DNA of 64,000 nt from an uncultured Winogradskyella sp. (GTDB taxonomy: Bacteria > Bacteroidota > Bacteroidia > Flavobacteriales > Flavobacteriaceae): the NCBI RefSeq assembly GCF_947498005.1, contig NZ_CANMIW010000002.1:310001-374000 (forward strand), read 5' to 3'. Each line of letters starts with the position of its first letter. Position 1 is the stretch's first letter. Below the pieces are notes generated by a model. That model worked only from the letters and a program-made list of their open reading frames with translations. It ran no database searches and had not been told where the DNA came from. Below are positions 1 to 64,000 of this stretch, in pieces. The position numbers and the translations under genes were made by a program.

Positions 1-217
1 TTCCAAAAGGAATAACGGTATGGTCTGTTGGTTCACCAACATAAGGACCTAATTTTAGTTCGTTTTTATCTCCATTTTTAAAATAAAAACCTACCCAATT
101 ATAATAAGTAACGTTGTCTTCTAAGGTTTCACAAATTAATAAAAGACGTTCGTCAACACTAAGATTTTCTTGAGCTATGATGCTTTCTATTTTTGGTTCT
201 AATGCTTGTAAATTCAT
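1..217 (-). CDS. GAF-domain protein, probable free methionine-(R)-sulfoxide reductase (fRMsr), 3' end cut by window edge
   Basis: The minus strand reads an open frame from an ATG at 217-215 to the left edge, giving 72 residues with no stop. The visible part contains YNWVGFYF and then a LGPYVGEPTDHTVIPFG stretch, which is the typical N-terminal half of the small GAF-domain fRMsr family. These cytosolic enzymes reduce free methionine-R-sulfoxide with a cysteine set that would lie in the missing C-terminal part, so catalytic residues cannot be checked. The gene is divergent from xrtF, with about 90 bp between the two starts. Family assignment rests on sequence recognition only. Confidence 0.75.
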   Translation of the reverse strand, partial: MNLQALEPKIESIIAQENLSVDERLLLICETLEDNVTYYNWVGFYFKNGDKNELKLGPYVGEPTDHTVIPFG

Positions 218-307
218 AAATGGAAAAAACTTTTGGTAAAAGTATTTAAAATGCGCTATTTTGAAATACCGTTTTTATAAATTTAACAACAAATTATTAA
301 TTTTAAC

Positions 308-853
308 TTGAAGGCACTTTTAATAAAATATAAATCTGTAATCCGTTTTATTATCACTTTTTTGGGTGTGTATGCTGTTCTAACTATGGGCTACAATGTG
401 TACTTAAATATGTCTGATGGTTCTAAATATTATCCAGATTATTTAACACATTTAGTTGCGGAGCAAACCACTTTGGTTTTAAATAGTTTAAATTACGAGG
501 CAGAGATTTTACCACATCCTAATGAGCCTTCTTTAAAAATTATAATTAATAAAAAGTATGTGGCGCGTGTTATTGAAGGTTGTAATGCCATTAGTGTTAT
601 TATTTTGTTTTTGTCCTTCATAATTGCGTTTGCAGGAAAATTAAAAACGACTTTATTTTTTGGATTAGCTGGCAGTATTATAATATATGCTTTCAATCTA
701 ATTAGAATTGTAATTCTTTCAGTAGGTCTATATCATTATCCTTGGCGACGAGAAATTTTACATAATGTTATTTTTCCTATGTTAATTTATGGAACTGTAT
801 TTTTACTTTGGATGATTTGGGTTAATCGGTTTTCTAAAAAAAGCAACGGCTAA
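308..853 (+). CDS. xrtF: Exosortase family protein XrtF
   Basis: This 181-residue polytopic membrane protein belongs to the exosortase/archaeosortase family, membrane transpeptidases or proteases that process proteins with a C-terminal sorting signal. The three conserved catalytic-type residues are visible: Cys92 in the EGCNAIS motif, Arg133 in NLIRI, and His152 in the REILHN segment near the C-terminus. Several hydrophobic segments surround them. The start is TTG at 308; no ATG is available before residue 27, which lies inside the first membrane segment. The stop overlaps the start of the next gene by one base (TAATG), so the two are translationally coupled. XrtF-type exosortases are characteristic of Flavobacteriia. 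No obvious sorting-signal substrate was found in this window. Confidence 0.88.
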   Translation: MKALLIKYKSVIRFIITFLGVYAVLTMGYNVYLNMSDGSKYYPDYLTHLVAEQTTLVLNSLNYEAEILPHPNEPSLKIIINKKYVARVIEGCNAISVIILFLSFIIAFAGKLKTTLFFGLAGSIIIYAFNLIRIVILSVGLYHYPWRREILHNVIFPMLIYGTVFLLWMIWVNRFSKKSNG

Positions 854-1281
854 TGCAGAAGGTTGTAACTTATATTTCAGTAGGACTATTATTCTTGTTC
901 TTAATCCTTATAAGAACTTTTGAAGACGTCTTATTTTATGATCCCTATTTAACTTTTTTTGAAAACGACTACTTATACATGGACAGTCCTAGACGAGAAG
1001 TCGCAAAACTTGTCTTATTTACATCCATTAGGTTTGTCTTAAACACATTAATTTCATTAGGTGTATTATATGTTATATTTAAGGATATGAGTATCATTAA
1101 ATTTTCAACCCTTATTTACGCAATCGCATATATCTTACTTTTAATTCCGTTTTTATATTTTGTGATTAATCCTAAACAAGAAGATTACTATTTATTTTTT
1201 AATGTTAGACGATTTTTAATTCAGCCGATAGGGTTAATTCTTTTATTACCTGCTTTTTATTATTACAGAATGAATCGTTAA
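853..1281 (+). CDS. Exosortase F system-associated membrane protein
   Basis: This 142-residue protein has about four hydrophobic segments and begins one base inside the xrtF stop codon. A small membrane protein of this kind directly after xrtF is the known companion of the exosortase F system, and the coupling supports that assignment. An arginine-rich DSPRREVAKLVLF stretch lies between the first and second hydrophobic segments, and the C-terminus ends in the basic tail YYYRMNR. Its molecular role is not known; being co-translated, it may assist the exosortase or its substrates in the inner membrane. Confidence 0.78.
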   Translation: MQKVVTYISVGLLFLFLILIRTFEDVLFYDPYLTFFENDYLYMDSPRREVAKLVLFTSIRFVLNTLISLGVLYVIFKDMSIIKFSTLIYAIAYILLLIPFLYFVINPKQEDYYLFFNVRRFLIQPIGLILLLPAFYYYRMNR

Positions 1282-1319
1282 TAGTTTTATAAATCAATTT
1301 TCGATAAATAAGAATTTTG

Positions 1320-1327
1320 TAAATTTG
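1320..1327 (+). promoter_or_regulatory. Bacteroidota -7 element (TAAATTTG) just before the 1332 gene
   Basis: TAAATTTG fits the Bacteroidota TAnnTTTG consensus exactly and ends only four bases before the GTG at 1332. A T-rich run near 1298-1301 sits at about the right distance for a weak -33 element. Transcription would start at or within a base or two of the start codon. Confidence 0.5.
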
Positions 1328-1331
1328 TAAC

Positions 1332-1745
1332 GTGAATTTTGCAATTACACATAAAATATTTTCTATAGCACTATCTTTTTTGGTTTTGATTTTATCATTA
1401 TCATTAACTATAGAGAAGCACTTTTGTGGAGAAACATTAGTTGATGTTTCTATTTTTTCTGAACCAGACAATTGCTGTGATGATAGTTTAGAAGTTGCAA
1501 AATCAGACACGATAAAAAAAAGCTGTTGTAAAGATGAAGTTGATATTTTAGATGGCTTATCTGAAATTACAATTAATTCATTTGAAGACTTAGATGTCAT
1601 ACATCAGCAAGTATTATTTGCATATAGCTACTCTTATTTAAATCGTTTTGAAGATTTTTCAAATGGAGTTATTTCTTATAAAAATTACTCACCTCCCAAA
1701 CTCATTAAAGATATTCACGTCTTAGATGAGAAATTCCTTATTTGA
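1332..1745 (+). CDS. HYC_CC_PP-type cysteine-rich exported protein
   Basis: The 137-residue product starts with a hydrophobic signal or anchor segment (about residues 9-27), followed by HFCGE, a CC pair in the DNCCDDS context and a second pair in KSCCKDE, then a proline pair in YSPPKL near the C-terminus. This H-C / CC / CC / PP pattern is that of the HYC_CC_PP family found in Bacteroidota. The start is GTG, since no ATG precedes the signal segment. It lies directly upstream of a TonB-dependent receptor carrying an AACCN motif and an exported HMA protein, which suggests a role in binding a soft metal such as copper. The metal is inferred; the biochemical function of the family is unknown to me. 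Confidence 0.7.
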   Translation: MNFAITHKIFSIALSFLVLILSLSLTIEKHFCGETLVDVSIFSEPDNCCDDSLEVAKSDTIKKSCCKDEVDILDGLSEITINSFEDLDVIHQQVLFAYSYSYLNRFEDFSNGVISYKNYSPPKLIKDIHVLDEKFLI

Positions 1746-1819
1746 TTTTAGATATAACCCTTAGAAACAAAAGGATGCACGCTATGTTGTGCAGTTAGTT
1801 ATATTTATAAATCAAACAA

Positions 1820-4057
1820 ATGAGAATAAATTTAATATTAATTTTTATGGTTTTGTCGCACGCGCTGTCAGCACAAGATCAATTAAAAGGCATTGTCTCT
1901 GAATCGAGTACAGGAAAAGTTTTGCCTTTGCCAGGCGCAAATGTATATTGGTTAGGTTCCTCAATAGGAGCTGTTACTTTGGAAGATGGTACTTTTCAGT
2001 TACCCTATAAATTTTCATATAACAAATTAGTAATTAGTTATGTGGGTTTTAAAACAGATACATTAACCGTTAATGAAAACAGTTATATTAACCATATACT
2101 ACAGTCTAGTGAAGAATTAGATGCTGTTGAAATTAAAACACGGAATATACCGACTAGAAAATCGTATTTAAAAGCGGCAAATACGTTTACAGTAACCAAA
2201 TCAGAGTTGCTAAAAGCGGCTTGCTGTAACTTATCTGAAAGTTTTGAAACCAATCCGTCAATTGACGTAAACTTTGCTGATGCTGTTTCAGGTACTAAGC
2301 AAATAAAAATGTTGGGATTAAATTCGCCTTATATTTTAATAGCTACAGAAAACATACCAACAATTAGAGGTGCGTCTCAAGCATATGGACTAAGTTTTAT
2401 TCCTGGTACTTGGGTAGAGAGTATTCAGATAACCAAAGGAACAGGGAGTGTCGTCAATGGATTTGAGAGTATTGCCGGTCAAATAAACGCGGAGCTTGTA
2501 AAACCTTCTAGCGATGACAAGTTATTTGTTAACCTTTATGGTGCATCTAGTGAGCGTTTAGAATTAAATACGCATATCAATACAGAGGTTTCGGACAAAT
2601 GGAGTACAGGTTTGTACTTGCATGGTAATACGCATCAAGAAAAACACGATGTTAATGATGATGGCTTTTTAGATATGCCTCTATACAACCAGATTAATGT
2701 ATTAAATCGTTGGCAATATACTAATCTTGAAAAAGGCTTCGTCAGTTTTATAAATCTAAGATATTTAAATGATGAAAAACAAGCAGGACAAGTTGAATTT
2801 AATCCAGATACAGATAAAGGAACTACAAATTTCTGGGGAAGCAAAATTAATACGGAACGTTTTGAAGTGGCTGCAAAATTAGGCTATGTAAATCCAGAAA
2901 TTCCCTATCAAAGTTTCGGTTTTCAAACCTCCTTTAGTCATCATAACCAAGATTCTTATTTCGGACTAAATCTCTACGATATTCAGCACAATAGTTTTTA
3001 TTCTAATTTGGTGTATAACACAATCATTTCAGATTCTCGTCATAAAGTAAAAACCGGTTTAAGTTTCACTTACGATCATTATGATGAGTTGGTGAATACA
3101 GATACTTATGAACGTACAGAAAATTCTATTGGAGGTTTTTTTGAATATGCCTACGATAATTTAGATAAATTAACAATGACTGCAGGTATTAGAGTAGATC
3201 AGCATAATAGATTGGGATTTTTTGTTACACCGCGTTTTCATTTACGATATACGCCTTGGGAGAAATCGGCTTTGCGTTTTTCAGTAGGAAGAGGGAAGCG
3301 TAGTGCTAATATTTTTGCTGAAAATCAGAATATGTTTTCAAGCTCTAGGCAAATTAATATTGTAAATTCAGGAGGTAAAATATATGGATTAGACCCTGAA
3401 ATTGCTTGGAATTATGGTGTGAGCTATTTACAAGGGTTTAATCTGTTTGATAGAAAAGCTGATGTAACTTTTGATTTTTACAGAACTGATTTTCAGAATC
3501 AAGTTATTGTAGATTGGGAAAATCCTTTTGAGGTAAATTTTTATAATTTAGAAGGTGATAGCTATGCTAATAGTTTTCAGTTTGAATTTAATTACAATGC
3601 TTTTGAAGGTTTTGATATAAGAACCGCATATAAATATTACGATATTAAAACAGATTATAACTCTGGTAAGCTTGAAAAACCATTAATACCTGAGCATCGT
3701 TTGTTTGCTAATACTTCTTATGAAACTGAAATTACTAAAAATGGTTCGCAATGGAAATTTGATGCCACTTATAATTGGTTAAGTCAGCAACGTTTTCCTA
3801 GCACAGTTTTAAGTTCTGCAGAATATCAATTAGATGATAAAACGCCAACAATAGCAACATTAAATTTGCAAGTTACTAAAGTGTTTTCTCCTAAATTTGA
3901 AGTATATTTAGGAGGCGAAAATGTAACTAATGTAAGACAAAGTAATCCAGTGATAAGTGCTGATAATCCGTTTGGATCAAATTTTGATAGTAACTTTGTA
4001 TATGGTCCAATATATGGAAGTATGTATTATGCTGGACTGCGGTATAGGATAAAGTAA
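1820..4057 (+). CDS. TonB-dependent outer-membrane receptor, probably metal (copper) linked
   Basis: This 745-residue receptor has a signal peptide (about 1-18, ending in ALSAQ), a carboxypeptidase-like regulatory domain (about 20-95, with LPGANVYWLG and the FKTD region), a plug domain (about 115-230) and a C-terminal beta barrel ending in an aromatic-rich strand. TonB-dependent receptors import large or scarce substrates across the outer membrane using TonB energy. The plug carries a Cys135-Cys136 pair in an LLKAACCNLSESF context, characteristic of receptors that occur next to heavy-metal-associated domain proteins. The flanking HYC_CC_PP-like and HMA genes on the same strand support a metal substrate, copper being the likeliest. 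No SusD gene follows, so glycan import is unlikely. Confidence 0.82.
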   Translation: MRINLILIFMVLSHALSAQDQLKGIVSESSTGKVLPLPGANVYWLGSSIGAVTLEDGTFQLPYKFSYNKLVISYVGFKTDTLTVNENSYINHILQSSEELDAVEIKTRNIPTRKSYLKAANTFTVTKSELLKAACCNLSESFETNPSIDVNFADAVSGTKQIKMLGLNSPYILIATENIPTIRGASQAYGLSFIPGTWVESIQITKGTGSVVNGFESIAGQINAELVKPSSDDKLFVNLYGASSERLELNTHINTEVSDKWSTGLYLHGNTHQEKHDVNDDGFLDMPLYNQINVLNRWQYTNLEKGFVSFINLRYLNDEKQAGQVEFNPDTDKGTTNFWGSKINTERFEVAAKLGYVNPEIPYQSFGFQTSFSHHNQDSYFGLNLYDIQHNSFYSNLVYNTIISDSRHKVKTGLSFTYDHYDELVNTDTYERTENSIGGFFEYAYDNLDKLTMTAGIRVDQHNRLGFFVTPRFHLRYTPWEKSALRFSVGRGKRSANIFAENQNMFSSSRQINIVNSGGKIYGLDPEIAWNYGVSYLQGFNLFDRKADVTFDFYRTDFQNQVIVDWENPFEVNFYNLEGDSYANSFQFEFNYNAFEGFDIRTAYKYYDIKTDYNSGKLEKPLIPEHRLFANTSYETEITKNGSQWKFDATYNWLSQQRFPSTVLSSAEYQLDDKTPTIATLNLQVTKVFSPKFEVYLGGENVTNVRQSNPVISADNPFGSNFDSNFVYGPIYGSMYYAGLRYRIK

Positions 4058-4107
4058 TCGTCAGTCTTGGGAAACCAGGAATTCAAAATGAAAAATTAAA
4101 TAAATAG

Positions 4108-4127
4108 ATTCCTGCCTTCGCAGGAAT
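4108..4127. repeat. Short dispersed palindrome, copy 1 (ATTCCTGC-4-GCAGGAAT)
   Basis: An 8-bp inverted repeat with a four-base loop (cttc) lies in the gap between the TonB receptor and the HMA gene. A second copy, with the loop in the opposite orientation (gaag), lies at 7627-7646 between groEL and groES. The pair looks like a REP-type intergenic element. It lacks a T-run, so it is not a classical terminator. Confidence 0.6.
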
Positions 4128-4144
4128 TACAAAAAACATTTAAA

Positions 4145-4516
4145 ATGAAAAAAATAGTATTAATCTTTACATTATTAATTACAACAATCGTTTTTGCTCA
4201 AAATAAAAATGCTAAAGCCAGTATAGAGGTCGATGGTGTTTGTGGTATGTGCAAAGAACGGATAGAAAAAGCTGCAATTAGAACCAAAGGTGTAAAATCA
4301 GCGGTTTGGAATGTAGATACACACGAGTTAAAACTCATATATGATGAGCGAAAAACCGATTTAAAAACCATTTCTACGAGTGTGGCATCTGTAGGTCATG
4401 ACACCAAAGAGATAAAAGCTACTGAAGAACAGTATAATTCTGTACATCCATGTTGTAAATATAGAGACGAAGAAGTAAAGAAAGATCATGAACCTAAAAA
4501 AGAAACAAAAGAATAA
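4145..4516 (+). CDS. Exported heavy-metal-associated (HMA) domain protein
   Basis: The 123-residue product has a signal peptide (about 1-19, ending in VFAQ) followed by one HMA fold (about 24-92) with the metal-binding GVCGMCKERI motif, Cys33 and Cys36. After the fold come HPCCKYRDEE, a second possible thiol site, and a charged lysine/glutamate/histidine tail. HMA domains bind Cu(I) or similar ions, and an exported version would work in the periplasm. It follows the TonB receptor by 87 bp on the same strand, so it may receive metal from that receptor. The fold assignment is firm; the metal and direction of transfer are inferred. Confidence 0.85.
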   Translation: MKKIVLIFTLLITTIVFAQNKNAKASIEVDGVCGMCKERIEKAAIRTKGVKSAVWNVDTHELKLIYDERKTDLKTISTSVASVGHDTKEIKATEEQYNSVHPCCKYRDEEVKKDHEPKKETKE

Positions 4517-4537
4517 TAAAAAACTTAAAATTAAAAT

Positions 4538-5149
4538 ATGAAGTATAATTATTTATTTATAGCTCTGTTTTTCATAGCTACCAGTGTTAATGCCCAAAAA
4601 GATTATGTTATTACTGTTGACGGTAAGGACTATGAAATTGCTTTAGATAGTAATGAAGATGTTAAGATTAAGGGTAAATTGGTTAACATTGCTTTAAAGA
4701 AAAAAGATACTTTATTATTAGATGATGATTATTTTGAACTTAAGTATACTAAACAACACAAAGTATCTCGAGTAGAAATAGAATCAGATATAGAACAAAT
4801 AATGTTAATGACAGCTGGAGGCTCTGGATTAATTATTCAAAAGTATGGTTCGTTTAATCCAAGTATGCTTCAAGAAATGATGATGAATGAGGTAACAAAA
4901 GAAAGCGTGAGTTATGGTTATAACTTGAAACGTGAAGATTATGATAAAGAATTATCCTCTGGCGAAACCATTAAAGTTCTTAAGTCCGTTTTAACTTATA
5001 AAGGAGAAACTGAAGTTTATGAAGTGATGGCACATGGAAAAAAAGATGAAGGTATAATAGTTATGACTCTGAATATGAATCTTGGCGTTGAAGACGGAGG
5101 AGAGGATATGATACAACTCATGTGGAATTCATTAAGTATTAAACCATAG
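4538..5149 (+). CDS. Exported protein of unknown function
   Basis: This 203-residue protein begins with a signal peptide (about 1-19, ending in SVNAQ). The mature part starts with a short beta-rich stretch (DYVITVDGKDYEIAL) and continues as a soluble mixed alpha/beta protein ending in LMWNSLSIKP. No cysteine or catalytic motif is visible after the signal and I do not recognise the family. It sits 21 bp after the HMA gene and just before a strong terminator, so it is probably the last gene of the metal-linked unit, but nothing in its own sequence points to metal binding. Confidence 0.7.
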   Translation: MKYNYLFIALFFIATSVNAQKDYVITVDGKDYEIALDSNEDVKIKGKLVNIALKKKDTLLLDDDYFELKYTKQHKVSRVEIESDIEQIMLMTAGGSGLIIQKYGSFNPSMLQEMMMNEVTKESVSYGYNLKREDYDKELSSGETIKVLKSVLTYKGETEVYEVMAHGKKDEGIIVMTLNMNLGVEDGGEDMIQLMWNSLSIKP

Positions 5150-5158
5150 AAAAAAATT

Positions 5159-5187
5159 AAGCCTGAATTTATTCAGGCTTTTTTTTT
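5159..5187 (+). terminator. Rho-independent terminator after the HMA / unknown-protein genes
   Basis: A perfect 10-bp stem (aagcctgaat / attcaggctt) with a two-base loop is followed by a run of nine T. It lies 10 bp after the stop at 5149. The A-rich left flank means it could also act for the convergent gene ending at 5186. Confidence 0.85.
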
Positions 5188-5854
5188 AAATATAATTTAG
5201 AGCAGCATCAATTTCTGAAATTAAAGTATCGCAGCTGTTAATACCAAGATTTGTAGCTTCTACCTTATCACTAAATGTAGTTAACAATGCACGAACAATG
5301 TTTTTTAATTTTATTTCATCTAAAAATGGAGCATTTCCTTTAGGTATCTGGTCATAATCTGCATTATTAACGAGATAATTGCCTAAGTAATCTTTTATTA
5401 AACTAGTATGTCTAACATAAACATCTGATAGTTCATCATAGTTAGAATAATGTTGTTGAATAGCTGTTTTTAGTTTAAAGTCTTCAATAAGTTTTAAATC
5501 ACCTGAGTTGATTAAGGTTTTGTAGGTTATATTTTTTGGACTGAAATTTTCATACTTCAAAATTGCAAAGATGTTATTCATTAATTGCATGTTTTGCTCA
5601 TTTTCAGAATTCAATTGAGGAATAATTTTTGAACAAATATTTATTTTTTTAGTTATCGCTTTAATATTCTGCTCTAATTGAATTTTATCAGCCTCTACAT
5701 CACTCTTTAGGTTAATTAAGTATTCTTCTCTTAGGTTATTGTCTTTTACGTTATCGGAACATTTATTCATGCTAAAGGCTATTGTAATGCCAATTATAAC
5801 AATAACTATTTCTCTTAATGTGTATTTCCAAGTTGCTTTTGTAGTCTTTGCCAT
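5186..5854 (-). CDS. Single-pass membrane protein, DUF6090-like
   Basis: The 222-residue product starts with a short basic segment and one membrane helix (about 15-29, REIVIVIIGITIAFSMN), then a mostly helical, charged domain with LREEYLINLKSDVEAD. That start, a helix followed by a conserved LR(E)EYL(I)xLK(S)D pattern, is typical of DUF6090-like proteins that are numerous in Flavobacteriaceae. Their function is unknown. The first ATG at 5854 is used. The gene is convergent with the preceding unit and lies downstream of groEL on the same strand, separated from it by a hairpin at 5901-5930, so it is probably transcribed on its own or by read-through. Confidence 0.65.
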   Translation of the reverse strand: MAKTTKATWKYTLREIVIVIIGITIAFSMNKCSDNVKDNNLREEYLINLKSDVEADKIQLEQNIKAITKKINICSKIIPQLNSENEQNMQLMNNIFAILKYENFSPKNITYKTLINSGDLKLIEDFKLKTAIQQHYSNYDELSDVYVRHTSLIKDYLGNYLVNNADYDQIPKGNAPFLDEIKLKNIVRALLTTFSDKVEATNLGINSCDTLISEIDAALNYI

Positions 5855-5900
5855 AGAATAGATTAATTAGTTTTCTAAAGCTAAGAAAATTATATATAAC

Positions 5901-5930
5901 AAAAGCCCTTGATTTTCATCAAAGGCTTTT
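5901..5930 (-). terminator. Terminator-like hairpin downstream of groEL
   Basis: A 13-bp stem with one G-U wobble on the minus strand (aaaagcccttgat / atcaaaggctttt) and a four-base loop lies 51 bp past the groEL stop. The T-run that follows on the minus strand is short (TTTTGTT), so termination may be partial. Confidence 0.65.
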
Positions 5931-5980
5931 AAAATTTATAACTGACCAAGGTCAATGATTTATCTATGGCGATTCGCCAT

Positions 5981-7624
<1,644 letters not shown>

Positions 7625-7626
7625 TC

Positions 7627-7646
7627 ATTCCTGCGAAGGCAGGAAC
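7627..7646. repeat. Short dispersed palindrome, copy 2 (ATTCCTGC-4-GCAGGAAC)
   Basis: This is the second copy of the element at 4108-4127, here with loop gaag and one mismatch at the outer pair. It lies just upstream of groEL within the groES-groEL gap and could form a stable stem in the groESL mRNA. Confidence 0.6.
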
Positions 7647-7715
7647 CTAATTTATTTAAGTTTATATTGTGGATTTCGCATTAAGAGTGGGAAATCACAT
7701 AATTAAGAGTTGATA

Positions 7716-7991
7716 TTAAATTATCGCCAAGATGTCACTTTCGCGCATCATTAAATAATCTTTACCTTCTAATTTAAGTTCAGTTCCTCCATATTTTCCA
7801 TAAAGAACAGTATCTCCAACTTTTACAGTTAAAGGTTCGTCTTTTGTTCCGTTTCCTATTGCCACAACAGTACCTTCTTGTGGTTTCTCTTTTGCGTTAT
7901 CTGGAATAATAATTCCTGATGCTGTTTTAGTTTCAGCTTGCTTAGGTTCTACAAGAACTCGGTCTGCTAATGGTTTAATGTTTAAGCCCAT
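7716..7991 (-). CDS. groES: Co-chaperonin GroES (10 kDa)
   Basis: The 91-residue product is a complete GroES, the heptameric lid of the GroEL chamber. It shows the family pattern: [10 protein letters not shown] at the start, the mobile loop with [29 protein letters not shown], the [15 protein letters not shown] segment and a [12 protein letters not shown] end. It is first in the groES-groEL unit. A CTTTGTCA / TAATTTTC promoter candidate lies 55-87 bp upstream. No CIRCE-type inverted repeat was seen, so HrcA control is not supported here. Confidence 0.97.
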
Positions 7992-8045
7992 TTGTTATAT
8001 GTTTTTTAAATTATTTAATTGTTAATTTACGCTTTAGCGTAGTTC

Positions 8046-8078
8046 GAAAATTATGCCAATTAAGGTGGACTGACAAAG
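8046..8078 (-). promoter_or_regulatory. Candidate promoter of groES-groEL
   Basis: Read on the minus strand, TTTG (inside CTTTGTCA, 8078-8071) is followed after 20 bases by TAATTTTC (8053-8046), a near match to the Bacteroidota TTTG-N19-TAnnTTTG pattern. The same CTTTGTCA block occurs at the candidate miaB promoter. Confidence 0.5.
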
Positions 8079-8115
8079 TTTCATATTGAATTAGTTTTTG
8101 ATTATGAGAATAAAA

Positions 8116-8141
8116 AAAGCCAACTTAAAAAAGTTGGCTTT
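8116..8141 (-). terminator. Rho-independent terminator of the secG unit
   Basis: A perfect 11-bp stem (aaagccaactt / aagttggcttt) with a four-base loop is followed on the minus strand by a T-run. It lies 26 bp after the secG stop and separates that unit from groES. Confidence 0.88.
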
Positions 8142-8167
8142 CTATATTGCAAAATAACTAGTATGTG

Positions 8168-8512
8168 TTATTCCGTATCTGCTCCCTCTGCTGTTGCACC
8201 ATCATTTGTTGCTGGTGTAGACATTGGTAATTCTGTAGACTCTTCTGCATCGTAAGCTTTAGATTCTGTAGAACCTCCAGAACCAATAGTTAAATTAGAT
8301 GCTAAAATTAATACGATTAAAGCTGTTGCTAAAAACCAAGTACTCTTATCTAAAAAGTCTCCTGTTTTTTTAACACCACCCATTTGTTGTGTGCCACCAC
8401 CACCAAATGAAGAAGATAATCCTCCTCCTTTAGGGTTTTGTACCATAATTACTACGACTAGTAAAAAGGCAACGATTACGATTAGTACTAAAAATATTGT
8501 AAATGCACTCAT
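8168..8512 (-). CDS. secG: Preprotein translocase subunit SecG
   Basis: The 114-residue product has the SecG layout: a first membrane helix (about 3-23), the cytosolic VQNPKGGGLSSSFGGGG loop that is the family signature, and a second helix (about 58-74). SecG assists SecYE during protein export across the inner membrane. An acidic, serine/threonine/alanine-rich C-terminal extension of about 35 residues (EESTELPMSTPATND) follows the second helix, common in Bacteroidota. The start is two bases after the stop of the upstream gene, so the two are closely coupled. Confidence 0.93.
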   Translation of the reverse strand: MSAFTIFLVLIVIVAFLLVVVIMVQNPKGGGLSSSFGGGGTQQMGGVKKTGDFLDKSTWFLATALIVLILASNLTIGSGGSTESKAYDAEESTELPMSTPATNDGATAEGADTE

Positions 8513-8513
8513 T

Positions 8514-9455
8514 TTATTTTGTATTATTATCTTTTAATTCTTTTACCAATTTTATTTGGTGTGCAAAGAAACTACTTTTTTCTGGATATTTCAAACTTAA
8601 AATTTTGTAAGACTGAATTGCCTTATTATAGTTTTTCTGCTCTAAATAAATTCTTGCCAAAGTTTCAGTCATTAAACTGTCTGAAATAACGTCGTCATTG
8701 TTTACTAACTTTGGTTTTGGAGCGTTATCTGTAATTGGTTTTATTTTAGGATTTTCACTAATAAACTTGTCGATTAGTGCTAATTTATTTTCTAAAGGTG
8801 AAGTAGGCGCTTGTTCTGAAATCTCCTCCGTAACCTCTGGTTCATCAATTGTGACTTCTCTGTTGATAGGCTTAAAACTTGTGATTTTTAACCATTCCGT
8901 AAATGAATGATTTTCCGATTTATCAAAATCTAAGGGTTTACCAATGTTGAGTTGTTTTTCTGGAGTAATGTTTTTGAAATCAACAGCTATAATAGAGTCT
9001 TCTAGTTTTGGAGATTGAGAAGCTTCTTTTGGCTGAGGTAATGGTTTAGCCTCAAATAAATCTGGATCTAAAACACCTTCTGTTGCTTTTATTTGTTCTT
9101 TTAAAGCATCATCAATAGTTACACTTTTATTAATTGAAATATCATCTACTTCATTAACTTCAATACTTTTGATGTGCTCTATGTTTTGCTTTATTTGTTG
9201 TGATATTTCATTTTGATTAAATTCAGCAGATGTAATATAGTCAAACAACACACTACGATCAGTAGTATGTGCTGCTGTAATTTTTAAAGCATTATTGTAT
9301 TTGTAACTATCGGCTTGTTTAAGACCTTTTAAGTAAAGCGCTCTTAATGTTTGAAAATAAGGATATTCCTTTATTGCAGAAGAAAGTTCGTCAGTTTGAG
9401 ACGCAGAAATTGCTTCTGGCTTTTGAATTAAATATGTTAAATTTTCAAGTTGCAT
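8514..9455 (-). CDS. Cytosolic protein with C-terminal TPR-like repeat
   Basis: This 313-residue protein has no signal peptide or membrane helix. The first 100 residues are helical with the recognisable AIKEYPYFQTLRALYLKGL and DRSVLFDYI segments, the middle is acidic and low in structure, and the end has a tetratricopeptide-like helix pair (TETLARIYLEQKNYNKAIQSY and following). Homologues sit between lptE and secG in flavobacteria. TPR units usually mediate protein contacts; the partner is unknown. Spacing is three bases from lptE and one base to secG, indicating one operon. Confidence 0.72.
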   Translation of the reverse strand: MQLENLTYLIQKPEAISASQTDELSSAIKEYPYFQTLRALYLKGLKQADSYKYNNALKITAAHTTDRSVLFDYITSAEFNQNEISQQIKQNIEHIKSIEVNEVDDISINKSVTIDDALKEQIKATEGVLDPDLFEAKPLPQPKEASQSPKLEDSIIAVDFKNITPEKQLNIGKPLDFDKSENHSFTEWLKITSFKPINREVTIDEPEVTEEISEQAPTSPLENKLALIDKFISENPKIKPITDNAPKPKLVNNDDVISDSLMTETLARIYLEQKNYNKAIQSYKILSLKYPEKSSFFAHQIKLVKELKDNNTK

Positions 9456-9458
9456 ATT

Positions 9459-9962
9459 TTACCAATCTGCTAATGATGCGTTAAGAATATCTTGTGTTAG
9501 TCGTTCTAAAATTTCATCGAATGCAGTGTCTTTAACGCTTCCTGTTAATTGCTCACTCGCACCATAATCATAAAAGAATGAAAATCGCTTATCAAAATCT
9601 TTTTCTTCATCCTTGGTATTGATATATCTTACCTGTACACTAATGGTTAAACGGTTTTGAGCGGCAGTATTTTCTGCGGTTGCAGTCATAGGTGCAATTC
9701 TATATTCTGTAATTTCGCCTTCGTAAATAACTTCGCCACCAGTATTTACCAAGTTAGAGCTCGTTTGGTTAACGATTAAATCTTGTAATGCATTTGTAAA
9801 TAATTGGTCTAAACCTGGCTCAACAAGATCTGCTGTATTCTGAAAGAAATTAACTTGAAATGTATCTGGCGTATCGGTAATACCAGTAAATGAATAATTT
9901 ACTTTGCATCCAAAACTTACAAGGCAAACTGCTAAAACTAAAATGTATTTAAAGTTATTCAT
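9459..9962 (-). CDS. lptE: LPS-assembly lipoprotein LptE
   Basis: The 167-residue product starts with a lipoprotein signal whose acceptor is Cys19 (SFGC), followed by KVNYSFTGITD, a typical start of Bacteroidota LptE-like proteins. The body carries alternating strands and helices ending in LTQDILNASLADW. LptE works with LptD in the outer membrane to place lipopolysaccharide on the cell surface. The place in the miaB-regulator-lptE-TPR-secG row agrees with the usual flavobacterial order. Sequence divergence of LptE is high, so the call leans on both start motif and context. Confidence 0.85.
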   Translation of the reverse strand: MNNFKYILVLAVCLVSFGCKVNYSFTGITDTPDTFQVNFFQNTADLVEPGLDQLFTNALQDLIVNQTSSNLVNTGGEVIYEGEITEYRIAPMTATAENTAAQNRLTISVQVRYINTKDEEKDFDKRFSFFYDYGASEQLTGSVKDTAFDEILERLTQDILNASLADW

Positions 9963-10033
9963 TTAAAAGGCTTTTATATTGTATAGGTTTTTTAGTTAAC
10001 GATATTTACGCTAGGATGTTTCTTAATATAATC

Positions 10034-11308
10034 CTAAAGATCAAATTGTTTAATTTTTCTATATAAAGTTCGTTCGCTAATCCCTAACTCTGCAGCAGCT
10101 AATTTACGTTTTCCGCTATGTCTTTCTAAGGATTTTTTAATCAATTCTAATTCCTTGTCATGTAAAGATAAGGTTTCCTCTTCTTCTATTTCTTCTGCAA
10201 AATGATATTTATCTTCATTTTCGGTAGAAATTTCTTCAGGTTGATCTGTATGCGAAGTGTGTGCCGGAATTGATAATACTTCTAAATCTTCAATAGAAGC
10301 TTCAAAATCTTCTTCTTTATCGTCGCCGTAAATTTTCTGAATTAAATGTTCGTTGTCTTTTTGAACATCACTAGTAGTTCCTGTTTTCATCAGTTCCATA
10401 GTCAGTTTTTTAAGATCATTAAGATCGCTCTTCATGTCAAATAAAACCTTATATAAAATCTCACGTTCACTGCTAAAATCACTTTCTGATTTTGTACTAC
10501 TTACAACGGCTGGTAAGTTACTACCTGTATTTGGTAAATAGTTCTGCAATGTAACACCATTAATAGTTCTGTTTTGCTCTAGTACAGAAACTTGTTCAGC
10601 TACATTTCGTAATTGTCTAATATTACCATTCCATCGGTATTTTAGTAATAAACCAACGGCATCATCTGTTAACTTTACAGTTGGCATTTTATATTTTAAG
10701 GCAAAATCACTAGCGAATTTTCTAAATAATAAATGAATATCGTCTTTACGGTCTCTAAGTGGAGGTAAATTGATTTCTACAGTACTTAGTCTGTAGTATA
10801 AATCTTCTCTGAATTTCTCCTTCTTAATAGCTTCAAACATATTCACATTTGTTGCAGCTACAATTCTTACATCAGTTTTTTGAACTTTAGAAGAACCTAC
10901 TTTTATAAATTCTCCATTTTCTAAAACACGCAGTAAACGTACTTGTGTGGTTAATGGTAATTCTCCAACTTCATCTAAAAATATGGTTCCACCATCGGCT
11001 ACTTCAAAATAACCAGAACGTGTAGATGTTGCACCCGTAAAAGCGCCTTTTTCATGTCCAAACAGTTCACTATCAATTGTGCCTTCTGGTATCGCCCCAC
11101 AGTTTACTGCTATGTATTTACCGTGTTTTCTGTGTGATAATTGATGAATTATTTTAGGAATACTTTCCTTACCAACACCACTTTCTCCTGTGACTAATAC
11201 AGAAATATCAGTAGGCGCAACCTGAATTGCCTTTTCTATGGAACGATTGAGCTTAGGATCATTTCCTATAATTCCAAAACGTTGTTTTATGGCTTGAATA
11301 GATTCCAT
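10034..11308 (-). CDS. Sigma54-interacting transcriptional activator, Fis-type
   Basis: The 424-residue protein has an AAA+ domain at the N-terminus (about 8-235) and no receiver or other sensor in front of it. Walker A is GESGVGKE (41-48), the sigma54-contacting GAFTGA loop is at 88-93, and Walker B is in GGTIFLDEVGEL. A linker of about 110 acidic residues separates this from a Fis-type helix-turn-helix at the C-terminus (RKLAAAELGISERTLYRKIK). Such proteins remodel sigma54-RNA polymerase at -24/-12 promoters. Lacking a regulatory domain, it may be controlled by level or by partner proteins. It lies two bases after miaB, in the same operon. Confidence 0.92.
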   Translation of the reverse strand: MESIQAIKQRFGIIGNDPKLNRSIEKAIQVAPTDISVLVTGESGVGKESIPKIIHQLSHRKHGKYIAVNCGAIPEGTIDSELFGHEKGAFTGATSTRSGYFEVADGGTIFLDEVGELPLTTQVRLLRVLENGEFIKVGSSKVQKTDVRIVAATNVNMFEAIKKEKFREDLYYRLSTVEINLPPLRDRKDDIHLLFRKFASDFALKYKMPTVKLTDDAVGLLLKYRWNGNIRQLRNVAEQVSVLEQNRTINGVTLQNYLPNTGSNLPAVVSSTKSESDFSSEREILYKVLFDMKSDLNDLKKLTMELMKTGTTSDVQKDNEHLIQKIYGDDKEEDFEASIEDLEVLSIPAHTSHTDQPEEISTENEDKYHFAEEIEEEETLSLHDKELELIKKSLERHSGKRKLAAAELGISERTLYRKIKQFDL

Positions 11309-11310
11309 AA

Positions 11311-12756
11311 TTAATTTTGTTTAGAATAACCAACAGCTTTACCAATTAGTGTTGCACTTGTACAATCGGTAATTAATACATTTACTAAATCTCCTACTTG
11401 ATAATGCTCTTTTGGGAATACAGCAACTGTATTGTCTGAAGTTCTTCCAGACCATTGTTCGTCAGATTTCTTAGAAGCTTTTTCTATTAAAACTTCTACA
11501 GTTTTATTTAGGTTTTGGCGCGTGTTTAGCTCACTATATTTACGTTCTAATTTTACTATTTCTGTTAGTCGTCGCTTTTTAACGGCTTCAGGCACATCGT
11601 CTTCCATTTTACGGCCAGCCAATGTTCCAGGGCGTTCCGAGTATGTAAACATATAGCCAAAGTTATATTTTACGTAATCCATTAAGCTTAGTGTATCTTG
11701 GTGGTCTTCTTCAGTCTCGGTAGGGAAACCTGCAATTAAATCGACACTTATAGAACACTCAGGTATAATTCGTTTTATGTTATCTATAAGCTCAAAATAC
11801 TCTTCACGCGTATGAAGCCTGTTCATTTCTTTTAATATACGGTCGCTTCCGCTTTGCACAGGTAAGTGTATATGCTTACAGATGTTATCATATTTTGCCA
11901 TTGTTTCAATGACATCTAATGTGAAATCTTGAGGATTAGATGTAGAAAAACGAATTCGCATCTTAGGTTGTGCTTTTGCACATAATTCTAAAAGGTTAGC
12001 AAAGTTTACTGCTGTAGCTTTTTGTAAATCAGTTGCGTTTACAAAATCTTTCTTTAAACCACCACCATACCATAAGTAGCTGTCTACGTTTTGTCCTAAA
12101 AGAGTTATTTCTTTAAAGCCTTTAGACCATAAATCGTTAACTTCTTCAATTATACTTTGCGGATCCCTACTTCGTTCTCGTCCTCTAGTAAAAGGAACAA
12201 CACAAAAAGTACACATGTTATCACAGCCACGAGTTATAGAAACAAAAGCAGTAATTCCATTAGTGTTTAGTCTTACGGGAGAAATATCGCCATAGGTTTC
12301 TTCTTTTGAAAGAATAACATTAATGGCATCTCTACCTTCATCTACTTCGGCAAGTAAATTAGGTAGGTCTTTATAAGCATCTGGCCCAACAACTAGATCT
12401 ACAATTTTTTCTTCTTCTAAGAACTTTGTCTTTAGTCGTTCTGCCATACATCCTAAAACGCCAACCTTCATTTTTGGGTTAGTACGTTTTACTGCATTAT
12501 ATTGTTGTAAGCGTTTTCTAACGGTTTGTTCTGCTTTATCTCTAATTGAACACGTGTTTACTAAAACCAAGTCAGCTTCTTCAAGCGTCTGTGTCGTATT
12601 AAAACCTTGTTCTGATAAAATAGAAGCCACAATTTCACTATCACTAAAGTTCATGGCGCAGCCATAACTTTCTATAAATAGTTTACGTTTATTACCTTCT
12701 TTATTGTCTAAAATTAAGGTTTCACCTTGTTTATTTTCGTCTATAGTTTTTTCCAT
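11311..12756 (-). CDS. miaB: tRNA-2-methylthio-N6-dimethylallyladenosine synthase MiaB
   Basis: MiaB is a radical-SAM enzyme that adds a methylthio group to i6A37 of tRNAs. The N-terminal UPF0004 domain shows [15 protein letters not shown] and the VLGCMAERL cysteine, the radical-SAM CxxxCxxC is CDNMCTFC followed by [12 protein letters not shown], and a TRAM domain closes the protein ([20 protein letters not shown]). The start chosen is the ATG at 12756 (MEKTIDENK), giving 481 residues. A longer frame begins with TTG at 12795, but that TTG lies inside a TATCTTTG promoter element and would be upstream of the transcript. It is the first gene of the miaB-secG row. Confidence 0.95.
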
Positions 12757-12792
12757 CAGTTGTAGTGAATACTGCAAAATGCAATAAGCATG

Positions 12793-12826
12793 CAAAGATA
12801 ATATTATTTTAGAGATTGTGACAAAG
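12793..12826 (-). promoter_or_regulatory. Candidate promoter of the miaB operon
   Basis: On the minus strand, CTTTGTCA (12826-12819) is followed after 21 bases (counted from TTTG) by TATCTTTG (12800-12793), an exact TAnnTTTG match. The transcript would begin about 30 bp before the ATG at 12756. Confidence 0.6.
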
Positions 12827-12901
12827 TGGCAGTTATAAAATCGTTAATGTTTAAATTTAACTATGCATAAAAATGATTTATTTTTAGCATTGGTCTACTC
12901 A

Positions 12902-12932
12902 TTTGCTTGAATAATTGCAAAAAATAGATTTC
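12902..12932 (+). promoter_or_regulatory. Candidate promoter of the 12962 membrane-protein gene
   Basis: TTTG at 12902-12905 is followed, with a spacer of exactly 19 bases, by TAGATTTC at 12925-12932. This fits the Bacteroidota TTTG-N19-TAnnTTTG pattern with one mismatch and places the start site about 25 bp before the ATG. Confidence 0.6.
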
Positions 12933-12961
12933 TTTTGAAGTACTAACTAAAATAATAAAAG

Positions 12962-13747
12962 ATGAATACCATTGAAATGAAACGTAGAATTGGAAGTGCT
13001 AAAGATTTAGATTTCGGCACTATTTTTAATCAATCTATTGAGTTGTTTAAGAAAGTTTGGGTTCAAGGATTGGTGGTTTTGTTACTCGGAATGGTTTTGG
13101 CAATGCCTATAGGAATGCTTGTTTATATTCCTTTAATTTTTTCTGGATTCATGGATTTTTACTCTAGTACTTACGATCCATATAGTTCAGCGCAACCAGA
13201 AATTGGAGCAATGTTTTTTGTTTCTATGGGATTTGTTTACCTCATTTTAATTTTAGGAATGAGTATAATAACACTTGGTCTTAATGCCGCATTTTATAGA
13301 ATATGTAAGATTAAGGATTTAGAGCAAATGGGAAGTGAAGATTATTTTTATTTCTTTAAAAAACCATATTTAGGTAAAACGATAAAACTAGGATTGGTAT
13401 TTGGTGGTATTTTACTATTATCCTTTATGCTATGTTTCTTTCCTATTATTTATGTTTCAGTTCCTTTAGTTTTTTTGGTAACCATTTATGCCTTCAATCC
13501 AGATATGGCTATTTCAGATATGGTTAAAATGGCGTTTGATTTAGGAAACAAGAAATGGTTTGTTTCTTTTGGATTAATTTTTGTTTCTGGGTTTTTAGCA
13601 TTCGTCGTAGGTTTCTTTATGTGTTTTGTAGGTATGTATGTTACGAGATCTTTTTCATATTTACCTGTGTATTTTATATATAAAGAAGTTATTGGGTTTA
13701 ATGATGAAGACGGATTACCTAAAATTGAGGAAAATACAAGATTTTAA
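12962..13747 (+). CDS. Polytopic inner-membrane protein, function unknown
   Basis: This 261-residue protein has a cytosolic N-terminus (DLDFGTIFNQSIELFKKVW) and about six hydrophobic helices, including VVLLLGMVLAMPIGMLVYIP and the segment around residues 75-105. The N-terminal amphipathic stretch before the first helix and the paired helices resemble the DUF975 / glycerophosphoryl-type membrane families often annotated in flavobacteria as uncharacterised. No catalytic motif is visible. A good promoter lies 30 bp upstream, so it is transcribed separately from divergent miaB. It is followed by a small lipoprotein gene after 44 bp. Confidence 0.65.
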   Translation: MNTIEMKRRIGSAKDLDFGTIFNQSIELFKKVWVQGLVVLLLGMVLAMPIGMLVYIPLIFSGFMDFYSSTYDPYSSAQPEIGAMFFVSMGFVYLILILGMSIITLGLNAAFYRICKIKDLEQMGSEDYFYFFKKPYLGKTIKLGLVFGGILLLSFMLCFFPIIYVSVPLVFLVTIYAFNPDMAISDMVKMAFDLGNKKWFVSFGLIFVSGFLAFVVGFFMCFVGMYVTRSFSYLPVYFIYKEVIGFNDEDGLPKIEENTRF

Positions 13748-13791
13748 CGCAACCTATTTGTAATTTTTACATCTATATAATAAATGGTATA

Positions 13792-14223
13792 ATGAAAAAC
13801 AATACACTTTTTGCCTACATGTTAATGTGTATACTGCTATTAAATATGCAGTGTGACACTGATGAAACTATAACTATAGAACCTTGCGGTTTAGATATTA
13901 TAATAGATGATTTAGCTTATAACGAAAGTGAAGGTTATGCTATCAATGAGGTTGTTATCGAAAATGACTGCATAACATTAGGGATTTCGGGTAGTGGTTG
14001 TGACAGTGATAATTGGGTTATGACGTTAATAGATTCTGGTAATGTAGCAGAATCATTGCCACCACAACGTTATCTAAAATTAGACTTAACTAATAATGAA
14101 GTGTGTTTAGCCTTTTTTACTAAGTATGAGGAGTTTGATTTATCACCTTTGAGAGTTGACGGTTTAAATGAAGTACTTTTAAACATTGAAGGATTTTCAG
14201 AGCCGTTGCTCTATACATATTAG
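13792..14223 (+). CDS. Small probable lipoprotein, function unknown
   Basis: The 143-residue product has a hydrophobic signal (about 5-18) ending in LLLNMQC, where Cys21 is a plausible but non-ideal lipidation site, then an acidic DTDETITIEP region. The mature part is beta-rich and carries three more cysteines, two of them in the CITLGISGSGCDSDNW segment, suggesting a disulfide. I do not recognise the family. It may share a transcript with the preceding membrane-protein gene and ends at a good terminator. Confidence 0.6.
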   Translation: MKNNTLFAYMLMCILLLNMQCDTDETITIEPCGLDIIIDDLAYNESEGYAINEVVIENDCITLGISGSGCDSDNWVMTLIDSGNVAESLPPQRYLKLDLTNNEVCLAFFTKYEEFDLSPLRVDGLNEVLLNIEGFSEPLLYTY

Positions 14224-14245
14224 TTATAAATATTTATAAACTGTG

Positions 14246-14272
14246 AAAGCCTTACAATACGTAAGGCTTTTT
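14246..14272 (+). terminator. Rho-independent terminator before topA
   Basis: A perfect 10-bp stem (aaagccttac / gtaaggcttt) with a five-base loop is followed by a T-run. It lies 22 bp past the small lipoprotein gene. Confidence 0.88.
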
Positions 14273-14350
14273 CCGCTTTATAAACCATAAAAATTACGTT
14301 AAAAAGCGTGCTATTTACGACCAAATTAGGATTGTAACTTAATTTTCACA

Positions 14351-14358
14351 TACATTTG
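14351..14358 (+). promoter_or_regulatory. Candidate -7 element of topA
   Basis: TACATTTG matches TAnnTTTG exactly, 19 bp before the topA ATG. The -33 element is weak; the nearest TTG is at 14332-14334, a 16-base spacer. Confidence 0.45.
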
Positions 14359-14377
14359 TAAACGCAAAATTTTAAGA

Positions 14378-16909
14378 ATGTCGAAGAATCTAGTTATTGT
14401 TGAGTCACCTGCTAAGGCAAAAACCATAGAGAAATTTTTAGGAAAAGATTATAAAGTAGAGTCCAGTTTTGGGCACATTGCAGATCTACCATCTAAGGAA
14501 TTAGGAGTTGATGTTGATGGCGATTTTATGCCAAAATATCAAGTGTCAAAAGATAAAAAGGATGTTGTAAAAAAATTAAAAGACTTAGCGAAGAAAGCAG
14601 ACATTGTATGGCTAGCGAGTGATGAGGATCGAGAAGGAGAAGCAATTGCTTGGCATTTAGCTGAGACCTTAAAATTAGATAAAGAGAAAACAAAGCGTAT
14701 TGTTTTTCACGAGATTACAAAGTCGGCAATTAATAAAGCGATAGAAAATCCAAGAAGTATCGATTATAATTTAGTAGATGCACAACAAGCAAGGCGTGTA
14801 TTAGATCGTATTGTTGGTTATGAATTATCTCCTGTTTTATGGCGTAAGGTAAAAGGAGGGTTGTCTGCAGGACGTGTGCAATCTGTTTCTGTACGTTTAA
14901 TTGTGGAACGTGAGCGCGATGTACAAGCCTTTGAAGCTAAAGCATCTTATCGCGTAGATGCTGAGTTTACCAATGAAAACGGAAATTCGTTTAAAGCAAA
15001 ATTACCTAAGAATTTTAATTCAGAAAAAGAAGCATTAGAATTTCTTAATAATAATACAGGAGCAACATATCAGGTTTCAGATTTACAAAAGAAACCTGCT
15101 AAGAAATCTCCAGCAGCACCATTTACAACGTCAACACTTCAACAAGAAGCATCACGTAAATTGGGATATTCGGTAAGTAGAACGATGTCTAATGCACAAC
15201 GTTTGTATGAAGCTGGTCTCATTACTTATATGAGAACAGATAGTGTTAATTTATCTGATGAGGCTAAAAAAGGAGCAGAGAAAGAAATAATTTCGGCTTA
15301 CGGATCAGAGTTTAGTAATCCTAAAAACTATAAAGGAAAATCAAAAGGTGCGCAAGAAGCTCACGAAGCTATACGACCAACAGATTTTTCTAATCATACT
15401 GTTAATGCAGAACGTGATCAAGCAAGATTGTATGATTTAATCTGGAAACGTGCTATCGCTTCTCAAATGAGCGATGCTAAATTAGAACGTACGAATCTAA
15501 AAATTCAGATTAATGCAAAAAATAAAATTAGCGAGCAGTTTACTGCGAATGGAGAAATCATCACTTTTGAAGGCTTTTTAAAAGTATATTTGGAAGGTAC
15601 TGATGATGAAGACGCAGAACAAGAAGGTATTTTGCCAGATTTAAAAGTTGGTGAAGCACTTAAAAATAAATACATCACAGCGACAGAACGTTTTACTAGA
15701 CCACCAGCAAGATTTACTGAAGCATCGTTAGTTAAGCAATTAGAAGAATTAGGTATTGGTCGTCCGTCAACATATGCGCCAACAATTTCTACAATACAAA
15801 ATAGAAATTATGTTGAAAAAGGAACGCATGAAGGTGATGAAAGAAAATACAAACAGTTGGTATTTGAAGATCAAAAGATAAAAGATAATACACTTTCTGA
15901 GCAAACAGGATCTAATAAAGGAAAATTAGTGCCTACAGATATAGGAATGATTGTTACAGATTTCTTGGTAAATCATTTTGAAAGCATTTTAGATTATAAC
16001 TTTACTGCTAAAGTAGAAGATAAGTTTGATGATATTGCAGAAGGAAAAGAAGATTGGCGAGAAATGATGAAAGATTTCTACAAAGGGTTTCATCCACAAG
16101 TAGAAGATGTGCAAGAAAACGCCGAACGTGAATCTGGTGAACGTATTCTAGGGACAGATCCTAAAACGGGTCGTCAGGTCAGTGTGCGTTTAGGTAAATT
16201 TGGACCAATGGTGCAGCTTGGTGTCATGGAAGATGAAGAGAAACCGAAGTTTGCTAGTTTGTCTCCAGATCAACAGCTAAATTCTATTACTTATGATGAA
16301 GCAATGGATTTGTTTAAGCTTCCAAAAGCTTTAGGTCATTATAAGGAGGAAGAAGTAGAAGTGAACAATGGACGTTTTGGACCTTATGTGCGTTTTGGTA
16401 AAAAGTTTGTGTCTCTACCAAAGGGTGTTGATCCTTTAAGCGTAGATATGGATGAGGCAATGATATATATTAAGGAGAAAGAATTAGCAGATGCTCCTAT
16501 ATATATGTACAAAGATTTAGAGGTAACTAAAGGTAAAGGACGTTTTGGACCGTTTATAAAATGGAACAATATGTTTATCAACGTTAATAAAAAATACGAT
16601 TGGGATAATTTATCAGAAGAAGATATTGTGACTCTTATTGAAGAAAAGATTCAAAAAGAGATTGATAAAGTTATACATAACTGGGAAGATGAAGGTGTAC
16701 GTGTTGAGAAAGCGCGTTGGGGAAGACACAATATTATAAAAGGCAAGCAAAAAGTAGAGCTAGCCAAAACTGTAGATGTTACTAAAATGACTTTAGAAAA
16801 AGCATTAGGTATTCTCGAAAAAAATGCACCTAAAAAGAAGGCGCCAAAAAAGAGAGCTACAAAAAAGAAGACTACAGCAAAAAAGAAAACGACAACTAAA
16901 AAGAAATAA
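14378..16909 (+). CDS. topA: DNA topoisomerase I
   Basis: This 843-residue type IA topoisomerase relaxes negative supercoils. The Toprim domain is at the start (VIVESPAKAKTIEKFLG, then SDEDREGEAIAWHL), the active tyrosine lies in GLITYMRTDSVNLS, and the QEAHEAIRPT segment follows. The C-terminal part (about residues 580-770) has repeated GRFGP(M/Y/F) modules of the bacterial topo I C-terminal repeat type instead of four-cysteine zinc fingers. The last 35 residues are a lysine/alanine/threonine-rich tail that probably binds DNA non-specifically. It is followed after six bases by an arginase-fold gene, so the two are co-transcribed. Confidence 0.96.
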   Translation: MSKNLVIVESPAKAKTIEKFLGKDYKVESSFGHIADLPSKELGVDVDGDFMPKYQVSKDKKDVVKKLKDLAKKADIVWLASDEDREGEAIAWHLAETLKLDKEKTKRIVFHEITKSAINKAIENPRSIDYNLVDAQQARRVLDRIVGYELSPVLWRKVKGGLSAGRVQSVSVRLIVERERDVQAFEAKASYRVDAEFTNENGNSFKAKLPKNFNSEKEALEFLNNNTGATYQVSDLQKKPAKKSPAAPFTTSTLQQEASRKLGYSVSRTMSNAQRLYEAGLITYMRTDSVNLSDEAKKGAEKEIISAYGSEFSNPKNYKGKSKGAQEAHEAIRPTDFSNHTVNAERDQARLYDLIWKRAIASQMSDAKLERTNLKIQINAKNKISEQFTANGEIITFEGFLKVYLEGTDDEDAEQEGILPDLKVGEALKNKYITATERFTRPPARFTEASLVKQLEELGIGRPSTYAPTISTIQNRNYVEKGTHEGDERKYKQLVFEDQKIKDNTLSEQTGSNKGKLVPTDIGMIVTDFLVNHFESILDYNFTAKVEDKFDDIAEGKEDWREMMKDFYKGFHPQVEDVQENAERESGERILGTDPKTGRQVSVRLGKFGPMVQLGVMEDEEKPKFASLSPDQQLNSITYDEAMDLFKLPKALGHYKEEEVEVNNGRFGPYVRFGKKFVSLPKGVDPLSVDMDEAMIYIKEKELADAPIYMYKDLEVTKGKGRFGPFIKWNNMFINVNKKYDWDNLSEEDIVTLIEEKIQKEIDKVIHNWEDEGVRVEKARWGRHNIIKGKQKVELAKTVDVTKMTLEKALGILEKNAPKKKAPKKRATKKKTTAKKKTTTKKK

Positions 16910-16915
16910 TAAACT

Positions 16916-18082
16916 ATGAATTTTAATTTTTTAACGCCTGTATCAGATGCGGTTTTGGCTCACAATGAACTAACAGCGCAACAATCACTAGGAAGAAAAA
17001 TTAAAATACATTCACGCCAAAACGGACTACCTGATTTAGAAGGTGTACAATTAGCAATTATTGGCGTACAAGAAAATAGAAACGACGTTAATTATATTGG
17101 TGCCAAAATTAATTTTGATACTATCAGGAAAACTCTCTACACATTATTTCCTGGTAATTGGCACACAACATTAGCAGATCTTGGTGATATAGAACCAGGT
17201 GAAACAGTTGAAGATACTTATTTTGCAATCCGTACTGCAATAGCAGTTTTAGTAGAAAAAGATATTATACCTATTATTTTAGGGGGAAGTCAAGATTTAA
17301 CTTACGCTAATTATAGGGCATATGATGCTTTGTTGCCTATGGTAAACATTGCAAGCATAGATACTAATTTTGATTTAGGTGATGCAAGTCTTCCTATTAA
17401 GAACAATAGTTATGTTGGTAAAGTAATTGTTGAGGAACCTTATAATCTCTTTAATTATGCAACAATAGGATATCAAACTTATTTTAATTCTCAAGAAGAA
17501 TTAGATCTCATAGAAAAGTTGTACTTTGAAGCCTACCGTTTAGGAGAGATATCTGGAGACATTAATAAGGTAGAACCTTTATTAAGAGATGCACACATTG
17601 TATCTGTAGATTTAAAATCTGTAAGAGCAGCTGAGGTTAGTGATAACCAAAAATATTCGCCCAATGGATTTTCAGGTAAAGAGATTTGCGCTATCAGTAG
17701 ATATGCAGGTATTAGTAATAAGGTATCGTCGTTTGGTATTTATGAATATCATGGGTCAAAGAACGATAATGCAACATCTATGTTAGTGGCTCAAATGATA
17801 TGGTATTTTATAGAAGGTGTTAATTGTAGAGTAAATGATGATTCATTTAAAGACGAAAAGTATTATCAGAAATACAATGTATTAGTTGAGGATGATGAAT
17901 TAATATTTTTCAAAAGTTTAAAAACTGGGCGTTGGTGGATTGAAATACCTTTTTTGCCAAATGTTAATAATAAATTAAAAAAGCATACGTTATTACCATG
18001 CATGCACTCCGATTATGTGTTAGCAACGCAAGGTGAAATACCAGAACGTTGGTATAAAGCTTACAGGAAGAATAGCTTCTAA
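16916..18082 (+). CDS. Arginase/formimidoylglutamase-fold protein with degenerate metal site
   Basis: The 388-residue product aligns by motif order with the ureohydrolase family (arginase, agmatinase, formimidoylglutamase), which use two Mn ions to cleave guanidino or formimino groups. The three metal motifs are altered. Where GGxH is expected there is GGSQD with Gln126; where DxHxD is expected there is DTNFD, with Asp149 and Asp153 kept but Asn151 for His; where SxDxD is expected there is SVDLK, with Asp232 kept but Lys234 for Asp. Three of six ligands are therefore lost, so catalysis by the usual mechanism is unlikely. The protein is intact and lies between topA (6-bp gap) and gldK, suggesting a non-catalytic role. 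Confidence 0.85.
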   Translation: MNFNFLTPVSDAVLAHNELTAQQSLGRKIKIHSRQNGLPDLEGVQLAIIGVQENRNDVNYIGAKINFDTIRKTLYTLFPGNWHTTLADLGDIEPGETVEDTYFAIRTAIAVLVEKDIIPIILGGSQDLTYANYRAYDALLPMVNIASIDTNFDLGDASLPIKNNSYVGKVIVEEPYNLFNYATIGYQTYFNSQEELDLIEKLYFEAYRLGEISGDINKVEPLLRDAHIVSVDLKSVRAAEVSDNQKYSPNGFSGKEICAISRYAGISNKVSSFGIYEYHGSKNDNATSMLVAQMIWYFIEGVNCRVNDDSFKDEKYYQKYNVLVEDDELIFFKSLKTGRWWIEIPFLPNVNNKLKKHTLLPCMHSDYVLATQGEIPERWYKAYRKNSF

Positions 18083-18112
18083 TTTGTGCATTTTGTCGGA
18101 TTTTTACGTTTT
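18083..18112 (+). promoter_or_regulatory. Candidate promoter of gldKLMN
   Basis: TTTG at 18083-18086 is followed after 18 bases by TACGTTTT at 18105-18112, one mismatch from TAnnTTTG. A second, weaker candidate is TTG (18169-18171) with TATGTTTA at 18192-18199, 42 bp before the gldK ATG. The 158-bp gap after the arginase-fold gene is the largest in this part and is the likely transcription start region for the T9SS genes. Confidence 0.4.
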
Positions 18113-18241
18113 TTCAGTCGACGAAATGCTTATTTTAAGGATGAAATGCAAAAAAAATGAAAAAAAAGTTGTTTATTCGAAAATATATAAATATGTTTAC
18201 GACCTCAAAAATAATAATGACTAATTTAACCTCGAGTTACT

Positions 18242-19597
18242 ATGAATATTAAGAAGTTTATTTTACTAACCGCAGTACTAGTTTTGGTAGCCAGTTGTAA
18301 TTCTGGAGACCGTGGACAATTGGTAGGAGTCAAAGGTAAAGCATGGCATCCAGAAAAGCCATATGGAATGACACTTGTTCCAGGTGGAGCTTTTATTATG
18401 GGTAAATCTGATGATGATTTAGCTGGTGTACAAGATGCACCTACTAGAACAGCAACCGTTCGTGCATTTTACATGGACGAAACAGAAATTACAAATAGCG
18501 AGTATCGCCAATTTGTAGAATGGGTAAGAGATTCTATTCTAAGATTAAAATTAGCTGAAATGGCTGACTTAGAAGGAAAGACACCAGGAAGTGGAGATAT
18601 TGGAGAATTTGCATATAAAGATGCAAACCCAGAAGATCTTAACGCTTACGAGAGCTACATGCAAAATACCTACGGCAATGAGCAAAGAAAAATTAATCGT
18701 GACGTTGAGTTATTTTTAGATACAGATGATTATCCAGATGAATTGTACGCAGAGGTTATGGACGGTATGTATTTACCTTTAGAAGAGTCATATAATGGAC
18801 AACGTACTTGGGATGTGAAACAATTTAAGTTTCAGTATACCTTTATGGATATCCAAAAAGCAGCGAAAAACAGAGGTCTTAAGCGTTCTGAGGTTGTAGT
18901 TCAACAAGAAGTTGAGGTATATCCAGATACTACAGCTTGGATTAGAGATTTTGCATACTCTTATAACGAACCAATGCACAATGATTATTTCTGGCATGAT
19001 GCTTATGGCGCATATCCAGTAGTAGGTGTATCTTGGAAACAAGCACAAGCCTTCTGTCAGTGGAGAACATTATATCACAATGCGGATAGAAAGAAAAGAG
19101 GTGTACACGCTGTAAATTCTTATAGATTACCATCTGAAGCTGAGTGGGAATATGCTGCTCGTGGAGGATTACAAGGTGCCTCATATCCTTGGGGTGGACC
19201 TTACACTAAAAATGATAGAGGTTGTTTTATGGCAAACTTTAAACCATTACGTGGAGATTACGCAGCAGATCAAGCTTTATATACAGTAGAAGCTGATGCT
19301 TATGATCCAAATGATTTCAACCTATATAACATGGCTGGAAATGTTTCAGAATGGGTAAATGGTTCTTACGATCCTGCATCATATGAATATGCATCGTCAA
19401 TTAATCCAAATGTAAATGATCCAAACAATGCTCGTAAAGTAGTAAGAGGTGGATCTTGGAAAGATGTTGCTTACTTCTTACAAGTAAGTTCAAGAGATTA
19501 CGAATATGCAGATTCTGCAAGAAGTTATATCGGATTTAGAACAGTTCAAGATTACATGGGAACTGAAGTAACGAATAACACAGCAACTAATAAATAA
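18242..19597 (+). CDS. gldK: Type IX secretion / gliding lipoprotein GldK
   Basis: The 451-residue product has a lipoprotein signal with Cys19 (VASCNSGD) and a formylglycine-generating-enzyme (sulfatase-modifying factor) fold over most of its length: MTLVPGGAFIMGKSDDD near the start, DETEITNSEYRQFVEW, PVVGVSWKQAQAFCQWR, SYRLPSEAEWEYAARGG, NMAGNVSEWVNG and RGGSWKD. In T9SS this fold is structural: GldK (PorK) forms a periplasmic ring with GldN beneath the outer membrane. The order gldK-L-M-N identifies it as GldK and not the longer GldJ. Confidence 0.95.
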   Translation: MNIKKFILLTAVLVLVASCNSGDRGQLVGVKGKAWHPEKPYGMTLVPGGAFIMGKSDDDLAGVQDAPTRTATVRAFYMDETEITNSEYRQFVEWVRDSILRLKLAEMADLEGKTPGSGDIGEFAYKDANPEDLNAYESYMQNTYGNEQRKINRDVELFLDTDDYPDELYAEVMDGMYLPLEESYNGQRTWDVKQFKFQYTFMDIQKAAKNRGLKRSEVVVQQEVEVYPDTTAWIRDFAYSYNEPMHNDYFWHDAYGAYPVVGVSWKQAQAFCQWRTLYHNADRKKRGVHAVNSYRLPSEAEWEYAARGGLQGASYPWGGPYTKNDRGCFMANFKPLRGDYAADQALYTVEADAYDPNDFNLYNMAGNVSEWVNGSYDPASYEYASSINPNVNDPNNARKVVRGGSWKDVAYFLQVSSRDYEYADSARSYIGFRTVQDYMGTEVTNNTATNK

Positions 19598-19672
19598 AAC
19601 TTAACTTAAACTATATATTAATCCCAAATTGAGTCTAACAACCAAACTCAATTAAAACTAAAATTTAAAATC

Positions 19673-20311
19673 ATGGCACAAAAGAAATTATCAACAATGA
19701 ATATGGTCTACGGACTTGGAGCTGCAATTGTAATTATTGGAGCATTATTCAAAATCCAACACTGGCCTTATGGTTCTGCTATCCTTACTTTAGGAATGAT
19801 TGTTGAAGCAGTAGTATTTACAATCTCAGCTTTTGAGAAACAAGGAGATGACTTAGATTGGTCATTAGTTTACCCTGAATTAGCTGGTGGTCAGTCAGCA
19901 GGTGGTAAAAAGAAAAAAGCAATAGAAGAGCCTAAAGATGCTGAAGGTTTATTATCTAAAAAATTAGATAACTTATTAAAAGATGCAAAAATTGATGGTG
20001 CTTTAATGGCAAGTTTAGGAGACAGCATTAAAAACTTTGAAGGTGCAGCAAAAGGAATCTCTCCAACTGTAGATTCAATGGCAGCACAAAAGAAATATAG
20101 TGAAGAAATGTCTTTAGCAGCAGCTCAGATGGAATCTTTAAACAGTCTTTATAAAGTACAAATGGACAGTGCTAACCGTCAAGCAGCTATTAACGAAGAA
20201 GCTGTTGAAAATGCAACTAAATTAAAAGAGCAAATGCAATCTTTAGCGTCTAACCTTTCATCTTTAAATGGTGTTTACGGTGGAATGTTATCTGCAATGA
20301 ATAAAAACTAA
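19673..20311 (+). CDS. gldL: T9SS inner-membrane motor protein GldL
   Basis: This 212-residue protein has two closely spaced membrane helices (about 12-26 and 33-52) and a long cytosolic helical domain with predicted coiled coil. GldL forms a pentamer around the GldM dimer and converts proton flow to rotation. Residues of the kind needed for that are visible: Lys27 and His30 at the end of helix 1 (FKIQHWPYGS) and a buried Glu45 in helix 2 (GMIVEAVVF). A lysine-rich stretch (GGKKKKAIEE) follows the helices. It lies 75 bp after gldK and 49 bp before gldM. Confidence 0.96.
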   Translation: MAQKKLSTMNMVYGLGAAIVIIGALFKIQHWPYGSAILTLGMIVEAVVFTISAFEKQGDDLDWSLVYPELAGGQSAGGKKKKAIEEPKDAEGLLSKKLDNLLKDAKIDGALMASLGDSIKNFEGAAKGISPTVDSMAAQKKYSEEMSLAAAQMESLNSLYKVQMDSANRQAAINEEAVENATKLKEQMQSLASNLSSLNGVYGGMLSAMNKN

Positions 20312-20360
20312 TTGGTTTTATAATCGATTTAATTAATAAACAATTAAAAACTAATTAGAA

Positions 20361-21935
20361 ATGGCAGGAGGAAAACAGTCCGCAAGGCAAAAAATGATTA
20401 ACCTAATGTATTTGGTATTTATTGCAATGATTGCAATGACAATGTCAAAAGAAGTATTATCTGCATTTGGTTTAATGAACTCTAAATTTGATAGCGCTAA
20501 TGAATTAGCAGCTACTTCAAATGAAGGTATACTTTCTCAACTAGAGAAAAAAGCTGAGGAGAAGCCGCAAGAATTTGCTGTAGTAGCAAGTAAAGCACAA
20601 CAAATTAGCAAAGTATCTGATGCTTTTTACAAGTTTATCGAATCTGTAAAAGAGGAAGATATTGTTAAAAAAGGAGGATACATTAGAGAAGAAAATGGTC
20701 AGTTACCTTACGAAGAAATGGATAAAGGTGATAAACTTGATGAACTTTGGTTTACGGGTGATCGTTATACTAAGCGTGGTGACGAGATCGTTGCAGCAAT
20801 AGCTAAGTATAAAACTGATATCAAGAAGATCGTTGGTGATGATGTAAAATGGTCTAAAGTAATTGAAAGTTTTGAAAAGCGTTTCAGTTTAGAAGAAGTT
20901 GTAGATAGTGAAGGAGCAAAGAAAAAATGGTTAGATTATCATTTTCAAGGCTTCCCAGCAATTGCATCTTACACTAAGTTAACTGCTATGCAAAATGATA
21001 TTAAAGCTACTGAGACTAATATGTACAATGGTTTCTTAGGAAACTTAGTAACAGAAGCAGTATCGTTAAAAAACTATAAAGCTATTGTATTAGCTGATAA
21101 GTCTGCATTTTTTGCAGGTGAAAAGTTTCAAGGTAGAGTTGTATTAGGTAAATATGCTAATGTAACACCTACTAAATTAAGTGTTCAAGGTCAAGAAATT
21201 GATTTAACTAACGCTATTGATTCTACTGGAGCGGCAAAATTAGATTTCAGTGTTGGTAATGTTGGTGAGCACCAAGTTGAAGGTAAATTTACTTTTATTG
21301 AAGACGGAAAGCCATTAGATATTCCAATTATAGGAAACTATGTTGTTGTACCAAGACCAAACTCTGCTACAATATCTGCAGACAAGATGAACGTTGTTTA
21401 TCGTGGTGTTGCTAACCCAATGACTATTTCTTTTGCTGGTGTCCCAGATAATAAGGTTTCTGCAAGTGGAGCTGGTTTATCTAAAGCTTCAGGTGTTGGA
21501 AAATACTTAATGAAGCCAGGTTCAGGTAGAGAAGTAACTATTAATGTTTCTGCTACTTTAGATGATGGTTCTAGAGCTAGTGATCAACAAACATTTAGAA
21601 TTAAAGATATTCCTAAGCCTACAGGTACTATATCTGGTAAAGATGGTATTGTAAAATTACCTAAGCGTAACTTAGAGATTGGTACAGTGGGAGCTAAATT
21701 AGAAGATTTCGTATTTGATTTACCAATTAACGTAACATCTTTTAAAGTAAAAGTTCCTGGTCAGCCAACTGTAATAGTATCTGGTACTAAGATGAATAGC
21801 CAAGCAAAATCAGCAATTAAAAGAGCACGTAAAGGTGACGTTGTAACGATTTTTGATATCAAAGCTAAGATTCAAGGAAATGCTTCTTACAGATTAAAAG
21901 GAGTGTCACCAGTTGCTGTTGAAGTAACGAACTAA
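20361..21935 (+). CDS. gldM: T9SS motor shaft protein GldM
   Basis: The 524-residue product has a short cytosolic start rich in Gly/Lys/Arg (AGGKQSARQKMINLMYLV), one membrane helix (about 16-37, MYLVFIAMIAMTMSKEVLSAF), and a long periplasmic part of four domains ending in PVAVEVTN. GldM dimers pass through the GldL ring and transmit rotation to the GldK-GldN ring. The later domains are beta-rich, with repeated FDLPINVTSFKVKVPGQ-type strands. Length and domain order agree with the family. Confidence 0.97.
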   Translation: MAGGKQSARQKMINLMYLVFIAMIAMTMSKEVLSAFGLMNSKFDSANELAATSNEGILSQLEKKAEEKPQEFAVVASKAQQISKVSDAFYKFIESVKEEDIVKKGGYIREENGQLPYEEMDKGDKLDELWFTGDRYTKRGDEIVAAIAKYKTDIKKIVGDDVKWSKVIESFEKRFSLEEVVDSEGAKKKWLDYHFQGFPAIASYTKLTAMQNDIKATETNMYNGFLGNLVTEAVSLKNYKAIVLADKSAFFAGEKFQGRVVLGKYANVTPTKLSVQGQEIDLTNAIDSTGAAKLDFSVGNVGEHQVEGKFTFIEDGKPLDIPIIGNYVVVPRPNSATISADKMNVVYRGVANPMTISFAGVPDNKVSASGAGLSKASGVGKYLMKPGSGREVTINVSATLDDGSRASDQQTFRIKDIPKPTGTISGKDGIVKLPKRNLEIGTVGAKLEDFVFDLPINVTSFKVKVPGQPTVIVSGTKMNSQAKSAIKRARKGDVVTIFDIKAKIQGNASYRLKGVSPVAVEVTN

Positions 21936-21985
21936 TTGATAGAAGTATCAATAAAATAAAATCCCAAATTATAATAAAAAATAAG

Positions 21986-22897
21986 ATGAATTTAAAAAGC
22001 TTTTTATGTATAGGAATAGGCGTGTTAGCTGCAAACACTATGTTTGCGCAGGCTAATATCCTAAATGCAAAAATACCAGAAGAAATTGGTATGAAAACTG
22101 AAGCGCAGTTACTTCTAGATAACGACAAGCCTTTAGAATATGGATATGTTGGTGATAGAGATATCTTATTTTCTAAAATGACTTGGGAAAAGATTGTCTT
22201 AGACGAACGTGCTAACTTTCCATTATATTTTCCAATTGAAGATAACTTAGGTGATGATAGAAAATCATTATTTAAAGTATTAATGTCTAACATTGAAGAT
22301 GGTACAATTCCAAAGGTATATGCAGATGCATATTTCACAGAAGAACGTACTATGGAAGATTTAGCACCAGCTTTAAAAACAGAATTTATTACTGATGAAG
22401 GTATTGAATGGATGAATGCCGAAGGTGTATCAGATACATCAGAAGTTCCTGAAGAATATGTTATTCGTCGTGAAATTGGAGCAGCAGATATCAATTCTTA
22501 TTTAGTTAAAGGATTATGGTATTTTGATAAGCGTCAAGGTGAATTAAAGTATCGTATCTTGGCAATTGCACCTGCAGCGCCAGATGTTAACTTTATTGAT
22601 TCTGATGATGAAGCTAATAAAGAACCAATAGGATTATTTTGGGTGTTTTTTCCAGAAATCAGAGACATTCTTCATGAAGCTAAAGCATTTAACAACAAGA
22701 ACAGTGCAGTGCCACTTTCATTCGATCACTTATTAAACAGTAGACGTTTTAGTGGAGTAATCTACAAAGAAGAAAATGTTTATGGTGATAGAGAAGTTAA
22801 AGAATATGTTGCTGAAAATGCATTAATGCAGCTGTTAGAATCTGAGCGTATCAAAGACAAAATCAGAAATTTTGAACAAGATATGTGGAGCTACTAA
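21986..22897 (+). CDS. gldN: T9SS periplasmic ring protein GldN
   Basis: The 303-residue protein has a signal peptide (about 1-22, ending in NTMFAQ) and a soluble domain with the family segments DRDILFSKMTWEKIVLDER, FPLYFP, PLSFDHLLNSRRFSGVIYKEENVYGDREVKEYV and the end FEQDMWSY. GldN (PorN) binds GldK and closes the periplasmic ring. It is the last gene of the gldKLMN unit and is followed by a strong terminator 23 bp after its stop. Confidence 0.96.
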   Translation: MNLKSFLCIGIGVLAANTMFAQANILNAKIPEEIGMKTEAQLLLDNDKPLEYGYVGDRDILFSKMTWEKIVLDERANFPLYFPIEDNLGDDRKSLFKVLMSNIEDGTIPKVYADAYFTEERTMEDLAPALKTEFITDEGIEWMNAEGVSDTSEVPEEYVIRREIGAADINSYLVKGLWYFDKRQGELKYRILAIAPAAPDVNFIDSDDEANKEPIGLFWVFFPEIRDILHEAKAFNNKNSAVPLSFDHLLNSRRFSGVIYKEENVYGDREVKEYVAENALMQLLESERIKDKIRNFEQDMWSY

Positions 22898-22920
22898 TTA
22901 GCTACAACATAAAATATATA

Positions 22921-22954
22921 AAAGCGCTCACTTATTAAGTGGGCGCTTTTTTTT
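22921..22954 (+). terminator. Rho-independent terminator of gldKLMN
   Basis: A 13-bp stem (aaagcgctcactt / aagtgggcgcttt, one G-U wobble) with a three-base loop is followed by a run of eight T. Confidence 0.92.
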
Positions 22955-23002
22955 GCAATCATATTATTGTTATTACTAAGGTGATCAGCGAATAGAATTA
23001 TT

Positions 23003-23010
23003 TATTTTTG
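23003..23010 (+). promoter_or_regulatory. -7 element (TATTTTTG) just before the 23016 gene
   Basis: TATTTTTG fits TAnnTTTG exactly and ends five bases before the ATG, so the mRNA may be leaderless. No convincing -33 TTTG was found at the matching distance. Confidence 0.4.
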
Positions 23011-23015
23011 CATGT

Positions 23016-24056
23016 ATGAAAGAAGTAGATTACATCATCGTTGGTTGTGGGTTAGCAAGTATTGCGTTTTGCGAAGTATTACAGAAAGAAAATAAAACCT
23101 TTCGCGTGTTTGATGATCAATCTCAAAAATCATCTATTGTTGCTGCAGGATTATATAATCCTGTAATCTTGAAGCGTTTTTCAGAAGTTTGGAAAGCTAA
23201 GGAGCAACTCGCCATTGCAATTCCTTTTTATTCTAGCTTAGAAAACAAATTAGATATTTCCATAGATTATAAACTTCGAATTTTAAGGCGTTTTACTTCT
23301 ATTCAAGAACAGAATAAATGGTTTACAGCAAGTGACAAACCGAGTCTAGAAGACTTTCTTTCTACTGTATTAGTTAAAAATGATAATGATTGTATTGATG
23401 CAACTTTAGGTTTTGGTGAAGTTTTGCATGCTGGTAGAATAGATACTAAAATGCTTATTAATGGTTATCGTGATCATTTAAAGGAAAATGATAGTATTGA
23501 GGAAACCACATTTGAACATAATAAGTTACAAGTTCTTTCAGAATTTGTTACCTATAAGGACATAAAAGCCAAACATATTGTATTTGCAGAAGGTTTTGGT
23601 GTTAAACAAAATCCCTTTTTTAAAGAAATACCGTTAACAGGGTCAAAAGGCGAAATAATTACCATTAAAGCAGTTGACTTACAAATTGATTATGCTATAA
23701 AATCTTCTGTATTTATTATTCCACTTGGAAATGATTTGTACAATGTTGGAGCCACATATAATAATGACGATAAAACTAACACACCTACAGAGAAAGCAAA
23801 AGAAGAACTTATTTCAAAATTAAAAACCTTTTTAAAATGTGATTTTGAAATAGTGAAGCACGTTGCAGGTGTAAGACCAACAGTAAAAGATAGAAGACCT
23901 TTAGTTGGTAGACATGCTGTACATAAAAATTTATATGTGTTAAATGGATTAGGTACGCGAGGTGTTATGATTGCACCTTATGTGGCAGGTAAATTATTTC
24001 AACTTATTGAAAATAATCACGCTCTAGATTCTGAAATTGACGTGAATCGATTTTAG
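23016..24056 (+). CDS. FAD-dependent oxidoreductase (DAO / glycine-oxidase-like)
   Basis: The 346-residue protein starts with a Rossmann dinucleotide site (DYIIVGCGLASIAFCEVL) and has the DAO-family features SSIVAAGLYNPVILKRF, an active-site region around KGEIITIKA, and the C-terminal GVRPTVKDRRPLVGRH and LNGLGTRGVMIAPYVAGKL motif that binds FAD. DAO-family enzymes oxidise amino or hydroxy groups of small substrates. The substrate is not evident. In flavobacteria a gene of this type often follows gldN, but the intervening terminator makes it a separate unit. Confidence 0.85.
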   Translation: MKEVDYIIVGCGLASIAFCEVLQKENKTFRVFDDQSQKSSIVAAGLYNPVILKRFSEVWKAKEQLAIAIPFYSSLENKLDISIDYKLRILRRFTSIQEQNKWFTASDKPSLEDFLSTVLVKNDNDCIDATLGFGEVLHAGRIDTKMLINGYRDHLKENDSIEETTFEHNKLQVLSEFVTYKDIKAKHIVFAEGFGVKQNPFFKEIPLTGSKGEIITIKAVDLQIDYAIKSSVFIIPLGNDLYNVGATYNNDDKTNTPTEKAKEELISKLKTFLKCDFEIVKHVAGVRPTVKDRRPLVGRHAVHKNLYVLNGLGTRGVMIAPYVAGKLFQLIENNHALDSEIDVNRF

Positions 24057-24100
24057 TATCTTAAATTCTAAAGATGAAGTTGAAGCTTTTTACAAATCCG

Positions 24101-24484
24101 TTAAGCTTTACTTTTTTCTTTATCATAACTTATAAAAAAGTTAATCCATATGTTGCGAGAAAGCCGCATTATTATAGGCATAAACACCACTAGTGTTACA
24201 ATAATTGCTATAAATGCAGTAATAACGGAAGATTCAAAGATAGAGTAGCTAACTACAAAAGCAGTTACTGCAAAAGCGACAGCTACAGCGTAACTTACAT
24301 ACATAGAGCCATAAAAGAATGAAGGCTCTATTTCATATTTAGTATTACAATGAGAGCATGTCTCATTCATTTTTATAATTTCTGATAGTGCGTATGGGTT
24401 TTTATTCACGTACATAGATTCTTGATGACATTTGGGACATGCACCAAAAAGAATACTATATAATTTCATTCCTTTTCTAATCAT
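24101..24484 (-). CDS. DUF983 membrane protein with zinc-ribbon cysteines
   Basis: This 127-residue protein has an N-terminal zinc-ribbon pair, CPKC (Cys16, Cys19) and CSHC (Cys43, Cys46), followed by PSFFYGSMYVSYA and two membrane helices, which is the DUF983 layout. The function of the family is unknown. On the minus strand an exact TATCTTTG -7 element lies at 24528-24521, about 37 bp before the start codon. It is convergent with the FAD oxidoreductase and divergent from the ABC-F gene. Confidence 0.85.
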   Translation of the reverse strand: MIRKGMKLYSILFGACPKCHQESMYVNKNPYALSEIIKMNETCSHCNTKYEIEPSFFYGSMYVSYAVAVAFAVTAFVVSYSIFESSVITAFIAIIVTLVVFMPIIMRLSRNIWINFFISYDKEKSKA

Positions 24485-24596
24485 AATTAAACCTTTACTT
24501 TTGCATTTTTAAAAACAATACAAAGATAAAATTTAAAAATCCTTGTATTGTAACAATTGTAACTTAATTAAGTGCATTGTCATATTCTAAATTCTT

Positions 24597-26507
24597 ATGT
24601 TAAATATCCATAATCTTTCTATATCATTTCAAGGAGAATACCTTTTTGAAGAAATTACATTTAAACTGGGTCTTGGAGATCGAATAGGTTTAATAGGTAA
24701 AAATGGAGCTGGTAAATCTACTATGCTCAGAATTTTATCTAAAGAACAAGAAGCCGATTCTGGTCAGATTGCTGCAGATAAGGATATGAAAATTGGGTTT
24801 TTAAAACAAGATATTGATTTTGATTTAGGAAAAACCGTTTTAGAGGAATCGTATCAAGCTTTTAAAGAAATCAAGAAGTGCGAAGCACAATTAGAAGAGA
24901 TTAATACACAGCTAGCTGAGCGTACAGATTACGAAAGCGAATCGTATAACCAACTTATGATTGATTTAAATGACGTACAACATCAGTACGAGATTTTAGG
25001 TGGTTATAATTATCAAGGTGAAACAGAAAAAATTCTTCAAGGTTTAGGTTTTAAGCGTGAAGATTTTGATAAATTAACAGATACGTTTTCTGGTGGATGG
25101 CGAATGCGTATAGAATTAGCAAAGCTTTTACTTCAAAATAATGATTTGTTACTTTTAGATGAGCCAACGAATCACTTAGATATTGAATCTATAATTTGGT
25201 TAGAAAACTTTTTAAAAGGTTACAGTGGTGCAGTAGTGATTGTATCTCACGATAAAATGTTTTTAGATAATGTTACCAACAGAACTATTGAAATTTCATT
25301 AGGTAGAATTTACGATTACGCTAAACCATATACTCAGTTTTTAGCTTTACGTAAAGAAATGAAAATTCAGCAATTGGCGGCACAAAAGAATCAAGAGAAA
25401 CAAATACAACAAACCGAAAAGTTAATTGAAAAATTTAGAGCCAAAGCTTCAAAAGCAACGATGGCACAATCGCTAATTAAAAAATTAGATAAGATTGATA
25501 GAATTGAGGTGGATGAGGATGATAACAGCGTTATGACCCTTAATTTTCCGGTCTCAGTAACACCCGGAAAAGTAGTTGTAGAAATTGAAAATGTTTCTAA
25601 AAAATACGGCGATTTACAAGTGTTGCATAATGTAAATTTGTCCGTGCCAAGAGATATAAAAACGGCCTTTGTTGGTCAGAACGGTCAAGGAAAGTCAACT
25701 TTAGCAAAAATTATAGTTGGTGAATTAGAACATGAAGGTAAGTTAAACCTAGGTCATAATGTGCAAATTGGTTACTTCGCACAAAACCAAGCTGAGTATT
25801 TAGATGGTAATAAAACTGTTCTAGACACAATGATTGATGCTGCTAATGAAACCAATAGAAGTAAGGTTAGAGATATTTTAGGATCGTTTCTATTTAGAGG
25901 TGAAGAAGCCGAGAAATATGTTAGAGTATTGTCTGGAGGTGAGCGAAACAGATTAGCATTGGCTAAGTTGTTATTACAACCGCTCAATGTTTTAATAATG
26001 GATGAGCCAACCAACCACCTAGATATAAAATCTAAAAATGTATTAAAGGAAGCATTAATAAAATTTGAAGGCACTTTAATTTTAGTATCTCACGATAGAG
26101 ATTTTCTACAAGGCTTAACAGATACGGTTTACGAGTTTAAAGACCAAAACATAAAAGAGTATTTAGGTGATATTGATTTTTATTTAGAAAAACGTAATCT
26201 CGAGAACCTACGGGAAGCAGAAAAAAGAACAGTTATTGCTAATACACCTAAAGAAAGCAATAAACAGAATTACGAAGACCAAAAGAAATTGAAATCTTTA
26301 AATAACAAGTTGAGTAATATTGAATCTAAAATTAATCAACTAGAAAAAGATATTAAAACTGATGATGTAAAATTGGCAACTGATTATGATAAAACAGCTT
26401 CAGATCCAAAGTTTTTTGATGCTTATCAGAAAAAGAAAAAATCATTAGAGCAGTTAATGGAAGATTGGGAAACAATCCAATTTCAACTTGATGAGATTTC
26501 AGGTTAA
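24597..26507 (+). CDS. ABC-F family ATPase (ribosome-associated type)
   Basis: The 636-residue protein has two ABC domains and no membrane segment, the ABC-F layout. Domain 1: Walker A GKNGAGKST (34-42), signature FSGGWRMRIELAKLLL, Walker B LLLLDEPTNHLD. Domain 2: GQNGQGKST, LSGGERNRLALAKLLLQP, LIMDEPTNHLD. A linker rich in Lys/Gln (the ABC-F P-site tRNA-interaction motif region) joins them, and residues about 555-636 form a charged C-terminal coiled coil as in Uup. ABC-F proteins act on stalled ribosomes or in DNA-linked processes (Uup); a C-terminal coiled coil favours the Uup-like branch. Drug resistance is not implied. Confidence 0.92.
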   Translation: MLNIHNLSISFQGEYLFEEITFKLGLGDRIGLIGKNGAGKSTMLRILSKEQEADSGQIAADKDMKIGFLKQDIDFDLGKTVLEESYQAFKEIKKCEAQLEEINTQLAERTDYESESYNQLMIDLNDVQHQYEILGGYNYQGETEKILQGLGFKREDFDKLTDTFSGGWRMRIELAKLLLQNNDLLLLDEPTNHLDIESIIWLENFLKGYSGAVVIVSHDKMFLDNVTNRTIEISLGRIYDYAKPYTQFLALRKEMKIQQLAAQKNQEKQIQQTEKLIEKFRAKASKATMAQSLIKKLDKIDRIEVDEDDNSVMTLNFPVSVTPGKVVVEIENVSKKYGDLQVLHNVNLSVPRDIKTAFVGQNGQGKSTLAKIIVGELEHEGKLNLGHNVQIGYFAQNQAEYLDGNKTVLDTMIDAANETNRSKVRDILGSFLFRGEEAEKYVRVLSGGERNRLALAKLLLQPLNVLIMDEPTNHLDIKSKNVLKEALIKFEGTLILVSHDRDFLQGLTDTVYEFKDQNIKEYLGDIDFYLEKRNLENLREAEKRTVIANTPKESNKQNYEDQKKLKSLNNKLSNIESKINQLEKDIKTDDVKLATDYDKTASDPKFFDAYQKKKKSLEQLMEDWETIQFQLDEISG

Positions 26508-26547
26508 CAATTAAGTTTTTTTTAACGTAGTGGCTCAAGTATATAGG

Positions 26548-26555
26548 TAAATTTG
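26548..26555 (+). promoter_or_regulatory. -7 element (TAAATTTG) of the RND efflux operon
   Basis: TAAATTTG matches the Bacteroidota -7 consensus and lies 21 bp before the ATG at 26577. A TTG start codon that would lengthen the first gene lies inside this element, which argues against the longer reading. Confidence 0.5.
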
Positions 26556-26576
26556 CAGCTTACCGACCATCTCATT

Positions 26577-27716
26577 ATGTTAAGAAAAATTATTTTATCT
26601 GTGCTAGGCATTGCATTTCTTGTAGGTGCCTTTATTTATGCAAACTATTTAATTGATAATAAGCACAAGCCTAAACCCGTTGTACCCAAGGTTGTTAAAA
26701 CCGTAATCGTAGATACGGTTAAAAATGGAATTGTTCCTGTTGTAATTTCTGCCAATGGAAATTTAAGCAGTAAACAACGTGTAGAATTATACTCAGAGGT
26801 ACAAGGGATTTTTAAAGCAGGTTCAAAACTATTCAAACCAGGACAAAAATTTACTAAAGGAGAAACCCTTATACGTTTAGATGCATCAGAATATTATGCT
26901 AGTGTGCAATCTGCAAAAAGTGAATTGTATAATAGTGTAGCTGCAATAATGCCAGATTTACGTTTAGACTTTACAGAAGTGTATCCTAAATGGCAAGCAT
27001 ATTTAAATGGTTTCGATTTAAATAAAACAACTCCAAAACTTCCAGAGATTTCAGGTGAAAAAGAAAACTATTTTATTACAGGTCGTGGTATTGTTAGTGC
27101 ATACTACAATGTTAAAAACTTAGAACAGCGATTAACTAAATATAGAATTGCAGCGCCATTTACCGGTATTTTAACAGAAGCATTGGTTACAGAAGGAACT
27201 TTAATTAGAAGCGGTCAAAAATTAGGAGAGTTTATAAACCCTTCTGTATATGAAATGGAAGTGGCTATAAGTAAATCTTATGCAGATATCTTAAAAGAAG
27301 GCGAAAGTGTTAGTTTAACTAGTTTAGATAAGACCAAAGCTTACCAAGGTATTGTATCTCGTGTTAATGGAAGTATTGATGCGACAACCCAAACTATAAC
27401 TGTATACATTGAGGTAAAACACGAAGATTTAAAAGAAGGCATGTACCTTGAAGCTAATTTAAATGCTGAGAAAATTGAAAACGCCATTGAGATTGATAGA
27501 AACCTTTTATTGGACAGTCAAGAAATATATGTTGTTAACGATAGTTTGTTAGATGTTATTACCGTGAAGCCAGCTCATTTTTCTGATGAAACAGTAGTTT
27601 TAAAAGAAGTGCCAAACGGAACTATAATTTTAAAAAAGCCAGTTCCTGGCGCTTACGCAGGTATGCATGTAAAAGGTGTAAAAACTAATGTTTCAACAAA
27701 TGATACGATTCAATAA
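26577..27716 (+). CDS. RND efflux periplasmic adaptor (membrane fusion protein)
   Basis: The product (379 residues from the ATG at 26577) has an N-terminal membrane anchor (LRKIILSVLGIAFLVGAFIYANYL) and the HlyD/AcrA-type layout: lipoyl half (VELYSEVQGIFKAGSKLFKPGQKFTKG), a short helical hairpin, the second lipoyl half with RIAAPFTGILTEALVTEGTLIRSGQKLG, and a beta-barrel domain. It bridges the inner-membrane pump and the outer-membrane channel. A longer frame from TTG at 26553 was rejected because it begins inside a promoter element. Its stop overlaps the pump gene by one base (TAATG). Confidence 0.9.
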   Translation: MLRKIILSVLGIAFLVGAFIYANYLIDNKHKPKPVVPKVVKTVIVDTVKNGIVPVVISANGNLSSKQRVELYSEVQGIFKAGSKLFKPGQKFTKGETLIRLDASEYYASVQSAKSELYNSVAAIMPDLRLDFTEVYPKWQAYLNGFDLNKTTPKLPEISGEKENYFITGRGIVSAYYNVKNLEQRLTKYRIAAPFTGILTEALVTEGTLIRSGQKLGEFINPSVYEMEVAISKSYADILKEGESVSLTSLDKTKAYQGIVSRVNGSIDATTQTITVYIEVKHEDLKEGMYLEANLNAEKIENAIEIDRNLLLDSQEIYVVNDSLLDVITVKPAHFSDETVVLKEVPNGTIILKKPVPGAYAGMHVKGVKTNVSTNDTIQ

Positions 27717-30700
27717 TGAGAAAAATAATTGAATATTTCATAAGATATCATGTTGCAGTAAATGTTTTAATAATAGCATTTATAATTTTTGGTGTAATTG
27801 GAGCAGTATCCTTAAAGTCATCCTATTTTCCGCTAACTGAGTCTAAAATCATTACGGTTGCTATAGCTTATCCAGGAGCCTCTCCACAAGAGATAGAGGA
27901 AGGAATTGTACTTCAAATTGAAGATAACCTTAAAGGATTAAAAGGCGTTGATAGAGTAACATCTACTTCCAGTGAAAATGGTGGAACTATAACGGTTGAA
28001 ATAGAAAAAGGAGAGAGCTTAGATTTTATGTTGCTAGAAGTTAAGAATGCAGTAGATCGCGTACCTTCTTTTCCAACAGGTATGGAACCATTAGTAGTAT
28101 CTAAACAAGAAGCCGTAAGAGAAACAATTTCATTTGCTATTAATGGTAAAGATATTCCGTTGGCAACGCTAAAGGAATTAGCGAGGCAGGTAGAAACGGA
28201 TTTGAGAGCTCTAGATGGCATTTCTCAAATTGAACTTTCTGGCTTTCCAGAAGAAGAAATAGAAATTGCAGTTAACGAACTCGATTTGCTAGCCTATAAT
28301 TTAACCTTCAATGATGTTGCCGTTGCAGTAAGTAATGCAAATATTTTAGTTACAGGTGGAAATGTAAAAACCGTTGCTGAAGAATACTTAATTAGAGCAA
28401 ACAACAGACAATACTATGGTAAGGAACTCTTAAATATTATTGTTAGAGCCTCTTCAGACGGAAAAGTCATTCGATTAAAAGATGTTGCTGTAGTAAGAGA
28501 CCGATTTTCTGAAACGCCCAATGCTACTTATTTTAATCAAAATTTAGCGGTTAATATTACTGTTACAAGTACTAATAATGAAGATTTGATTTCTTCCGCA
28601 GATAAAATTAAAGCCTATATTGAACAGTATAATCAAAAATATAATAATGTAAAATTAGAAGTAGTTAATGATAGGTCCATAACATTAAATCAAAGAACAG
28701 ATTTATTAACGGAAAATGCCATTGTAGGTATGCTGTTGGTATTACTGTTTTTATCAATTTTCTTAAATACACGTTTGGCATTATGGGTTGCTTTTGGTTT
28801 ACCTATATCGTTTTTAGGGATGTTTATTTTTGCAGCGCAGTTCGATGTAACCATTAATGTATTATCATTATTCGGAATGATTATTGTAATTGGGATTTTA
28901 GTTGATGATGGTATTGTAATAGCAGAGAATATCTATCAGCATTATGAAAAAGGAAAAAAACCTATCCAAGCAGCTATCGACGGTACATTAGAGGTAATTC
29001 CACCAGTGGTTTCTGCAATTATAACCACATTATTAGCTTTTTCTCTATTCTTCTTTTTAGATAGTAGAATTGGTGAATTTTTTAGTGAAGTCGCTGTTAT
29101 AGTGATTTTAACCTTAGTAGTCTCATTAATTGAAGCTTTAGTGATATTGCCTGCACATTTGGCACATTCTAAAGCATTAAGAACACAGAAAGTAGATGAA
29201 AACCCATCTAAAATAAAACGATTTTTCTCATTTATGAGGGGCATTAATACTGGTGGAGATCGCTTTATGGCTTTTTTAAGAGATAAAGTTTATACACCAT
29301 TACTAGATAGAGTTTTACGTTATAAAATTTTCTCTTTGGGAGTGTTTATTGCTTTATTGATATTAACATTTGGTTCGCTTGGAGGTGGAGTCATTGGTGT
29401 TACCATATTTCCTAGAGTAGCTAGTGATGCTGCCAATATAGAATTGGTAATGCCTGCAGGAACCAATGTGAAAATTACAGATTCTATTATTTCCTTAATT
29501 GAAGAAAAATCATTTATTGTAAATGAAGAACTTACTGAGAAATACTTAAAAGGAACTGGCAAACAATTGTTTGAAAATACAATAATAGATATCAGTAGTA
29601 GCTCTAGCGCAAGATTAAGAATAAACTTATTACCAGGAGAAGAAAGGCCAGATGAGATCAAGGCAGATTTAGTTACTAATCGACTAGAGGAATTGGTTGG
29701 GCCAGTAATAGGAACCGAACGATTAATCTATGGTTCTGGTGGTAATTTTGGAGGTAGCCCTGTCTCTGTGTCCTTGCTAAGTAATAATATAGAAGAGTTA
29801 AAAGCTTCAAAATTAGAGCTTAAAAAGTATTTAGAATCTAATCCATTACTTAAAGATATCGGTGATAACGATCCTGCAGGTATTAAAGAAATCAGATTAG
29901 AACTTAAAGAGAGTGCTTATTTGTTGGGCTTAGATCTGAGTAGTGTAATGTCTCAAGTACGTGCTGGTTTTTTTGGTGCGCAAGCCCAACGTTTTCAAAG
30001 AGGACAAGACGAAATTAAAGTTTGGGTTCGTTACGATTTAGAAAATAGAAGTTCTATAAACGATTTAGATGCTATGCGCATTGTAACCACTTCTGGTAAG
30101 CGTGTTACTCTAAAAGATATTGCAGATTATAGTATTGCCAGAGGTGATGTTGCAATTAATCACTTAGAAGGTAAGCGAGAAATTCAAGTCTATGCAGATT
30201 TAAAAGACCCAAGTACTAGTAATACAGATATTATAGATGATATTAAAACATCTTTTATACCTCAATTACGGTCTAAATATCCTTCTATTAATGCATCTTA
30301 TGAAGGGCAGAATAGAGAAAAAGATAAATTAACTGGTTCTTTAGGAGTAGCTGGTCCAATAATATTATTATTAATCTATATTACCATAGCTTTTACTTTT
30401 AGAAGTTATTCACAGCCATTTTTACTTATTTTACTAATACCTCTAAGTTTAACGGCTGTTGCTTGGGGACATTGGTTGTTAGGCTTTCAAGTTAATGTAT
30501 TATCGCTCTTAGGGATTATTGCCTTAATTGGTATTATGGTAAATGATGGACTTGTTTTAATAGGTAAGTTTAATAGTAATTTAAAGGAAGGAATGGCCTT
30601 TGAAATGGCACTGTCCGAAGCTGGAAAATCACGTTTTAGAGCGATATTCTTAACTTCAGTAACAACAATAGCTGGTTTAGCACCTCTATTATTAGAGAAA

Positions 30701-30913
30701 AGTAGACAAGCTCAGTTTTTAAAACCAATGGCAATTTCAATTTCTTTTGGTATTGCATATGCCACTATACTAACGTTATTAGTTTTGCCACTATTCTTGT
30801 CTTTTAGTAATAGTATAAAAAAGAACGGAAAATGGTTAGTGACAGGTAAGGATGTTACAAAAGAAGAAGTAGAACGAGCAATTATTGAACAAAATGAAGC
30901 TAATGACCACTAA
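27716..30913 (+). CDS. RND efflux transporter, inner-membrane permease
   Basis: The 1065-residue protein has the AcrB/MMPL-type arrangement: helix 1 at the start, a large periplasmic loop, six helices, a second loop, and five more helices. The proton-relay aspartates are visible in GILVDDGIVIAENIYQHYEKG of helix 4, and LRALDGISQIELSGFPEEEIEI marks the porter domain. The substrate cannot be deduced from sequence. It is translated with the adaptor (one-base overlap) and overlaps the outer-membrane channel gene by 11 bases. The trio makes a complete tripartite pump. Confidence 0.94.
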   Translation: MRKIIEYFIRYHVAVNVLIIAFIIFGVIGAVSLKSSYFPLTESKIITVAIAYPGASPQEIEEGIVLQIEDNLKGLKGVDRVTSTSSENGGTITVEIEKGESLDFMLLEVKNAVDRVPSFPTGMEPLVVSKQEAVRETISFAINGKDIPLATLKELARQVETDLRALDGISQIELSGFPEEEIEIAVNELDLLAYNLTFNDVAVAVSNANILVTGGNVKTVAEEYLIRANNRQYYGKELLNIIVRASSDGKVIRLKDVAVVRDRFSETPNATYFNQNLAVNITVTSTNNEDLISSADKIKAYIEQYNQKYNNVKLEVVNDRSITLNQRTDLLTENAIVGMLLVLLFLSIFLNTRLALWVAFGLPISFLGMFIFAAQFDVTINVLSLFGMIIVIGILVDDGIVIAENIYQHYEKGKKPIQAAIDGTLEVIPPVVSAIITTLLAFSLFFFLDSRIGEFFSEVAVIVILTLVVSLIEALVILPAHLAHSKALRTQKVDENPSKIKRFFSFMRGINTGGDRFMAFLRDKVYTPLLDRVLRYKIFSLGVFIALLILTFGSLGGGVIGVTIFPRVASDAANIELVMPAGTNVKITDSIISLIEEKSFIVNEELTEKYLKGTGKQLFENTIIDISSSSSARLRINLLPGEERPDEIKADLVTNRLEELVGPVIGTERLIYGSGGNFGGSPVSVSLLSNNIEELKASKLELKKYLESNPLLKDIGDNDPAGIKEIRLELKESAYLLGLDLSSVMSQVRAGFFGAQAQRFQRGQDEIKVWVRYDLENRSSINDLDAMRIVTTSGKRVTLKDIADYSIARGDVAINHLEGKREIQVYADLKDPSTSNTDIIDDIKTSFIPQLRSKYPSINASYEGQNREKDKLTGSLGVAGPIILLLIYITIAFTFRSYSQPFLLILLIPLSLTAVAWGHWLLGFQVNVLSLLGIIALIGIMVNDGLVLIGKFNSNLKEGMAFEMALSEAGKSRFRAIFLTSVTTIAGLAPLLLEKSRQAQFLKPMAISISFGIAYATILTLLVLPLFLSFSNSIKKNGKWLVTGKDVTKEEVERAIIEQNEANDH

Positions 30914-32222
30914 TGTTAAAATTATAATACTTTTTATTTTGTGTCATTTGAGTATAAATGCACAAGAAATATTAACAAAAGAAGAGGCGGTATCTAGTGC
31001 TTTAGAAAATAATTACGGTGTTAAAATTGCTAAAAACGCAGTTTCTGTTGCTGATAATAATAAAAGTATTCTTAATTCAGATTTTTTACCAACGGTTTCG
31101 GCAAGTGCAGGTGCTAATTATTATGTAGATAATACAGAAGCGGAATTTTCAGACGGAAGAGATGATGCGGTTTTAAATGGTGCTGAGAGTTCTAATTATA
31201 ATGCCAGTATAACTGTTAATTACACCATTTTTGACGGATTGGGTAGACGTTATAATTATAAACGATTGAAGGAACAATATCAGTTGTCCGAGTTACAAGC
31301 AAGAGAAACTATTGAAAACACAATATTGCAATTGTTTTCTGTTTATTATAATGTAGCACAACTTACGGATAATTTAAATGCCTTAGAAGAAACTTTAAAT
31401 AACACAAAAGATAGGCTGCTTAGAGCAGAATATCAATTTGAATATGGCCAAAATACGAAACTAGAAGTTTTAAATGCTGAAGTAGATATAAATACAGACA
31501 GTATCAATATAATTAATACAAAGCAAGATATAAAAGTTGCTAAACGCGATTTAAAACTTGTTTTGGGAGAATCATTTTCTACAGATTTTAATGTTGAAAC
31601 AGAAGTTGCTTTTTTACTAGAATTGCAAAAAGATAGTTTATTCGAAAAGGCAAAATCTCGTAATATATCATTATTGCAAACTGATAAAAATATAGCCATT
31701 AGTAAATTGGATATCAATTCGGGAAAATCAAATTATTTGCCCACTATTGATTTGTACGGCTCATACGGTTGGAATAAAAATAACAACAACGCTGTAGCTT
31801 TATTGGCAGTTTCTACGAACACAGGTCTTTCTACAGGTTTGAGTCTTAGTTGGGATATATTCGATGGAGGTTCGACTGTAACAACAATAAGAAATGCAAA
31901 ATTAGATTTAGAAGCTCAAAAACTTCAAAAGGAGCGTATTTTATTAACCATTGAAAGAGACTTTAATAACGCTTGGGATAATTATCAGAACAAATTAGAG
32001 ATTTATAATATACAGGAAAAGAATATCATTACGGCTCAGAATAATTTTGATCGTACCGAGGAAAAGTTCAAAATTGGTCAGGTAAATTCAATTGAGTTTA
32101 GGCAAGCACAGGTTAATTTACTTAATGCAGAATTAAGTAGAAATCAGGCAAAGTTTTCTGCTAAACTATCAGAGTTAGAAGTGCTTCAAATCAGTGGCGA
32201 ATTGTTGAATATTAAGTTTTAA
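30903..32222 (+). CDS. TolC-family outer-membrane efflux channel
   Basis: The product (439 residues from ATG at 30903) has a signal peptide (about 1-20, ending in SINAQ) and two repeats of the OEP fold with long alpha-helical stretches: EAVSSALENNYGVKIAKN and FKIGQVNSIEFRQAQVNLLNAELS. Three in-frame starts occur (TTG 30885, ATG 30894, ATG 30903); the last gives the cleanest signal peptide. It overlaps the pump gene end by 11 bases, so translation is coupled. Together with the upstream two genes it forms the tripartite pump. Confidence 0.92.
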   Translation: MTTNVKIIILFILCHLSINAQEILTKEEAVSSALENNYGVKIAKNAVSVADNNKSILNSDFLPTVSASAGANYYVDNTEAEFSDGRDDAVLNGAESSNYNASITVNYTIFDGLGRRYNYKRLKEQYQLSELQARETIENTILQLFSVYYNVAQLTDNLNALEETLNNTKDRLLRAEYQFEYGQNTKLEVLNAEVDINTDSINIINTKQDIKVAKRDLKLVLGESFSTDFNVETEVAFLLELQKDSLFEKAKSRNISLLQTDKNIAISKLDINSGKSNYLPTIDLYGSYGWNKNNNNAVALLAVSTNTGLSTGLSLSWDIFDGGSTVTTIRNAKLDLEAQKLQKERILLTIERDFNNAWDNYQNKLEIYNIQEKNIITAQNNFDRTEEKFKIGQVNSIEFRQAQVNLLNAELSRNQAKFSAKLSELEVLQISGELLNIKF

Positions 32223-32234
32223 ATAAATCGGGTT

Positions 32235-32417
32235 ATGGACGAGTATTTTTTTCAATGTCCTTATTGCTGGGAGCAAATTTCAATGCTTATTGATAGGTCT
32301 CAAAGCCGTCAAAAATACATAGAAGATTGCGAGGTTTGTTGCAATCCAATTCAATTATCAATCGTTATTGAGAATCAGGAAGTTGTAAGTTTTTATGCGG
32401 ACAATATAGAACAATGA
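32235..32417 (+). CDS. CPXCG motif-containing cysteine-rich protein
   Basis: This 60-residue protein has CPYC (Cys8, Cys11) near the start and CEVCC (Cys32, Cys35, Cys36) in the second half, a zinc-ribbon arrangement typical of the short CPXCG family of Proteobacteria and Bacteroidota. The variant here has Trp-Glu after the first pair (CPYCWEQISMLID), matching the usual CPYCxE pattern. Function is unknown. It begins 12 bp after the TolC gene and is probably co-transcribed with the pump. Confidence 0.85.
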   Translation: MDEYFFQCPYCWEQISMLIDRSQSRQKYIEDCEVCCNPIQLSIVIENQEVVSFYADNIEQ

Positions 32418-32547
32418 TTGACTATAATAGTCTGATTATAAACATTTTTAGTTTTTACTATGTAGTTCATCGAAAAATGTTGTCGTTTATAGTGTAATTA
32501 TGTATATTCGTTGCGTTATTGTGTCCCTCCACAAAAATCTACTAGTT

Positions 32548-33390
32548 ATGAAGACACTAAAAATAACAATTCTATTCTGTTTAGTATCAGCATTTTCCTT
32601 TGCTGAAGTTTCTCAAATTCAAAAAGCAGCACTTGTAGATTTATATAATGCAACTAACGGCGAAGCTTGGAAAAATTCATGGGATTTAGAAGAGCCAGTT
32701 TCCTCATGGTACGGAATAACGTTAAAAGATGATAATGTTGTCGAAATTAATATGAGTTTCAATGACATGGAAGGTACCTTACCGGAATCAATTTCAGATC
32801 TAGAATACCTTAAGGTCCTAAATTTAGCTTTTAATAAATTAGAAGGTAAATTACCTAAATCATTAACTTCTATAATTACTTTAGAAGAATTGAAGCTGTT
32901 TTCTAATAAGTTTAATGGTTCTATACCAGGAGACATTGGCAATTTATCAAACTTGAAATCTTTAGAATTATATAATAATGATTTTTATGGCGCAATACCT
33001 AATTCAATAGGTGACTTAACTAATCTAGAAAATTTAATGCTAAGTAGTAACTTATTAATGGGAACACTACCAGCCAGTTTATCAAAATTACAATCATTAA
33101 AAGTTTTGAGTGTATTTGATAATAATTTATTTGGCACAATTCCATCTTCAATAGGTCAACTAACAGAATTAGAAGAGTTAGTGTTATCTAACAATGCTTT
33201 TTATGGAAATTTGCCTGGAGTTTTAGTAGAATTAACAGGTTTGAAAACATTATTGTTAAGCAATAATCAATTCAAAGGAAATTATGCTGTGTTAAAAGAA
33301 TTACTACCTAATATTGTAGATTTTGATTTAGATGAAATAAATTTAAAAGGAGCTATTGCAACCTTAGATAATGAAGATGATGAGGACTAA
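32548..33390 (+). CDS. Exported leucine-rich-repeat protein, plant-type repeats
   Basis: The product (280 residues from ATG at 32548) has a signal peptide (about 1-18, ending in SFAEV), an N-cap (ALVDLYNATNGEAWKNSWDL with the following W and G residues) and about eight 24-residue leucine-rich repeats of the plant-type LxxNxLxGxIP pattern. Such proteins are usually exposed and bind proteins or glycans. The C-terminus is very acidic (LDNEDDED) and no T9SS sorting domain is visible. The longer frame from 32500 lacks a signal peptide, so the internal ATG is preferred. A promoter was not identified in the 130 bp upstream. Confidence 0.82.
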   Translation: MKTLKITILFCLVSAFSFAEVSQIQKAALVDLYNATNGEAWKNSWDLEEPVSSWYGITLKDDNVVEINMSFNDMEGTLPESISDLEYLKVLNLAFNKLEGKLPKSLTSIITLEELKLFSNKFNGSIPGDIGNLSNLKSLELYNNDFYGAIPNSIGDLTNLENLMLSSNLLMGTLPASLSKLQSLKVLSVFDNNLFGTIPSSIGQLTELEELVLSNNAFYGNLPGVLVELTGLKTLLLSNNQFKGNYAVLKELLPNIVDFDLDEINLKGAIATLDNEDDED

Positions 33391-33420
33391 ATTATAATCA
33401 TATAATGAGAATAACTATAG

Positions 33421-33446
33421 CGCTAATTTTTATTAAGCGTTTTTTT
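33421..33446 (+). terminator. Weak terminator-like hairpin after the LRR gene
   Basis: An imperfect stem (cgctaa / ttaagcg, one bulged base) is followed by a run of seven T, 30 bp after the stop. Confidence 0.4.
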
Positions 33447-33457
33447 GTATTAAGTCT

Positions 33458-33486
33458 TTTGTATATTAAAAAAAGTATTATCTTTG
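33458..33486 (+). promoter_or_regulatory. Promoter of the initiator tRNA gene
   Basis: TTTG at 33458-33461 and TATCTTTG at 33479-33486 (17-base spacer) form a good Bacteroidota promoter. A transcript from here would carry a leader of about 65 bases before the tRNA. Confidence 0.65.
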
Positions 33487-33558
33487 CAGTCCTAAAATGA
33501 TATAGTCGGCATTATGAACCGAAAGTTAAAAGCTAAGAAAATCATTTTATAATTAAAT

Positions 33559-33631
<73 letters not shown>

Positions 33632-33649
33632 CTAAGTTTAAATTATTGA

Positions 33650-33682
33650 AAAACGGTTTAGTTTGCGCTAAACCGTTTTTTT
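33650..33682 (+). terminator. Rho-independent terminator of the initiator tRNA
   Basis: A perfect 12-bp stem (aaaacggtttag / ctaaaccgtttt) with a six-base loop is followed by a T-run, 18 bp after the tRNA. Confidence 0.9.
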
Positions 33683-34033
33683 ATTCCTTTAAGTAATACC
33701 TTTCATGGTAATTCACTATAAGAGAATTTTATCTTTCTTTCTCATCATTAAACTTTATATCGATTTCAAAAAAACTATTAGTTAACGTGCTATACTTCAG
33801 TTTCTTAATCTATATTTTTGTAGTAAATAGACTATATTTTAGTGTTGTTTATCGATTAATTTGTTCTTATTATCTGATATTGTAAGAAAAACACTTGCAT
33901 TTTGTCTAAAAAGATTAGAAAATATTTCTTCTTATCAAAAAAAATAGTATTTTCGTTTAAATGCAAATAAATCCGACAAAGTGTAAAATTGTAAAGTTCG
34001 GTTATAGTGTCTGTTTTATAAATACCAATTATT
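33683..34033. other. 350-bp A/T-rich intergenic region upstream of a T9SS cargo gene
   Basis: No ORF or RNA gene is visible. The stretch contains TATTTTCG at 33948-33955, a near -7 element, and at 33956-34001 a motif shared with the region upstream of the large repeat gene (41419-41460). The gene start follows 32 bp after that motif. Confidence 0.6.
33956..34001 (+). repeat. Shared upstream motif, copy 1
   Basis: A block TTAAATGCAA, a short variable spacer, TCCGACAAAGTG and TAAAATTGTA followed by TTCGG. The outer CCGA and TCGG can pair. A near-identical block lies at 41419-41460. Confidence 0.6.
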
Positions 34034-35953
34034 ATGTTACGTTATTATCGTTTTTTAAATACTACTTCAATTTTTAAAAATAATTATTTTAAATCTAATT
34101 ATAAGGTTAGATATTACTTAGCATTTGTAATGCTATTTGCTATGCTGTTGTCAAGTCAAGCGCAGCTAAGTGTTAGAAACAATAACTACATATTTGTTAA
34201 TGACGAAATTGTATTTGTAAATAATGCAATTACGTTAGGTGAATCAGATTCAAAATTTTATCTAAGAGATGAAGCTCAGCTTATACAAGGTGAGGAAACT
34301 TCTTTAAATACGGGAATAGGAGAGTTGAGCGTCTACCAAACGGGTAATTCTAGTACTTATACCTATAACTATTGGTGTTCTCCAGTAGGTAATAATTCTA
34401 TAGCGCAAGGGAACGAGGCTTCGCGCGTTAATCTCATTAATGAGGCTACTAATAATGTGACTTTAGACGATCCAACTGGTTTAATATCTAGTGCTAACGT
34501 TTCTTTTACTTCTGGTTTTGATGGGTTTTCATCACCTGTTTTAACGATATCTAATCGTTGGTTGTATACCTATAGTACGTCTAATAATTATGCAGATTGG
34601 AATTATGTAGGAGAATCGTCATCAATTTTACCTGGTTTAGGTTTTACTATGAAAGGCGTAGCAGGTACAAACAATCAATTGTATGACTTTAGAGGAAAGG
34701 CGAATAATGGTACAATTAGCAATATGGTTACACCAAATAAGTTTACACTAATTGGCAATCCGTATCCATCTGCTATTGACGCTTTGTTGTTTATTCACGA
34801 TCCTCAAAATACAACTTTGAATAATGGTCCATCGCCTCAACCTACTACAACAGGTGCTTTATATTTCTGGGAACAATCTGATGAAGGGTCTCATAATGTT
34901 GCTGATTATATTGGAGGTTATGCTTCTTACACCATTTCTGATACAGGAATGGAGAGCTTTGTTAATGCCATGTTTTCTGCCTATGACGGTTATGGAAATT
35001 CTGTTCCATTAGCTCCGTCACCTAGTGGTAATATGGGATCTAAAATATCAAAACGTTTTATTCCTATTGGTCAGGGTTTTATGGTAGAAGGTGCGAGTGG
35101 TATACCATTGGGATCAAATGTGTATGTTAAGAATGCACATAGAGTGTATGAAAAAATATCTGATAATAGTAGTGTCTTTTTTAGAAGTGCTGTAACACAA
35201 AAAAATGCATCTTCAGAAGGAGCAAATGAAGTTTTATATAATGAATATGGACTAAATATTGTGCCAAGTGATTATAAAAGATTTCGTTTAAATGTTACTT
35301 TCAATGATCAATTTACAAGGCAATTAGTACATAATTTTCATGATAGTGCTACACCTAACTTTGATTATGGATTAGAGGCTAAATCGCCTAGTGAAGCACC
35401 AACTGACGCTTTCTGGATACTAAACACTGAGCCTTTTACGATACAAGCAAGCGCATTTACTCCAGATTTGACGATACCAGTTGCCGTGAAGTCAGAGAAT
35501 CAACAACAATTAAAGTTTAGTATTTTCGATATTCAAAATTTTGAAGAATCTCAACCTATTTATTTACATGATATAGAAAATGATATTTATATAGATCTAA
35601 CGCAGCAAGACTATGATATAAATATTGAGGCCGGAAATTTTAATAATAGGTTTCAAATTGTATTTGTAAATGCTAGCACATTGAGTGCAGATACAATAAA
35701 TAAACACCAGTTGGATGTTTTAATAAACAATGAAAATTCAGTATTTAGTCTTTTAAACCCAAATAGCCGAAATTTAAAATCTTTTCAGATCTACGATGTC
35801 AACGGGAGAGAGGTTTTAAATTATTCAATTTCATCGTTACAAGAGCGTTATGAATATTCTTCAAAGCCTTTAAGTGATGGGATTTACATCGCCAAAATTC
35901 AAGTTGAGGGTAATACATCATTCACTAAAAAGCTTATTGTAACACAAAAATAA
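34034..35953 (+). CDS. Large secreted protein with T9SS type A C-terminal sorting domain
   Basis: The 639-residue protein has a long basic N-terminal extension and a signal sequence (about 27-44, ending in LLSSQAQ). The body is rich in Asn, Ser and Thr and contains segments typical of flavobacterial surface proteins that describe a layered adhesin-like fold (TGNSSTYTYNYWCSPVG, NKFTLIGNPYPSAID). The last about 80 residues form a T9SS sorting domain (FQIYDVNGREVLNYSISS, then LSDGIYIAKIQVEGN and KLIVTQK). It should therefore pass through the machinery encoded by gldKLMN and stay on the surface. The exact function is unknown; no enzyme motif is visible. Confidence 0.85.
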   Translation: MLRYYRFLNTTSIFKNNYFKSNYKVRYYLAFVMLFAMLLSSQAQLSVRNNNYIFVNDEIVFVNNAITLGESDSKFYLRDEAQLIQGEETSLNTGIGELSVYQTGNSSTYTYNYWCSPVGNNSIAQGNEASRVNLINEATNNVTLDDPTGLISSANVSFTSGFDGFSSPVLTISNRWLYTYSTSNNYADWNYVGESSSILPGLGFTMKGVAGTNNQLYDFRGKANNGTISNMVTPNKFTLIGNPYPSAIDALLFIHDPQNTTLNNGPSPQPTTTGALYFWEQSDEGSHNVADYIGGYASYTISDTGMESFVNAMFSAYDGYGNSVPLAPSPSGNMGSKISKRFIPIGQGFMVEGASGIPLGSNVYVKNAHRVYEKISDNSSVFFRSAVTQKNASSEGANEVLYNEYGLNIVPSDYKRFRLNVTFNDQFTRQLVHNFHDSATPNFDYGLEAKSPSEAPTDAFWILNTEPFTIQASAFTPDLTIPVAVKSENQQQLKFSIFDIQNFEESQPIYLHDIENDIYIDLTQQDYDINIEAGNFNNRFQIVFVNASTLSADTINKHQLDVLINNENSVFSLLNPNSRNLKSFQIYDVNGREVLNYSISSLQERYEYSSKPLSDGIYIAKIQVEGNTSFTKKLIVTQK

Positions 35954-36525
35954 TGGGGTCCACTAATTGTTTATTTTATGAATAATTATTTTCTTCTAAA
36001 GATTTTGATAAGCTATTAAAATTCAGCAATATAATTAAGTTTAGTTTGAAGCAAAGGAAATTCAATACATAAATTGTTCTATCTAATTATTGATTATTAG
36101 ATATTTACTTGCTCAATATTTAATTATCTAAATAGATAAGCTGATTAATTATTATTACATAACCTAAGTTCTAAAATAATTTATATTGCGCTAAGTATTT
36201 ATTACGTTTTATATAACAACAAATAAACTCAACTTTGACTATATAATTAGCTTTGTTGCTGCTAGTAGATAAATCTTCCATCTATTTATAATAAAGTCTA
36301 AAACATTAATTTTAAGACGCTCTAATCTGTTGCATTTATATCTAGTTAGGTTTAATGTTTGAATATATTGATAATGACACAAGAAATATCTTTAATTTGA
36401 GTGATAAAACCTTGTAATTGAGGTTGAGTAGATTAATTATAGCTTTTTCTGAATACTAATAAGAATGTATTTAAACTGTCGGTTTGAAAAAAAACTTATA
36501 TAAACCTCTTATTAATGTTTAGTAC
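35954..36525. other. 570-bp A/T-rich intergenic region without detectable genes
   Basis: No ORF of usable length, RNA gene or promoter consensus is evident. One perfect 7-bp inverted repeat with a two-base spacer (ttatcta-aa-tagataa) lies at 36124-36139. The T9SS cargo gene to the left has no clear terminator of its own before this stretch. Confidence 0.6.
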
Positions 36526-36530
36526 AAAAA

Positions 36531-36570
36531 AAAGTCAAGATGAACTTACAAGTTCATCTTGACTTTTTTT
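36531..36570. terminator. Strong bidirectional terminator
   Basis: A perfect 17-bp stem (aaagtcaagatgaactt / aagttcatcttgacttt) with a two-base loop has an A-run before and a T-run after it. It lies 20 bp past the stop of the minus-strand repeat gene and can also stop plus-strand transcripts. Confidence 0.93.
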
Positions 36571-36589
36571 TAATACGGTGTATAATGAT

Positions 36590-39500
36590 TTAGTTTACTG
36601 TAGCCGTAACATTAGATTCTGAATATCCCCAATTGTCACTTCCAATATTTCTTCCCCATAGTGATATCGTATAGGTTCCACTACAATTACTATTTGTTCC
36701 ACTAGTACCTCCGTAACCAGTTGTGTTGTCATGATTGACTTCGGAAAAACTTCCTCCAGATAAATTGATATCAGAACAATCACCACTTCCGATTAAACGG
36801 ACTTCAAAGTTTAAAGTATCAGTAGTGCTAGTTCCCGTTAATTTAACAATTGTTGACCAATTAACTAATATAACATCACCATCTAAAACATCTAATGAAG
36901 CAGAGGAACTAGAAATTCTTCTCCATTCATCTGAGTTATTATAGTTTGCACTAGTTCCTCGAGCAAATGTAGCACTCCTGGTTGATCGAATGTTTAAAAC
37001 ACCTTCACTGTCTGCATATACTACTCTGTTTCCTGAATTACTTAATTCTCGTACGCGGACAGATCCATTATTAATATCTAACTTTTGAGTTGGAGCAGTT
37101 GTGCCGATACCTAGCCCAGTTGTGGTCAAAGTCATACCTGTGCTGGTGACTACTGCTGTACCTGCAGTAACACCTTCTGCTATTTCAAATGACATTGCAG
37201 CATTTACATTGTTATCAACATTTACGCTAATTCGTGCTGCATTGCCATCTACATCTGGTATTCTAGAAGTGTTGTTAAATGTAATATTTGCGTTTCCACC
37301 ACCATCATTAGCTGTAAGTGCTACTGATCCTGTATTGATGCCGGTTTCTAATCTATTTACTGCAATTTGTGTATGTGTTGATGCTGCTCGACCTACTTGA
37401 ATAATGCCACCATTCACATTTAGTTTTTCCTCAGGATCTGACATACCAATTCCTACTTTATTAGTATCCGCGTCCACTGCAAATGTATTACCGTCCACAC
37501 GAAAAGCATTATCAGCTGAACTAGCAAAATGAAGAGTGTTAGTATTTAAGTTAACTGTACGGTCAGATGTTAAAGTTCCATTAGTACTATAAATATTGTC
37601 ATTAATTCCACCACCAGCTGCCACAATTTCAGCGGCTGTTCTTCTTCTAATATTACCGCTTGAGTCTCTAGTTAGAATATTATCTGTTGCATCACCACTA
37701 TTAACGGTTCTTATCCTTAAGTCTCCATTGATATCTAGTTTAGCAGTAGGATTTGAAAGGCCAATACCAACTTCGTTATCACTACCTTCAATAACTAAAG
37801 TACTAGAATCGAAATTAACATCGAAGTTATTCTGTGTGATATAACGATTTGCAGTAATAATACCATTATTGCTGTAAAAATTATCATCGCTTCCACCGCC
37901 AGCAGCCACAATTTGCGCAGCTGTTCTACGACGAATATTTCCGCTAGAATCTCTTGTTAAGATATAATCACTGTCTTCTCCGTTATTAACGGTTCTAATT
38001 CTAGCCGTACCACTAACATCTAATTTAGCAGTAGGATCACTTATGCCAATACCAATATTACCTCCATCTTCTATAAAGAAATCATCCGTGTTATTTGTAC
38101 CTAATCTTACTTGTCCGGATCCACGATTACGGAAATACATAATACCATTACCTTCATTGTCAATAATGAAATCGCCATCTGTGCCATTATTTCTAATAAT
38201 CTCGGCATCATTAGAAGCGTCCGCATCTGAGTGGAATTGTATTCTAGAGTTTCTGTTACCAGTACCCATTTCGTTAAGTCTAAAGTCTCCATCGCGAGAA
38301 ACATTTGTTCCTAATCTACTATTCCCATTAACATGAAGTCGTTCAGCGGGAGTAGTGGTTCCAATACCAACATAACCGTTATTGTTAATTCTTACTCTTT
38401 CATTATTATTTGAATAAATGGCTAAAATTCCATCTCCTTGTTGTTGTAAACCTGTATCAGTATCACCAATGGCTAAATCTATATTAGGATTGCTAGTGCC
38501 AATACCTACATTATTAGAACTCCCATCAATAACCAAGGTGTTTGCATCAAAATTAACATCGAAGTTGTTCTGAGTAATATTACGATTACCAGTGATAGTA
38601 CCACTTGTGGAATATATATTATCATCACTTCCGCCACCAGCTGCCACAATTTCAGACGCTGTTCTTCTTCTTATATTACCGCTTGAGTCTCTAGTTAGGA
38701 TATTATCAGTTGCCGCACCATTATTAACGGTTCTTATTCTAAGGTCTCCATTGATATCTAGTTTAGCAGTAGGGTTTGAAAGACCAATACCAACTTCGTT
38801 ATCACTACCTTCAATAACTAAAGTGCTAGAATCGAAATTAACATCGAAGTTATTCTGTGTGATATAACGATTTGCAGTAATAATACCATTATTACTGTAA
38901 AAATTATCATCGCTACCACCTCCTGCAGCCACAATTTGCGCAGCTGTTCTACGACGAATATTTCCGCTAGAATCTCTTGTTAAGATATAATCACTGTCTT
39001 CTCCGTTATTAACGGTTCTAATTCTAGCAGTACCACTAACATCTAATTTAGCAGTAGGATCACTTATACCAATACCAATATTACCTCCATCTTCTATAAA
39101 GAAATCATCCGTGTTATTTGTACCTAACCTTACTTGTCCGGATCCACGATTACGTAGATACATTATTCCGTTCCCTTCGTTATCGATAATTAGGCTACCA
39201 TCTACGCCATTATTTCTAATAATTTCAGCATCATTAGAAGCGTCCGCATCTGAGTGAAATTGTATTCTAGAGTTTCTGTTACCAGTACCCATTTCGTTTA
39301 GTCTAAAGTCTCCATCGCGAGAAACATTTGTTCCTAATCTACTATTCCCATTAACATGAAGTCGTTCAGCGGGAGTAGTGGTTCCAATACCAACATAACC
39401 GTTATTGTTAATTCTTACTCTTTCATTATTATTTGAGTAAATGGCTAAAATTCCATCTCCTTGTTGTTGTAAACCTGTATCAGTATCACCAATGGCTAAA

Positions 39501-41377
39501 TCTATATTAGGATTGCTAGTGCCAATACCTACGTTATCTGAGCTACCATCAATAAATAAAGTGTTGGCATCAAAATTTACATCGTAATTGTTTTGTGTTA
39601 TATTACGAGTACTTGTAATTGTGCCACTTGTGGAATATATATTATCATCACTTCCGCCACCAGCTGCCACAATTTCAGCTGCTGTTCTTCTTCTAATATT
39701 ACCGCTTGAGTCTCTAGTTAGAATATTATCAGTTGCCGCACCACTATTAACGGTTCTTATTCTAAGGTCTCCATTGATATCTAGTTTAGCAGTAGGGTTT
39801 GAAAGACCAATACCAACTTCGTTATCACTACCTTCAATAACTAAAGTGCTAGAATCGAAATTAACATCGAAGTTATTTTGTGTGATATAACGATTTGCAG
39901 TAATAATACCATTATTGCTGTAAAAATTATCATCGCTTCCACCACCAGCAGCCACAATTTGCGCAGCTGTTCTACGACGAATATTTCCGCTAGAATCTCT
40001 TGTTAAGATGTAATCACTGTCTTCTCCGTTATTAACGGTTCTAATTCTAGCCGTACCACTAACATCTAATTTAGCAGTTGGATTACTTATACCAATACCA
40101 ATATTACCTCCATCTTCGATAAAGAAATCATCCGTGTTATTTGTACCTAACCTTACTTGTCCGGATCCACGATTACGTAGATACATTATTCCGTTCCCTT
40201 CGTTATCGATAATTAGGCTACCATCTACGCCATTATTTCTAATAATTTCGGCATCATTAGAAGCGTCCGCATCTGAGTGAAATTGTATTCTAGAGTTTCT
40301 GTTACCAGTACCCATTTCGTTTAGTCTAAAGTCTCCATCGCGAGAAACATTTGTTCCTAATCTACTATTCCCATTAACATGAAGTCGTTCAGCGGGAGTA
40401 GTGGTTCCAATACCAACATAACCGTTATTGTTAATTCTTACTCTTTCATTATTATTTGAGTAAATGGCTAAAATTCCATCTCCTTGTTGTTGTAAACCTG
40501 TATCAGTATCACCAATGGCTAGATCTATATTAGGATTGCTAGTGCCAATACCTACGTTATCTGAGCTACCATCAATAAATAAAGTGTTGGCATCAAAATT
40601 TACATCGTAATTGTTTTGTGTTATATTACGAGTACTTGTAATTGTGCCACTTGTGGAATATATATTATCATCACTTCCGCCACCTGCAGCTACGATTTCT
40701 GCTGCTGTTCTTCTGCGGATATTACCATTTGAGTCTCTAGTTAATATATTATCAGAGTCAGCACCATTATTTACAGATCTAATTCTGGCTGCTCCATTAA
40801 CATCTAATTTTGCAGTTGGATTGTTAGTACCAATACCAACTTCATTTTCATTACCTTCAATAACTAATGTATTAGAATCTATATTTAGTTCGTAATTACC
40901 GGTCGTAAGTGTTCTGTTGGCATCTAATATTAGATTAGAATTTGCAATATTGGTATCTGATCCTGTCGTTATATCGCTTATAGGTACCGTTGCCGTATTA
41001 CCATTTTCTAGCGTAATGCTTAGATTAGCTCCTATAACACTAAAGTTAGATACTTTTTGATTATCGGCATTAGAGCCAGCTGCGACGCGAACCCATACAC
41101 TATTATCCCAATAGTAGTATCCAGGCTGAACATCACTGATCAGTTGTGTATTGTAAATTAATAGACTTTCAACATTACCACCAGTAATGGTTGTGGTATC
41201 GTTTGTGCTAGTTAACTCTACTCTGGGAATTAGAATACCTTGTGAATTTGATTCTATATCCAAGATTGAAGAAGGATTAGGTGTTGTAGTTCCTATACCT
41301 ACCTGAGCATTGGAATAAGTGCAAAAGCCAAAAAATAATATGGCAATTTTAAGGCTTGTCGAGAATTGAGGTTTCAT
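36590..41377 (-). CDS. Giant repetitive surface protein, tail-fibre-like GIGTxxP repeats
   Basis: From the ATG at 41377 the product has 1595 residues with a signal peptide (about 1-24, ending in YSNAQ). It begins with VGIGTTTPNPSSILDIES and the ILIPRVELTS segment characteristic of many flavobacterial proteins annotated as tail-fibre-like or hypothetical. The central part consists of repeated modules with VGIGTSNP / VGIGTTTPAERLHV / IGIGISNPTAKLDV headings, each followed by RIRTVNNG..LTRDSSGNIRRRTA. Three such modules make a super-unit of 341 residues repeated with an exact 1023-bp period. The C-terminal 180 residues are non-repetitive and beta-rich, with three cysteines, and lack a T9SS sorting domain. 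A longer start at 41428 has no signal peptide. Confidence 0.82.
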   Translation of the reverse strand: MKPQFSTSLKIAILFFGFCTYSNAQVGIGTTTPNPSSILDIESNSQGILIPRVELTSTNDTTTITGGNVESLLIYNTQLISDVQPGYYYWDNSVWVRVAAGSNADNQKVSNFSVIGANLSITLENGNTATVPISDITTGSDTNIANSNLILDANRTLTTGNYELNIDSNTLVIEGNENEVGIGTNNPTAKLDVNGAARIRSVNNGADSDNILTRDSNGNIRRRTAAEIVAAGGGSDDNIYSTSGTITSTRNITQNNYDVNFDANTLFIDGSSDNVGIGTSNPNIDLAIGDTDTGLQQQGDGILAIYSNNNERVRINNNGYVGIGTTTPAERLHVNGNSRLGTNVSRDGDFRLNEMGTGNRNSRIQFHSDADASNDAEIIRNNGVDGSLIIDNEGNGIMYLRNRGSGQVRLGTNNTDDFFIEDGGNIGIGISNPTAKLDVSGTARIRTVNNGEDSDYILTRDSSGNIRRRTAAQIVAAGGGSDDNFYSNNGIITANRYITQNNFDVNFDSSTLVIEGSDNEVGIGLSNPTAKLDINGDLRIRTVNSGAATDNILTRDSSGNIRRRTAAEIVAAGGGSDDNIYSTSGTITSTRNITQNNYDVNFDANTLFIDGSSDNVGIGTSNPNIDLAIGDTDTGLQQQGDGILAIYSNNNERVRINNNGYVGIGTTTPAERLHVNGNSRLGTNVSRDGDFRLNEMGTGNRNSRIQFHSDADASNDAEIIRNNGVDGSLIIDNEGNGIMYLRNRGSGQVRLGTNNTDDFFIEDGGNIGIGISDPTAKLDVSGTARIRTVNNGEDSDYILTRDSSGNIRRRTAAQIVAAGGGSDDNFYSNNGIITANRYITQNNFDVNFDSSTLVIEGSDNEVGIGLSNPTAKLDINGDLRIRTVNNGAATDNILTRDSSGNIRRRTASEIVAAGGGSDDNIYSTSGTITGNRNITQNNFDVNFDANTLVIDGSSNNVGIGTSNPNIDLAIGDTDTGLQQQGDGILAIYSNNNERVRINNNGYVGIGTTTPAERLHVNGNSRLGTNVSRDGDFRLNEMGTGNRNSRIQFHSDADASNDAEIIRNNGTDGDFIIDNEGNGIMYFRNRGSGQVRLGTNNTDDFFIEDGGNIGIGISDPTAKLDVSGTARIRTVNNGEDSDYILTRDSSGNIRRRTAAQIVAAGGGSDDNFYSNNGIITANRYITQNNFDVNFDSSTLVIEGSDNEVGIGLSNPTAKLDINGDLRIRTVNSGDATDNILTRDSSGNIRRRTAAEIVAAGGGINDNIYSTNGTLTSDRTVNLNTNTLHFASSADNAFRVDGNTFAVDADTNKVGIGMSDPEEKLNVNGGIIQVGRAASTHTQIAVNRLETGINTGSVALTANDGGGNANITFNNTSRIPDVDGNAARISVNVDNNVNAAMSFEIAEGVTAGTAVVTSTGMTLTTTGLGIGTTAPTQKLDINNGSVRVRELSNSGNRVVYADSEGVLNIRSTRSATFARGTSANYNNSDEWRRISSSSASLDVLDGDVILVNWSTIVKLTGTSTTDTLNFEVRLIGSGDCSDINLSGGSFSEVNHDNTTGYGGTSGTNSNCSGTYTISLWGRNIGSDNWGYSESNVTATVN
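37620..40688. repeat. Tandem 1023-bp repeat inside the giant surface-protein gene
   Basis: The same sequence positions recur at 37620, 38643, 39666 and 40689, a period of exactly 1023 bp (341 codons). Three full copies are nearly identical over hundreds of bases; the flanking copies, at 40689 onward and below 37620, are partial and more diverged. Each copy contains three smaller related modules. Confidence 0.9.
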
Positions 41378-41739
41378 TTTTCTGTTATTTGATGGTACAA
41401 ATAAATATAAAAATCCGATTAAATGCAAGTTTTTCCGATAAAATGTAAAATTGTAGGCGGAATTTCTTTCTAATTTGATTCAATATGTAAGAAAAATGAC
41501 AATAATTTTTTGTTGTATGCCTTTTTTTAGAAGTTATTAATTGATGGTTAAATCTACTTATTAGAAAAATAAGCAATACCTTACATATCAGTATTTATTT
41601 TGAATATTCAATTAATATGTACCTATTGTTTTTCTAATTGTATTGAAATAGAGTCGTTTTTATAATTTTTAGTTTTCAACAACATATTTCTCTATTGAAA
41701 AATTATCTTAATATTTTAGTACTTATATAATTCTTATAA
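41378..41739. other. 362-bp divergent intergenic region
   Basis: This region separates the minus-strand repeat gene from the plus-strand SLC13 gene. It holds the shared motif at 41419-41460 and otherwise A/T-rich sequence. No exact TAnnTTTG with a well-spaced TTTG was found for either gene. Confidence 0.6.
41419..41460. repeat. Shared upstream motif, copy 2
   Basis: TTAAATGCAA, a five-base spacer, TCCGATAAAATG and TAAAATTGTA, then GGCGG. It has the same element order and near-identical bases as 33956-34001. The outer TCCG and CGGA can pair. It lies 41-83 bp upstream of the repeat gene's ATG. Confidence 0.6.
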
Positions 41740-43182
41740 ATGAGTTTATCAAAGAAAAAAATAGGATTATTCTTAGGTCCAATTGCTTTCATTTTCATCA
41801 AATTGTTTTTTAATCCGGAAGGGTTAGATGCTACAGCAAATGCGGTTTTGGCATCAACGATTTGGATTGCAATCTGGTGGATAACAGAGGCTATAGCTAT
41901 ACCTGCAACTGCATTACTACCCATTGTGTTGTTTCCTTTGTCTGGCGGATTGTCTTTAAGTGAAACAACGGCTTCTTATGGACATAAGTATATTTTTTTA
42001 TTTGTAGGAGGTTTTATTTTGGCAATAGCTATAGAGAAATGGAATTTACATAAACGAATTGCTCTAAACATTATCAAAGTAGTTGGTACTAATATTAGTA
42101 GAATTATTTTAGGTTTTATGGTGGCAACTGCCCTATTGTCAATGTGGATTTCTAATACAGCTACGGCTGTAATGATTTTGCCAGTAGGTATTGCTATAGT
42201 TTTGCACCTTCAGGATAACCCAGAAACTAAAGAAAACGAGAATTTAATTTTTGGGAAGGCATTAATGTTGGCAATTGCATACAGTGCGTCAATTGGTGGT
42301 ATGGCAACATTAATTGGCACACCTCCTAATTTAGTATTGGCAGGTGTTGTAGAAAATACATATAATACCGAAATTACATTTTCTCAATGGTTTGCTTTTG
42401 GTTTTCCTATCAGCATAATACTTTTAATTATATGCTGGTTTTATTTAACTCGAATTGCATTTAAATTTAAACAAAAAGAGTTTCCTGGAGGAAAACAAGA
42501 AATAGATAAGCAATTGGCAGCATTAGGAAAAATGACCTACGAAGAAAAGGCTGTATTAATTATTTTTTCAATTACTGCTATTGCTTGGATCGCTAGATCT
42601 TTCTTATTGGTAAAGTGGTTACCTGCAATTGATGATACAATTATTGGAATGATCGCATCTATGGTTTTGTTTTTAATTCCGAGTAAATTGAAAAACTCAG
42701 CATTAGTAAATTGGGAAGATGCTGTTAAATTGCCTTGGGGAATTCTTCTGCTTTTTGGTGGAGGTATGGCATTAGCTAGTGGTTTTGAGTCATCTGGTTT
42801 AGCTGCTTGGATAGGAAATCAATTGACGACCTTAATAGGTGTTTCTGTATTTGTAGTATTAATTGTTTTAATTTCATCGGTAAATTTTCTCACGGAAATC
42901 ACATCTAATATGGCAACAACCGCGATGTTATTACCAGTATTAGTATCATTAGCAGTTATTCTAGATATTCATCCCTATATCTTATTAGTTAGTGCTACAG
43001 TAGCAGCATCTTGTGCTTTTATGCTGCCCGTTGCAACACCACCAAACGCGGTTGTATTTGGTTCTGGTTATTTAAAAATTAGTGATATGGTAAGAAAAGG
43101 AATTTGGATGAATTTAATTTCAATTGTTATCCTCACATTATTTGTTTATTTCATCTTACCATTAATCTGGAATTTAAATTAA
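41740..43182 (+). CDS. SLC13 / DASS family sodium-coupled anion transporter
   Basis: The 480-residue protein has about 11 hydrophobic helices and two inverted repeats, each with the substrate/sodium motif of the family: SNTATAVMILPVG in the first half and TSNMATTAMLLPV in the second. These symporters carry di- and tricarboxylates or sulfate with sodium. The motif variants do not allow the substrate to be fixed. The gene is preceded by a divergent intergenic region and followed after 138 bp by the PUL regulator, but a link to that system is not evident. Confidence 0.9.
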   Translation: MSLSKKKIGLFLGPIAFIFIKLFFNPEGLDATANAVLASTIWIAIWWITEAIAIPATALLPIVLFPLSGGLSLSETTASYGHKYIFLFVGGFILAIAIEKWNLHKRIALNIIKVVGTNISRIILGFMVATALLSMWISNTATAVMILPVGIAIVLHLQDNPETKENENLIFGKALMLAIAYSASIGGMATLIGTPPNLVLAGVVENTYNTEITFSQWFAFGFPISIILLIICWFYLTRIAFKFKQKEFPGGKQEIDKQLAALGKMTYEEKAVLIIFSITAIAWIARSFLLVKWLPAIDDTIIGMIASMVLFLIPSKLKNSALVNWEDAVKLPWGILLLFGGGMALASGFESSGLAAWIGNQLTTLIGVSVFVVLIVLISSVNFLTEITSNMATTAMLLPVLVSLAVILDIHPYILLVSATVAASCAFMLPVATPPNAVVFGSGYLKISDMVRKGIWMNLISIVILTLFVYFILPLIWNLN

Positions 43183-43320
43183 TATGAATCAATAAATTAC
43201 AGGTTTGATCTATTGGAGAAAACGTTTTACAATTACCATTTTTTGTTCAAAGCATATATTCTTAGTTTATAATTATTACTTTTAAATCGTTTTCAATACA
43301 AATGAGTCATCGCAAAAAAA

Positions 43321-46113
43321 ATGATTAAACGTTTTACATATATAAGTCTTCTTATCTCTTGTTTATTTTTTTTTAAAGCGAATGCTCAGTTTTCACCTCA
43401 AATTCAAAATTATAGTTTAGCAGAATATAAAGCCGCTAATCAAAACTGGGATATTACACGTTCTGAGGATGGCTATGTTTATGTCGCAAATAATAATGGG
43501 CTTTTGGTTTATGATGCCTTAAACTGGAAGTTTTATCAATTACCAAATAAAACAACTGTACGTTCAGTTTTTGCACATAACGATCTCATATTTACAGGAT
43601 CCTATGAGGAGTTTGGCTATTGGAAAAAAGATGAATTTGGGATTTTAAATTACAACTCCCTTAGTGATGATATTATAGACCTTATTTCACCAAATGAAGA
43701 AATTTGGCAAATTGTAAAAATTAAAGACAAAATTATCTTTAGGTCTTTTCTAAATATTTATATCTATGATTTTAAGAAAGTAGTTCAATTAAGGCCTATG
43801 TCTGCTATAATTTCTTGCAATGTTGTAGATGATAAACTGTACGTTTGTACTTTAAATAAAGGTATTTTTTCTTTAGAAAGTGATGAATTAAAACCTTTTT
43901 ATTTTGATGAACAATTAGCCGATACTAAAATAGTGTCACTAACTAAATTTAAAGATGGATTACTGGTCTTGACTTCACTAAAAGGTAGTTATTATTTGTA
44001 TAATAATGAATTAAAGCCGGCTGGTTTTGAGATTGATAAAGAAATAAAACAGCATCAGCTCAATAAATTTGCACAGTTAACTAATGGAGAAATGGTATTT
44101 GGGACCATTAAAGATGGCGTGATAATTACAGATTCTCAAGGGAAATTTAAATCTCATGTTAGTAAGGAGAATGGGCTGTTAAATAATACGGTTTTAGGCC
44201 AATTTATAGATGCATCCAATAACTTATGGTTAGGTTTAGATAATGGGATTTCAAAAATTGACTTAGATAGTCAGCATTATTTTTATAATGATCAATCAGG
44301 AAAACTTGGTGCTGTGTATGATGTATTGCGGTATAAAGGATCTATTTACATAGGAAGTAATACAGGACTCTTTAGGTTAGATGAAAATGAAAGCCTACAA
44401 TTTATTGAAGGATCTCAGGGTCAAGTTTGGGATTTAAAAATTATTGAAGATCAATTATTTTGTGGGCACAATGAAGGAACATTTATTGTAGATGGCGATC
44501 AATTAACCTTAATTTCGGATTTTACAGGAGGTTGGACAATTAAAAAAGTTCCAGAAAGTAGTCATACCTACATTCAAGGAACTTATACAGGCCTTGTAAA
44601 GTTTAAAAAAAACAATGATAAATGGATTGTAAAACATTTAGGTAAAACCACAATTCCATCTCGTTTTCTAGTTTTTGAAAATCCTAATACAGCTTGGGTC
44701 GCACATGCTTACAAAGGGTTGTATAGAATTAAATTTGATGCAAATTATGATTCAATTTCTAGTGTTAAATCATATAGTAATAAAGGAATAGTTTCAGATT
44801 TTAATCTAAGGGTTTATAATATAAAGAACAATATAAGTTTTAAAACAAATGATGGTTGGCAAAAATATGAGCCAATTATTGACTCCATTATTCCGTACAA
44901 TTTGCTTAATGAAAAATTTGGGAAAGAAAGCTATATAATTTCTGAAGAAGATACCAATCAAATAGCGCTTATAAATAAAGAAGGTGTTATTAGCTTAAAA
45001 ACATTAAATAATAATACGGATAGTATAACGTTTGGCAACCGAAGAATTAAAAATCGTTATGTAGTCGGTTATGAGAATGTTTCTAAAATTGAAGATTCCA
45101 TTTATGGCCTTAATTTGGTGAATGGTTTCATGATGATGGAGAATAGTTTTAAAAAGAATCTCGAATTAGTGAAACCTAAAATTCAATCTATTTCAATAAA
45201 TAAAAAATCAATAGTTCTTCCGTCTGATAATGAATCTATCACATTAGAGTACGGAGAAAATTTAGAATTAGAACTCACATCACCAAAATCTAATAATCAT
45301 TATTTTGAATATAACTTGTCTAATAATGAAGATAATTGGTATAGAGTTGATAACAATACCATTGAGCTTACTAATTTAATAGAAGGTGATTATAAAATCA
45401 AGTTCGTAGCAAATAACGACTTTGGAAATGTTTCGCCAATACAAAGCTTTGAATTCGAAATAAAACCACCTTGGTATAGAGGTGCATTAGGAATTTTACT
45501 CTATATCTTAATTTTTGCACTTGCAATTATTGGCTTCTTCTATGTACAGAAGAGAAAAGTATTAAGGCAACAGCGACTTATTAAAATTAAATATCAAAAA
45601 GAACAACAAAAATTATTGAGGGAGAAAACACTGGAGAATGAAAAACGAATTGTGCAATTAAAAAACGATGCCCTTCAAAATGATATAAAGCTAAAAAGTA
45701 AACAATTAGCAAATAATGCTATGGCTTTAGTTAAAAAGAATGAGTCCTTGCAAGAAATCAAAAAGGAATTAATGATTAATAAAGATGGCTTTCAAAATTA
45801 CTACGCCTATAAAAAACTTTTAAAACGCGTGGATAATTCTATTGTGTTAAAAGACGAATGGGAAGTTTTTGAGTACAATTTTAATCAAGTGCACGATGAG
45901 TTTTTTGTGAAGTTAAAGCAACAAAACCCAAAATTAACACCAAAGGATTTAAAAATTTGTGCATACATCAAAATGAATTTATCCTCTAAGGAGATTGCAC
46001 CTTTATTAAACATCTCTGTGAGAGGTGTAGAAACACATCGTTATAGACTTAAAAAGAAATTAAATTTAGAAAATGATACTTCTATAGTGGATTATTTATT
46101 GAATATTAAATAA
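43321..46113 (+). CDS. Membrane-spanning one-component PUL regulator (beta-propeller, Y_Y_Y, LuxR-type HTH)
   Basis: The 930-residue protein has a signal peptide (about 1-22, ending in KANAQ), a long periplasmic sensor of Reg_prop-type beta-propeller blades (for example ITRSEDGYVYVANNNGLLVYD and NLWLGLDNGISKIDL), a Y_Y_Y-type Ig domain (about 640-715, ending in FEFEIKPPWYRG), one membrane helix (about 722-741), a coiled-coil linker, and a C-terminal LuxR-like helix-turn-helix (about 874-928, LSSKEIAPLLNISVRGVETHRYRLKKKL). There is no histidine kinase or receiver, so sensing and DNA binding are in one chain. It lies directly upstream of susC on the same strand and is the likely regulator of the PUL. 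Confidence 0.88.
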   Translation: MIKRFTYISLLISCLFFFKANAQFSPQIQNYSLAEYKAANQNWDITRSEDGYVYVANNNGLLVYDALNWKFYQLPNKTTVRSVFAHNDLIFTGSYEEFGYWKKDEFGILNYNSLSDDIIDLISPNEEIWQIVKIKDKIIFRSFLNIYIYDFKKVVQLRPMSAIISCNVVDDKLYVCTLNKGIFSLESDELKPFYFDEQLADTKIVSLTKFKDGLLVLTSLKGSYYLYNNELKPAGFEIDKEIKQHQLNKFAQLTNGEMVFGTIKDGVIITDSQGKFKSHVSKENGLLNNTVLGQFIDASNNLWLGLDNGISKIDLDSQHYFYNDQSGKLGAVYDVLRYKGSIYIGSNTGLFRLDENESLQFIEGSQGQVWDLKIIEDQLFCGHNEGTFIVDGDQLTLISDFTGGWTIKKVPESSHTYIQGTYTGLVKFKKNNDKWIVKHLGKTTIPSRFLVFENPNTAWVAHAYKGLYRIKFDANYDSISSVKSYSNKGIVSDFNLRVYNIKNNISFKTNDGWQKYEPIIDSIIPYNLLNEKFGKESYIISEEDTNQIALINKEGVISLKTLNNNTDSITFGNRRIKNRYVVGYENVSKIEDSIYGLNLVNGFMMMENSFKKNLELVKPKIQSISINKKSIVLPSDNESITLEYGENLELELTSPKSNNHYFEYNLSNNEDNWYRVDNNTIELTNLIEGDYKIKFVANNDFGNVSPIQSFEFEIKPPWYRGALGILLYILIFALAIIGFFYVQKRKVLRQQRLIKIKYQKEQQKLLREKTLENEKRIVQLKNDALQNDIKLKSKQLANNAMALVKKNESLQEIKKELMINKDGFQNYYAYKKLLKRVDNSIVLKDEWEVFEYNFNQVHDEFFVKLKQQNPKLTPKDLKICAYIKMNLSSKEIAPLLNISVRGVETHRYRLKKKLNLENDTSIVDYLLNIK

Positions 46114-46147
46114 TCAACACTCTATTTTATCAATTAAGTAATTATTC

Positions 46148-46269
46148 ACTACGTCATTACTACGTCATTCTGTTAAATAACGTGTATCTACAACGTTTTT
46201 TTAGTAGCTTTAGAGTACGTCAATCTAGGATATTTCTCTAAAATGACTAAAAATAAAATGAGTGACGTA
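46148..46269 (+). promoter_or_regulatory. Cluster of four TACGTCA boxes upstream of susC
   Basis: Between the regulator gene and susC, TACGTCA occurs at 46150-46156, 46161-46167 and 46216-46222, and inverted (TGACGTA) at 46263-46269. The first two lie in a perfect tandem 11-bp repeat (ACTACGTCATT twice), one helical turn apart. This looks like an operator for the PUL. A weak -7 candidate TAATTTAG lies at 46313-46320, 47 bp before the susC ATG. Confidence 0.6.
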
Positions 46270-46366
46270 TTTAAAATGTAAATAGATGTTAACAGTATTT
46301 AACATTAGGTTATAATTTAGACAAATACAAAAACTAAATAATCAACTCTAATATTTATTAATTTCT

Positions 46367-49300
46367 ATGAAAACAAAATTCAGTTTATTGTTAATGCTGT
46401 TTTTTTCAATTTGTGCTTTCGCTCAGCAGATTGAGATTAGCGGAATTGTAACAACCGAAAGTGATGGGATGCCTTTGCCAGGAGCAAATGTCCTAGTACA
46501 AGGAACAAGTAGAGGTACTACAACAGATTTTGATGGTAAATTTACTATTAAAGTAACTTCAGGAGAACGCGTTGAGTTTAGCTACATTGGCTTAGAGACT
46601 CAAGTAATAGTAATTGAGAACCAAACAGAGCTAACAATTATTCTAAAAGATGACGTAGCTTCATTAAATGAAGTCGTTGTAATAGGTTATGGTACTCAGA
46701 AAAAAGAAGATTTAACAGGTGCAATTACTACAGTGAAGTCTGATGACATTGAAAAAACACCTAACAGTAACGTAATGCAATCTTTACAAGGTAAGGTTGC
46801 AGGTGTTCAAATTACAAGCAGTGGTTCTCCAGGAGGATCACCAAATGTGAGAGTAAGAGGTGTAAACTCTTATTTAGCAGGTAATAATCCATTATATGTT
46901 GTGGATGGTATGTTTTATGACAACATTGATTTTCTAGATTCAAGTCAAATTGAAACCATCTCTGTTTTAAAAGATGCTTCGTCTATTGCTATTTTTGGAC
47001 AAAGAGGTGTAAATGGTGTTATTATCGTTGAAACAAAAAATGGTAAATTAGAACAAAAACCTGTATTTACTTACACAGGTTATTCAGGGTTTCAAAATGC
47101 TCAGAACGTTGTCAAAATGGCTAACGCAGAGCAATTTGTTACTATGGCTTATGAGTCAGGATCACAAGCAGATATTGAGTTTGTAGAAAATGCCATTCAA
47201 CGTTATGGAAGAAGTAGAGTAAACCCTAATATTCCAGACGTCAACACAGACTGGTATAAAGAAGTATTGCGTGTGGCTCCAATTACTAGTCATGGAATTG
47301 GTGTAACAGGTGGAACGGAAAATACAACTTACGGTGTTAATGCTAACTATTTTTCACAAGATGGAATATTAGATATGAAAAATGAATACGAACGTTTCAA
47401 TATTCAATCTAATGTAGAGATAAAACTTTCTGATCGTATTACTGTAGGTACAAATGCTATTTTTAGTAATGCTACACAGTACAATCCTGAAAATGGTGCA
47501 TGGTTTCAGGCGTATTTTGCGGTGCCAATATTACCAGTTTATGATTATGTAAATACTGAAGCAGATCCAATTGCTTTTTCAGATGCAACAGCATTAGGTT
47601 ATCGTGGATCTCAAAATCCGTTTCCTGCAATGACTTTTAATGATAATCAGGTTAAAACCAGAAAAGTTTTAGCAAGTATGTTCTTAGAAGTAGATATAAT
47701 CACAGATAAACTAAAGTTTAAAACAGCTTATAGCCATGATTATTCTACAGTTTCTGAGCGAAATGTAAGATTACCATTTTTTATATCAGAAAATTCACAG
47801 CGTGAGACGTCTTCTATAAGACGAGCTGAATTAAAATTTTCTAATCAATTATGGGATAATACATTGACGTTTAAAGATAGTTTTGGCAATCATAATGTAA
47901 CCGTAATTGCCGGTACTTCATATCGCGATGATCAATTCAATACGTTTTCGGCAACAGGTAATGATGTTCAAGGAATTGGTCTTGAGAGCTCATGGTATTT
48001 AAATTTTGCAGATCCTACAACCTTCAGTAATCAAGTTAATGAAATAGGTGATAGGTTTTATTCATTTGCGCTTTTTGGTAGGTTAGAATATAGTTACAAG
48101 GATAAGTATTTATTAAATGCTACACTTAGACATGAAGGTGATGGTAGATTCCCAAAGAAGTTATGGGAAACAACACCATCAGTAGGTCTAGGTTGGGTAA
48201 TATCTAAAGAAGATTTCTTTGAAGAGAACAACCTTTTTAATTTTTTAAAATTAAGAGCTTCTTGGGGAAAATTAGCTAACGGATCATTAGGTGGAAGTAC
48301 AGGTACTAGAACGGTATCACAAGTAGTAACCGATATAGGAGATATACCTACAAATGGAATTTTAACGACAAATACGTTTCAAAACTTACGAAGAGAAATC
48401 TTGGAAGAAATGAATTTTGGTATTAGCTCACGTTTATTTGATAATAAATTAAGTTTAGAATTAGATTATTACATCAGAGATACGGAAAATCTAGTTTTAC
48501 CACGAGAAGTGCCTATAACAGCAGAAGTGGTAAATGATAACATTGGCGAAATGAGAAACCAAGGTTTAGAAATAGCTGCTAATTGGAGTCAAACCATAAA
48601 TGATAATTGGAGTTTTTCTATTGGTGGAAATATTGCAACTTTAAAAAACGAAGTTACTCAGATAAATAGCGAGCAAGGATATTTTGATACCGGAAGTGCA
48701 GAATTTCGTCAAAGGCTTATTGTAGGTGAACCTGTCAATGCCTTCTTTGGTTGGGAAGTAGCTGGTGTATATCAAAATGATGAGCAAATTGCATCTAGTG
48801 CTACAGCACAGTGCGAATTAACGGAAAATAACAACGAATTAGTTCCAGGGGATTTTATCTATAAAGATCAAAATAATGACGGAAAAATTGATGCAGATGA
48901 TAGAGTTGTTTTAGGTTCATATTTACCAACGTTTAATTATGGTGGTAACATTAATGTAGCTTACAAAAACTTTGATTTTTCTGTTGCTATTTCTGGTCAA
49001 ACAGGAAATAGTATTCTAAATAGAAAAAGAGGTGAAGTTATCTTTACTAATGATACAAATGTTGATGCAGAATTCGCAATTAACAGATGGCATGGTGAAG
49101 GAACTACGAATTCATTCCCATCATCAGAAGGTCGCAGAAAGGCTTGGAATCAAAAAATGAGTAGCTTCTTTGTTGAAGATGGCGCTTATTTCAGAGTTCA
49201 AAACATACAATTAGGTTATAGAATTCCCTCAAGCAGTTTTAAAGGGAAATTTTCGCCAGATGTTAAGGTAACTCTTACTGCTGAACGACCAATTACAATT

Positions 49301-49402
49301 TTTGATTATAATGGTTTTAATCCTGAAGTGGCAAATGGAGTAGATCGTCAAACCTACCCAGTACCAGCGGTTTATACTTTAGGAGTTAACATTAAAATAT
49401 AA
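46367..49402 (+). CDS. SusC-like TonB-dependent glycan importer
   Basis: The 1011-residue protein has a signal peptide (about 1-19, ending in CAFAQ), a carboxypeptidase-like regulatory domain (GIVTTESDGMPLPGANVLVQG to EFSYIGLETQ), a TonB box-plug region with NEVVVIGYGTQKKEDLTGAITTV and IETISVLKDASSIAIFGQRGVNGVI, and a 22-strand barrel ending in YTLGVNIKI. These are the marks of the SusC/RagA family. With SusD it forms the pedal-bin importer of oligosaccharides. It is the first gene of the PUL; susD follows after 15 bp. Confidence 0.95.
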   Translation: MKTKFSLLLMLFFSICAFAQQIEISGIVTTESDGMPLPGANVLVQGTSRGTTTDFDGKFTIKVTSGERVEFSYIGLETQVIVIENQTELTIILKDDVASLNEVVVIGYGTQKKEDLTGAITTVKSDDIEKTPNSNVMQSLQGKVAGVQITSSGSPGGSPNVRVRGVNSYLAGNNPLYVVDGMFYDNIDFLDSSQIETISVLKDASSIAIFGQRGVNGVIIVETKNGKLEQKPVFTYTGYSGFQNAQNVVKMANAEQFVTMAYESGSQADIEFVENAIQRYGRSRVNPNIPDVNTDWYKEVLRVAPITSHGIGVTGGTENTTYGVNANYFSQDGILDMKNEYERFNIQSNVEIKLSDRITVGTNAIFSNATQYNPENGAWFQAYFAVPILPVYDYVNTEADPIAFSDATALGYRGSQNPFPAMTFNDNQVKTRKVLASMFLEVDIITDKLKFKTAYSHDYSTVSERNVRLPFFISENSQRETSSIRRAELKFSNQLWDNTLTFKDSFGNHNVTVIAGTSYRDDQFNTFSATGNDVQGIGLESSWYLNFADPTTFSNQVNEIGDRFYSFALFGRLEYSYKDKYLLNATLRHEGDGRFPKKLWETTPSVGLGWVISKEDFFEENNLFNFLKLRASWGKLANGSLGGSTGTRTVSQVVTDIGDIPTNGILTTNTFQNLRREILEEMNFGISSRLFDNKLSLELDYYIRDTENLVLPREVPITAEVVNDNIGEMRNQGLEIAANWSQTINDNWSFSIGGNIATLKNEVTQINSEQGYFDTGSAEFRQRLIVGEPVNAFFGWEVAGVYQNDEQIASSATAQCELTENNNELVPGDFIYKDQNNDGKIDADDRVVLGSYLPTFNYGGNINVAYKNFDFSVAISGQTGNSILNRKRGEVIFTNDTNVDAEFAINRWHGEGTTNSFPSSEGRRKAWNQKMSSFFVEDGAYFRVQNIQLGYRIPSSSFKGKFSPDVKVTLTAERPITIFDYNGFNPEVANGVDRQTYPVPAVYTLGVNIKI

Positions 49403-49417
49403 TAAAAAAAGCTAAAC

Positions 49418-50953
49418 ATGAAAAATTTAAAACAAGTAACAAAACAGCTGGCTTTAATGTTGGCGGTCTTTACAGCATTCTTTGCTTGTACAGATAAATT
49501 AGAAGAAAACGACGGACAACTGGCTGCAGATGATTTAGATTTAACCATTTCAGAAGATATGATTCTTCCACTTATTGGTGCATATTCAGCAGTTTATTCT
49601 AGAGGATGGGAAGATCCTTTATTAATAGGTGTGAGAGGTGATGATGTAAACGCAGGTGGATTAGGAGATCAGCCGCAGTTTGCAGATACAGATCTATTTG
49701 TATACGACAATGGATTTTGGATGTACAACCAAATATGGGAAAACTTTTATGGAGACATAGTAAGAATTGTTAGTTCACGAGAAACAATTCAAAATTATAA
49801 AGATTTTGCTATAGGAGATTACGTTGATAAAGCAGACCAATATATGGCAGAGTGTAAAGTGTTAAGTGGATTTACACATTTTCAAATGTCAAGATTATGG
49901 GGAGATATTTTTATCATTAACTCATCTGATATTACATCAGAATTAGAGAATGGAGTAAAAACTAAAGCTGAGGTAATGCAATATATATCGGATTTAATGG
50001 ATGAAGCAATTCCGTTTTTGCCAAATCAAAGACCTAATGAAAGAGAAGATGTCTCTGCAGGCGTAACTAAATATACGGCATTAGCAATTAAAGCTTTAGC
50101 AAATTTAGAATTAGAGAATTACCAAGGTGTAGCAGATGCAACTAGCGAAATTATAAGTTCAGATAAGTTTAATTTATATCCAGATTTTTACGAGTTGTTT
50201 AAAAAGCCTGGCGAAAGAAGTAATGAAAACCTTTTTGAGCTTCAATTCTCAGATTACAATACAGAATCAGGAGCTACAAACAATCACTTATATGCGCCAT
50301 TTGGACCTTCTAGTTGGACACCTGCAGTCTCAACAGCTTCTGGAGGATGGGGTTTTTATGAGCCAAGTTTAAAGTATATCAAGTTTATGATTGATAGAGG
50401 TGATCAAACAAGGTTAGTAACTAGTGTGAATTTTACACCAAGAGGAATGGATGAATTAATGTTAGATCCTAATTATGCTACCTTACCTAGCTATATTTCT
50501 AATACAACATTAGATGGCGATATATTTAACGATTATCCTAGGGCTATGTTTGGTAGTGGTAAACACTATTTACCATCAAACCAATTAACACCTGGTAGAA
50601 ATAGTTATGGCTCAAGTAAGAATTTCATTGTAATTAGATATGCAGAAATATTATTAATGCATGCAGAAGCACTGACACAAGGAGCTACTAGTTCTGCGAT
50701 GACAGCAGATCAAGCTGTTAATATGGTAAGAGGAAGAGTCGGAATGCCTTCACTTACTGGTGTAACAAATGACCAAGTTATGGATGAAAAATTTGCTGAA
50801 CTTGGTATGGAATGGGGTGTTCGTTATTTTGATATGATTCGATTAAATAAATATGACGAATTAAGCTACGATGGCAGAACTTTTACCGCAGATAAAGAGC
50901 TTTTACCTTATCCGCAGAATCAATTGGATTTGTTACCACTTAATAACAATTAA
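49418..50953 (+). CDS. SusD-like surface glycan-binding lipoprotein
   Basis: The 511-residue protein has a lipoprotein signal with Cys24 (AFFACTDK), the helical TPR-like SusD core (MWEN-type segments such as YNQIWENFYGDIVRIVSS and LSGFTHFQMSRLWGD) and the C-terminal RagB/SusD part (NFIVIRYAEILLMHAEAL and LGMEWGVRYFDMIRL). It forms the lid over the SusC barrel and binds the glycan. It lies 15 bp after susC and 11 bp before the next lipoprotein gene, so the three are one transcript. Confidence 0.95.
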   Translation: MKNLKQVTKQLALMLAVFTAFFACTDKLEENDGQLAADDLDLTISEDMILPLIGAYSAVYSRGWEDPLLIGVRGDDVNAGGLGDQPQFADTDLFVYDNGFWMYNQIWENFYGDIVRIVSSRETIQNYKDFAIGDYVDKADQYMAECKVLSGFTHFQMSRLWGDIFIINSSDITSELENGVKTKAEVMQYISDLMDEAIPFLPNQRPNEREDVSAGVTKYTALAIKALANLELENYQGVADATSEIISSDKFNLYPDFYELFKKPGERSNENLFELQFSDYNTESGATNNHLYAPFGPSSWTPAVSTASGGWGFYEPSLKYIKFMIDRGDQTRLVTSVNFTPRGMDELMLDPNYATLPSYISNTTLDGDIFNDYPRAMFGSGKHYLPSNQLTPGRNSYGSSKNFIVIRYAEILLMHAEALTQGATSSAMTADQAVNMVRGRVGMPSLTGVTNDQVMDEKFAELGMEWGVRYFDMIRLNKYDELSYDGRTFTADKELLPYPQNQLDLLPLNNN

Positions 50954-50964
50954 AAAATAAGAAA

Positions 50965-52707
50965 ATGAAAAATATAAAAACATACATATTTGCATTAACG
51001 GCTTTGCTAATGTTAGGTTCTTGTTACGAAGGGATTGATCCAATCACAGCGGTAGATCCAGGTAACGATGTTGGAGCACCAGTTATTTCTATTGTAAAAC
51101 CAAGTGAAGGTTTTGAGATACAAGTGCCAGAACCAGTGACTTCAACAGCAATAGAGTTCAGAGTAGAAGATGACATTGAAATTATGTCAGTTTCTGTAAG
51201 TCTAGATGGACAAGTTATTGCAGCTTTCGATTCATTTTTAGACTATAGAATTTTTAATAGTGAATTTGTTTACGATAACATTACAACTGGTGAACACGTA
51301 TTACAAGTTACTGCTGTAGATATAGTAGGGAATGAAACTATAGCAACGTCAAATTTTAGTAAAGAACCACCTTATACACCACTTTTTAGTGGAGAAACAT
51401 TTTACATGAATTTTGATGGTAGTTATACTGAATTGGTAACAGTTACGGATGCTACAGAGGTTGGTATGCCAAGTTTTGCTCCAGAAGCTCGTGTGGGTTC
51501 AGGTGCTTATGCTGGTGCTACAGATTCTTATTTAACATTCCCGACAAGTGGATTGTTAGGAAATCAATTTAGTGCTTCATTTTGGACCAAAGTTAATGCA
51601 GATCCAGACCGTGCAGGTGTCTTAGTTATTGGGCCACCAGATGATGCAAATCCTGATGCCCAAAATAACAGAACAAGTGGATTTAGATTATTTAGAGAAA
51701 ATGCAGGAGGCATGCAACGTTTTAAGCTTAATGTAGGTAATGGTACTGCAGATTCTTGGTTTGATGGAGGTACTGATGCAGATGTAGACCCAACAACAGA
51801 TGAGTGGGTACACATTGCATTTACTATTTCAGAATCTGAAGCGGTTGTTTATATCAATGGAGAAGTCGTAAAGCAAGGCACATTAGATGGTGGAGTTGAT
51901 TGGACTGGTTGTGATGTGCTATCTATAATGTCTGGTGCTCCAAGGTTTTCAGGTTGGGGACATGAATCTGATAGTGGTTATATGGATGATTTAAGATTAT
52001 TCAATATCGCTTTATCACAAGATGAAATTGTTGGAATGATTGCGCAAAGTGACGAAATTTTTAAACTAGGGTTTAATGGTAGTTATACCGATAGTTACAG
52101 TGATGAAGATTGTACAGAAGTAGGAAACCCTTCTTATACAGGATCTAGTGATGCTTATGAAGGAAATAATGCTTATTTAGGTGCAACTGATTCGTATTTA
52201 ACTTTCCCAACAGCTGGCTTACTAAACGAAGAGTTTTCTGCAGTGTTTAGATACAAAGTAAATGAAACGCCAGATAGAGCAGGTATTTTAGTAATAGGTC
52301 CACCAGATGCGGATAATCCAGATGCTCAAAACAATAGATCTAGTGGTTTTAGGTTATTCCGAGAAAATGCAGGTGGATTACAAAGAATAAAATTAAATGC
52401 AGGTAACGGCACAGCCGATTCTTGGTTTGATGGTGGTGCAGACGCAGATATTGATCCTACAAGTAACCAATGGCATCAAGTCGCGTTTACAATATCAGCT
52501 ACAGAATGTGTTGTATATATTGATGGTGTTGTGGTAAAACAAGGCGAATTCTCAGGTATAGATTGGACGGATTGTGATGTGTTATCTATAATGTCTGGAG
52601 CACCAAGATTTACAGGATGGAATCATAATTCCGATGAGAGTGCAATGGATGATTTAAGAATATTTAAAAAAGCACTTTCTCACACAGAAATACTTTCAAT
52701 GCTATAA
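50965..52707 (+). CDS. Surface lipoprotein with Ig-like domain and two tandem LamG domains
   Basis: The 580-residue protein has a lipoprotein signal with Cys20 (MLGSCYEG), an Ig-like domain (about 35-135, with EFRVEDDIEIMSVSVSLDG) and two Laminin-G-3/concanavalin-like domains (about 145-355 and 362-575). The two domains are close copies, sharing AGATDSYLTFPT, RAGxLVIGPPD, DAQNN and GFRLFRENAGG. It holds the place of SusE/SusF-type surface glycan-binding proteins after susD. Binding of the substrate polymer is likely; no catalytic residues are evident. Confidence 0.85.
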   Translation: MKNIKTYIFALTALLMLGSCYEGIDPITAVDPGNDVGAPVISIVKPSEGFEIQVPEPVTSTAIEFRVEDDIEIMSVSVSLDGQVIAAFDSFLDYRIFNSEFVYDNITTGEHVLQVTAVDIVGNETIATSNFSKEPPYTPLFSGETFYMNFDGSYTELVTVTDATEVGMPSFAPEARVGSGAYAGATDSYLTFPTSGLLGNQFSASFWTKVNADPDRAGVLVIGPPDDANPDAQNNRTSGFRLFRENAGGMQRFKLNVGNGTADSWFDGGTDADVDPTTDEWVHIAFTISESEAVVYINGEVVKQGTLDGGVDWTGCDVLSIMSGAPRFSGWGHESDSGYMDDLRLFNIALSQDEIVGMIAQSDEIFKLGFNGSYTDSYSDEDCTEVGNPSYTGSSDAYEGNNAYLGATDSYLTFPTAGLLNEEFSAVFRYKVNETPDRAGILVIGPPDADNPDAQNNRSSGFRLFRENAGGLQRIKLNAGNGTADSWFDGGADADIDPTSNQWHQVAFTISATECVVYIDGVVVKQGEFSGIDWTDCDVLSIMSGAPRFTGWNHNSDESAMDDLRIFKKALSHTEILSML

Positions 52708-52754
52708 TAGTATTGTCTTTAAATAAGATATTTTGTTTGAATTAGTCTTTATAC

Positions 52755-52791
52755 CTTTAGCTGTATTTGTCTATGATAAATGCAGCTAAAG
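52755..52791 (+). other. 14-bp mRNA hairpin between the binding-protein and enzyme genes
   Basis: ctttagctgtattt pairs with aaatgcagctaaag (one G-U wobble) around a nine-base loop, 47 bp after the LamG gene stop and 19 bp before the first GH144 ATG. It is followed by tttatctaaatttt, not by a clean T-run. It could weaken read-through or protect the upstream mRNA end. Confidence 0.6.
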
Positions 52792-52810
52792 TTTATCTAA
52801 ATTTTAGTAA

Positions 52811-54184
52811 ATGAAAAAATCAAAACATATACATTTTGTGATTTTGATAACTGGGCTATTACTCATATTTTCTTGTAGTAATACCAATACCACCAAAGAA
52901 TTAAGTGAAGCTATACAAGAAGAAAGTGAGTCTTTTAATGAAGAGCTTCTAGATAAAGTTCAACATCAAACATTCAACTATTTTTGGGAAGGTGCAGAGC
53001 CTAACTCAGGTTTGGCCAGAGAGCGTATTCATATGGACGATAAGTATCCATCATCTCCAAAAAATACAGTAACAACAGGTGGAAGTGGATTTGGACTAAT
53101 GGCTATATTGGTTGGTGTAGAAAGGGGTTGGATAACTAAAGAACAAGCTATAAGTAGGTATCATAAAATAGTAAGTTTTTTAGCTAAAGCCGATCGTTTT
53201 CATGGTGCTTGGCCACATTGGATCAATGGAGAAACAGGTAAAGTTTACCCTTTCGGAAAAAAGGATAACGGTGGAGATTTAGTTGAAACAGCTTTTCTGA
53301 TCCAAGGATTACTTACCGTTTCTGAATATTTTAAAGGAACCAATCCTGAAGAATTAGAACTTAGAGATAAAATAGATAAATTATGGAAAACAGTTGAATG
53401 GGATTGGTATACAAAAAATGGAGAAGATGTTTTATATTGGCATTGGTCGCCTGAATATGAATGGGAAATGAATTTTCCAGTTGGTGGTTATAATGAATGT
53501 TTAATAATGTATGTACTCGCAGCTGCTTCTCCTACACATTCAATTAAAAAATCTGTATACGATAAAGGTTGGGCACGTAACGGAAATATTATTTCTAAAG
53601 ATTCAATGTATAATTTACCTTTGGTTTTAGATTATTTTGAACATAACGAGGCACAAATAGGACCCCTTTTCTGGGCACACTATTCATACTTAGGATTAGA
53701 TCCCAATGGGCTTTCAGATCAATATGCAGATTATTGGGAGCTCACTCAAAACCATGCTAAAATTCATTATAAATATGCGGTAGAAAATCCTAAAGAATAT
53801 AGAGGTTACGGCGAAAATCTTTGGGGACTAACATCGAGCTATTCAATAAAGGGGTATTCGGGTCATAGACCAGGAGCAGATTTAGGCGTTATCTCGCCAA
53901 CAGCAGCACTTTCTTCATTTCCATATACACCAAAAGAGAGTATGCAAATGCTAAAATATCTATATAAAGAACAAGATTCTTTAATTGGCAAGTATGGACC
54001 TTATGATGCCTTTAGCTTGCATGACAAATGGAGCAAACCAAGGTACTTAGCAATAGATCAAGGGCCAATTCCGGTAATGATAGAGAATTATAGAACTGGC
54101 TTATTGTGGAATTTGTTTATGAGCAATACAGATGTCAAAGCAGGCTTAGATAAACTAGGCTTTACTTACACTATAAGAGATTAA
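52811..54184 (+). CDS. GH144-like glucanase (glucoamylase-like family PF10091), lipoprotein
   Basis: The 457-residue protein has a lipoprotein signal with Cys22 (LIFSCSNT) and an (alpha/alpha)6-barrel domain recognised by FNYFWEGAEPNSGLARER, VTTGGSGFGLMAILVGVERG, RFHGAWPHWINGETG, KKDNGGDLVETAFLIQGLL, YWHWSPEYEWEM, and GPIPVMIENYRTGLLW. This is the family formerly called glycoamylase-like; its characterised bacterial members are endo-beta-1,2-glucanases of GH144. It would cut the polymer on the cell surface or in the periplasm. It is the first enzyme of the PUL, 103 bp after the LamG gene and two bases before its paralogue. Confidence 0.85.
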   Translation: MKKSKHIHFVILITGLLLIFSCSNTNTTKELSEAIQEESESFNEELLDKVQHQTFNYFWEGAEPNSGLARERIHMDDKYPSSPKNTVTTGGSGFGLMAILVGVERGWITKEQAISRYHKIVSFLAKADRFHGAWPHWINGETGKVYPFGKKDNGGDLVETAFLIQGLLTVSEYFKGTNPEELELRDKIDKLWKTVEWDWYTKNGEDVLYWHWSPEYEWEMNFPVGGYNECLIMYVLAAASPTHSIKKSVYDKGWARNGNIISKDSMYNLPLVLDYFEHNEAQIGPLFWAHYSYLGLDPNGLSDQYADYWELTQNHAKIHYKYAVENPKEYRGYGENLWGLTSSYSIKGYSGHRPGADLGVISPTAALSSFPYTPKESMQMLKYLYKEQDSLIGKYGPYDAFSLHDKWSKPRYLAIDQGPIPVMIENYRTGLLWNLFMSNTDVKAGLDKLGFTYTIRD

Positions 54185-54186
54185 AT

Positions 54187-55545
54187 ATGAAAAAATATAG
54201 TTTATTAATTATTGTAGTCCTTTTGTTCAATTGTGGTTCAGATGATGGACCAGGTTGGCAAGAACCTTACGATCCTAGTGATGATGATCCAATTGTTGAA
54301 ACATTAACTGACGAGGAAATAATGGATTTAACTCAAGAATTAACGTTTAAATATTTTTGGGATTTTGCAGAAAGTAATTCTGGTGCAGCAAAAGAGCGTT
54401 ATCATCCTAATGATCCTTCAAACAGTCAAAATGTTGTCACAACAGGAGGTAGTGGCTTTGGGCTGATGGCAATACTAGTTGGTATTGAAAGAGGATATAT
54501 TTCAAGAGAAGAGGGTTTTAACAGATTAGATCAAATTTTAAACTTTTTTGAAAATGCAGATCGTTTCCATGGAGCTTGGTCGCATTGGATTGATGGTAAT
54601 ACAGGTAACGTAATTCCTTTTAGTGATCAAGATAACGGTGGCGATTTAGTAGAAACAGCACTTTTTGCACAAGGTTTAATTTGTGTAAAAGAATATTTTA
54701 AAGATGGTTCTGCGGAGGAGGCAGCATTGGCAACTCAGGCAGACACATTATGGAAAGGTGTAGAATGGGATTGGTACACTCAAAACCAGAATGCATTATA
54801 CTGGCATTGGAGTCCTACTAATGGATTTTCAATTAATTTAGAATTAAAAGGTTATAATGAAACGCTTATTGCATTTGTATTGGGAGCTGCTTCACCAGAT
54901 TATACAATACCGACGGAAGTGTATCATCAAGGATGGGCAAGTAACGGTAATATTGTGACATCTTCTAGTCAATACAATATACCATTAATTCTAGACCATG
55001 CAGGTTCTGGAACTGGTCCCTTATTTTGGGCACATTATTCGCACTTAGGCTTAAATCCCGAAAACTTAACAGATCAATATGCGAATTACTGGGATTTAAA
55101 TGTGAATCATACCAAAATTAATTATCAATACTGTGTTAACAATCCAAATGATTTTGAAGATTATGGTGAGGAGTGTTGGGGTTTAACAGCAAGTTATTCA
55201 AGAAATACAGATGGCTCAACAGGCTACTTAGCGCACGATCCTCAACATGATATAGGTGTGATTTCTCCAACAGCAGCAATAAGTTCAATTCCATATACAC
55301 CAGAAGAATCATTAGCAGCAATGCATTATTTTTATTCAAAGAAGGCTATTTTATTAGGTGCAGCAGGCTTTTATGATGCATTTAGTCCTGAGTATAATGA
55401 CTGGGTAACAGAACGTTATTTAGCCATAGATCAAGGTCCGCAAATTATTATGATAGAAAACTACAGAACTGGTTTATTATGGGATTTGTTTATGCAGAAT
55501 GCAGATGTGCAAAATGGTTTAACAACACTTGGGTATAATTATTAA
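54187..55545 (+). CDS. Second GH144-like glucanase, lipoprotein
   Basis: The 452-residue protein is a paralogue of the preceding enzyme: lipoprotein signal with Cys16 (LLFNCGSDDG), then KYFWDFAESNSGAAKERY, VTTGGSGFGLMAILVGIERG, RFHGAWSHWIDGNTG, DQDNGGDLVETALFAQGL, YWHWSPTNGFSIN and GPQIIMIENYRTGLLWDLF. It differs by an acidic linker after the lipid anchor and by short insertions near the end (RNTDGSTGYLAHD). The start is two bases after the stop of the first copy. The pair probably acts on the same backbone with different chain-length or branching preference. Confidence 0.85.
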   Translation: MKKYSLLIIVVLLFNCGSDDGPGWQEPYDPSDDDPIVETLTDEEIMDLTQELTFKYFWDFAESNSGAAKERYHPNDPSNSQNVVTTGGSGFGLMAILVGIERGYISREEGFNRLDQILNFFENADRFHGAWSHWIDGNTGNVIPFSDQDNGGDLVETALFAQGLICVKEYFKDGSAEEAALATQADTLWKGVEWDWYTQNQNALYWHWSPTNGFSINLELKGYNETLIAFVLGAASPDYTIPTEVYHQGWASNGNIVTSSSQYNIPLILDHAGSGTGPLFWAHYSHLGLNPENLTDQYANYWDLNVNHTKINYQYCVNNPNDFEDYGEECWGLTASYSRNTDGSTGYLAHDPQHDIGVISPTAAISSIPYTPEESLAAMHYFYSKKAILLGAAGFYDAFSPEYNDWVTERYLAIDQGPQIIMIENYRTGLLWDLFMQNADVQNGLTTLGYNY

Positions 55546-55555
55546 TAACATATAT

Positions 55556-56353
55556 ATGAAACATTTTATTTCTTTTTTTTCATTGGTATTATTTACTTCA
55601 TTTTGTTCGTTAAACGCACAAGAAGGAAAATCATCTAAAGATCTATTTTCTTATGAAGCGCATGTTGTAGATTCAGATACTTTAAATTATAGAATGCTTT
55701 TACCTGAAAACTTTGATGAATCAAAAACATATCCTTTGGTGTTATTTCTTCATGGTGCAGGTGAGAGAGGGGATAATAATAAAAACCAACTTGTGCATGG
55801 TAGTAGTTTATTTTTAAATGAAACCACTAGAGATTCATTACCTGCAATTATAATATTTCCTCAATGTGCTAAAGGTGATTATTGGTCTAAATTTGAAGCT
55901 GATCGTACTACAAAACCAATTACTTTCAAATATAAATACAATGATAATCCTACTACAGCGATGGCTTTAGTAATGGATTTAATGGATAACATGGTAAGCC
56001 AACCATTTGTAAAAACAGACCAAGTTTATGTAATGGGTTTGTCAATGGGTGGCATGGGAACTTTTGAAATTTTATATCGCAAACCCAAAATGTTTGCAGC
56101 AGCAATTCCTATTTGTGGAGGTGGTGATCCAGAATCCGCAGTATCCTATGCAACAGATGTACCTTTATGGATAATTCATGGTGCTAAAGACGATGTTGTT
56201 GATCCTAAATTATCTCTAAGTATGGCGTCTGCAATACTGAGTGCAGGCGGATTTCCTAAATTGACCATCTACGATTTTGCAAATCATAACAGTTGGGATC
56301 CTGCTTTTGCCGAACCAGAATTATTAACATGGCTTTTTTCAAATTCTAAATAA
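55556..56353 (+). CDS. Exported serine esterase/hydrolase, prolyl-oligopeptidase-like alpha/beta fold
   Basis: From the ATG at 55556 the product has 265 residues with a signal peptide (about 1-20, ending in SLNAQ). The alpha/beta-hydrolase fold has the oxyanion segment LFLHGAGERGDN, the nucleophile serine in GLSMGGMGTFE, an aspartate in HGAKDDVVDPK and a histidine in FANHNSWDP, completing a triad. This is the group of carboxylesterase/phospholipase-like enzymes common in PULs. It may remove acyl groups from the glycan. A longer frame begins at 55529 inside the previous gene's end and lacks a signal peptide. Confidence 0.82.
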   Translation: MKHFISFFSLVLFTSFCSLNAQEGKSSKDLFSYEAHVVDSDTLNYRMLLPENFDESKTYPLVLFLHGAGERGDNNKNQLVHGSSLFLNETTRDSLPAIIIFPQCAKGDYWSKFEADRTTKPITFKYKYNDNPTTAMALVMDLMDNMVSQPFVKTDQVYVMGLSMGGMGTFEILYRKPKMFAAAIPICGGGDPESAVSYATDVPLWIIHGAKDDVVDPKLSLSMASAILSAGGFPKLTIYDFANHNSWDPAFAEPELLTWLFSNSK

Positions 56354-56359
56354 ATTAAA

Positions 56360-58699
56360 ATGACAAATCAATTGACTTCAAAATTCGTAATTCTTGCAAT
56401 TATTACGTTGATTTTTACAAGTTGTAAAACTGAAACTAATTCTGCGCAGTCCTCTTCGGTAGATAAAAATCCATATGCAGCTCAAGTAGATTCTATTTTA
56501 GCCCTTATGACTTTTGAAGAGAAAATAGGTCAACTAAATTTACCTGTATCTGGAGATATTACAACTGGTCAGGGAACAAGTTCTAACGTAGGTAAAAAGA
56601 TAAAAGACGGTTTAGTTGGTGGTATGTTTAATATTAAATCTGTTGAAAAAATAAAAGCAGTTCAAAAAATTGCTGTTGAGGAAAGTAGACTGAAAATTCC
56701 ATTACTATTTGGTATGGATGTTATACATGGTTATGAAACAACATTTCCTATTCCCTTAGGTTTGTCTTCTTCTTGGGATTTAGAATTAATTGAAAAAACA
56801 GCTCGCATGGCAGCAACTGAAGCTAGTGCAGATGGTATTAATTGGACATTCTCTCCTATGGTAGATATTTCTCGCGATCCACGTTGGGGAAGAGTCTCAG
56901 AAGGCAACGGTGAAGATCCTTACCTAGGAAGTAGAATTGCTGAAGCTATGGTAAAAGGATATCAGCAAGATGATTTAAGCAAAAATAACACGCTAATGTC
57001 ATGTGTAAAGCATTTTGCGTTATATGGCGCGTCAGAAGCTGGCCGAGATTATAATACGGTTGATATGAGTAAAATAAGAATGTATAACGAATATTTAGAG
57101 CCTTATAAAGCAGCAGTAGATGCTGGTGTTGGTTCAGTTATGGCATCTTTTAATGAAATTGACGGTGTGCCAGCAACAGGAAATAAATGGTTATTAACAG
57201 AATTATTAAGAGATGATTGGGGATTTAATGGATTTGTTGTTACCGATTATACTGGTATTTATGAGATGATGGCTCACGGTATGGGTAGCGAAGAACAAGT
57301 TGTTTCTCAAGCACTAAACGCAGGTATAGACATGGATATGGCTGGCGATTCGCGAGTTGCTTCAGCCGCCTTTATAAAATCTTTAAAAGGTGCTTATAAT
57401 AAAGGATTGGTATCTATGGTAGAAATTGATACTGCTGTAAAACGTATGTTAACCGCTAAATATGAGCTAGGATTGTTTGAAGATCCATACAAGTATTGTG
57501 ATTCAGAAAGAGCAAAAAAGGAGGTGTTTACAACCGAAAATAGAGCTTTTGCTAGAAAAGTAGGTGCAGAATCTATGGTGTTACTTAAAAATGAGAATAA
57601 TCTTTTGCCGTTAAAAAAAGAGGGAACGATTGCACTAATCGGACCATTAGCAAATAATGCAGTAAATATGGCAGGTACTTGGAGTGTAGCGACACAACAA
57701 GAAAAATCTAATCCGTTCCTGTCTGGCTTAAAAACGATTGTTGGTAATACAGCTAATATACTTTATGCAAAAGGAAGTAATATTGATTATGACCTAGAGC
57801 TTGAAAAAAGAGCCACCATGTTCAATAAAGATATACCAAGAGATGGTAGAACAGATCAGCAACTTTTAGATGAAGCTTTAAGTATTGCAAAAAAAGCTGA
57901 TGTCATTATTGCAGCTATTGGAGAATCAGCAGAGTTTAGTGGAGAAAGTAGTAGTAGAACAGAAATAGGAATTCCTCAAGTTCAAAAAGATTTATTGAAT
58001 GCACTTTTAAAAACAGGTAAACCTGTAGTTCTAGTTTTATTCACTGGTAGACCTTTAGAATTGGTTGAAGAAAATGAAAATGTACCAGCAATTCTTAATG
58101 TTTGGTTTCCTGGCAGTGAAGCAGGTTTGGCAATTTCAGATGTGTTATTTGGCTATGTAAATCCATCAGGTAAATTAACTGCAACATTTCCTAGAAGTGT
58201 AGGGCAAATTCCAATTTTTTACAATCATAAAAATACAGGAAGACCTTTATCGAATGAAGAAGGGAAATTTGAAAAATTCAAGAGTAATTATATTGATGAG
58301 CGTAATGAGCCTTTATATCCATTTGGTTACGGATTAAGCTACACTAAATTTGATTATTCTAATTTCAATATAAGTAACCATTCTATTACCATGGATGGAA
58401 CGATCGATGTTTCTGTAGATGTAACAAATTCTGGTAATTATGATGGAAAAGAAGTTGTGCAACTCTACATTAGAGATGTTGTTGGCTCTGTAACACGACC
58501 GTTGAAAGAATTAAAAGGCTTTCAAAAAATTGAAATTAAAAAAGGAGAAACTAAATCCGTTACATTTAAATTATCAGTTGAAGACTTAAAATTTTATAAT
58601 TCGAATTTAGATTTTGTTGCGGAACCAGGAAAATTTCATGTATTTGTAGGTACAGATTCTACAACTAAGATGATGAAAGAATTTGAACTGACTAAATAA
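56360..58699 (+). CDS. GH3 beta-glucosidase (BglX-type), lipoprotein
   Basis: The 779-residue protein has a lipoprotein signal with Cys22 (IFTSCKTE), an (alpha/beta)8 N-domain with the nucleophile Asp296 in GFVVTDYTG, the KHFALYGASEAGRDY segment, an (alpha/beta)6 C-domain with the acid/base region GESAEFSGESSSRTE, and a fibronectin III-like end (ELKGFQKIEIKKGETK). GH3 enzymes of this layout remove terminal beta-linked glucose from oligosaccharides. It follows the esterase by six bases and precedes the second GH3 gene by six bases. Confidence 0.93.
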   Translation: MTNQLTSKFVILAIITLIFTSCKTETNSAQSSSVDKNPYAAQVDSILALMTFEEKIGQLNLPVSGDITTGQGTSSNVGKKIKDGLVGGMFNIKSVEKIKAVQKIAVEESRLKIPLLFGMDVIHGYETTFPIPLGLSSSWDLELIEKTARMAATEASADGINWTFSPMVDISRDPRWGRVSEGNGEDPYLGSRIAEAMVKGYQQDDLSKNNTLMSCVKHFALYGASEAGRDYNTVDMSKIRMYNEYLEPYKAAVDAGVGSVMASFNEIDGVPATGNKWLLTELLRDDWGFNGFVVTDYTGIYEMMAHGMGSEEQVVSQALNAGIDMDMAGDSRVASAAFIKSLKGAYNKGLVSMVEIDTAVKRMLTAKYELGLFEDPYKYCDSERAKKEVFTTENRAFARKVGAESMVLLKNENNLLPLKKEGTIALIGPLANNAVNMAGTWSVATQQEKSNPFLSGLKTIVGNTANILYAKGSNIDYDLELEKRATMFNKDIPRDGRTDQQLLDEALSIAKKADVIIAAIGESAEFSGESSSRTEIGIPQVQKDLLNALLKTGKPVVLVLFTGRPLELVEENENVPAILNVWFPGSEAGLAISDVLFGYVNPSGKLTATFPRSVGQIPIFYNHKNTGRPLSNEEGKFEKFKSNYIDERNEPLYPFGYGLSYTKFDYSNFNISNHSITMDGTIDVSVDVTNSGNYDGKEVVQLYIRDVVGSVTRPLKELKGFQKIEIKKGETKSVTFKLSVEDLKFYNSNLDFVAEPGKFHVFVGTDSTTKMMKEFELTK

Positions 58700-58705
58700 T
58701 TTAAA

Positions 58706-60925
58706 ATGAAATTAAAACCTCTTTACATTGTTGTTATAAGTTGTATTCAGATCAGTTTTGCTCAAAATTATGAGACTAAAGTAGATTCATTAATGCAATT
58801 AATGACACTACAAGAAAAGATTGGTCAAACCACAATGTATAGCGGAAATTGGGATCAAACAGGTCCATTTGTAGGCTCGGACAATGGAAAATATATTCGG
58901 GAAGGCAATATGGGAGCAATGCTAAATGCGATGTCTGTAAAGGGTACACGTGATTTACAAAAGATTGCAGTTGAAGAATCTCGTTTAGGTATTCCATTAT
59001 TGTTTGGTTATGACGTTATCCATGGTCATCGTACAATTTTCCCAATCAATTTAGGCTTGTCCGCAAGTTGGGATTTAAGAATGATTGAAGAAAGCTCACG
59101 AATAGCTGCTGAGGAAGCATCTGCGGAAGGAATTCATTGGACATTTGCACCAATGATTGATGTTTCTAGAGAGCCACGTTGGGGAAGAATATCAGAAGGT
59201 GCGGGTGAAGATGTATATCTTAATAATAGAATTGCAGAGGCTTATGTAAAGGGATTTCAAGGCGATGATTTATCACAACACAATACTATTTTAGCGTGTG
59301 CTAAACATTATGTCGCTTACGGAGCTGCCCAAGCAGGTAGAGATTATCATACTACAAATATGGGTGAAGGTGAATTGCGAAATGTATATTTACCGCCTTT
59401 TAAAGCCGCTGTTAACGCTGGTGTAGAAACTTTTATGTCTGCATTCAACGAGTTGAATGGTGTGCCAACATCTGGTAATAAATTCACTTTAAGAGATATT
59501 CTAAGAGATGAATGGAAGTTTGATGGTTTTGTAGTTTCAGACTATACTTCGATTAATGAAATGATTAATCATGGTTTTGCAAAAGATAGTATTGATGCCG
59601 CAAAAATAGGAATGAATGCTGGTGTAGATATGGATATGGTAGGTGACGTTTATCGTTTGCATCTTCAACAATTAATAGAAGATGGAAAGGTGTCAGAAAC
59701 TTACATAAACGATGCTTGCAAAAGAATCCTTATGGCAAAATATAAGCTTGGTTTGTTTGATGATCCATACCGTTATATCGATGAAAAAAGAGAGGCAACA
59801 ACAAAATACAGACCAAAATTTTTAGCAAAAGCTCAAGAAATAGCTTCAGCATCTTCGGTATTGTTACAAAATAAAAATGAGACCTTACCGCTTTCTAATA
59901 CCACAAATACAATTGCTTTTATCGGACCTTTAGTAAAAGATAAAGCAGATATTCTAGGTAATTGGGCAGCAAAAGGTGACAGGTATGGTAAGGCTATAAG
60001 TATTTTTGAAGGACTCTCAGCGTATTTAAAACCAGAACAAATCCTATTCGCAAAAGGATGTGATATTTTAACGGATGACGAATCTGGATTTGAAGAGGCC
60101 ATAAAGATTTCTAAACAAGCAGATGCTATTGTTTTAGTAATGGGTGAAGATCATCACATGAGTGGAGAAGCGGCTTCTAGAACCGATTTAAAAATACCTG
60201 GAATTCAGCCTAAATTGATTAGGAAAATTCGTGAAGCAAATCTTACTAAAAAAATTACTTTGGTTTTAATGAATGGTCGTCCATTAAATCTGTCTAAAGA
60301 AGTGGAACTGGTAGATGCTATTCTAGAAATTTGGTTTCCAGGGACAATGGGTGGCGCAGCTACTGCAGATTTGCTATTTGGAAAAGTGAATCCTTCAGGT
60401 AAATTAACAGTTACTTTTCCTAGGAATGTTGGGCAAGTTCCAATTTATTACAACATGAAAAATACAGGAAGACCAATACCAGAACACTGGCCAAAGGCAG
60501 ATTATAAGAGTAATTATATAGATGTCGCTAATACACCTTTGTTTGCTTTTGGGCATGGTTTAAGCTACACCAGCTTTAAATATTCAGAATTAAAATTATC
60601 TTCGGAAACATTGACGTATTCAAATGCAATTGAAGCCAGTATTGAAGTTTCAAATACAGGTAAATTTGATGGTTATGAAATAGTTCAACTTTATATACAT
60701 GATAAAGTAGGAAGCGTTACAAGACCTGTTAAAGAGCTAAAAGGCTTCGAAAAAGTCTTCTTAAAAAAAGGACAAACTAAAACGATAACATTTACTATTA
60801 CTGTTGAAGATTTAAAATTTTACAACAGTGAAATGACATATGGTGTGGAAACGGGCGAATTTGAAATTGCCATAGCTCCACACTCAGACTTTAAATTTAA
60901 ACACGCATTTAACCTTATAGATTAA
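58706..60925 (+). CDS. GH3 beta-glucosidase, second copy, periplasmic
   Basis: The 739-residue protein has a signal peptide (about 1-19, ending in QISFAQN) without a lipobox, so it is probably soluble in the periplasm, in contrast to the lipoprotein GH3 before it. It has the same domains: nucleophile Asp279 in GFVVSDYTS, KHYVAYGAAQAGRDY, HHMSGEAASRTDLKIPG in the C-domain and a fibronectin III-like end (ELKGFEKVFLKKGQTK). The two proteins are clear paralogues. Differences in localisation suggest cleavage at different stages of oligosaccharide uptake. Confidence 0.93.
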   Translation: MKLKPLYIVVISCIQISFAQNYETKVDSLMQLMTLQEKIGQTTMYSGNWDQTGPFVGSDNGKYIREGNMGAMLNAMSVKGTRDLQKIAVEESRLGIPLLFGYDVIHGHRTIFPINLGLSASWDLRMIEESSRIAAEEASAEGIHWTFAPMIDVSREPRWGRISEGAGEDVYLNNRIAEAYVKGFQGDDLSQHNTILACAKHYVAYGAAQAGRDYHTTNMGEGELRNVYLPPFKAAVNAGVETFMSAFNELNGVPTSGNKFTLRDILRDEWKFDGFVVSDYTSINEMINHGFAKDSIDAAKIGMNAGVDMDMVGDVYRLHLQQLIEDGKVSETYINDACKRILMAKYKLGLFDDPYRYIDEKREATTKYRPKFLAKAQEIASASSVLLQNKNETLPLSNTTNTIAFIGPLVKDKADILGNWAAKGDRYGKAISIFEGLSAYLKPEQILFAKGCDILTDDESGFEEAIKISKQADAIVLVMGEDHHMSGEAASRTDLKIPGIQPKLIRKIREANLTKKITLVLMNGRPLNLSKEVELVDAILEIWFPGTMGGAATADLLFGKVNPSGKLTVTFPRNVGQVPIYYNMKNTGRPIPEHWPKADYKSNYIDVANTPLFAFGHGLSYTSFKYSELKLSSETLTYSNAIEASIEVSNTGKFDGYEIVQLYIHDKVGSVTRPVKELKGFEKVFLKKGQTKTITFTITVEDLKFYNSEMTYGVETGEFEIAIAPHSDFKFKHAFNLID

Positions 60926-60935
60926 TAGCTGCTCT

Positions 60936-63539
60936 ATGCCACACTCAATTAATAATATTAAATCCCTTTGTTTGTTTCTTGGTGTGGTTTTTACATGCCT
61001 TAGTTTTTCTCAATCTATAACTATAAATTCTGGTTGGCACTATTCTGAAAACAATACGGAATGGCAAACCGTTAATATTCCACACACATGGAATCAATTA
61101 GATGCCTTTGATGATACATCTGGTTACAGACGCGGATTAGGTTACTACAAAAAGCAAATTTTTATTTCTTCTACAGAAAAAGAAGAGGTTCATTATTTAA
61201 AATTTAATGCTGTTAACCAAGAAGCAACGGTCTTTTTAAATGGTAAAAAAGTTGGAAGTCATAGAGGAGGTTACACAGCTTTTGTTTTTAATATTTCTGA
61301 ATATATTAAATACAACACAGTTAATTTAATAGAGGTAACCGTAGATAATTCTCATAATGAAGATATTCCACCTCTAGATGCCGATTTTACGTTTTATGGA
61401 GGTATATATCGCGATGTAGAACTAATTGCCTTACCAAAACAGCATTTTAGTTTAGATGATTTTGCTTCGGATGGATTTTATATTAATTACCCGCAGGTTT
61501 CTGAGGAGAATGCAACTGTTGAGGTTACAGGGCTTCTAAATAATTTAAGCAAGAAAAAGGAAAAGGTTGTTGTGCAATTTACCTTGTTTGATGCTGAAGG
61601 TAGTATTGTAAATACGCATTCTGAAAAATTAAAATTAAAGTCACAATCTAATAACAAATTTGTGGTTACGCTCCCAGTAGTGAATACGCCAAAACTATGG
61701 TCGCCAGATAATCCTTATTTATATAAATTACAAATGAGTCTTCAGGATAGTGAAGGTGTAACTTTAGATTCAAAATCATCAAATATCGGTTTTCGTTGGG
61801 CTTCTGTAGATCCCAAAAAAGGATTTTTCTTAAACGGAAAACCTATTAAACTCATAGGTGTTAATCGTCATCAAGATTATGAGAATTATGGAAATGCAGT
61901 TCCGCTTTCACTTCAAAAGGAAGATATAAATATCATTAAAGAAATGGGTTCTAATGTCATTCGTTTTGCACATTATCCACATGCTAGGGAACTTTATGAT
62001 AAATGTGATGAATTGGGTATAATCGTTTGGACGGAAATTCCTATTGTAAATAAAGTAACAAATTCTGAGTCTTTCTTTGCTACATCTATTAACATGCAAA
62101 AAGAGCATATAAAACAATATTATAACTATCCATCTGTAATAATGATGGGTTATATGAACGAGATCTTTTTAGGCCTAGCTTTTGATAAAAAAGAATCTGA
62201 AGAGGAAAAAGAAGCACGTAAAATATTTACCTACGATCTTGCAAAACAGTTAGAAGACTTAACCAGAAAAGAGGCGCCAAACCATATCACTGTGATGGCG
62301 CTACATTTTAATGAACTTTACAACGAAACTAAGATAGCAGACCTATCTATGCTAGTGGGTTGGAATTTGTATTTTGGGTGGTATCATGATAAAATAAAGG
62401 ATCTAGGTGTTTTTTTAGATGATCAGCATCAACGCTTTCCTAATCGGTCACTTTTGGTTTCAGAATATGGGCCAGGTGCTGACGTGCGTGTTTCAGCAAC
62501 ACATCCTTCTCGATATGATTATTCTCAAGAATACCAATTATTGCTGCATTCTGGCTACGTAAATCAAGTAACAGAACGCGAATTTGTTTCTGGTATGACG
62601 GCTTGGAATTTTGCGGATTTTGGTTCAGAATTTCGTGGAGAAACAAAGCCACATATTAATCAAAAAGGATTGGTGCAATATAATCGTGAACCTAAAGAAA
62701 TTTATCATTGGTATCAATCAGTTTTAAAAACTGAAACACCGTCTGTTCATGTGGCTAATTATTTAAAAGATATCACATTGGTAGATACAGATGCACACGA
62801 AATTGTAGTGTTTTCTAATCAAGAAAAAGGTCAACTATATGTAAATGACAATTATATTAAAGATATCAATTTTGAAACTGGCATTGCAAAAGCAACTGTA
62901 AGTTTTAATGAAGGAATAAACACCGTTAAAGTTGAGACAAAAAACGCATCACATTCAACGGACTTTAACGCTAAAATTATAAAGAGCCTAGAAAGTAATA
63001 CTGTAGACAAGTTAGCTATTAATGTTGGTACACATATTAGTTTTAGAGATGAGGTGTTGGGAACCACTTTTATAAGTGACAGATCATATTCTCAAAATTT
63101 ATTTGGTTATGTCACCGATTCAGGAAAATGTAAAAGAAAATTAATTCCTTTTAATGTTTCTAACACCATTAATGACGCTGTCTATCAAACCGTTCTCTTA
63201 GATTGTAATACCTACAAAGTAGACTTGGCTGATGGATCCTATAAAGTGACTTTATATTTTGTAGAACCTGAATTAAAAAATAAAACTAAAGTACTTTTTA
63301 ATTTAACAACAGACACAGACAATTCAGAAGCAGATTTAATGCATCGCATTTTTGATATTAAATTGAATGATAAAAAAATAGCAAATCAATTTAATATGGC
63401 AAAGGAATATGCAGATAAATACGGCATAGAACATTCTGCAAAAGTAAATATTGCTAATAATGAAGGTTTAACAATTTCGTTAAACCCTATTAAAGGCGAA
63501 ACAGTTATGAGTGGAATTTTAATAGAAAAAATAGACTAA
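60936..63539 (+). CDS. GH2 glycoside hydrolase with C-terminal malectin-like domain
   Basis: The 867-residue protein has a signal peptide (about 1-26, ending in LSFSQ), an N-terminal sugar-binding jelly roll (IPHTWNQLDAFDD, FLNGKKVGSHRGGYTAF), an Ig-like domain and a TIM barrel with the acid/base Glu409 in MGYMNEIF and nucleophile Glu510 in LLVSEYGPG. The last about 180 residues read as a malectin-like carbohydrate-binding domain (AINVGTHISFRDEVLG, then DGSYKVTLYFVEPE). GH2 covers beta-galactosidases, beta-glucuronidases, beta-mannosidases and others; the residues seen do not decide between them. Its place in a beta-glucan PUL suggests a side-chain or terminal sugar. Confidence 0.9.
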   Translation: MPHSINNIKSLCLFLGVVFTCLSFSQSITINSGWHYSENNTEWQTVNIPHTWNQLDAFDDTSGYRRGLGYYKKQIFISSTEKEEVHYLKFNAVNQEATVFLNGKKVGSHRGGYTAFVFNISEYIKYNTVNLIEVTVDNSHNEDIPPLDADFTFYGGIYRDVELIALPKQHFSLDDFASDGFYINYPQVSEENATVEVTGLLNNLSKKKEKVVVQFTLFDAEGSIVNTHSEKLKLKSQSNNKFVVTLPVVNTPKLWSPDNPYLYKLQMSLQDSEGVTLDSKSSNIGFRWASVDPKKGFFLNGKPIKLIGVNRHQDYENYGNAVPLSLQKEDINIIKEMGSNVIRFAHYPHARELYDKCDELGIIVWTEIPIVNKVTNSESFFATSINMQKEHIKQYYNYPSVIMMGYMNEIFLGLAFDKKESEEEKEARKIFTYDLAKQLEDLTRKEAPNHITVMALHFNELYNETKIADLSMLVGWNLYFGWYHDKIKDLGVFLDDQHQRFPNRSLLVSEYGPGADVRVSATHPSRYDYSQEYQLLLHSGYVNQVTEREFVSGMTAWNFADFGSEFRGETKPHINQKGLVQYNREPKEIYHWYQSVLKTETPSVHVANYLKDITLVDTDAHEIVVFSNQEKGQLYVNDNYIKDINFETGIAKATVSFNEGINTVKVETKNASHSTDFNAKIIKSLESNTVDKLAINVGTHISFRDEVLGTTFISDRSYSQNLFGYVTDSGKCKRKLIPFNVSNTINDAVYQTVLLDCNTYKVDLADGSYKVTLYFVEPELKNKTKVLFNLTTDTDNSEADLMHRIFDIKLNDKKIANQFNMAKEYADKYGIEHSAKVNIANNEGLTISLNPIKGETVMSGILIEKID

Positions 63540-63617
63540 AAATTCTGGTAAAACCACTAAAATCTAACAGGAAAAATAAAATAAGTAATGGCATGTAATT
63601 TGATAAAACATAGAGAA

Positions 63618-64000
63618 ATGAAGAACCTATTAATTATAATGCTATCAATTTTCACATTCGGTCTTTCCTCACAAAATAAGGAAACATATATCTATTCTAT
63701 AAAAGGAAACGACACCCTGAAATTGGATGTCTTTACACCAAAAAACATAAAAAAAACGGATTCATTACCTGTGTTGCTTTGGATGCATGGTGGCGGGTTT
63801 CAGGGTAGTCATAGAGCGCATCCTGTAGATAGTAAGTTAGTAAAACATGTCGCAAAACATAAAAATTACATTGGTGTATCTATTGATTATCGTCTTTTAA
63901 GAAAAGATAAAGCGACAGGTTTTGGTTGCGATTGCACCAAAGATGAAAAATTAGAAACCTTTAAACAAGCCACCATAGATTTTTTAGATGCTGCTAAATT
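63618..64000 (+). CDS. Exported alpha/beta-hydrolase (esterase), cut by right edge
   Basis: The open frame starts at ATG 63618 and runs to the edge, 127 residues without a stop. It has a signal peptide (about 1-20, ending in GLSSQN) and the start of an alpha/beta-hydrolase fold: LKLDVFTP, the HGGGF oxyanion motif in LLWMHGGGFQGSH, VSIDYRLLRK and a DCTKDE region before a helix. This HGGGF type is that of carboxylesterase/acetyl-esterase (BD-FAE-like) proteins. The catalytic serine and histidine lie outside. It is 78 bp after the GH2 gene and continues the PUL. Confidence 0.82.
   Translation, partial: MKNLLIIMLSIFTFGLSSQNKETYIYSIKGNDTLKLDVFTPKNIKKTDSLPVLLWMHGGGFQGSHRAHPVDSKLVKHVAKHKNYIGVSIDYRLLRKDKATGFGCDCTKDEKLETFKQATIDFLDAAK

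Follow-up and report, generated by a model that had tools for sequence, protein, structure and literature searches.

The window analysed here, a 64,000-nucleotide stretch of DNA from an uncultured Winogradskyella sp., ends inside a gene cluster (L004) that extends 4.9 kb beyond it. The cluster is headed by a sensor-regulator of the LuxR type (43321..46113, + strand), which has a C-terminal LuxR/GerE helix-turn-helix, a weak match to Y_Y_Y (18.2 bits; cut-off 26.6) and a long N-terminal part without a Pfam match over cut-off. Because a homologue directly adjoins SusC on its 5' side in 20/20 upstream stretches of related loci, we count this regulator as a member of the locus; it is the probable activator. 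A DASS-type transporter (41740-43182) was considered as the sulfate/succinate transporter of the locus, has no homologue in any of the 20 upstream stretches, and is treated as a neighbour.

Downstream, and likewise on the + strand, lie genes for a SusC-type TonB-dependent outer-membrane importer (46367..49402; TIGR04056, 791.7 bits), a SusD-type surface glycan-binding lipoprotein (49418..50953; PF07980 and PF14322), a LamG lipoprotein with Big_7 and two Laminin_G_3 domains in Pfam (50965..52707), two GH144 lipoproteins, GH144a (52811..54184; PF10091, 263.9 bits) and GH144b (54187..55545; PF10091, 264.2 bits), and a secreted alpha/beta-hydrolase esterase (55529..56353; PF00326, PF02230 and PF00756), which likely starts at the in-frame ATG at 55556. 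These are followed by a GH3 lipoprotein, GH3a (56360..58699), a second and predicted secreted GH3 beta-glucosidase, GH3b (58706..60925), a GH2 enzyme with a C-terminal malectin domain, assigned from Pfam, NCBIfam and solved relatives (60936..63539), and a second esterase of the BD-FAE type in Pfam (63588..64502, cut at the window end, 64000). In window numbering, but outside the window, the cluster continues with an S1_11-like sulfatase (64468-66210), a GH43 enzyme (66214-68061; Pfam) and an EEP phosphatase-like protein (68015-68887; Pfam). The preliminary description of this DNA had given the order from susC to the second esterase, and Pfam and NCBIfam bear out every gene that it named; its list was incomplete in lacking the regulator upstream and the genes beyond the window. 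It was also right that gaps are mostly below 20 bp, as five of nine junctions measure 2-11 bp (susD-LamG 11, GH144a-GH144b 2, first esterase-GH3a 6, GH3a-GH3b 6, GH3b-GH2 10), susC-susD measures 15 bp and GH144b overlaps the first esterase, the remaining two being LamG-GH144a (103 bp) and GH2-second esterase (48 bp). The genes appear to form one operon, and the recurrence of this set around GH144 in many genomes points to more than chance.

Both GH144-like proteins are true members of the family: each matches PF10091 over cut-off, and each resembles CpSGL, the endo-beta-1,2-glucanase of Chitinophaga pinensis (PDB 5gzh/5gzk), with 58.9% identity (583 bits) for GH144a and 54.7% (509 bits) for GH144b. 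All seven CpSGL residues checked (D135, D139, E142, E211, F268, Y330, and D400) are kept in the two proteins and in 238/238 aligned GH144 rows; E211 is the general acid and E142 the candidate base in the portion of PMC12102758 drawn on here. Hydrolysis of beta-1,2-glucan with inversion, the mark of GH144, is predicted for both. Whereas CpSGL is one enzyme, the locus holds two paralogues with differing lipoprotein signals. Placing them in a phylogeny with reference GH144 enzymes, as had been proposed, puts GH144a in a clade of 118 leaves and GH144b in another of 102, with 18 leaves (relatives and references) outside both, after removal of 30 identical GH144 proteins. Support is 0.625 at the 118-leaf node of GH144a, 0.998 at the node above it (one more leaf) and 0.98 at the node below (117 leaves), and 0.95 at the 102-leaf node of GH144b. 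The division of the two genes into separate paralogous clades is added by the present analysis.

The clades also differ in their export signals. With the lipoprotein surface-export signal as defined in PMC5080379, a surface-export-like signal (at least two acidic residues at +2 to +6) occurs in 59/83 scorable leaves of clade b vs 2/98 of clade a, a scorable leaf being one with a recognisable lipobox (the simple-pattern finder skipped 20/118 leaves in clade a and 19/102 in clade b). In the comparison proteins, which were not deduplicated, the signal is present in 57/68 SusD, 73/87 LamG and 2/66 GH3a sequences. GH144b itself reads C-G-S-D-D, and GH144a is without the signature. The difference in counts suggests that GH144b is an endo-beta-1,2-glucanase cutting at the cell surface and GH144a a beta-1,2-glucanase of the periplasm. 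Relatives of the LamG lipoprotein, like SusD, carry acidic residues after the lipobox cysteine, and this lipoprotein is probably a second surface glycan-binding protein.

The GH3 enzymes match PDB 3u48, PDB 5xxl (which we take to be BT_3567) and Lin1840, with 1093, 1035, and 576 bits for GH3a and 781, 714, and 545 bits for GH3b. Judged by these scores, GH3a is near the sophorose-active beta-glucosidase type of Bacteroides thetaiotaomicron BT_3567, and GH3b is a more distant member of that type, whose mark is a preference for sophoro-oligosaccharides. BT_3567 and Listeria Lin1840 are close in sequence to the enzymes of the locus, which carries two GH3; both also cleave laminaribiose at comparable speed, according to the part of PMC12369401 consulted. 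Together with the GH144 assignments, the similarity of GH3a to BT_3567 supports the beta-1,2-glucan backbone put forward in the preliminary description.

The best named sequence match of the sulfatase is BT4656 (with 522 bits to PDB 5g2v), and a fold search with an 80% identical orthologue ranks BT4656 and BT3177 at the top; in its own sequence and in the fold of that orthologue, the locus sulfatase is S1_11-like. The formylglycine site C-x-P-S-R is present as C-G-P-S-R at residue 101, as are the motifs F-D-K-R and P-A-F-H, in which D, K, R, and H do not vary across 35 orthologues aligned (entries of 867, 755, and 777 aa, with lengths from adjoining reading frames, were not used). These motifs hold the putative positions of the His/Asp/Arg triad that reads O3 and O4. 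FGE-type matches are present in the host genome, and such proteins could mature the sulfatases. By sequence, PDB 9s03 falls nearest to the locus sulfatase of Mariniflexile maritimum (83% identity); we found no paper on it, and it is absent among the 50 fold-search matches listed (PDB copy to April 2026). The S1_11 subfamily acts on 6-O-sulfate (PMC10154612). Its members' substrates are the 6-sulfates of GlcNAc/GlcNS and of L-galactose, and mannose-6-sulfate for one enzyme placed with them; the text of PMC13063451 seen, which does not use the code S1_11, assigns PbSulf2, a mannose-6-sulfatase, to one subfamily with 5G2V and 7LJ2. BT4656, BT3177, and PbSulf2 thus resemble the locus sulfatase in sequence, fold or subfamily, but sulfated beta-1,2-glucan is not among their substrates, and the sugar that bears the sulfate may be one other than glucose.

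Across genomes, the sulfatase keeps company with the GH144 pair. Of 397 genomes sampled from the host's own family, at least 107 have a GH144 match, and 80 loci were hand-picked from these (L017 and L060 are clipped by contig ends). Both GH144 clades are found in 50/80 of these loci, GH3a in 57/80, and an S1_11-like sulfatase near GH144 in 49/80, always on the GH144 strand, vs 1/40 loci of other groups. The comparison loci are shorter downstream (9.6-15.3 kb, counted from the first GH144 frame), yet 22 of the 40 would be expected to show a sulfatase after correction for length if they were like the own family, and own-family loci trimmed to the shortest comparison stretch still show one in 39/80. 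Where both clades occur, the sulfatase is present in 40/50 loci, with none in the stretch examined in 10/50. The best 80 of at least 573 candidate named loci, which overlap the own-family set so that the two are not independent, include a sulfatase in at least 41 cases with 10 kb downstream covered; 26/59 named loci with both clades lack one within 10 kb downstream. The most similar named loci among these best 80 come from the marine genera Winogradskyella, Meridianimaribacter, and Kordia. Within the 80 own-family loci, whose rows are related, the EEP gene accompanies the sulfatase in 22/49 loci vs 5/31 without it, and the second esterase in 27/49 vs 7/31; owing to this relatedness, p values for the two associations come out too strong.

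We consider it probable that the locus is a polysaccharide utilization locus (PUL) for a sulfated, esterified beta-1,2-glucan, and import and breakdown of such a glucan, with sulfate at the predicted C6 position, is the best reading of the genes. The preliminary description had proposed a beta-1,2-glucan or a decorated beta-glucan: the beta-1,2-glucan backbone and its decoration have support from sequence, and the plain form gives way to a sulfated one because of the genes for sulfatase, GH43, and EEP that lie a short way past the window end. In the route that we infer, the LuxR-type regulator would switch the genes on, SusD and the LamG lipoprotein would hold the glycan at the cell surface, GH144b, with a lipoprotein signal of the surface-export kind, would cut it there, and SusC would import the fragments. 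In the periplasm, GH144a would then shorten the fragments, the sulfatase would take off 6-O-sulfate, the two esterases acyl groups and the EEP enzyme phosphate, GH2 and GH43 would trim off side sugars, and glucose would be set free by the GH3 pair. Of the solved relatives of the EEP protein that carry a specific name, the nearest is a mannosyl-6-phosphatase (4c1r, 216 bits).

GH2 and GH43 speak against this reading, in that a pure glucan offers them no obvious role and the family matches of GH2 point to glucuronides or galactosides. They would fit a mixed heteroglycan in which beta-1,2-glucosyl units form stretches or branches and glucuronic acid, galactose or a pentose are regular constituents, one of them bearing the sulfate; an exopolysaccharide of algae or bacteria would be an example. 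The solved relatives of GH2 include chains labelled beta-glucuronidase or beta-galactosidase, and an N-Q-K-G motif is present in the window protein and in 27/28 full-length homologues listed, NxK being a mark of glucuronidases; the NCBIfam LacZ4 match lies below cut-off (482 vs 950 bits), and glucuronidase is a candidate assignment for GH2. GH43 has its D, D, and E motifs, presumably the catalytic residues, invariant in 33/33 aligned GH43 rows. Five loci from other families (L128, L149, L150, L151, and L158) have a GH43 that is 76-83% identical, although their GH144 is only 54-65% identical. A GH43 fold search (orthologue 82% identical, model pLDDT 76.7) ranked BT_3662 first at 18% identity, followed mostly by xylosidases and arabinofuranosidases, and these matches do not point to a substrate. 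However, GH2 (17/80) and GH43 (18/80 at ≥70% identity) are rarer in own-family loci than the GH144 pair, GH3a, and sulfatase, which makes the shared core resemble a pathway for glucan. Moreover, other-family loci L127 (36%), L160 (45%), and L165 (46%) have only a distant GH43, and no polysaccharide lyase was found by Pfam among the 14 proteins scanned; we consider the mixed heteroglycan unlikely.

Less likely again is a plain beta-1,2-glucan, linear or cyclic, as the main substrate, the sulfatase, EEP, and esterases then serving other glycans or being passengers. Non-marine GH144 PULs without a sulfatase are indeed counted as beta-1,2-glucan PULs (in the part of PMC6499787 available), and an S1_11-like sulfatase is absent from the stretch examined in 31/80 own-family loci. 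Against it stand the strand-matched presence of the sulfatase in the own family, at odds with the single case among the other groups, and its co-occurrence with EEP and the second esterase. Although LamG domains and GH3 occur in loci for laminarin or other beta-1,3-glucans, and relatives of the GH3 enzymes cleave laminaribiose, such a substrate is very improbable here, as the preliminary description had argued, because the GH16, GH17 or GH30 endo/exo enzymes that define laminarin PULs have no Pfam match among the 14 locus proteins scanned and both endo-enzymes are GH144 with beta-1,2-glucanase residues.

Clusters of this kind are widespread, ordinary in kind and already in print. With SusC/SusD beside GH144 and a sulfatase, the locus fits in gene content the marine sulfatase-bearing GH144 PULs noted by Lapebie et al. 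2019 (in the part of PMC6499787 consulted, which gives their composition); what the present analysis adds is the subfamily of the sulfatase, the pairing of two GH144 clades that differ in export signal, and the EEP, esterase, and GH43 accessories. A cluster of Maribacter dokdonensis 62-1 shares GH3, two GH144 (~50% identical to the C. pinensis endoglucanase), susCD, and a sulfatase with this locus, and both GH144 orthologous groups are present in all Maribacter and Zobellia compared; GH2, GH43, and EEP go unmentioned in the excerpt of that report (PMC8072126). The preliminary description remarked that the genes outnumber those of simple GH144-GH3 loci; this is not unusual, as most of the set recurs in related flavobacteria. 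In the literature as far as covered, we found no report of activity on beta-1,2-glucan for any enzyme of sulfatase-bearing GH144 loci, none identifying the natural polymer of such clusters, and, with terms that matched poorly, none of a sulfated beta-1,2-glucan. We note that the specificity of a GH144 neighbour can be unexpected: Bxy_22780, a GH35 enzyme encoded beside GH144, is a beta-1,2-galactosidase inactive on beta-1,2-glucooligosaccharides (PMC11739564, in the part seen).

More tentatively, the substrate of the locus and of its many relatives may be a widespread but undescribed anionic marine beta-1,2-glucan, akin to the osmoregulated periplasmic glucans of bacteria, with 6-O-sulfate and phospho-/acyl substituents on its glucose, handled by two specialised GH144 paralogues at the surface and in the periplasm. 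Were this possibility true, marine bacteria would feed on one another's glucans, periplasmic or capsular, and not on algae. Recycling of the organism's own glucan was considered and set aside: its genome has no match to the MdoG/OpgG family and so gives no hint of an opgGH-type pathway. With GH144 in at least 107/397 genomes of the family and the sulfatase in 40/50 two-clade loci, the polymer is probably common and, once named, would count as a further marine carbon pool. A concrete set of enzymes for identifying it is at hand in the paired GH144 paralogues, the 6-O-sulfatase subfamily, and the genes for EEP and the esterases.

Fourteen genes, the regulator counted, make up the locus, and their strand and spacing suggest one operon. 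The gene list of the preliminary description was borne out by gene calls, Pfam and NCBIfam. SusC (46367-49402) and SusD (49418-50953) lie on the forward strand. On the same strand, Pfam assigns a lipoprotein (50965-52707) that combines a Big_7 domain with two LamG stretches, the PF10091 proteins GH144a (52811-54184) and GH144b (54187-55545), a first esterase (55529-56353, likely ATG 55556), GH3a (56360-58699), GH3b (58706-60925) and a GH2 enzyme with a malectin domain (60936-63539). The forward-strand second esterase (63588-64502) crosses the window end, and the contig sequence beyond adds a sulfatase (64468-66210, likely ATG 64504), a GH43 enzyme (66214-68061) that also has F5/8 and fn3 domains, and a member of the EEP family (68015-68887, ATG probably at 68063), three genes that change the substrate prediction. 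Upstream of SusC is a LuxR-type regulator (43321-46113), for which Pfam also gives a weak match to Y_Y_Y; a homologue of it lies immediately 5' of SusC in 20/20 upstream stretches from relatives. The EEP gene is followed 3' by a SpoU methylase and then an opposite-strand gene that by eye resembles Rho.

The genome spans 3.88 Mb, and the window is part of its contig 2. Adjoining the regulator is a DASS-type transporter (41740-43182; PF00939, 273 bits), a homologue of which was absent beside related loci in all 20 stretches. Farther upstream, on the reverse strand, a 1612-residue protein (36590-41428) carries long, near-identical internal repeats; TRF reports two period-285 arrays in its gene, and a larger repeat is visible in the translation.

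CpSGL of Chitinophaga pinensis is the founding endo-beta-1,2-glucanase. In a search of solved structures it is matched by GH144a (583 bits, 58.9% identity) and GH144b (509 bits, 54.7%) across nearly their full length; the two are 55.6% identical to one another. The CpSGL residues D135, D139, E142, E211, F268, Y330 and D400 are identical in both proteins and in 238/238 aligned rows; E142 is considered the likeliest general base, and in related families the equivalent of E211 is treated as the general acid (PMC12102758). In a tree of 238 sequences, two clades distinct from one another and from CpSGL hold GH144a (118 leaves; node support 0.625, against 0.998 for the next node up, which adds one leaf, and 0.98 for the 117-leaf node beneath) and GH144b (102 leaves; support 0.95).

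The lipobox cysteine is followed by G-S-D-D-G in GH144b and S-N-T-N-T in GH144a. An acidic signal at the same place is reported for Bacteroidota surface lipoproteins, as K-(D/E)2 or Q-A-(D/E)2 in Capnocytophaga, SDDDD in B. fragilis and SDDFE in F. johnsoniae (PMC5080379). Among deduplicated members with a recognisable lipobox, which are kin rather than independent sequences, at least two acidic residues occupy positions +2 to +6 in 59/83 of clade b versus 2/98 of clade a, with a mean net charge of -1.5 versus +0.9. SusD (57/68) and the LamG lipoprotein (73/87) resemble GH144b in this respect, and GH3a (2/66) resembles GH144a. Because of these signals, GH144b would be expected to cut outside and GH144a inside the cell.

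The locus sulfatase contains the motif C-G-P-S-R, and its nearest solved chains are 9s03 (976 bits), 5g2v (BT4656; 522 bits) and 7p24 (BT3177; 521 bits). No paper on PDB 9s03 was found in the open-licence literature; the chain is 83% identical to the sulfatase of the Mariniflexile maritimum GH144 locus, and thus appears to be an orthologue from a locus of this type. An orthologue 80% identical to the locus sulfatase was modelled (pLDDT 83.6), and its nearest folds are BT4656 and BT3177 (S1_11), then an Akkermansia sulfatase and galactose-6-sulfatases. In beta-1,2-glucan, O3, O4 and O6 of each unit are free and the chain exits at O2; an S1_11 enzyme whose C2 side is open would therefore fit this polymer. 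S1_11 enzymes are described as reading O3 by a His and O4 by an Asp/Arg pair, with 6-O-sulfates as the targets known so far, and the part that recognises the N-acetyl group at C2 as absent from about half of them, aquatic members above all (PMC10154612). PbSulf2, a mannose-6-sulfatase, is described alongside the same solved members of the subfamily (PMC13063451).

PF10091 occurs in 107/397 sampled genomes of the host family Flavobacteriaceae (105 above the cut-off) and in 136/395 of a phylum-wide sample. Among 80 own-family loci, picked by hand from the matches listed, 49 carry an S1_11-like sulfatase (>400 bits), every one on the GH144 strand, versus one of 40 other-group loci (16 from one large genus of the same family, 6 from another family of the order, 18 from other families of the class), another of which has a weaker sulfatase (361 bits). 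The comparison stretches are shorter downstream, and the counts were recomputed for length. This contrast stands, since 22/40 would be expected at own-family rates (8.6/16, 3.3/6 and 10.1/18) and 39/80 own-family loci retain the sulfatase when cut to the shortest comparison stretch. By GH144 content, it is present in 40/50 own-family loci with both clades, 6/12 with a only, 2/6 with b only and 1/12 with neither. Among the best 80 by similarity of at least 573 candidates, a set that overlaps the own-family one and is not independent of it, at least 41/80 loci, and at least 33/59 with both clades, have the sulfatase within the 10 kb downstream covered. Most of these similarity-selected loci are from genera known to be marine; at least two, L108 and L125, to judge by their names presumably come from groundwater assemblies, and no S1_11-like sulfatase was seen within the short stretch examined there. 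In the 80 own-family loci, LamG (39/49 with the sulfatase versus 14/31 without), EEP (22/49 versus 5/31) and the second esterase (27/49 versus 7/31) accompany the sulfatase, and no clear association was found for the first esterase, GH3a, GH2 or GH43 at >=70% identity.

With 1035 bits to 5xxl and 576 to Lin1840, GH3a lies very near the BT_3567 type, for which cleavage of sophorose and laminaribiose at comparable speed is reported (PMC12369401); GH3b is farther from it. The nearest solved relatives of the EEP protein are 3mpr, a family member without a specific name (217 bits), and the mannosyl-6-phosphatase 4c1r (216 bits), a kinship that makes a C6 phosphate a possible target. In five GH144 loci of other families (L128, L149, L150, L151 and L158), GH43 is 76-83% identical to the present copy (in L128, L150 and L151 the alignment spans 574-575 residues) and GH144 only 54-65%, which may reflect either unusual conservation or transfer. 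Four further loci (L010, L031, L034 and L039) are of a different, GH144b-like type without an S1_11-like sulfatase, with GH43 at 73-77% and with GH2, the second esterase or both encoded on the other strand.

Elsewhere in the genome, 14/17 PF00884 sulfatase matches lie within ~53 kb of contig 1 (~242-296 kb), adjoined by the genome's strongest FGE-type match; this stretch is probably a large locus directed at a different sulfated polysaccharide.

Marine GH144 PULs with an extra sulfatase were described by Lapebie et al. (2019), who take them to suggest a sulfated polysaccharide that is ubiquitous in the sea but not yet known (PMC6499787). In Maribacter dokdonensis, genes for GH3, two GH144, susCD and a sulfatase are reported as grouped, and both GH144 groups in every Maribacter and Zobellia compared (PMC8072126). 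The locus is a member of this known marine, sulfatase-bearing kind: real, well formed and ordinary in type. The earlier proposal of a beta-1,2-glucan or decorated beta-glucan PUL had the backbone family right; the sulfatase, by which the locus belongs to the marine type, lies beyond the window end and was out of its sight. No paper identifying the substrate polymer of such loci was found in the open-licence literature. A family search of the host genome gave no MdoG/OpgG match. The osmoregulated periplasmic glucans of E. coli are described as having beta-1,6 branches on a beta-1,2 backbone and as bearing phosphoglycerol, phosphoethanolamine and succinyl substituents (PMC3818809). The presence of esterases, a predicted 6-O-sulfatase and a phosphatase-like EEP enzyme next to GH144 would be in keeping with a hypothetical marine, sulfated relative of these periplasmic glucans.
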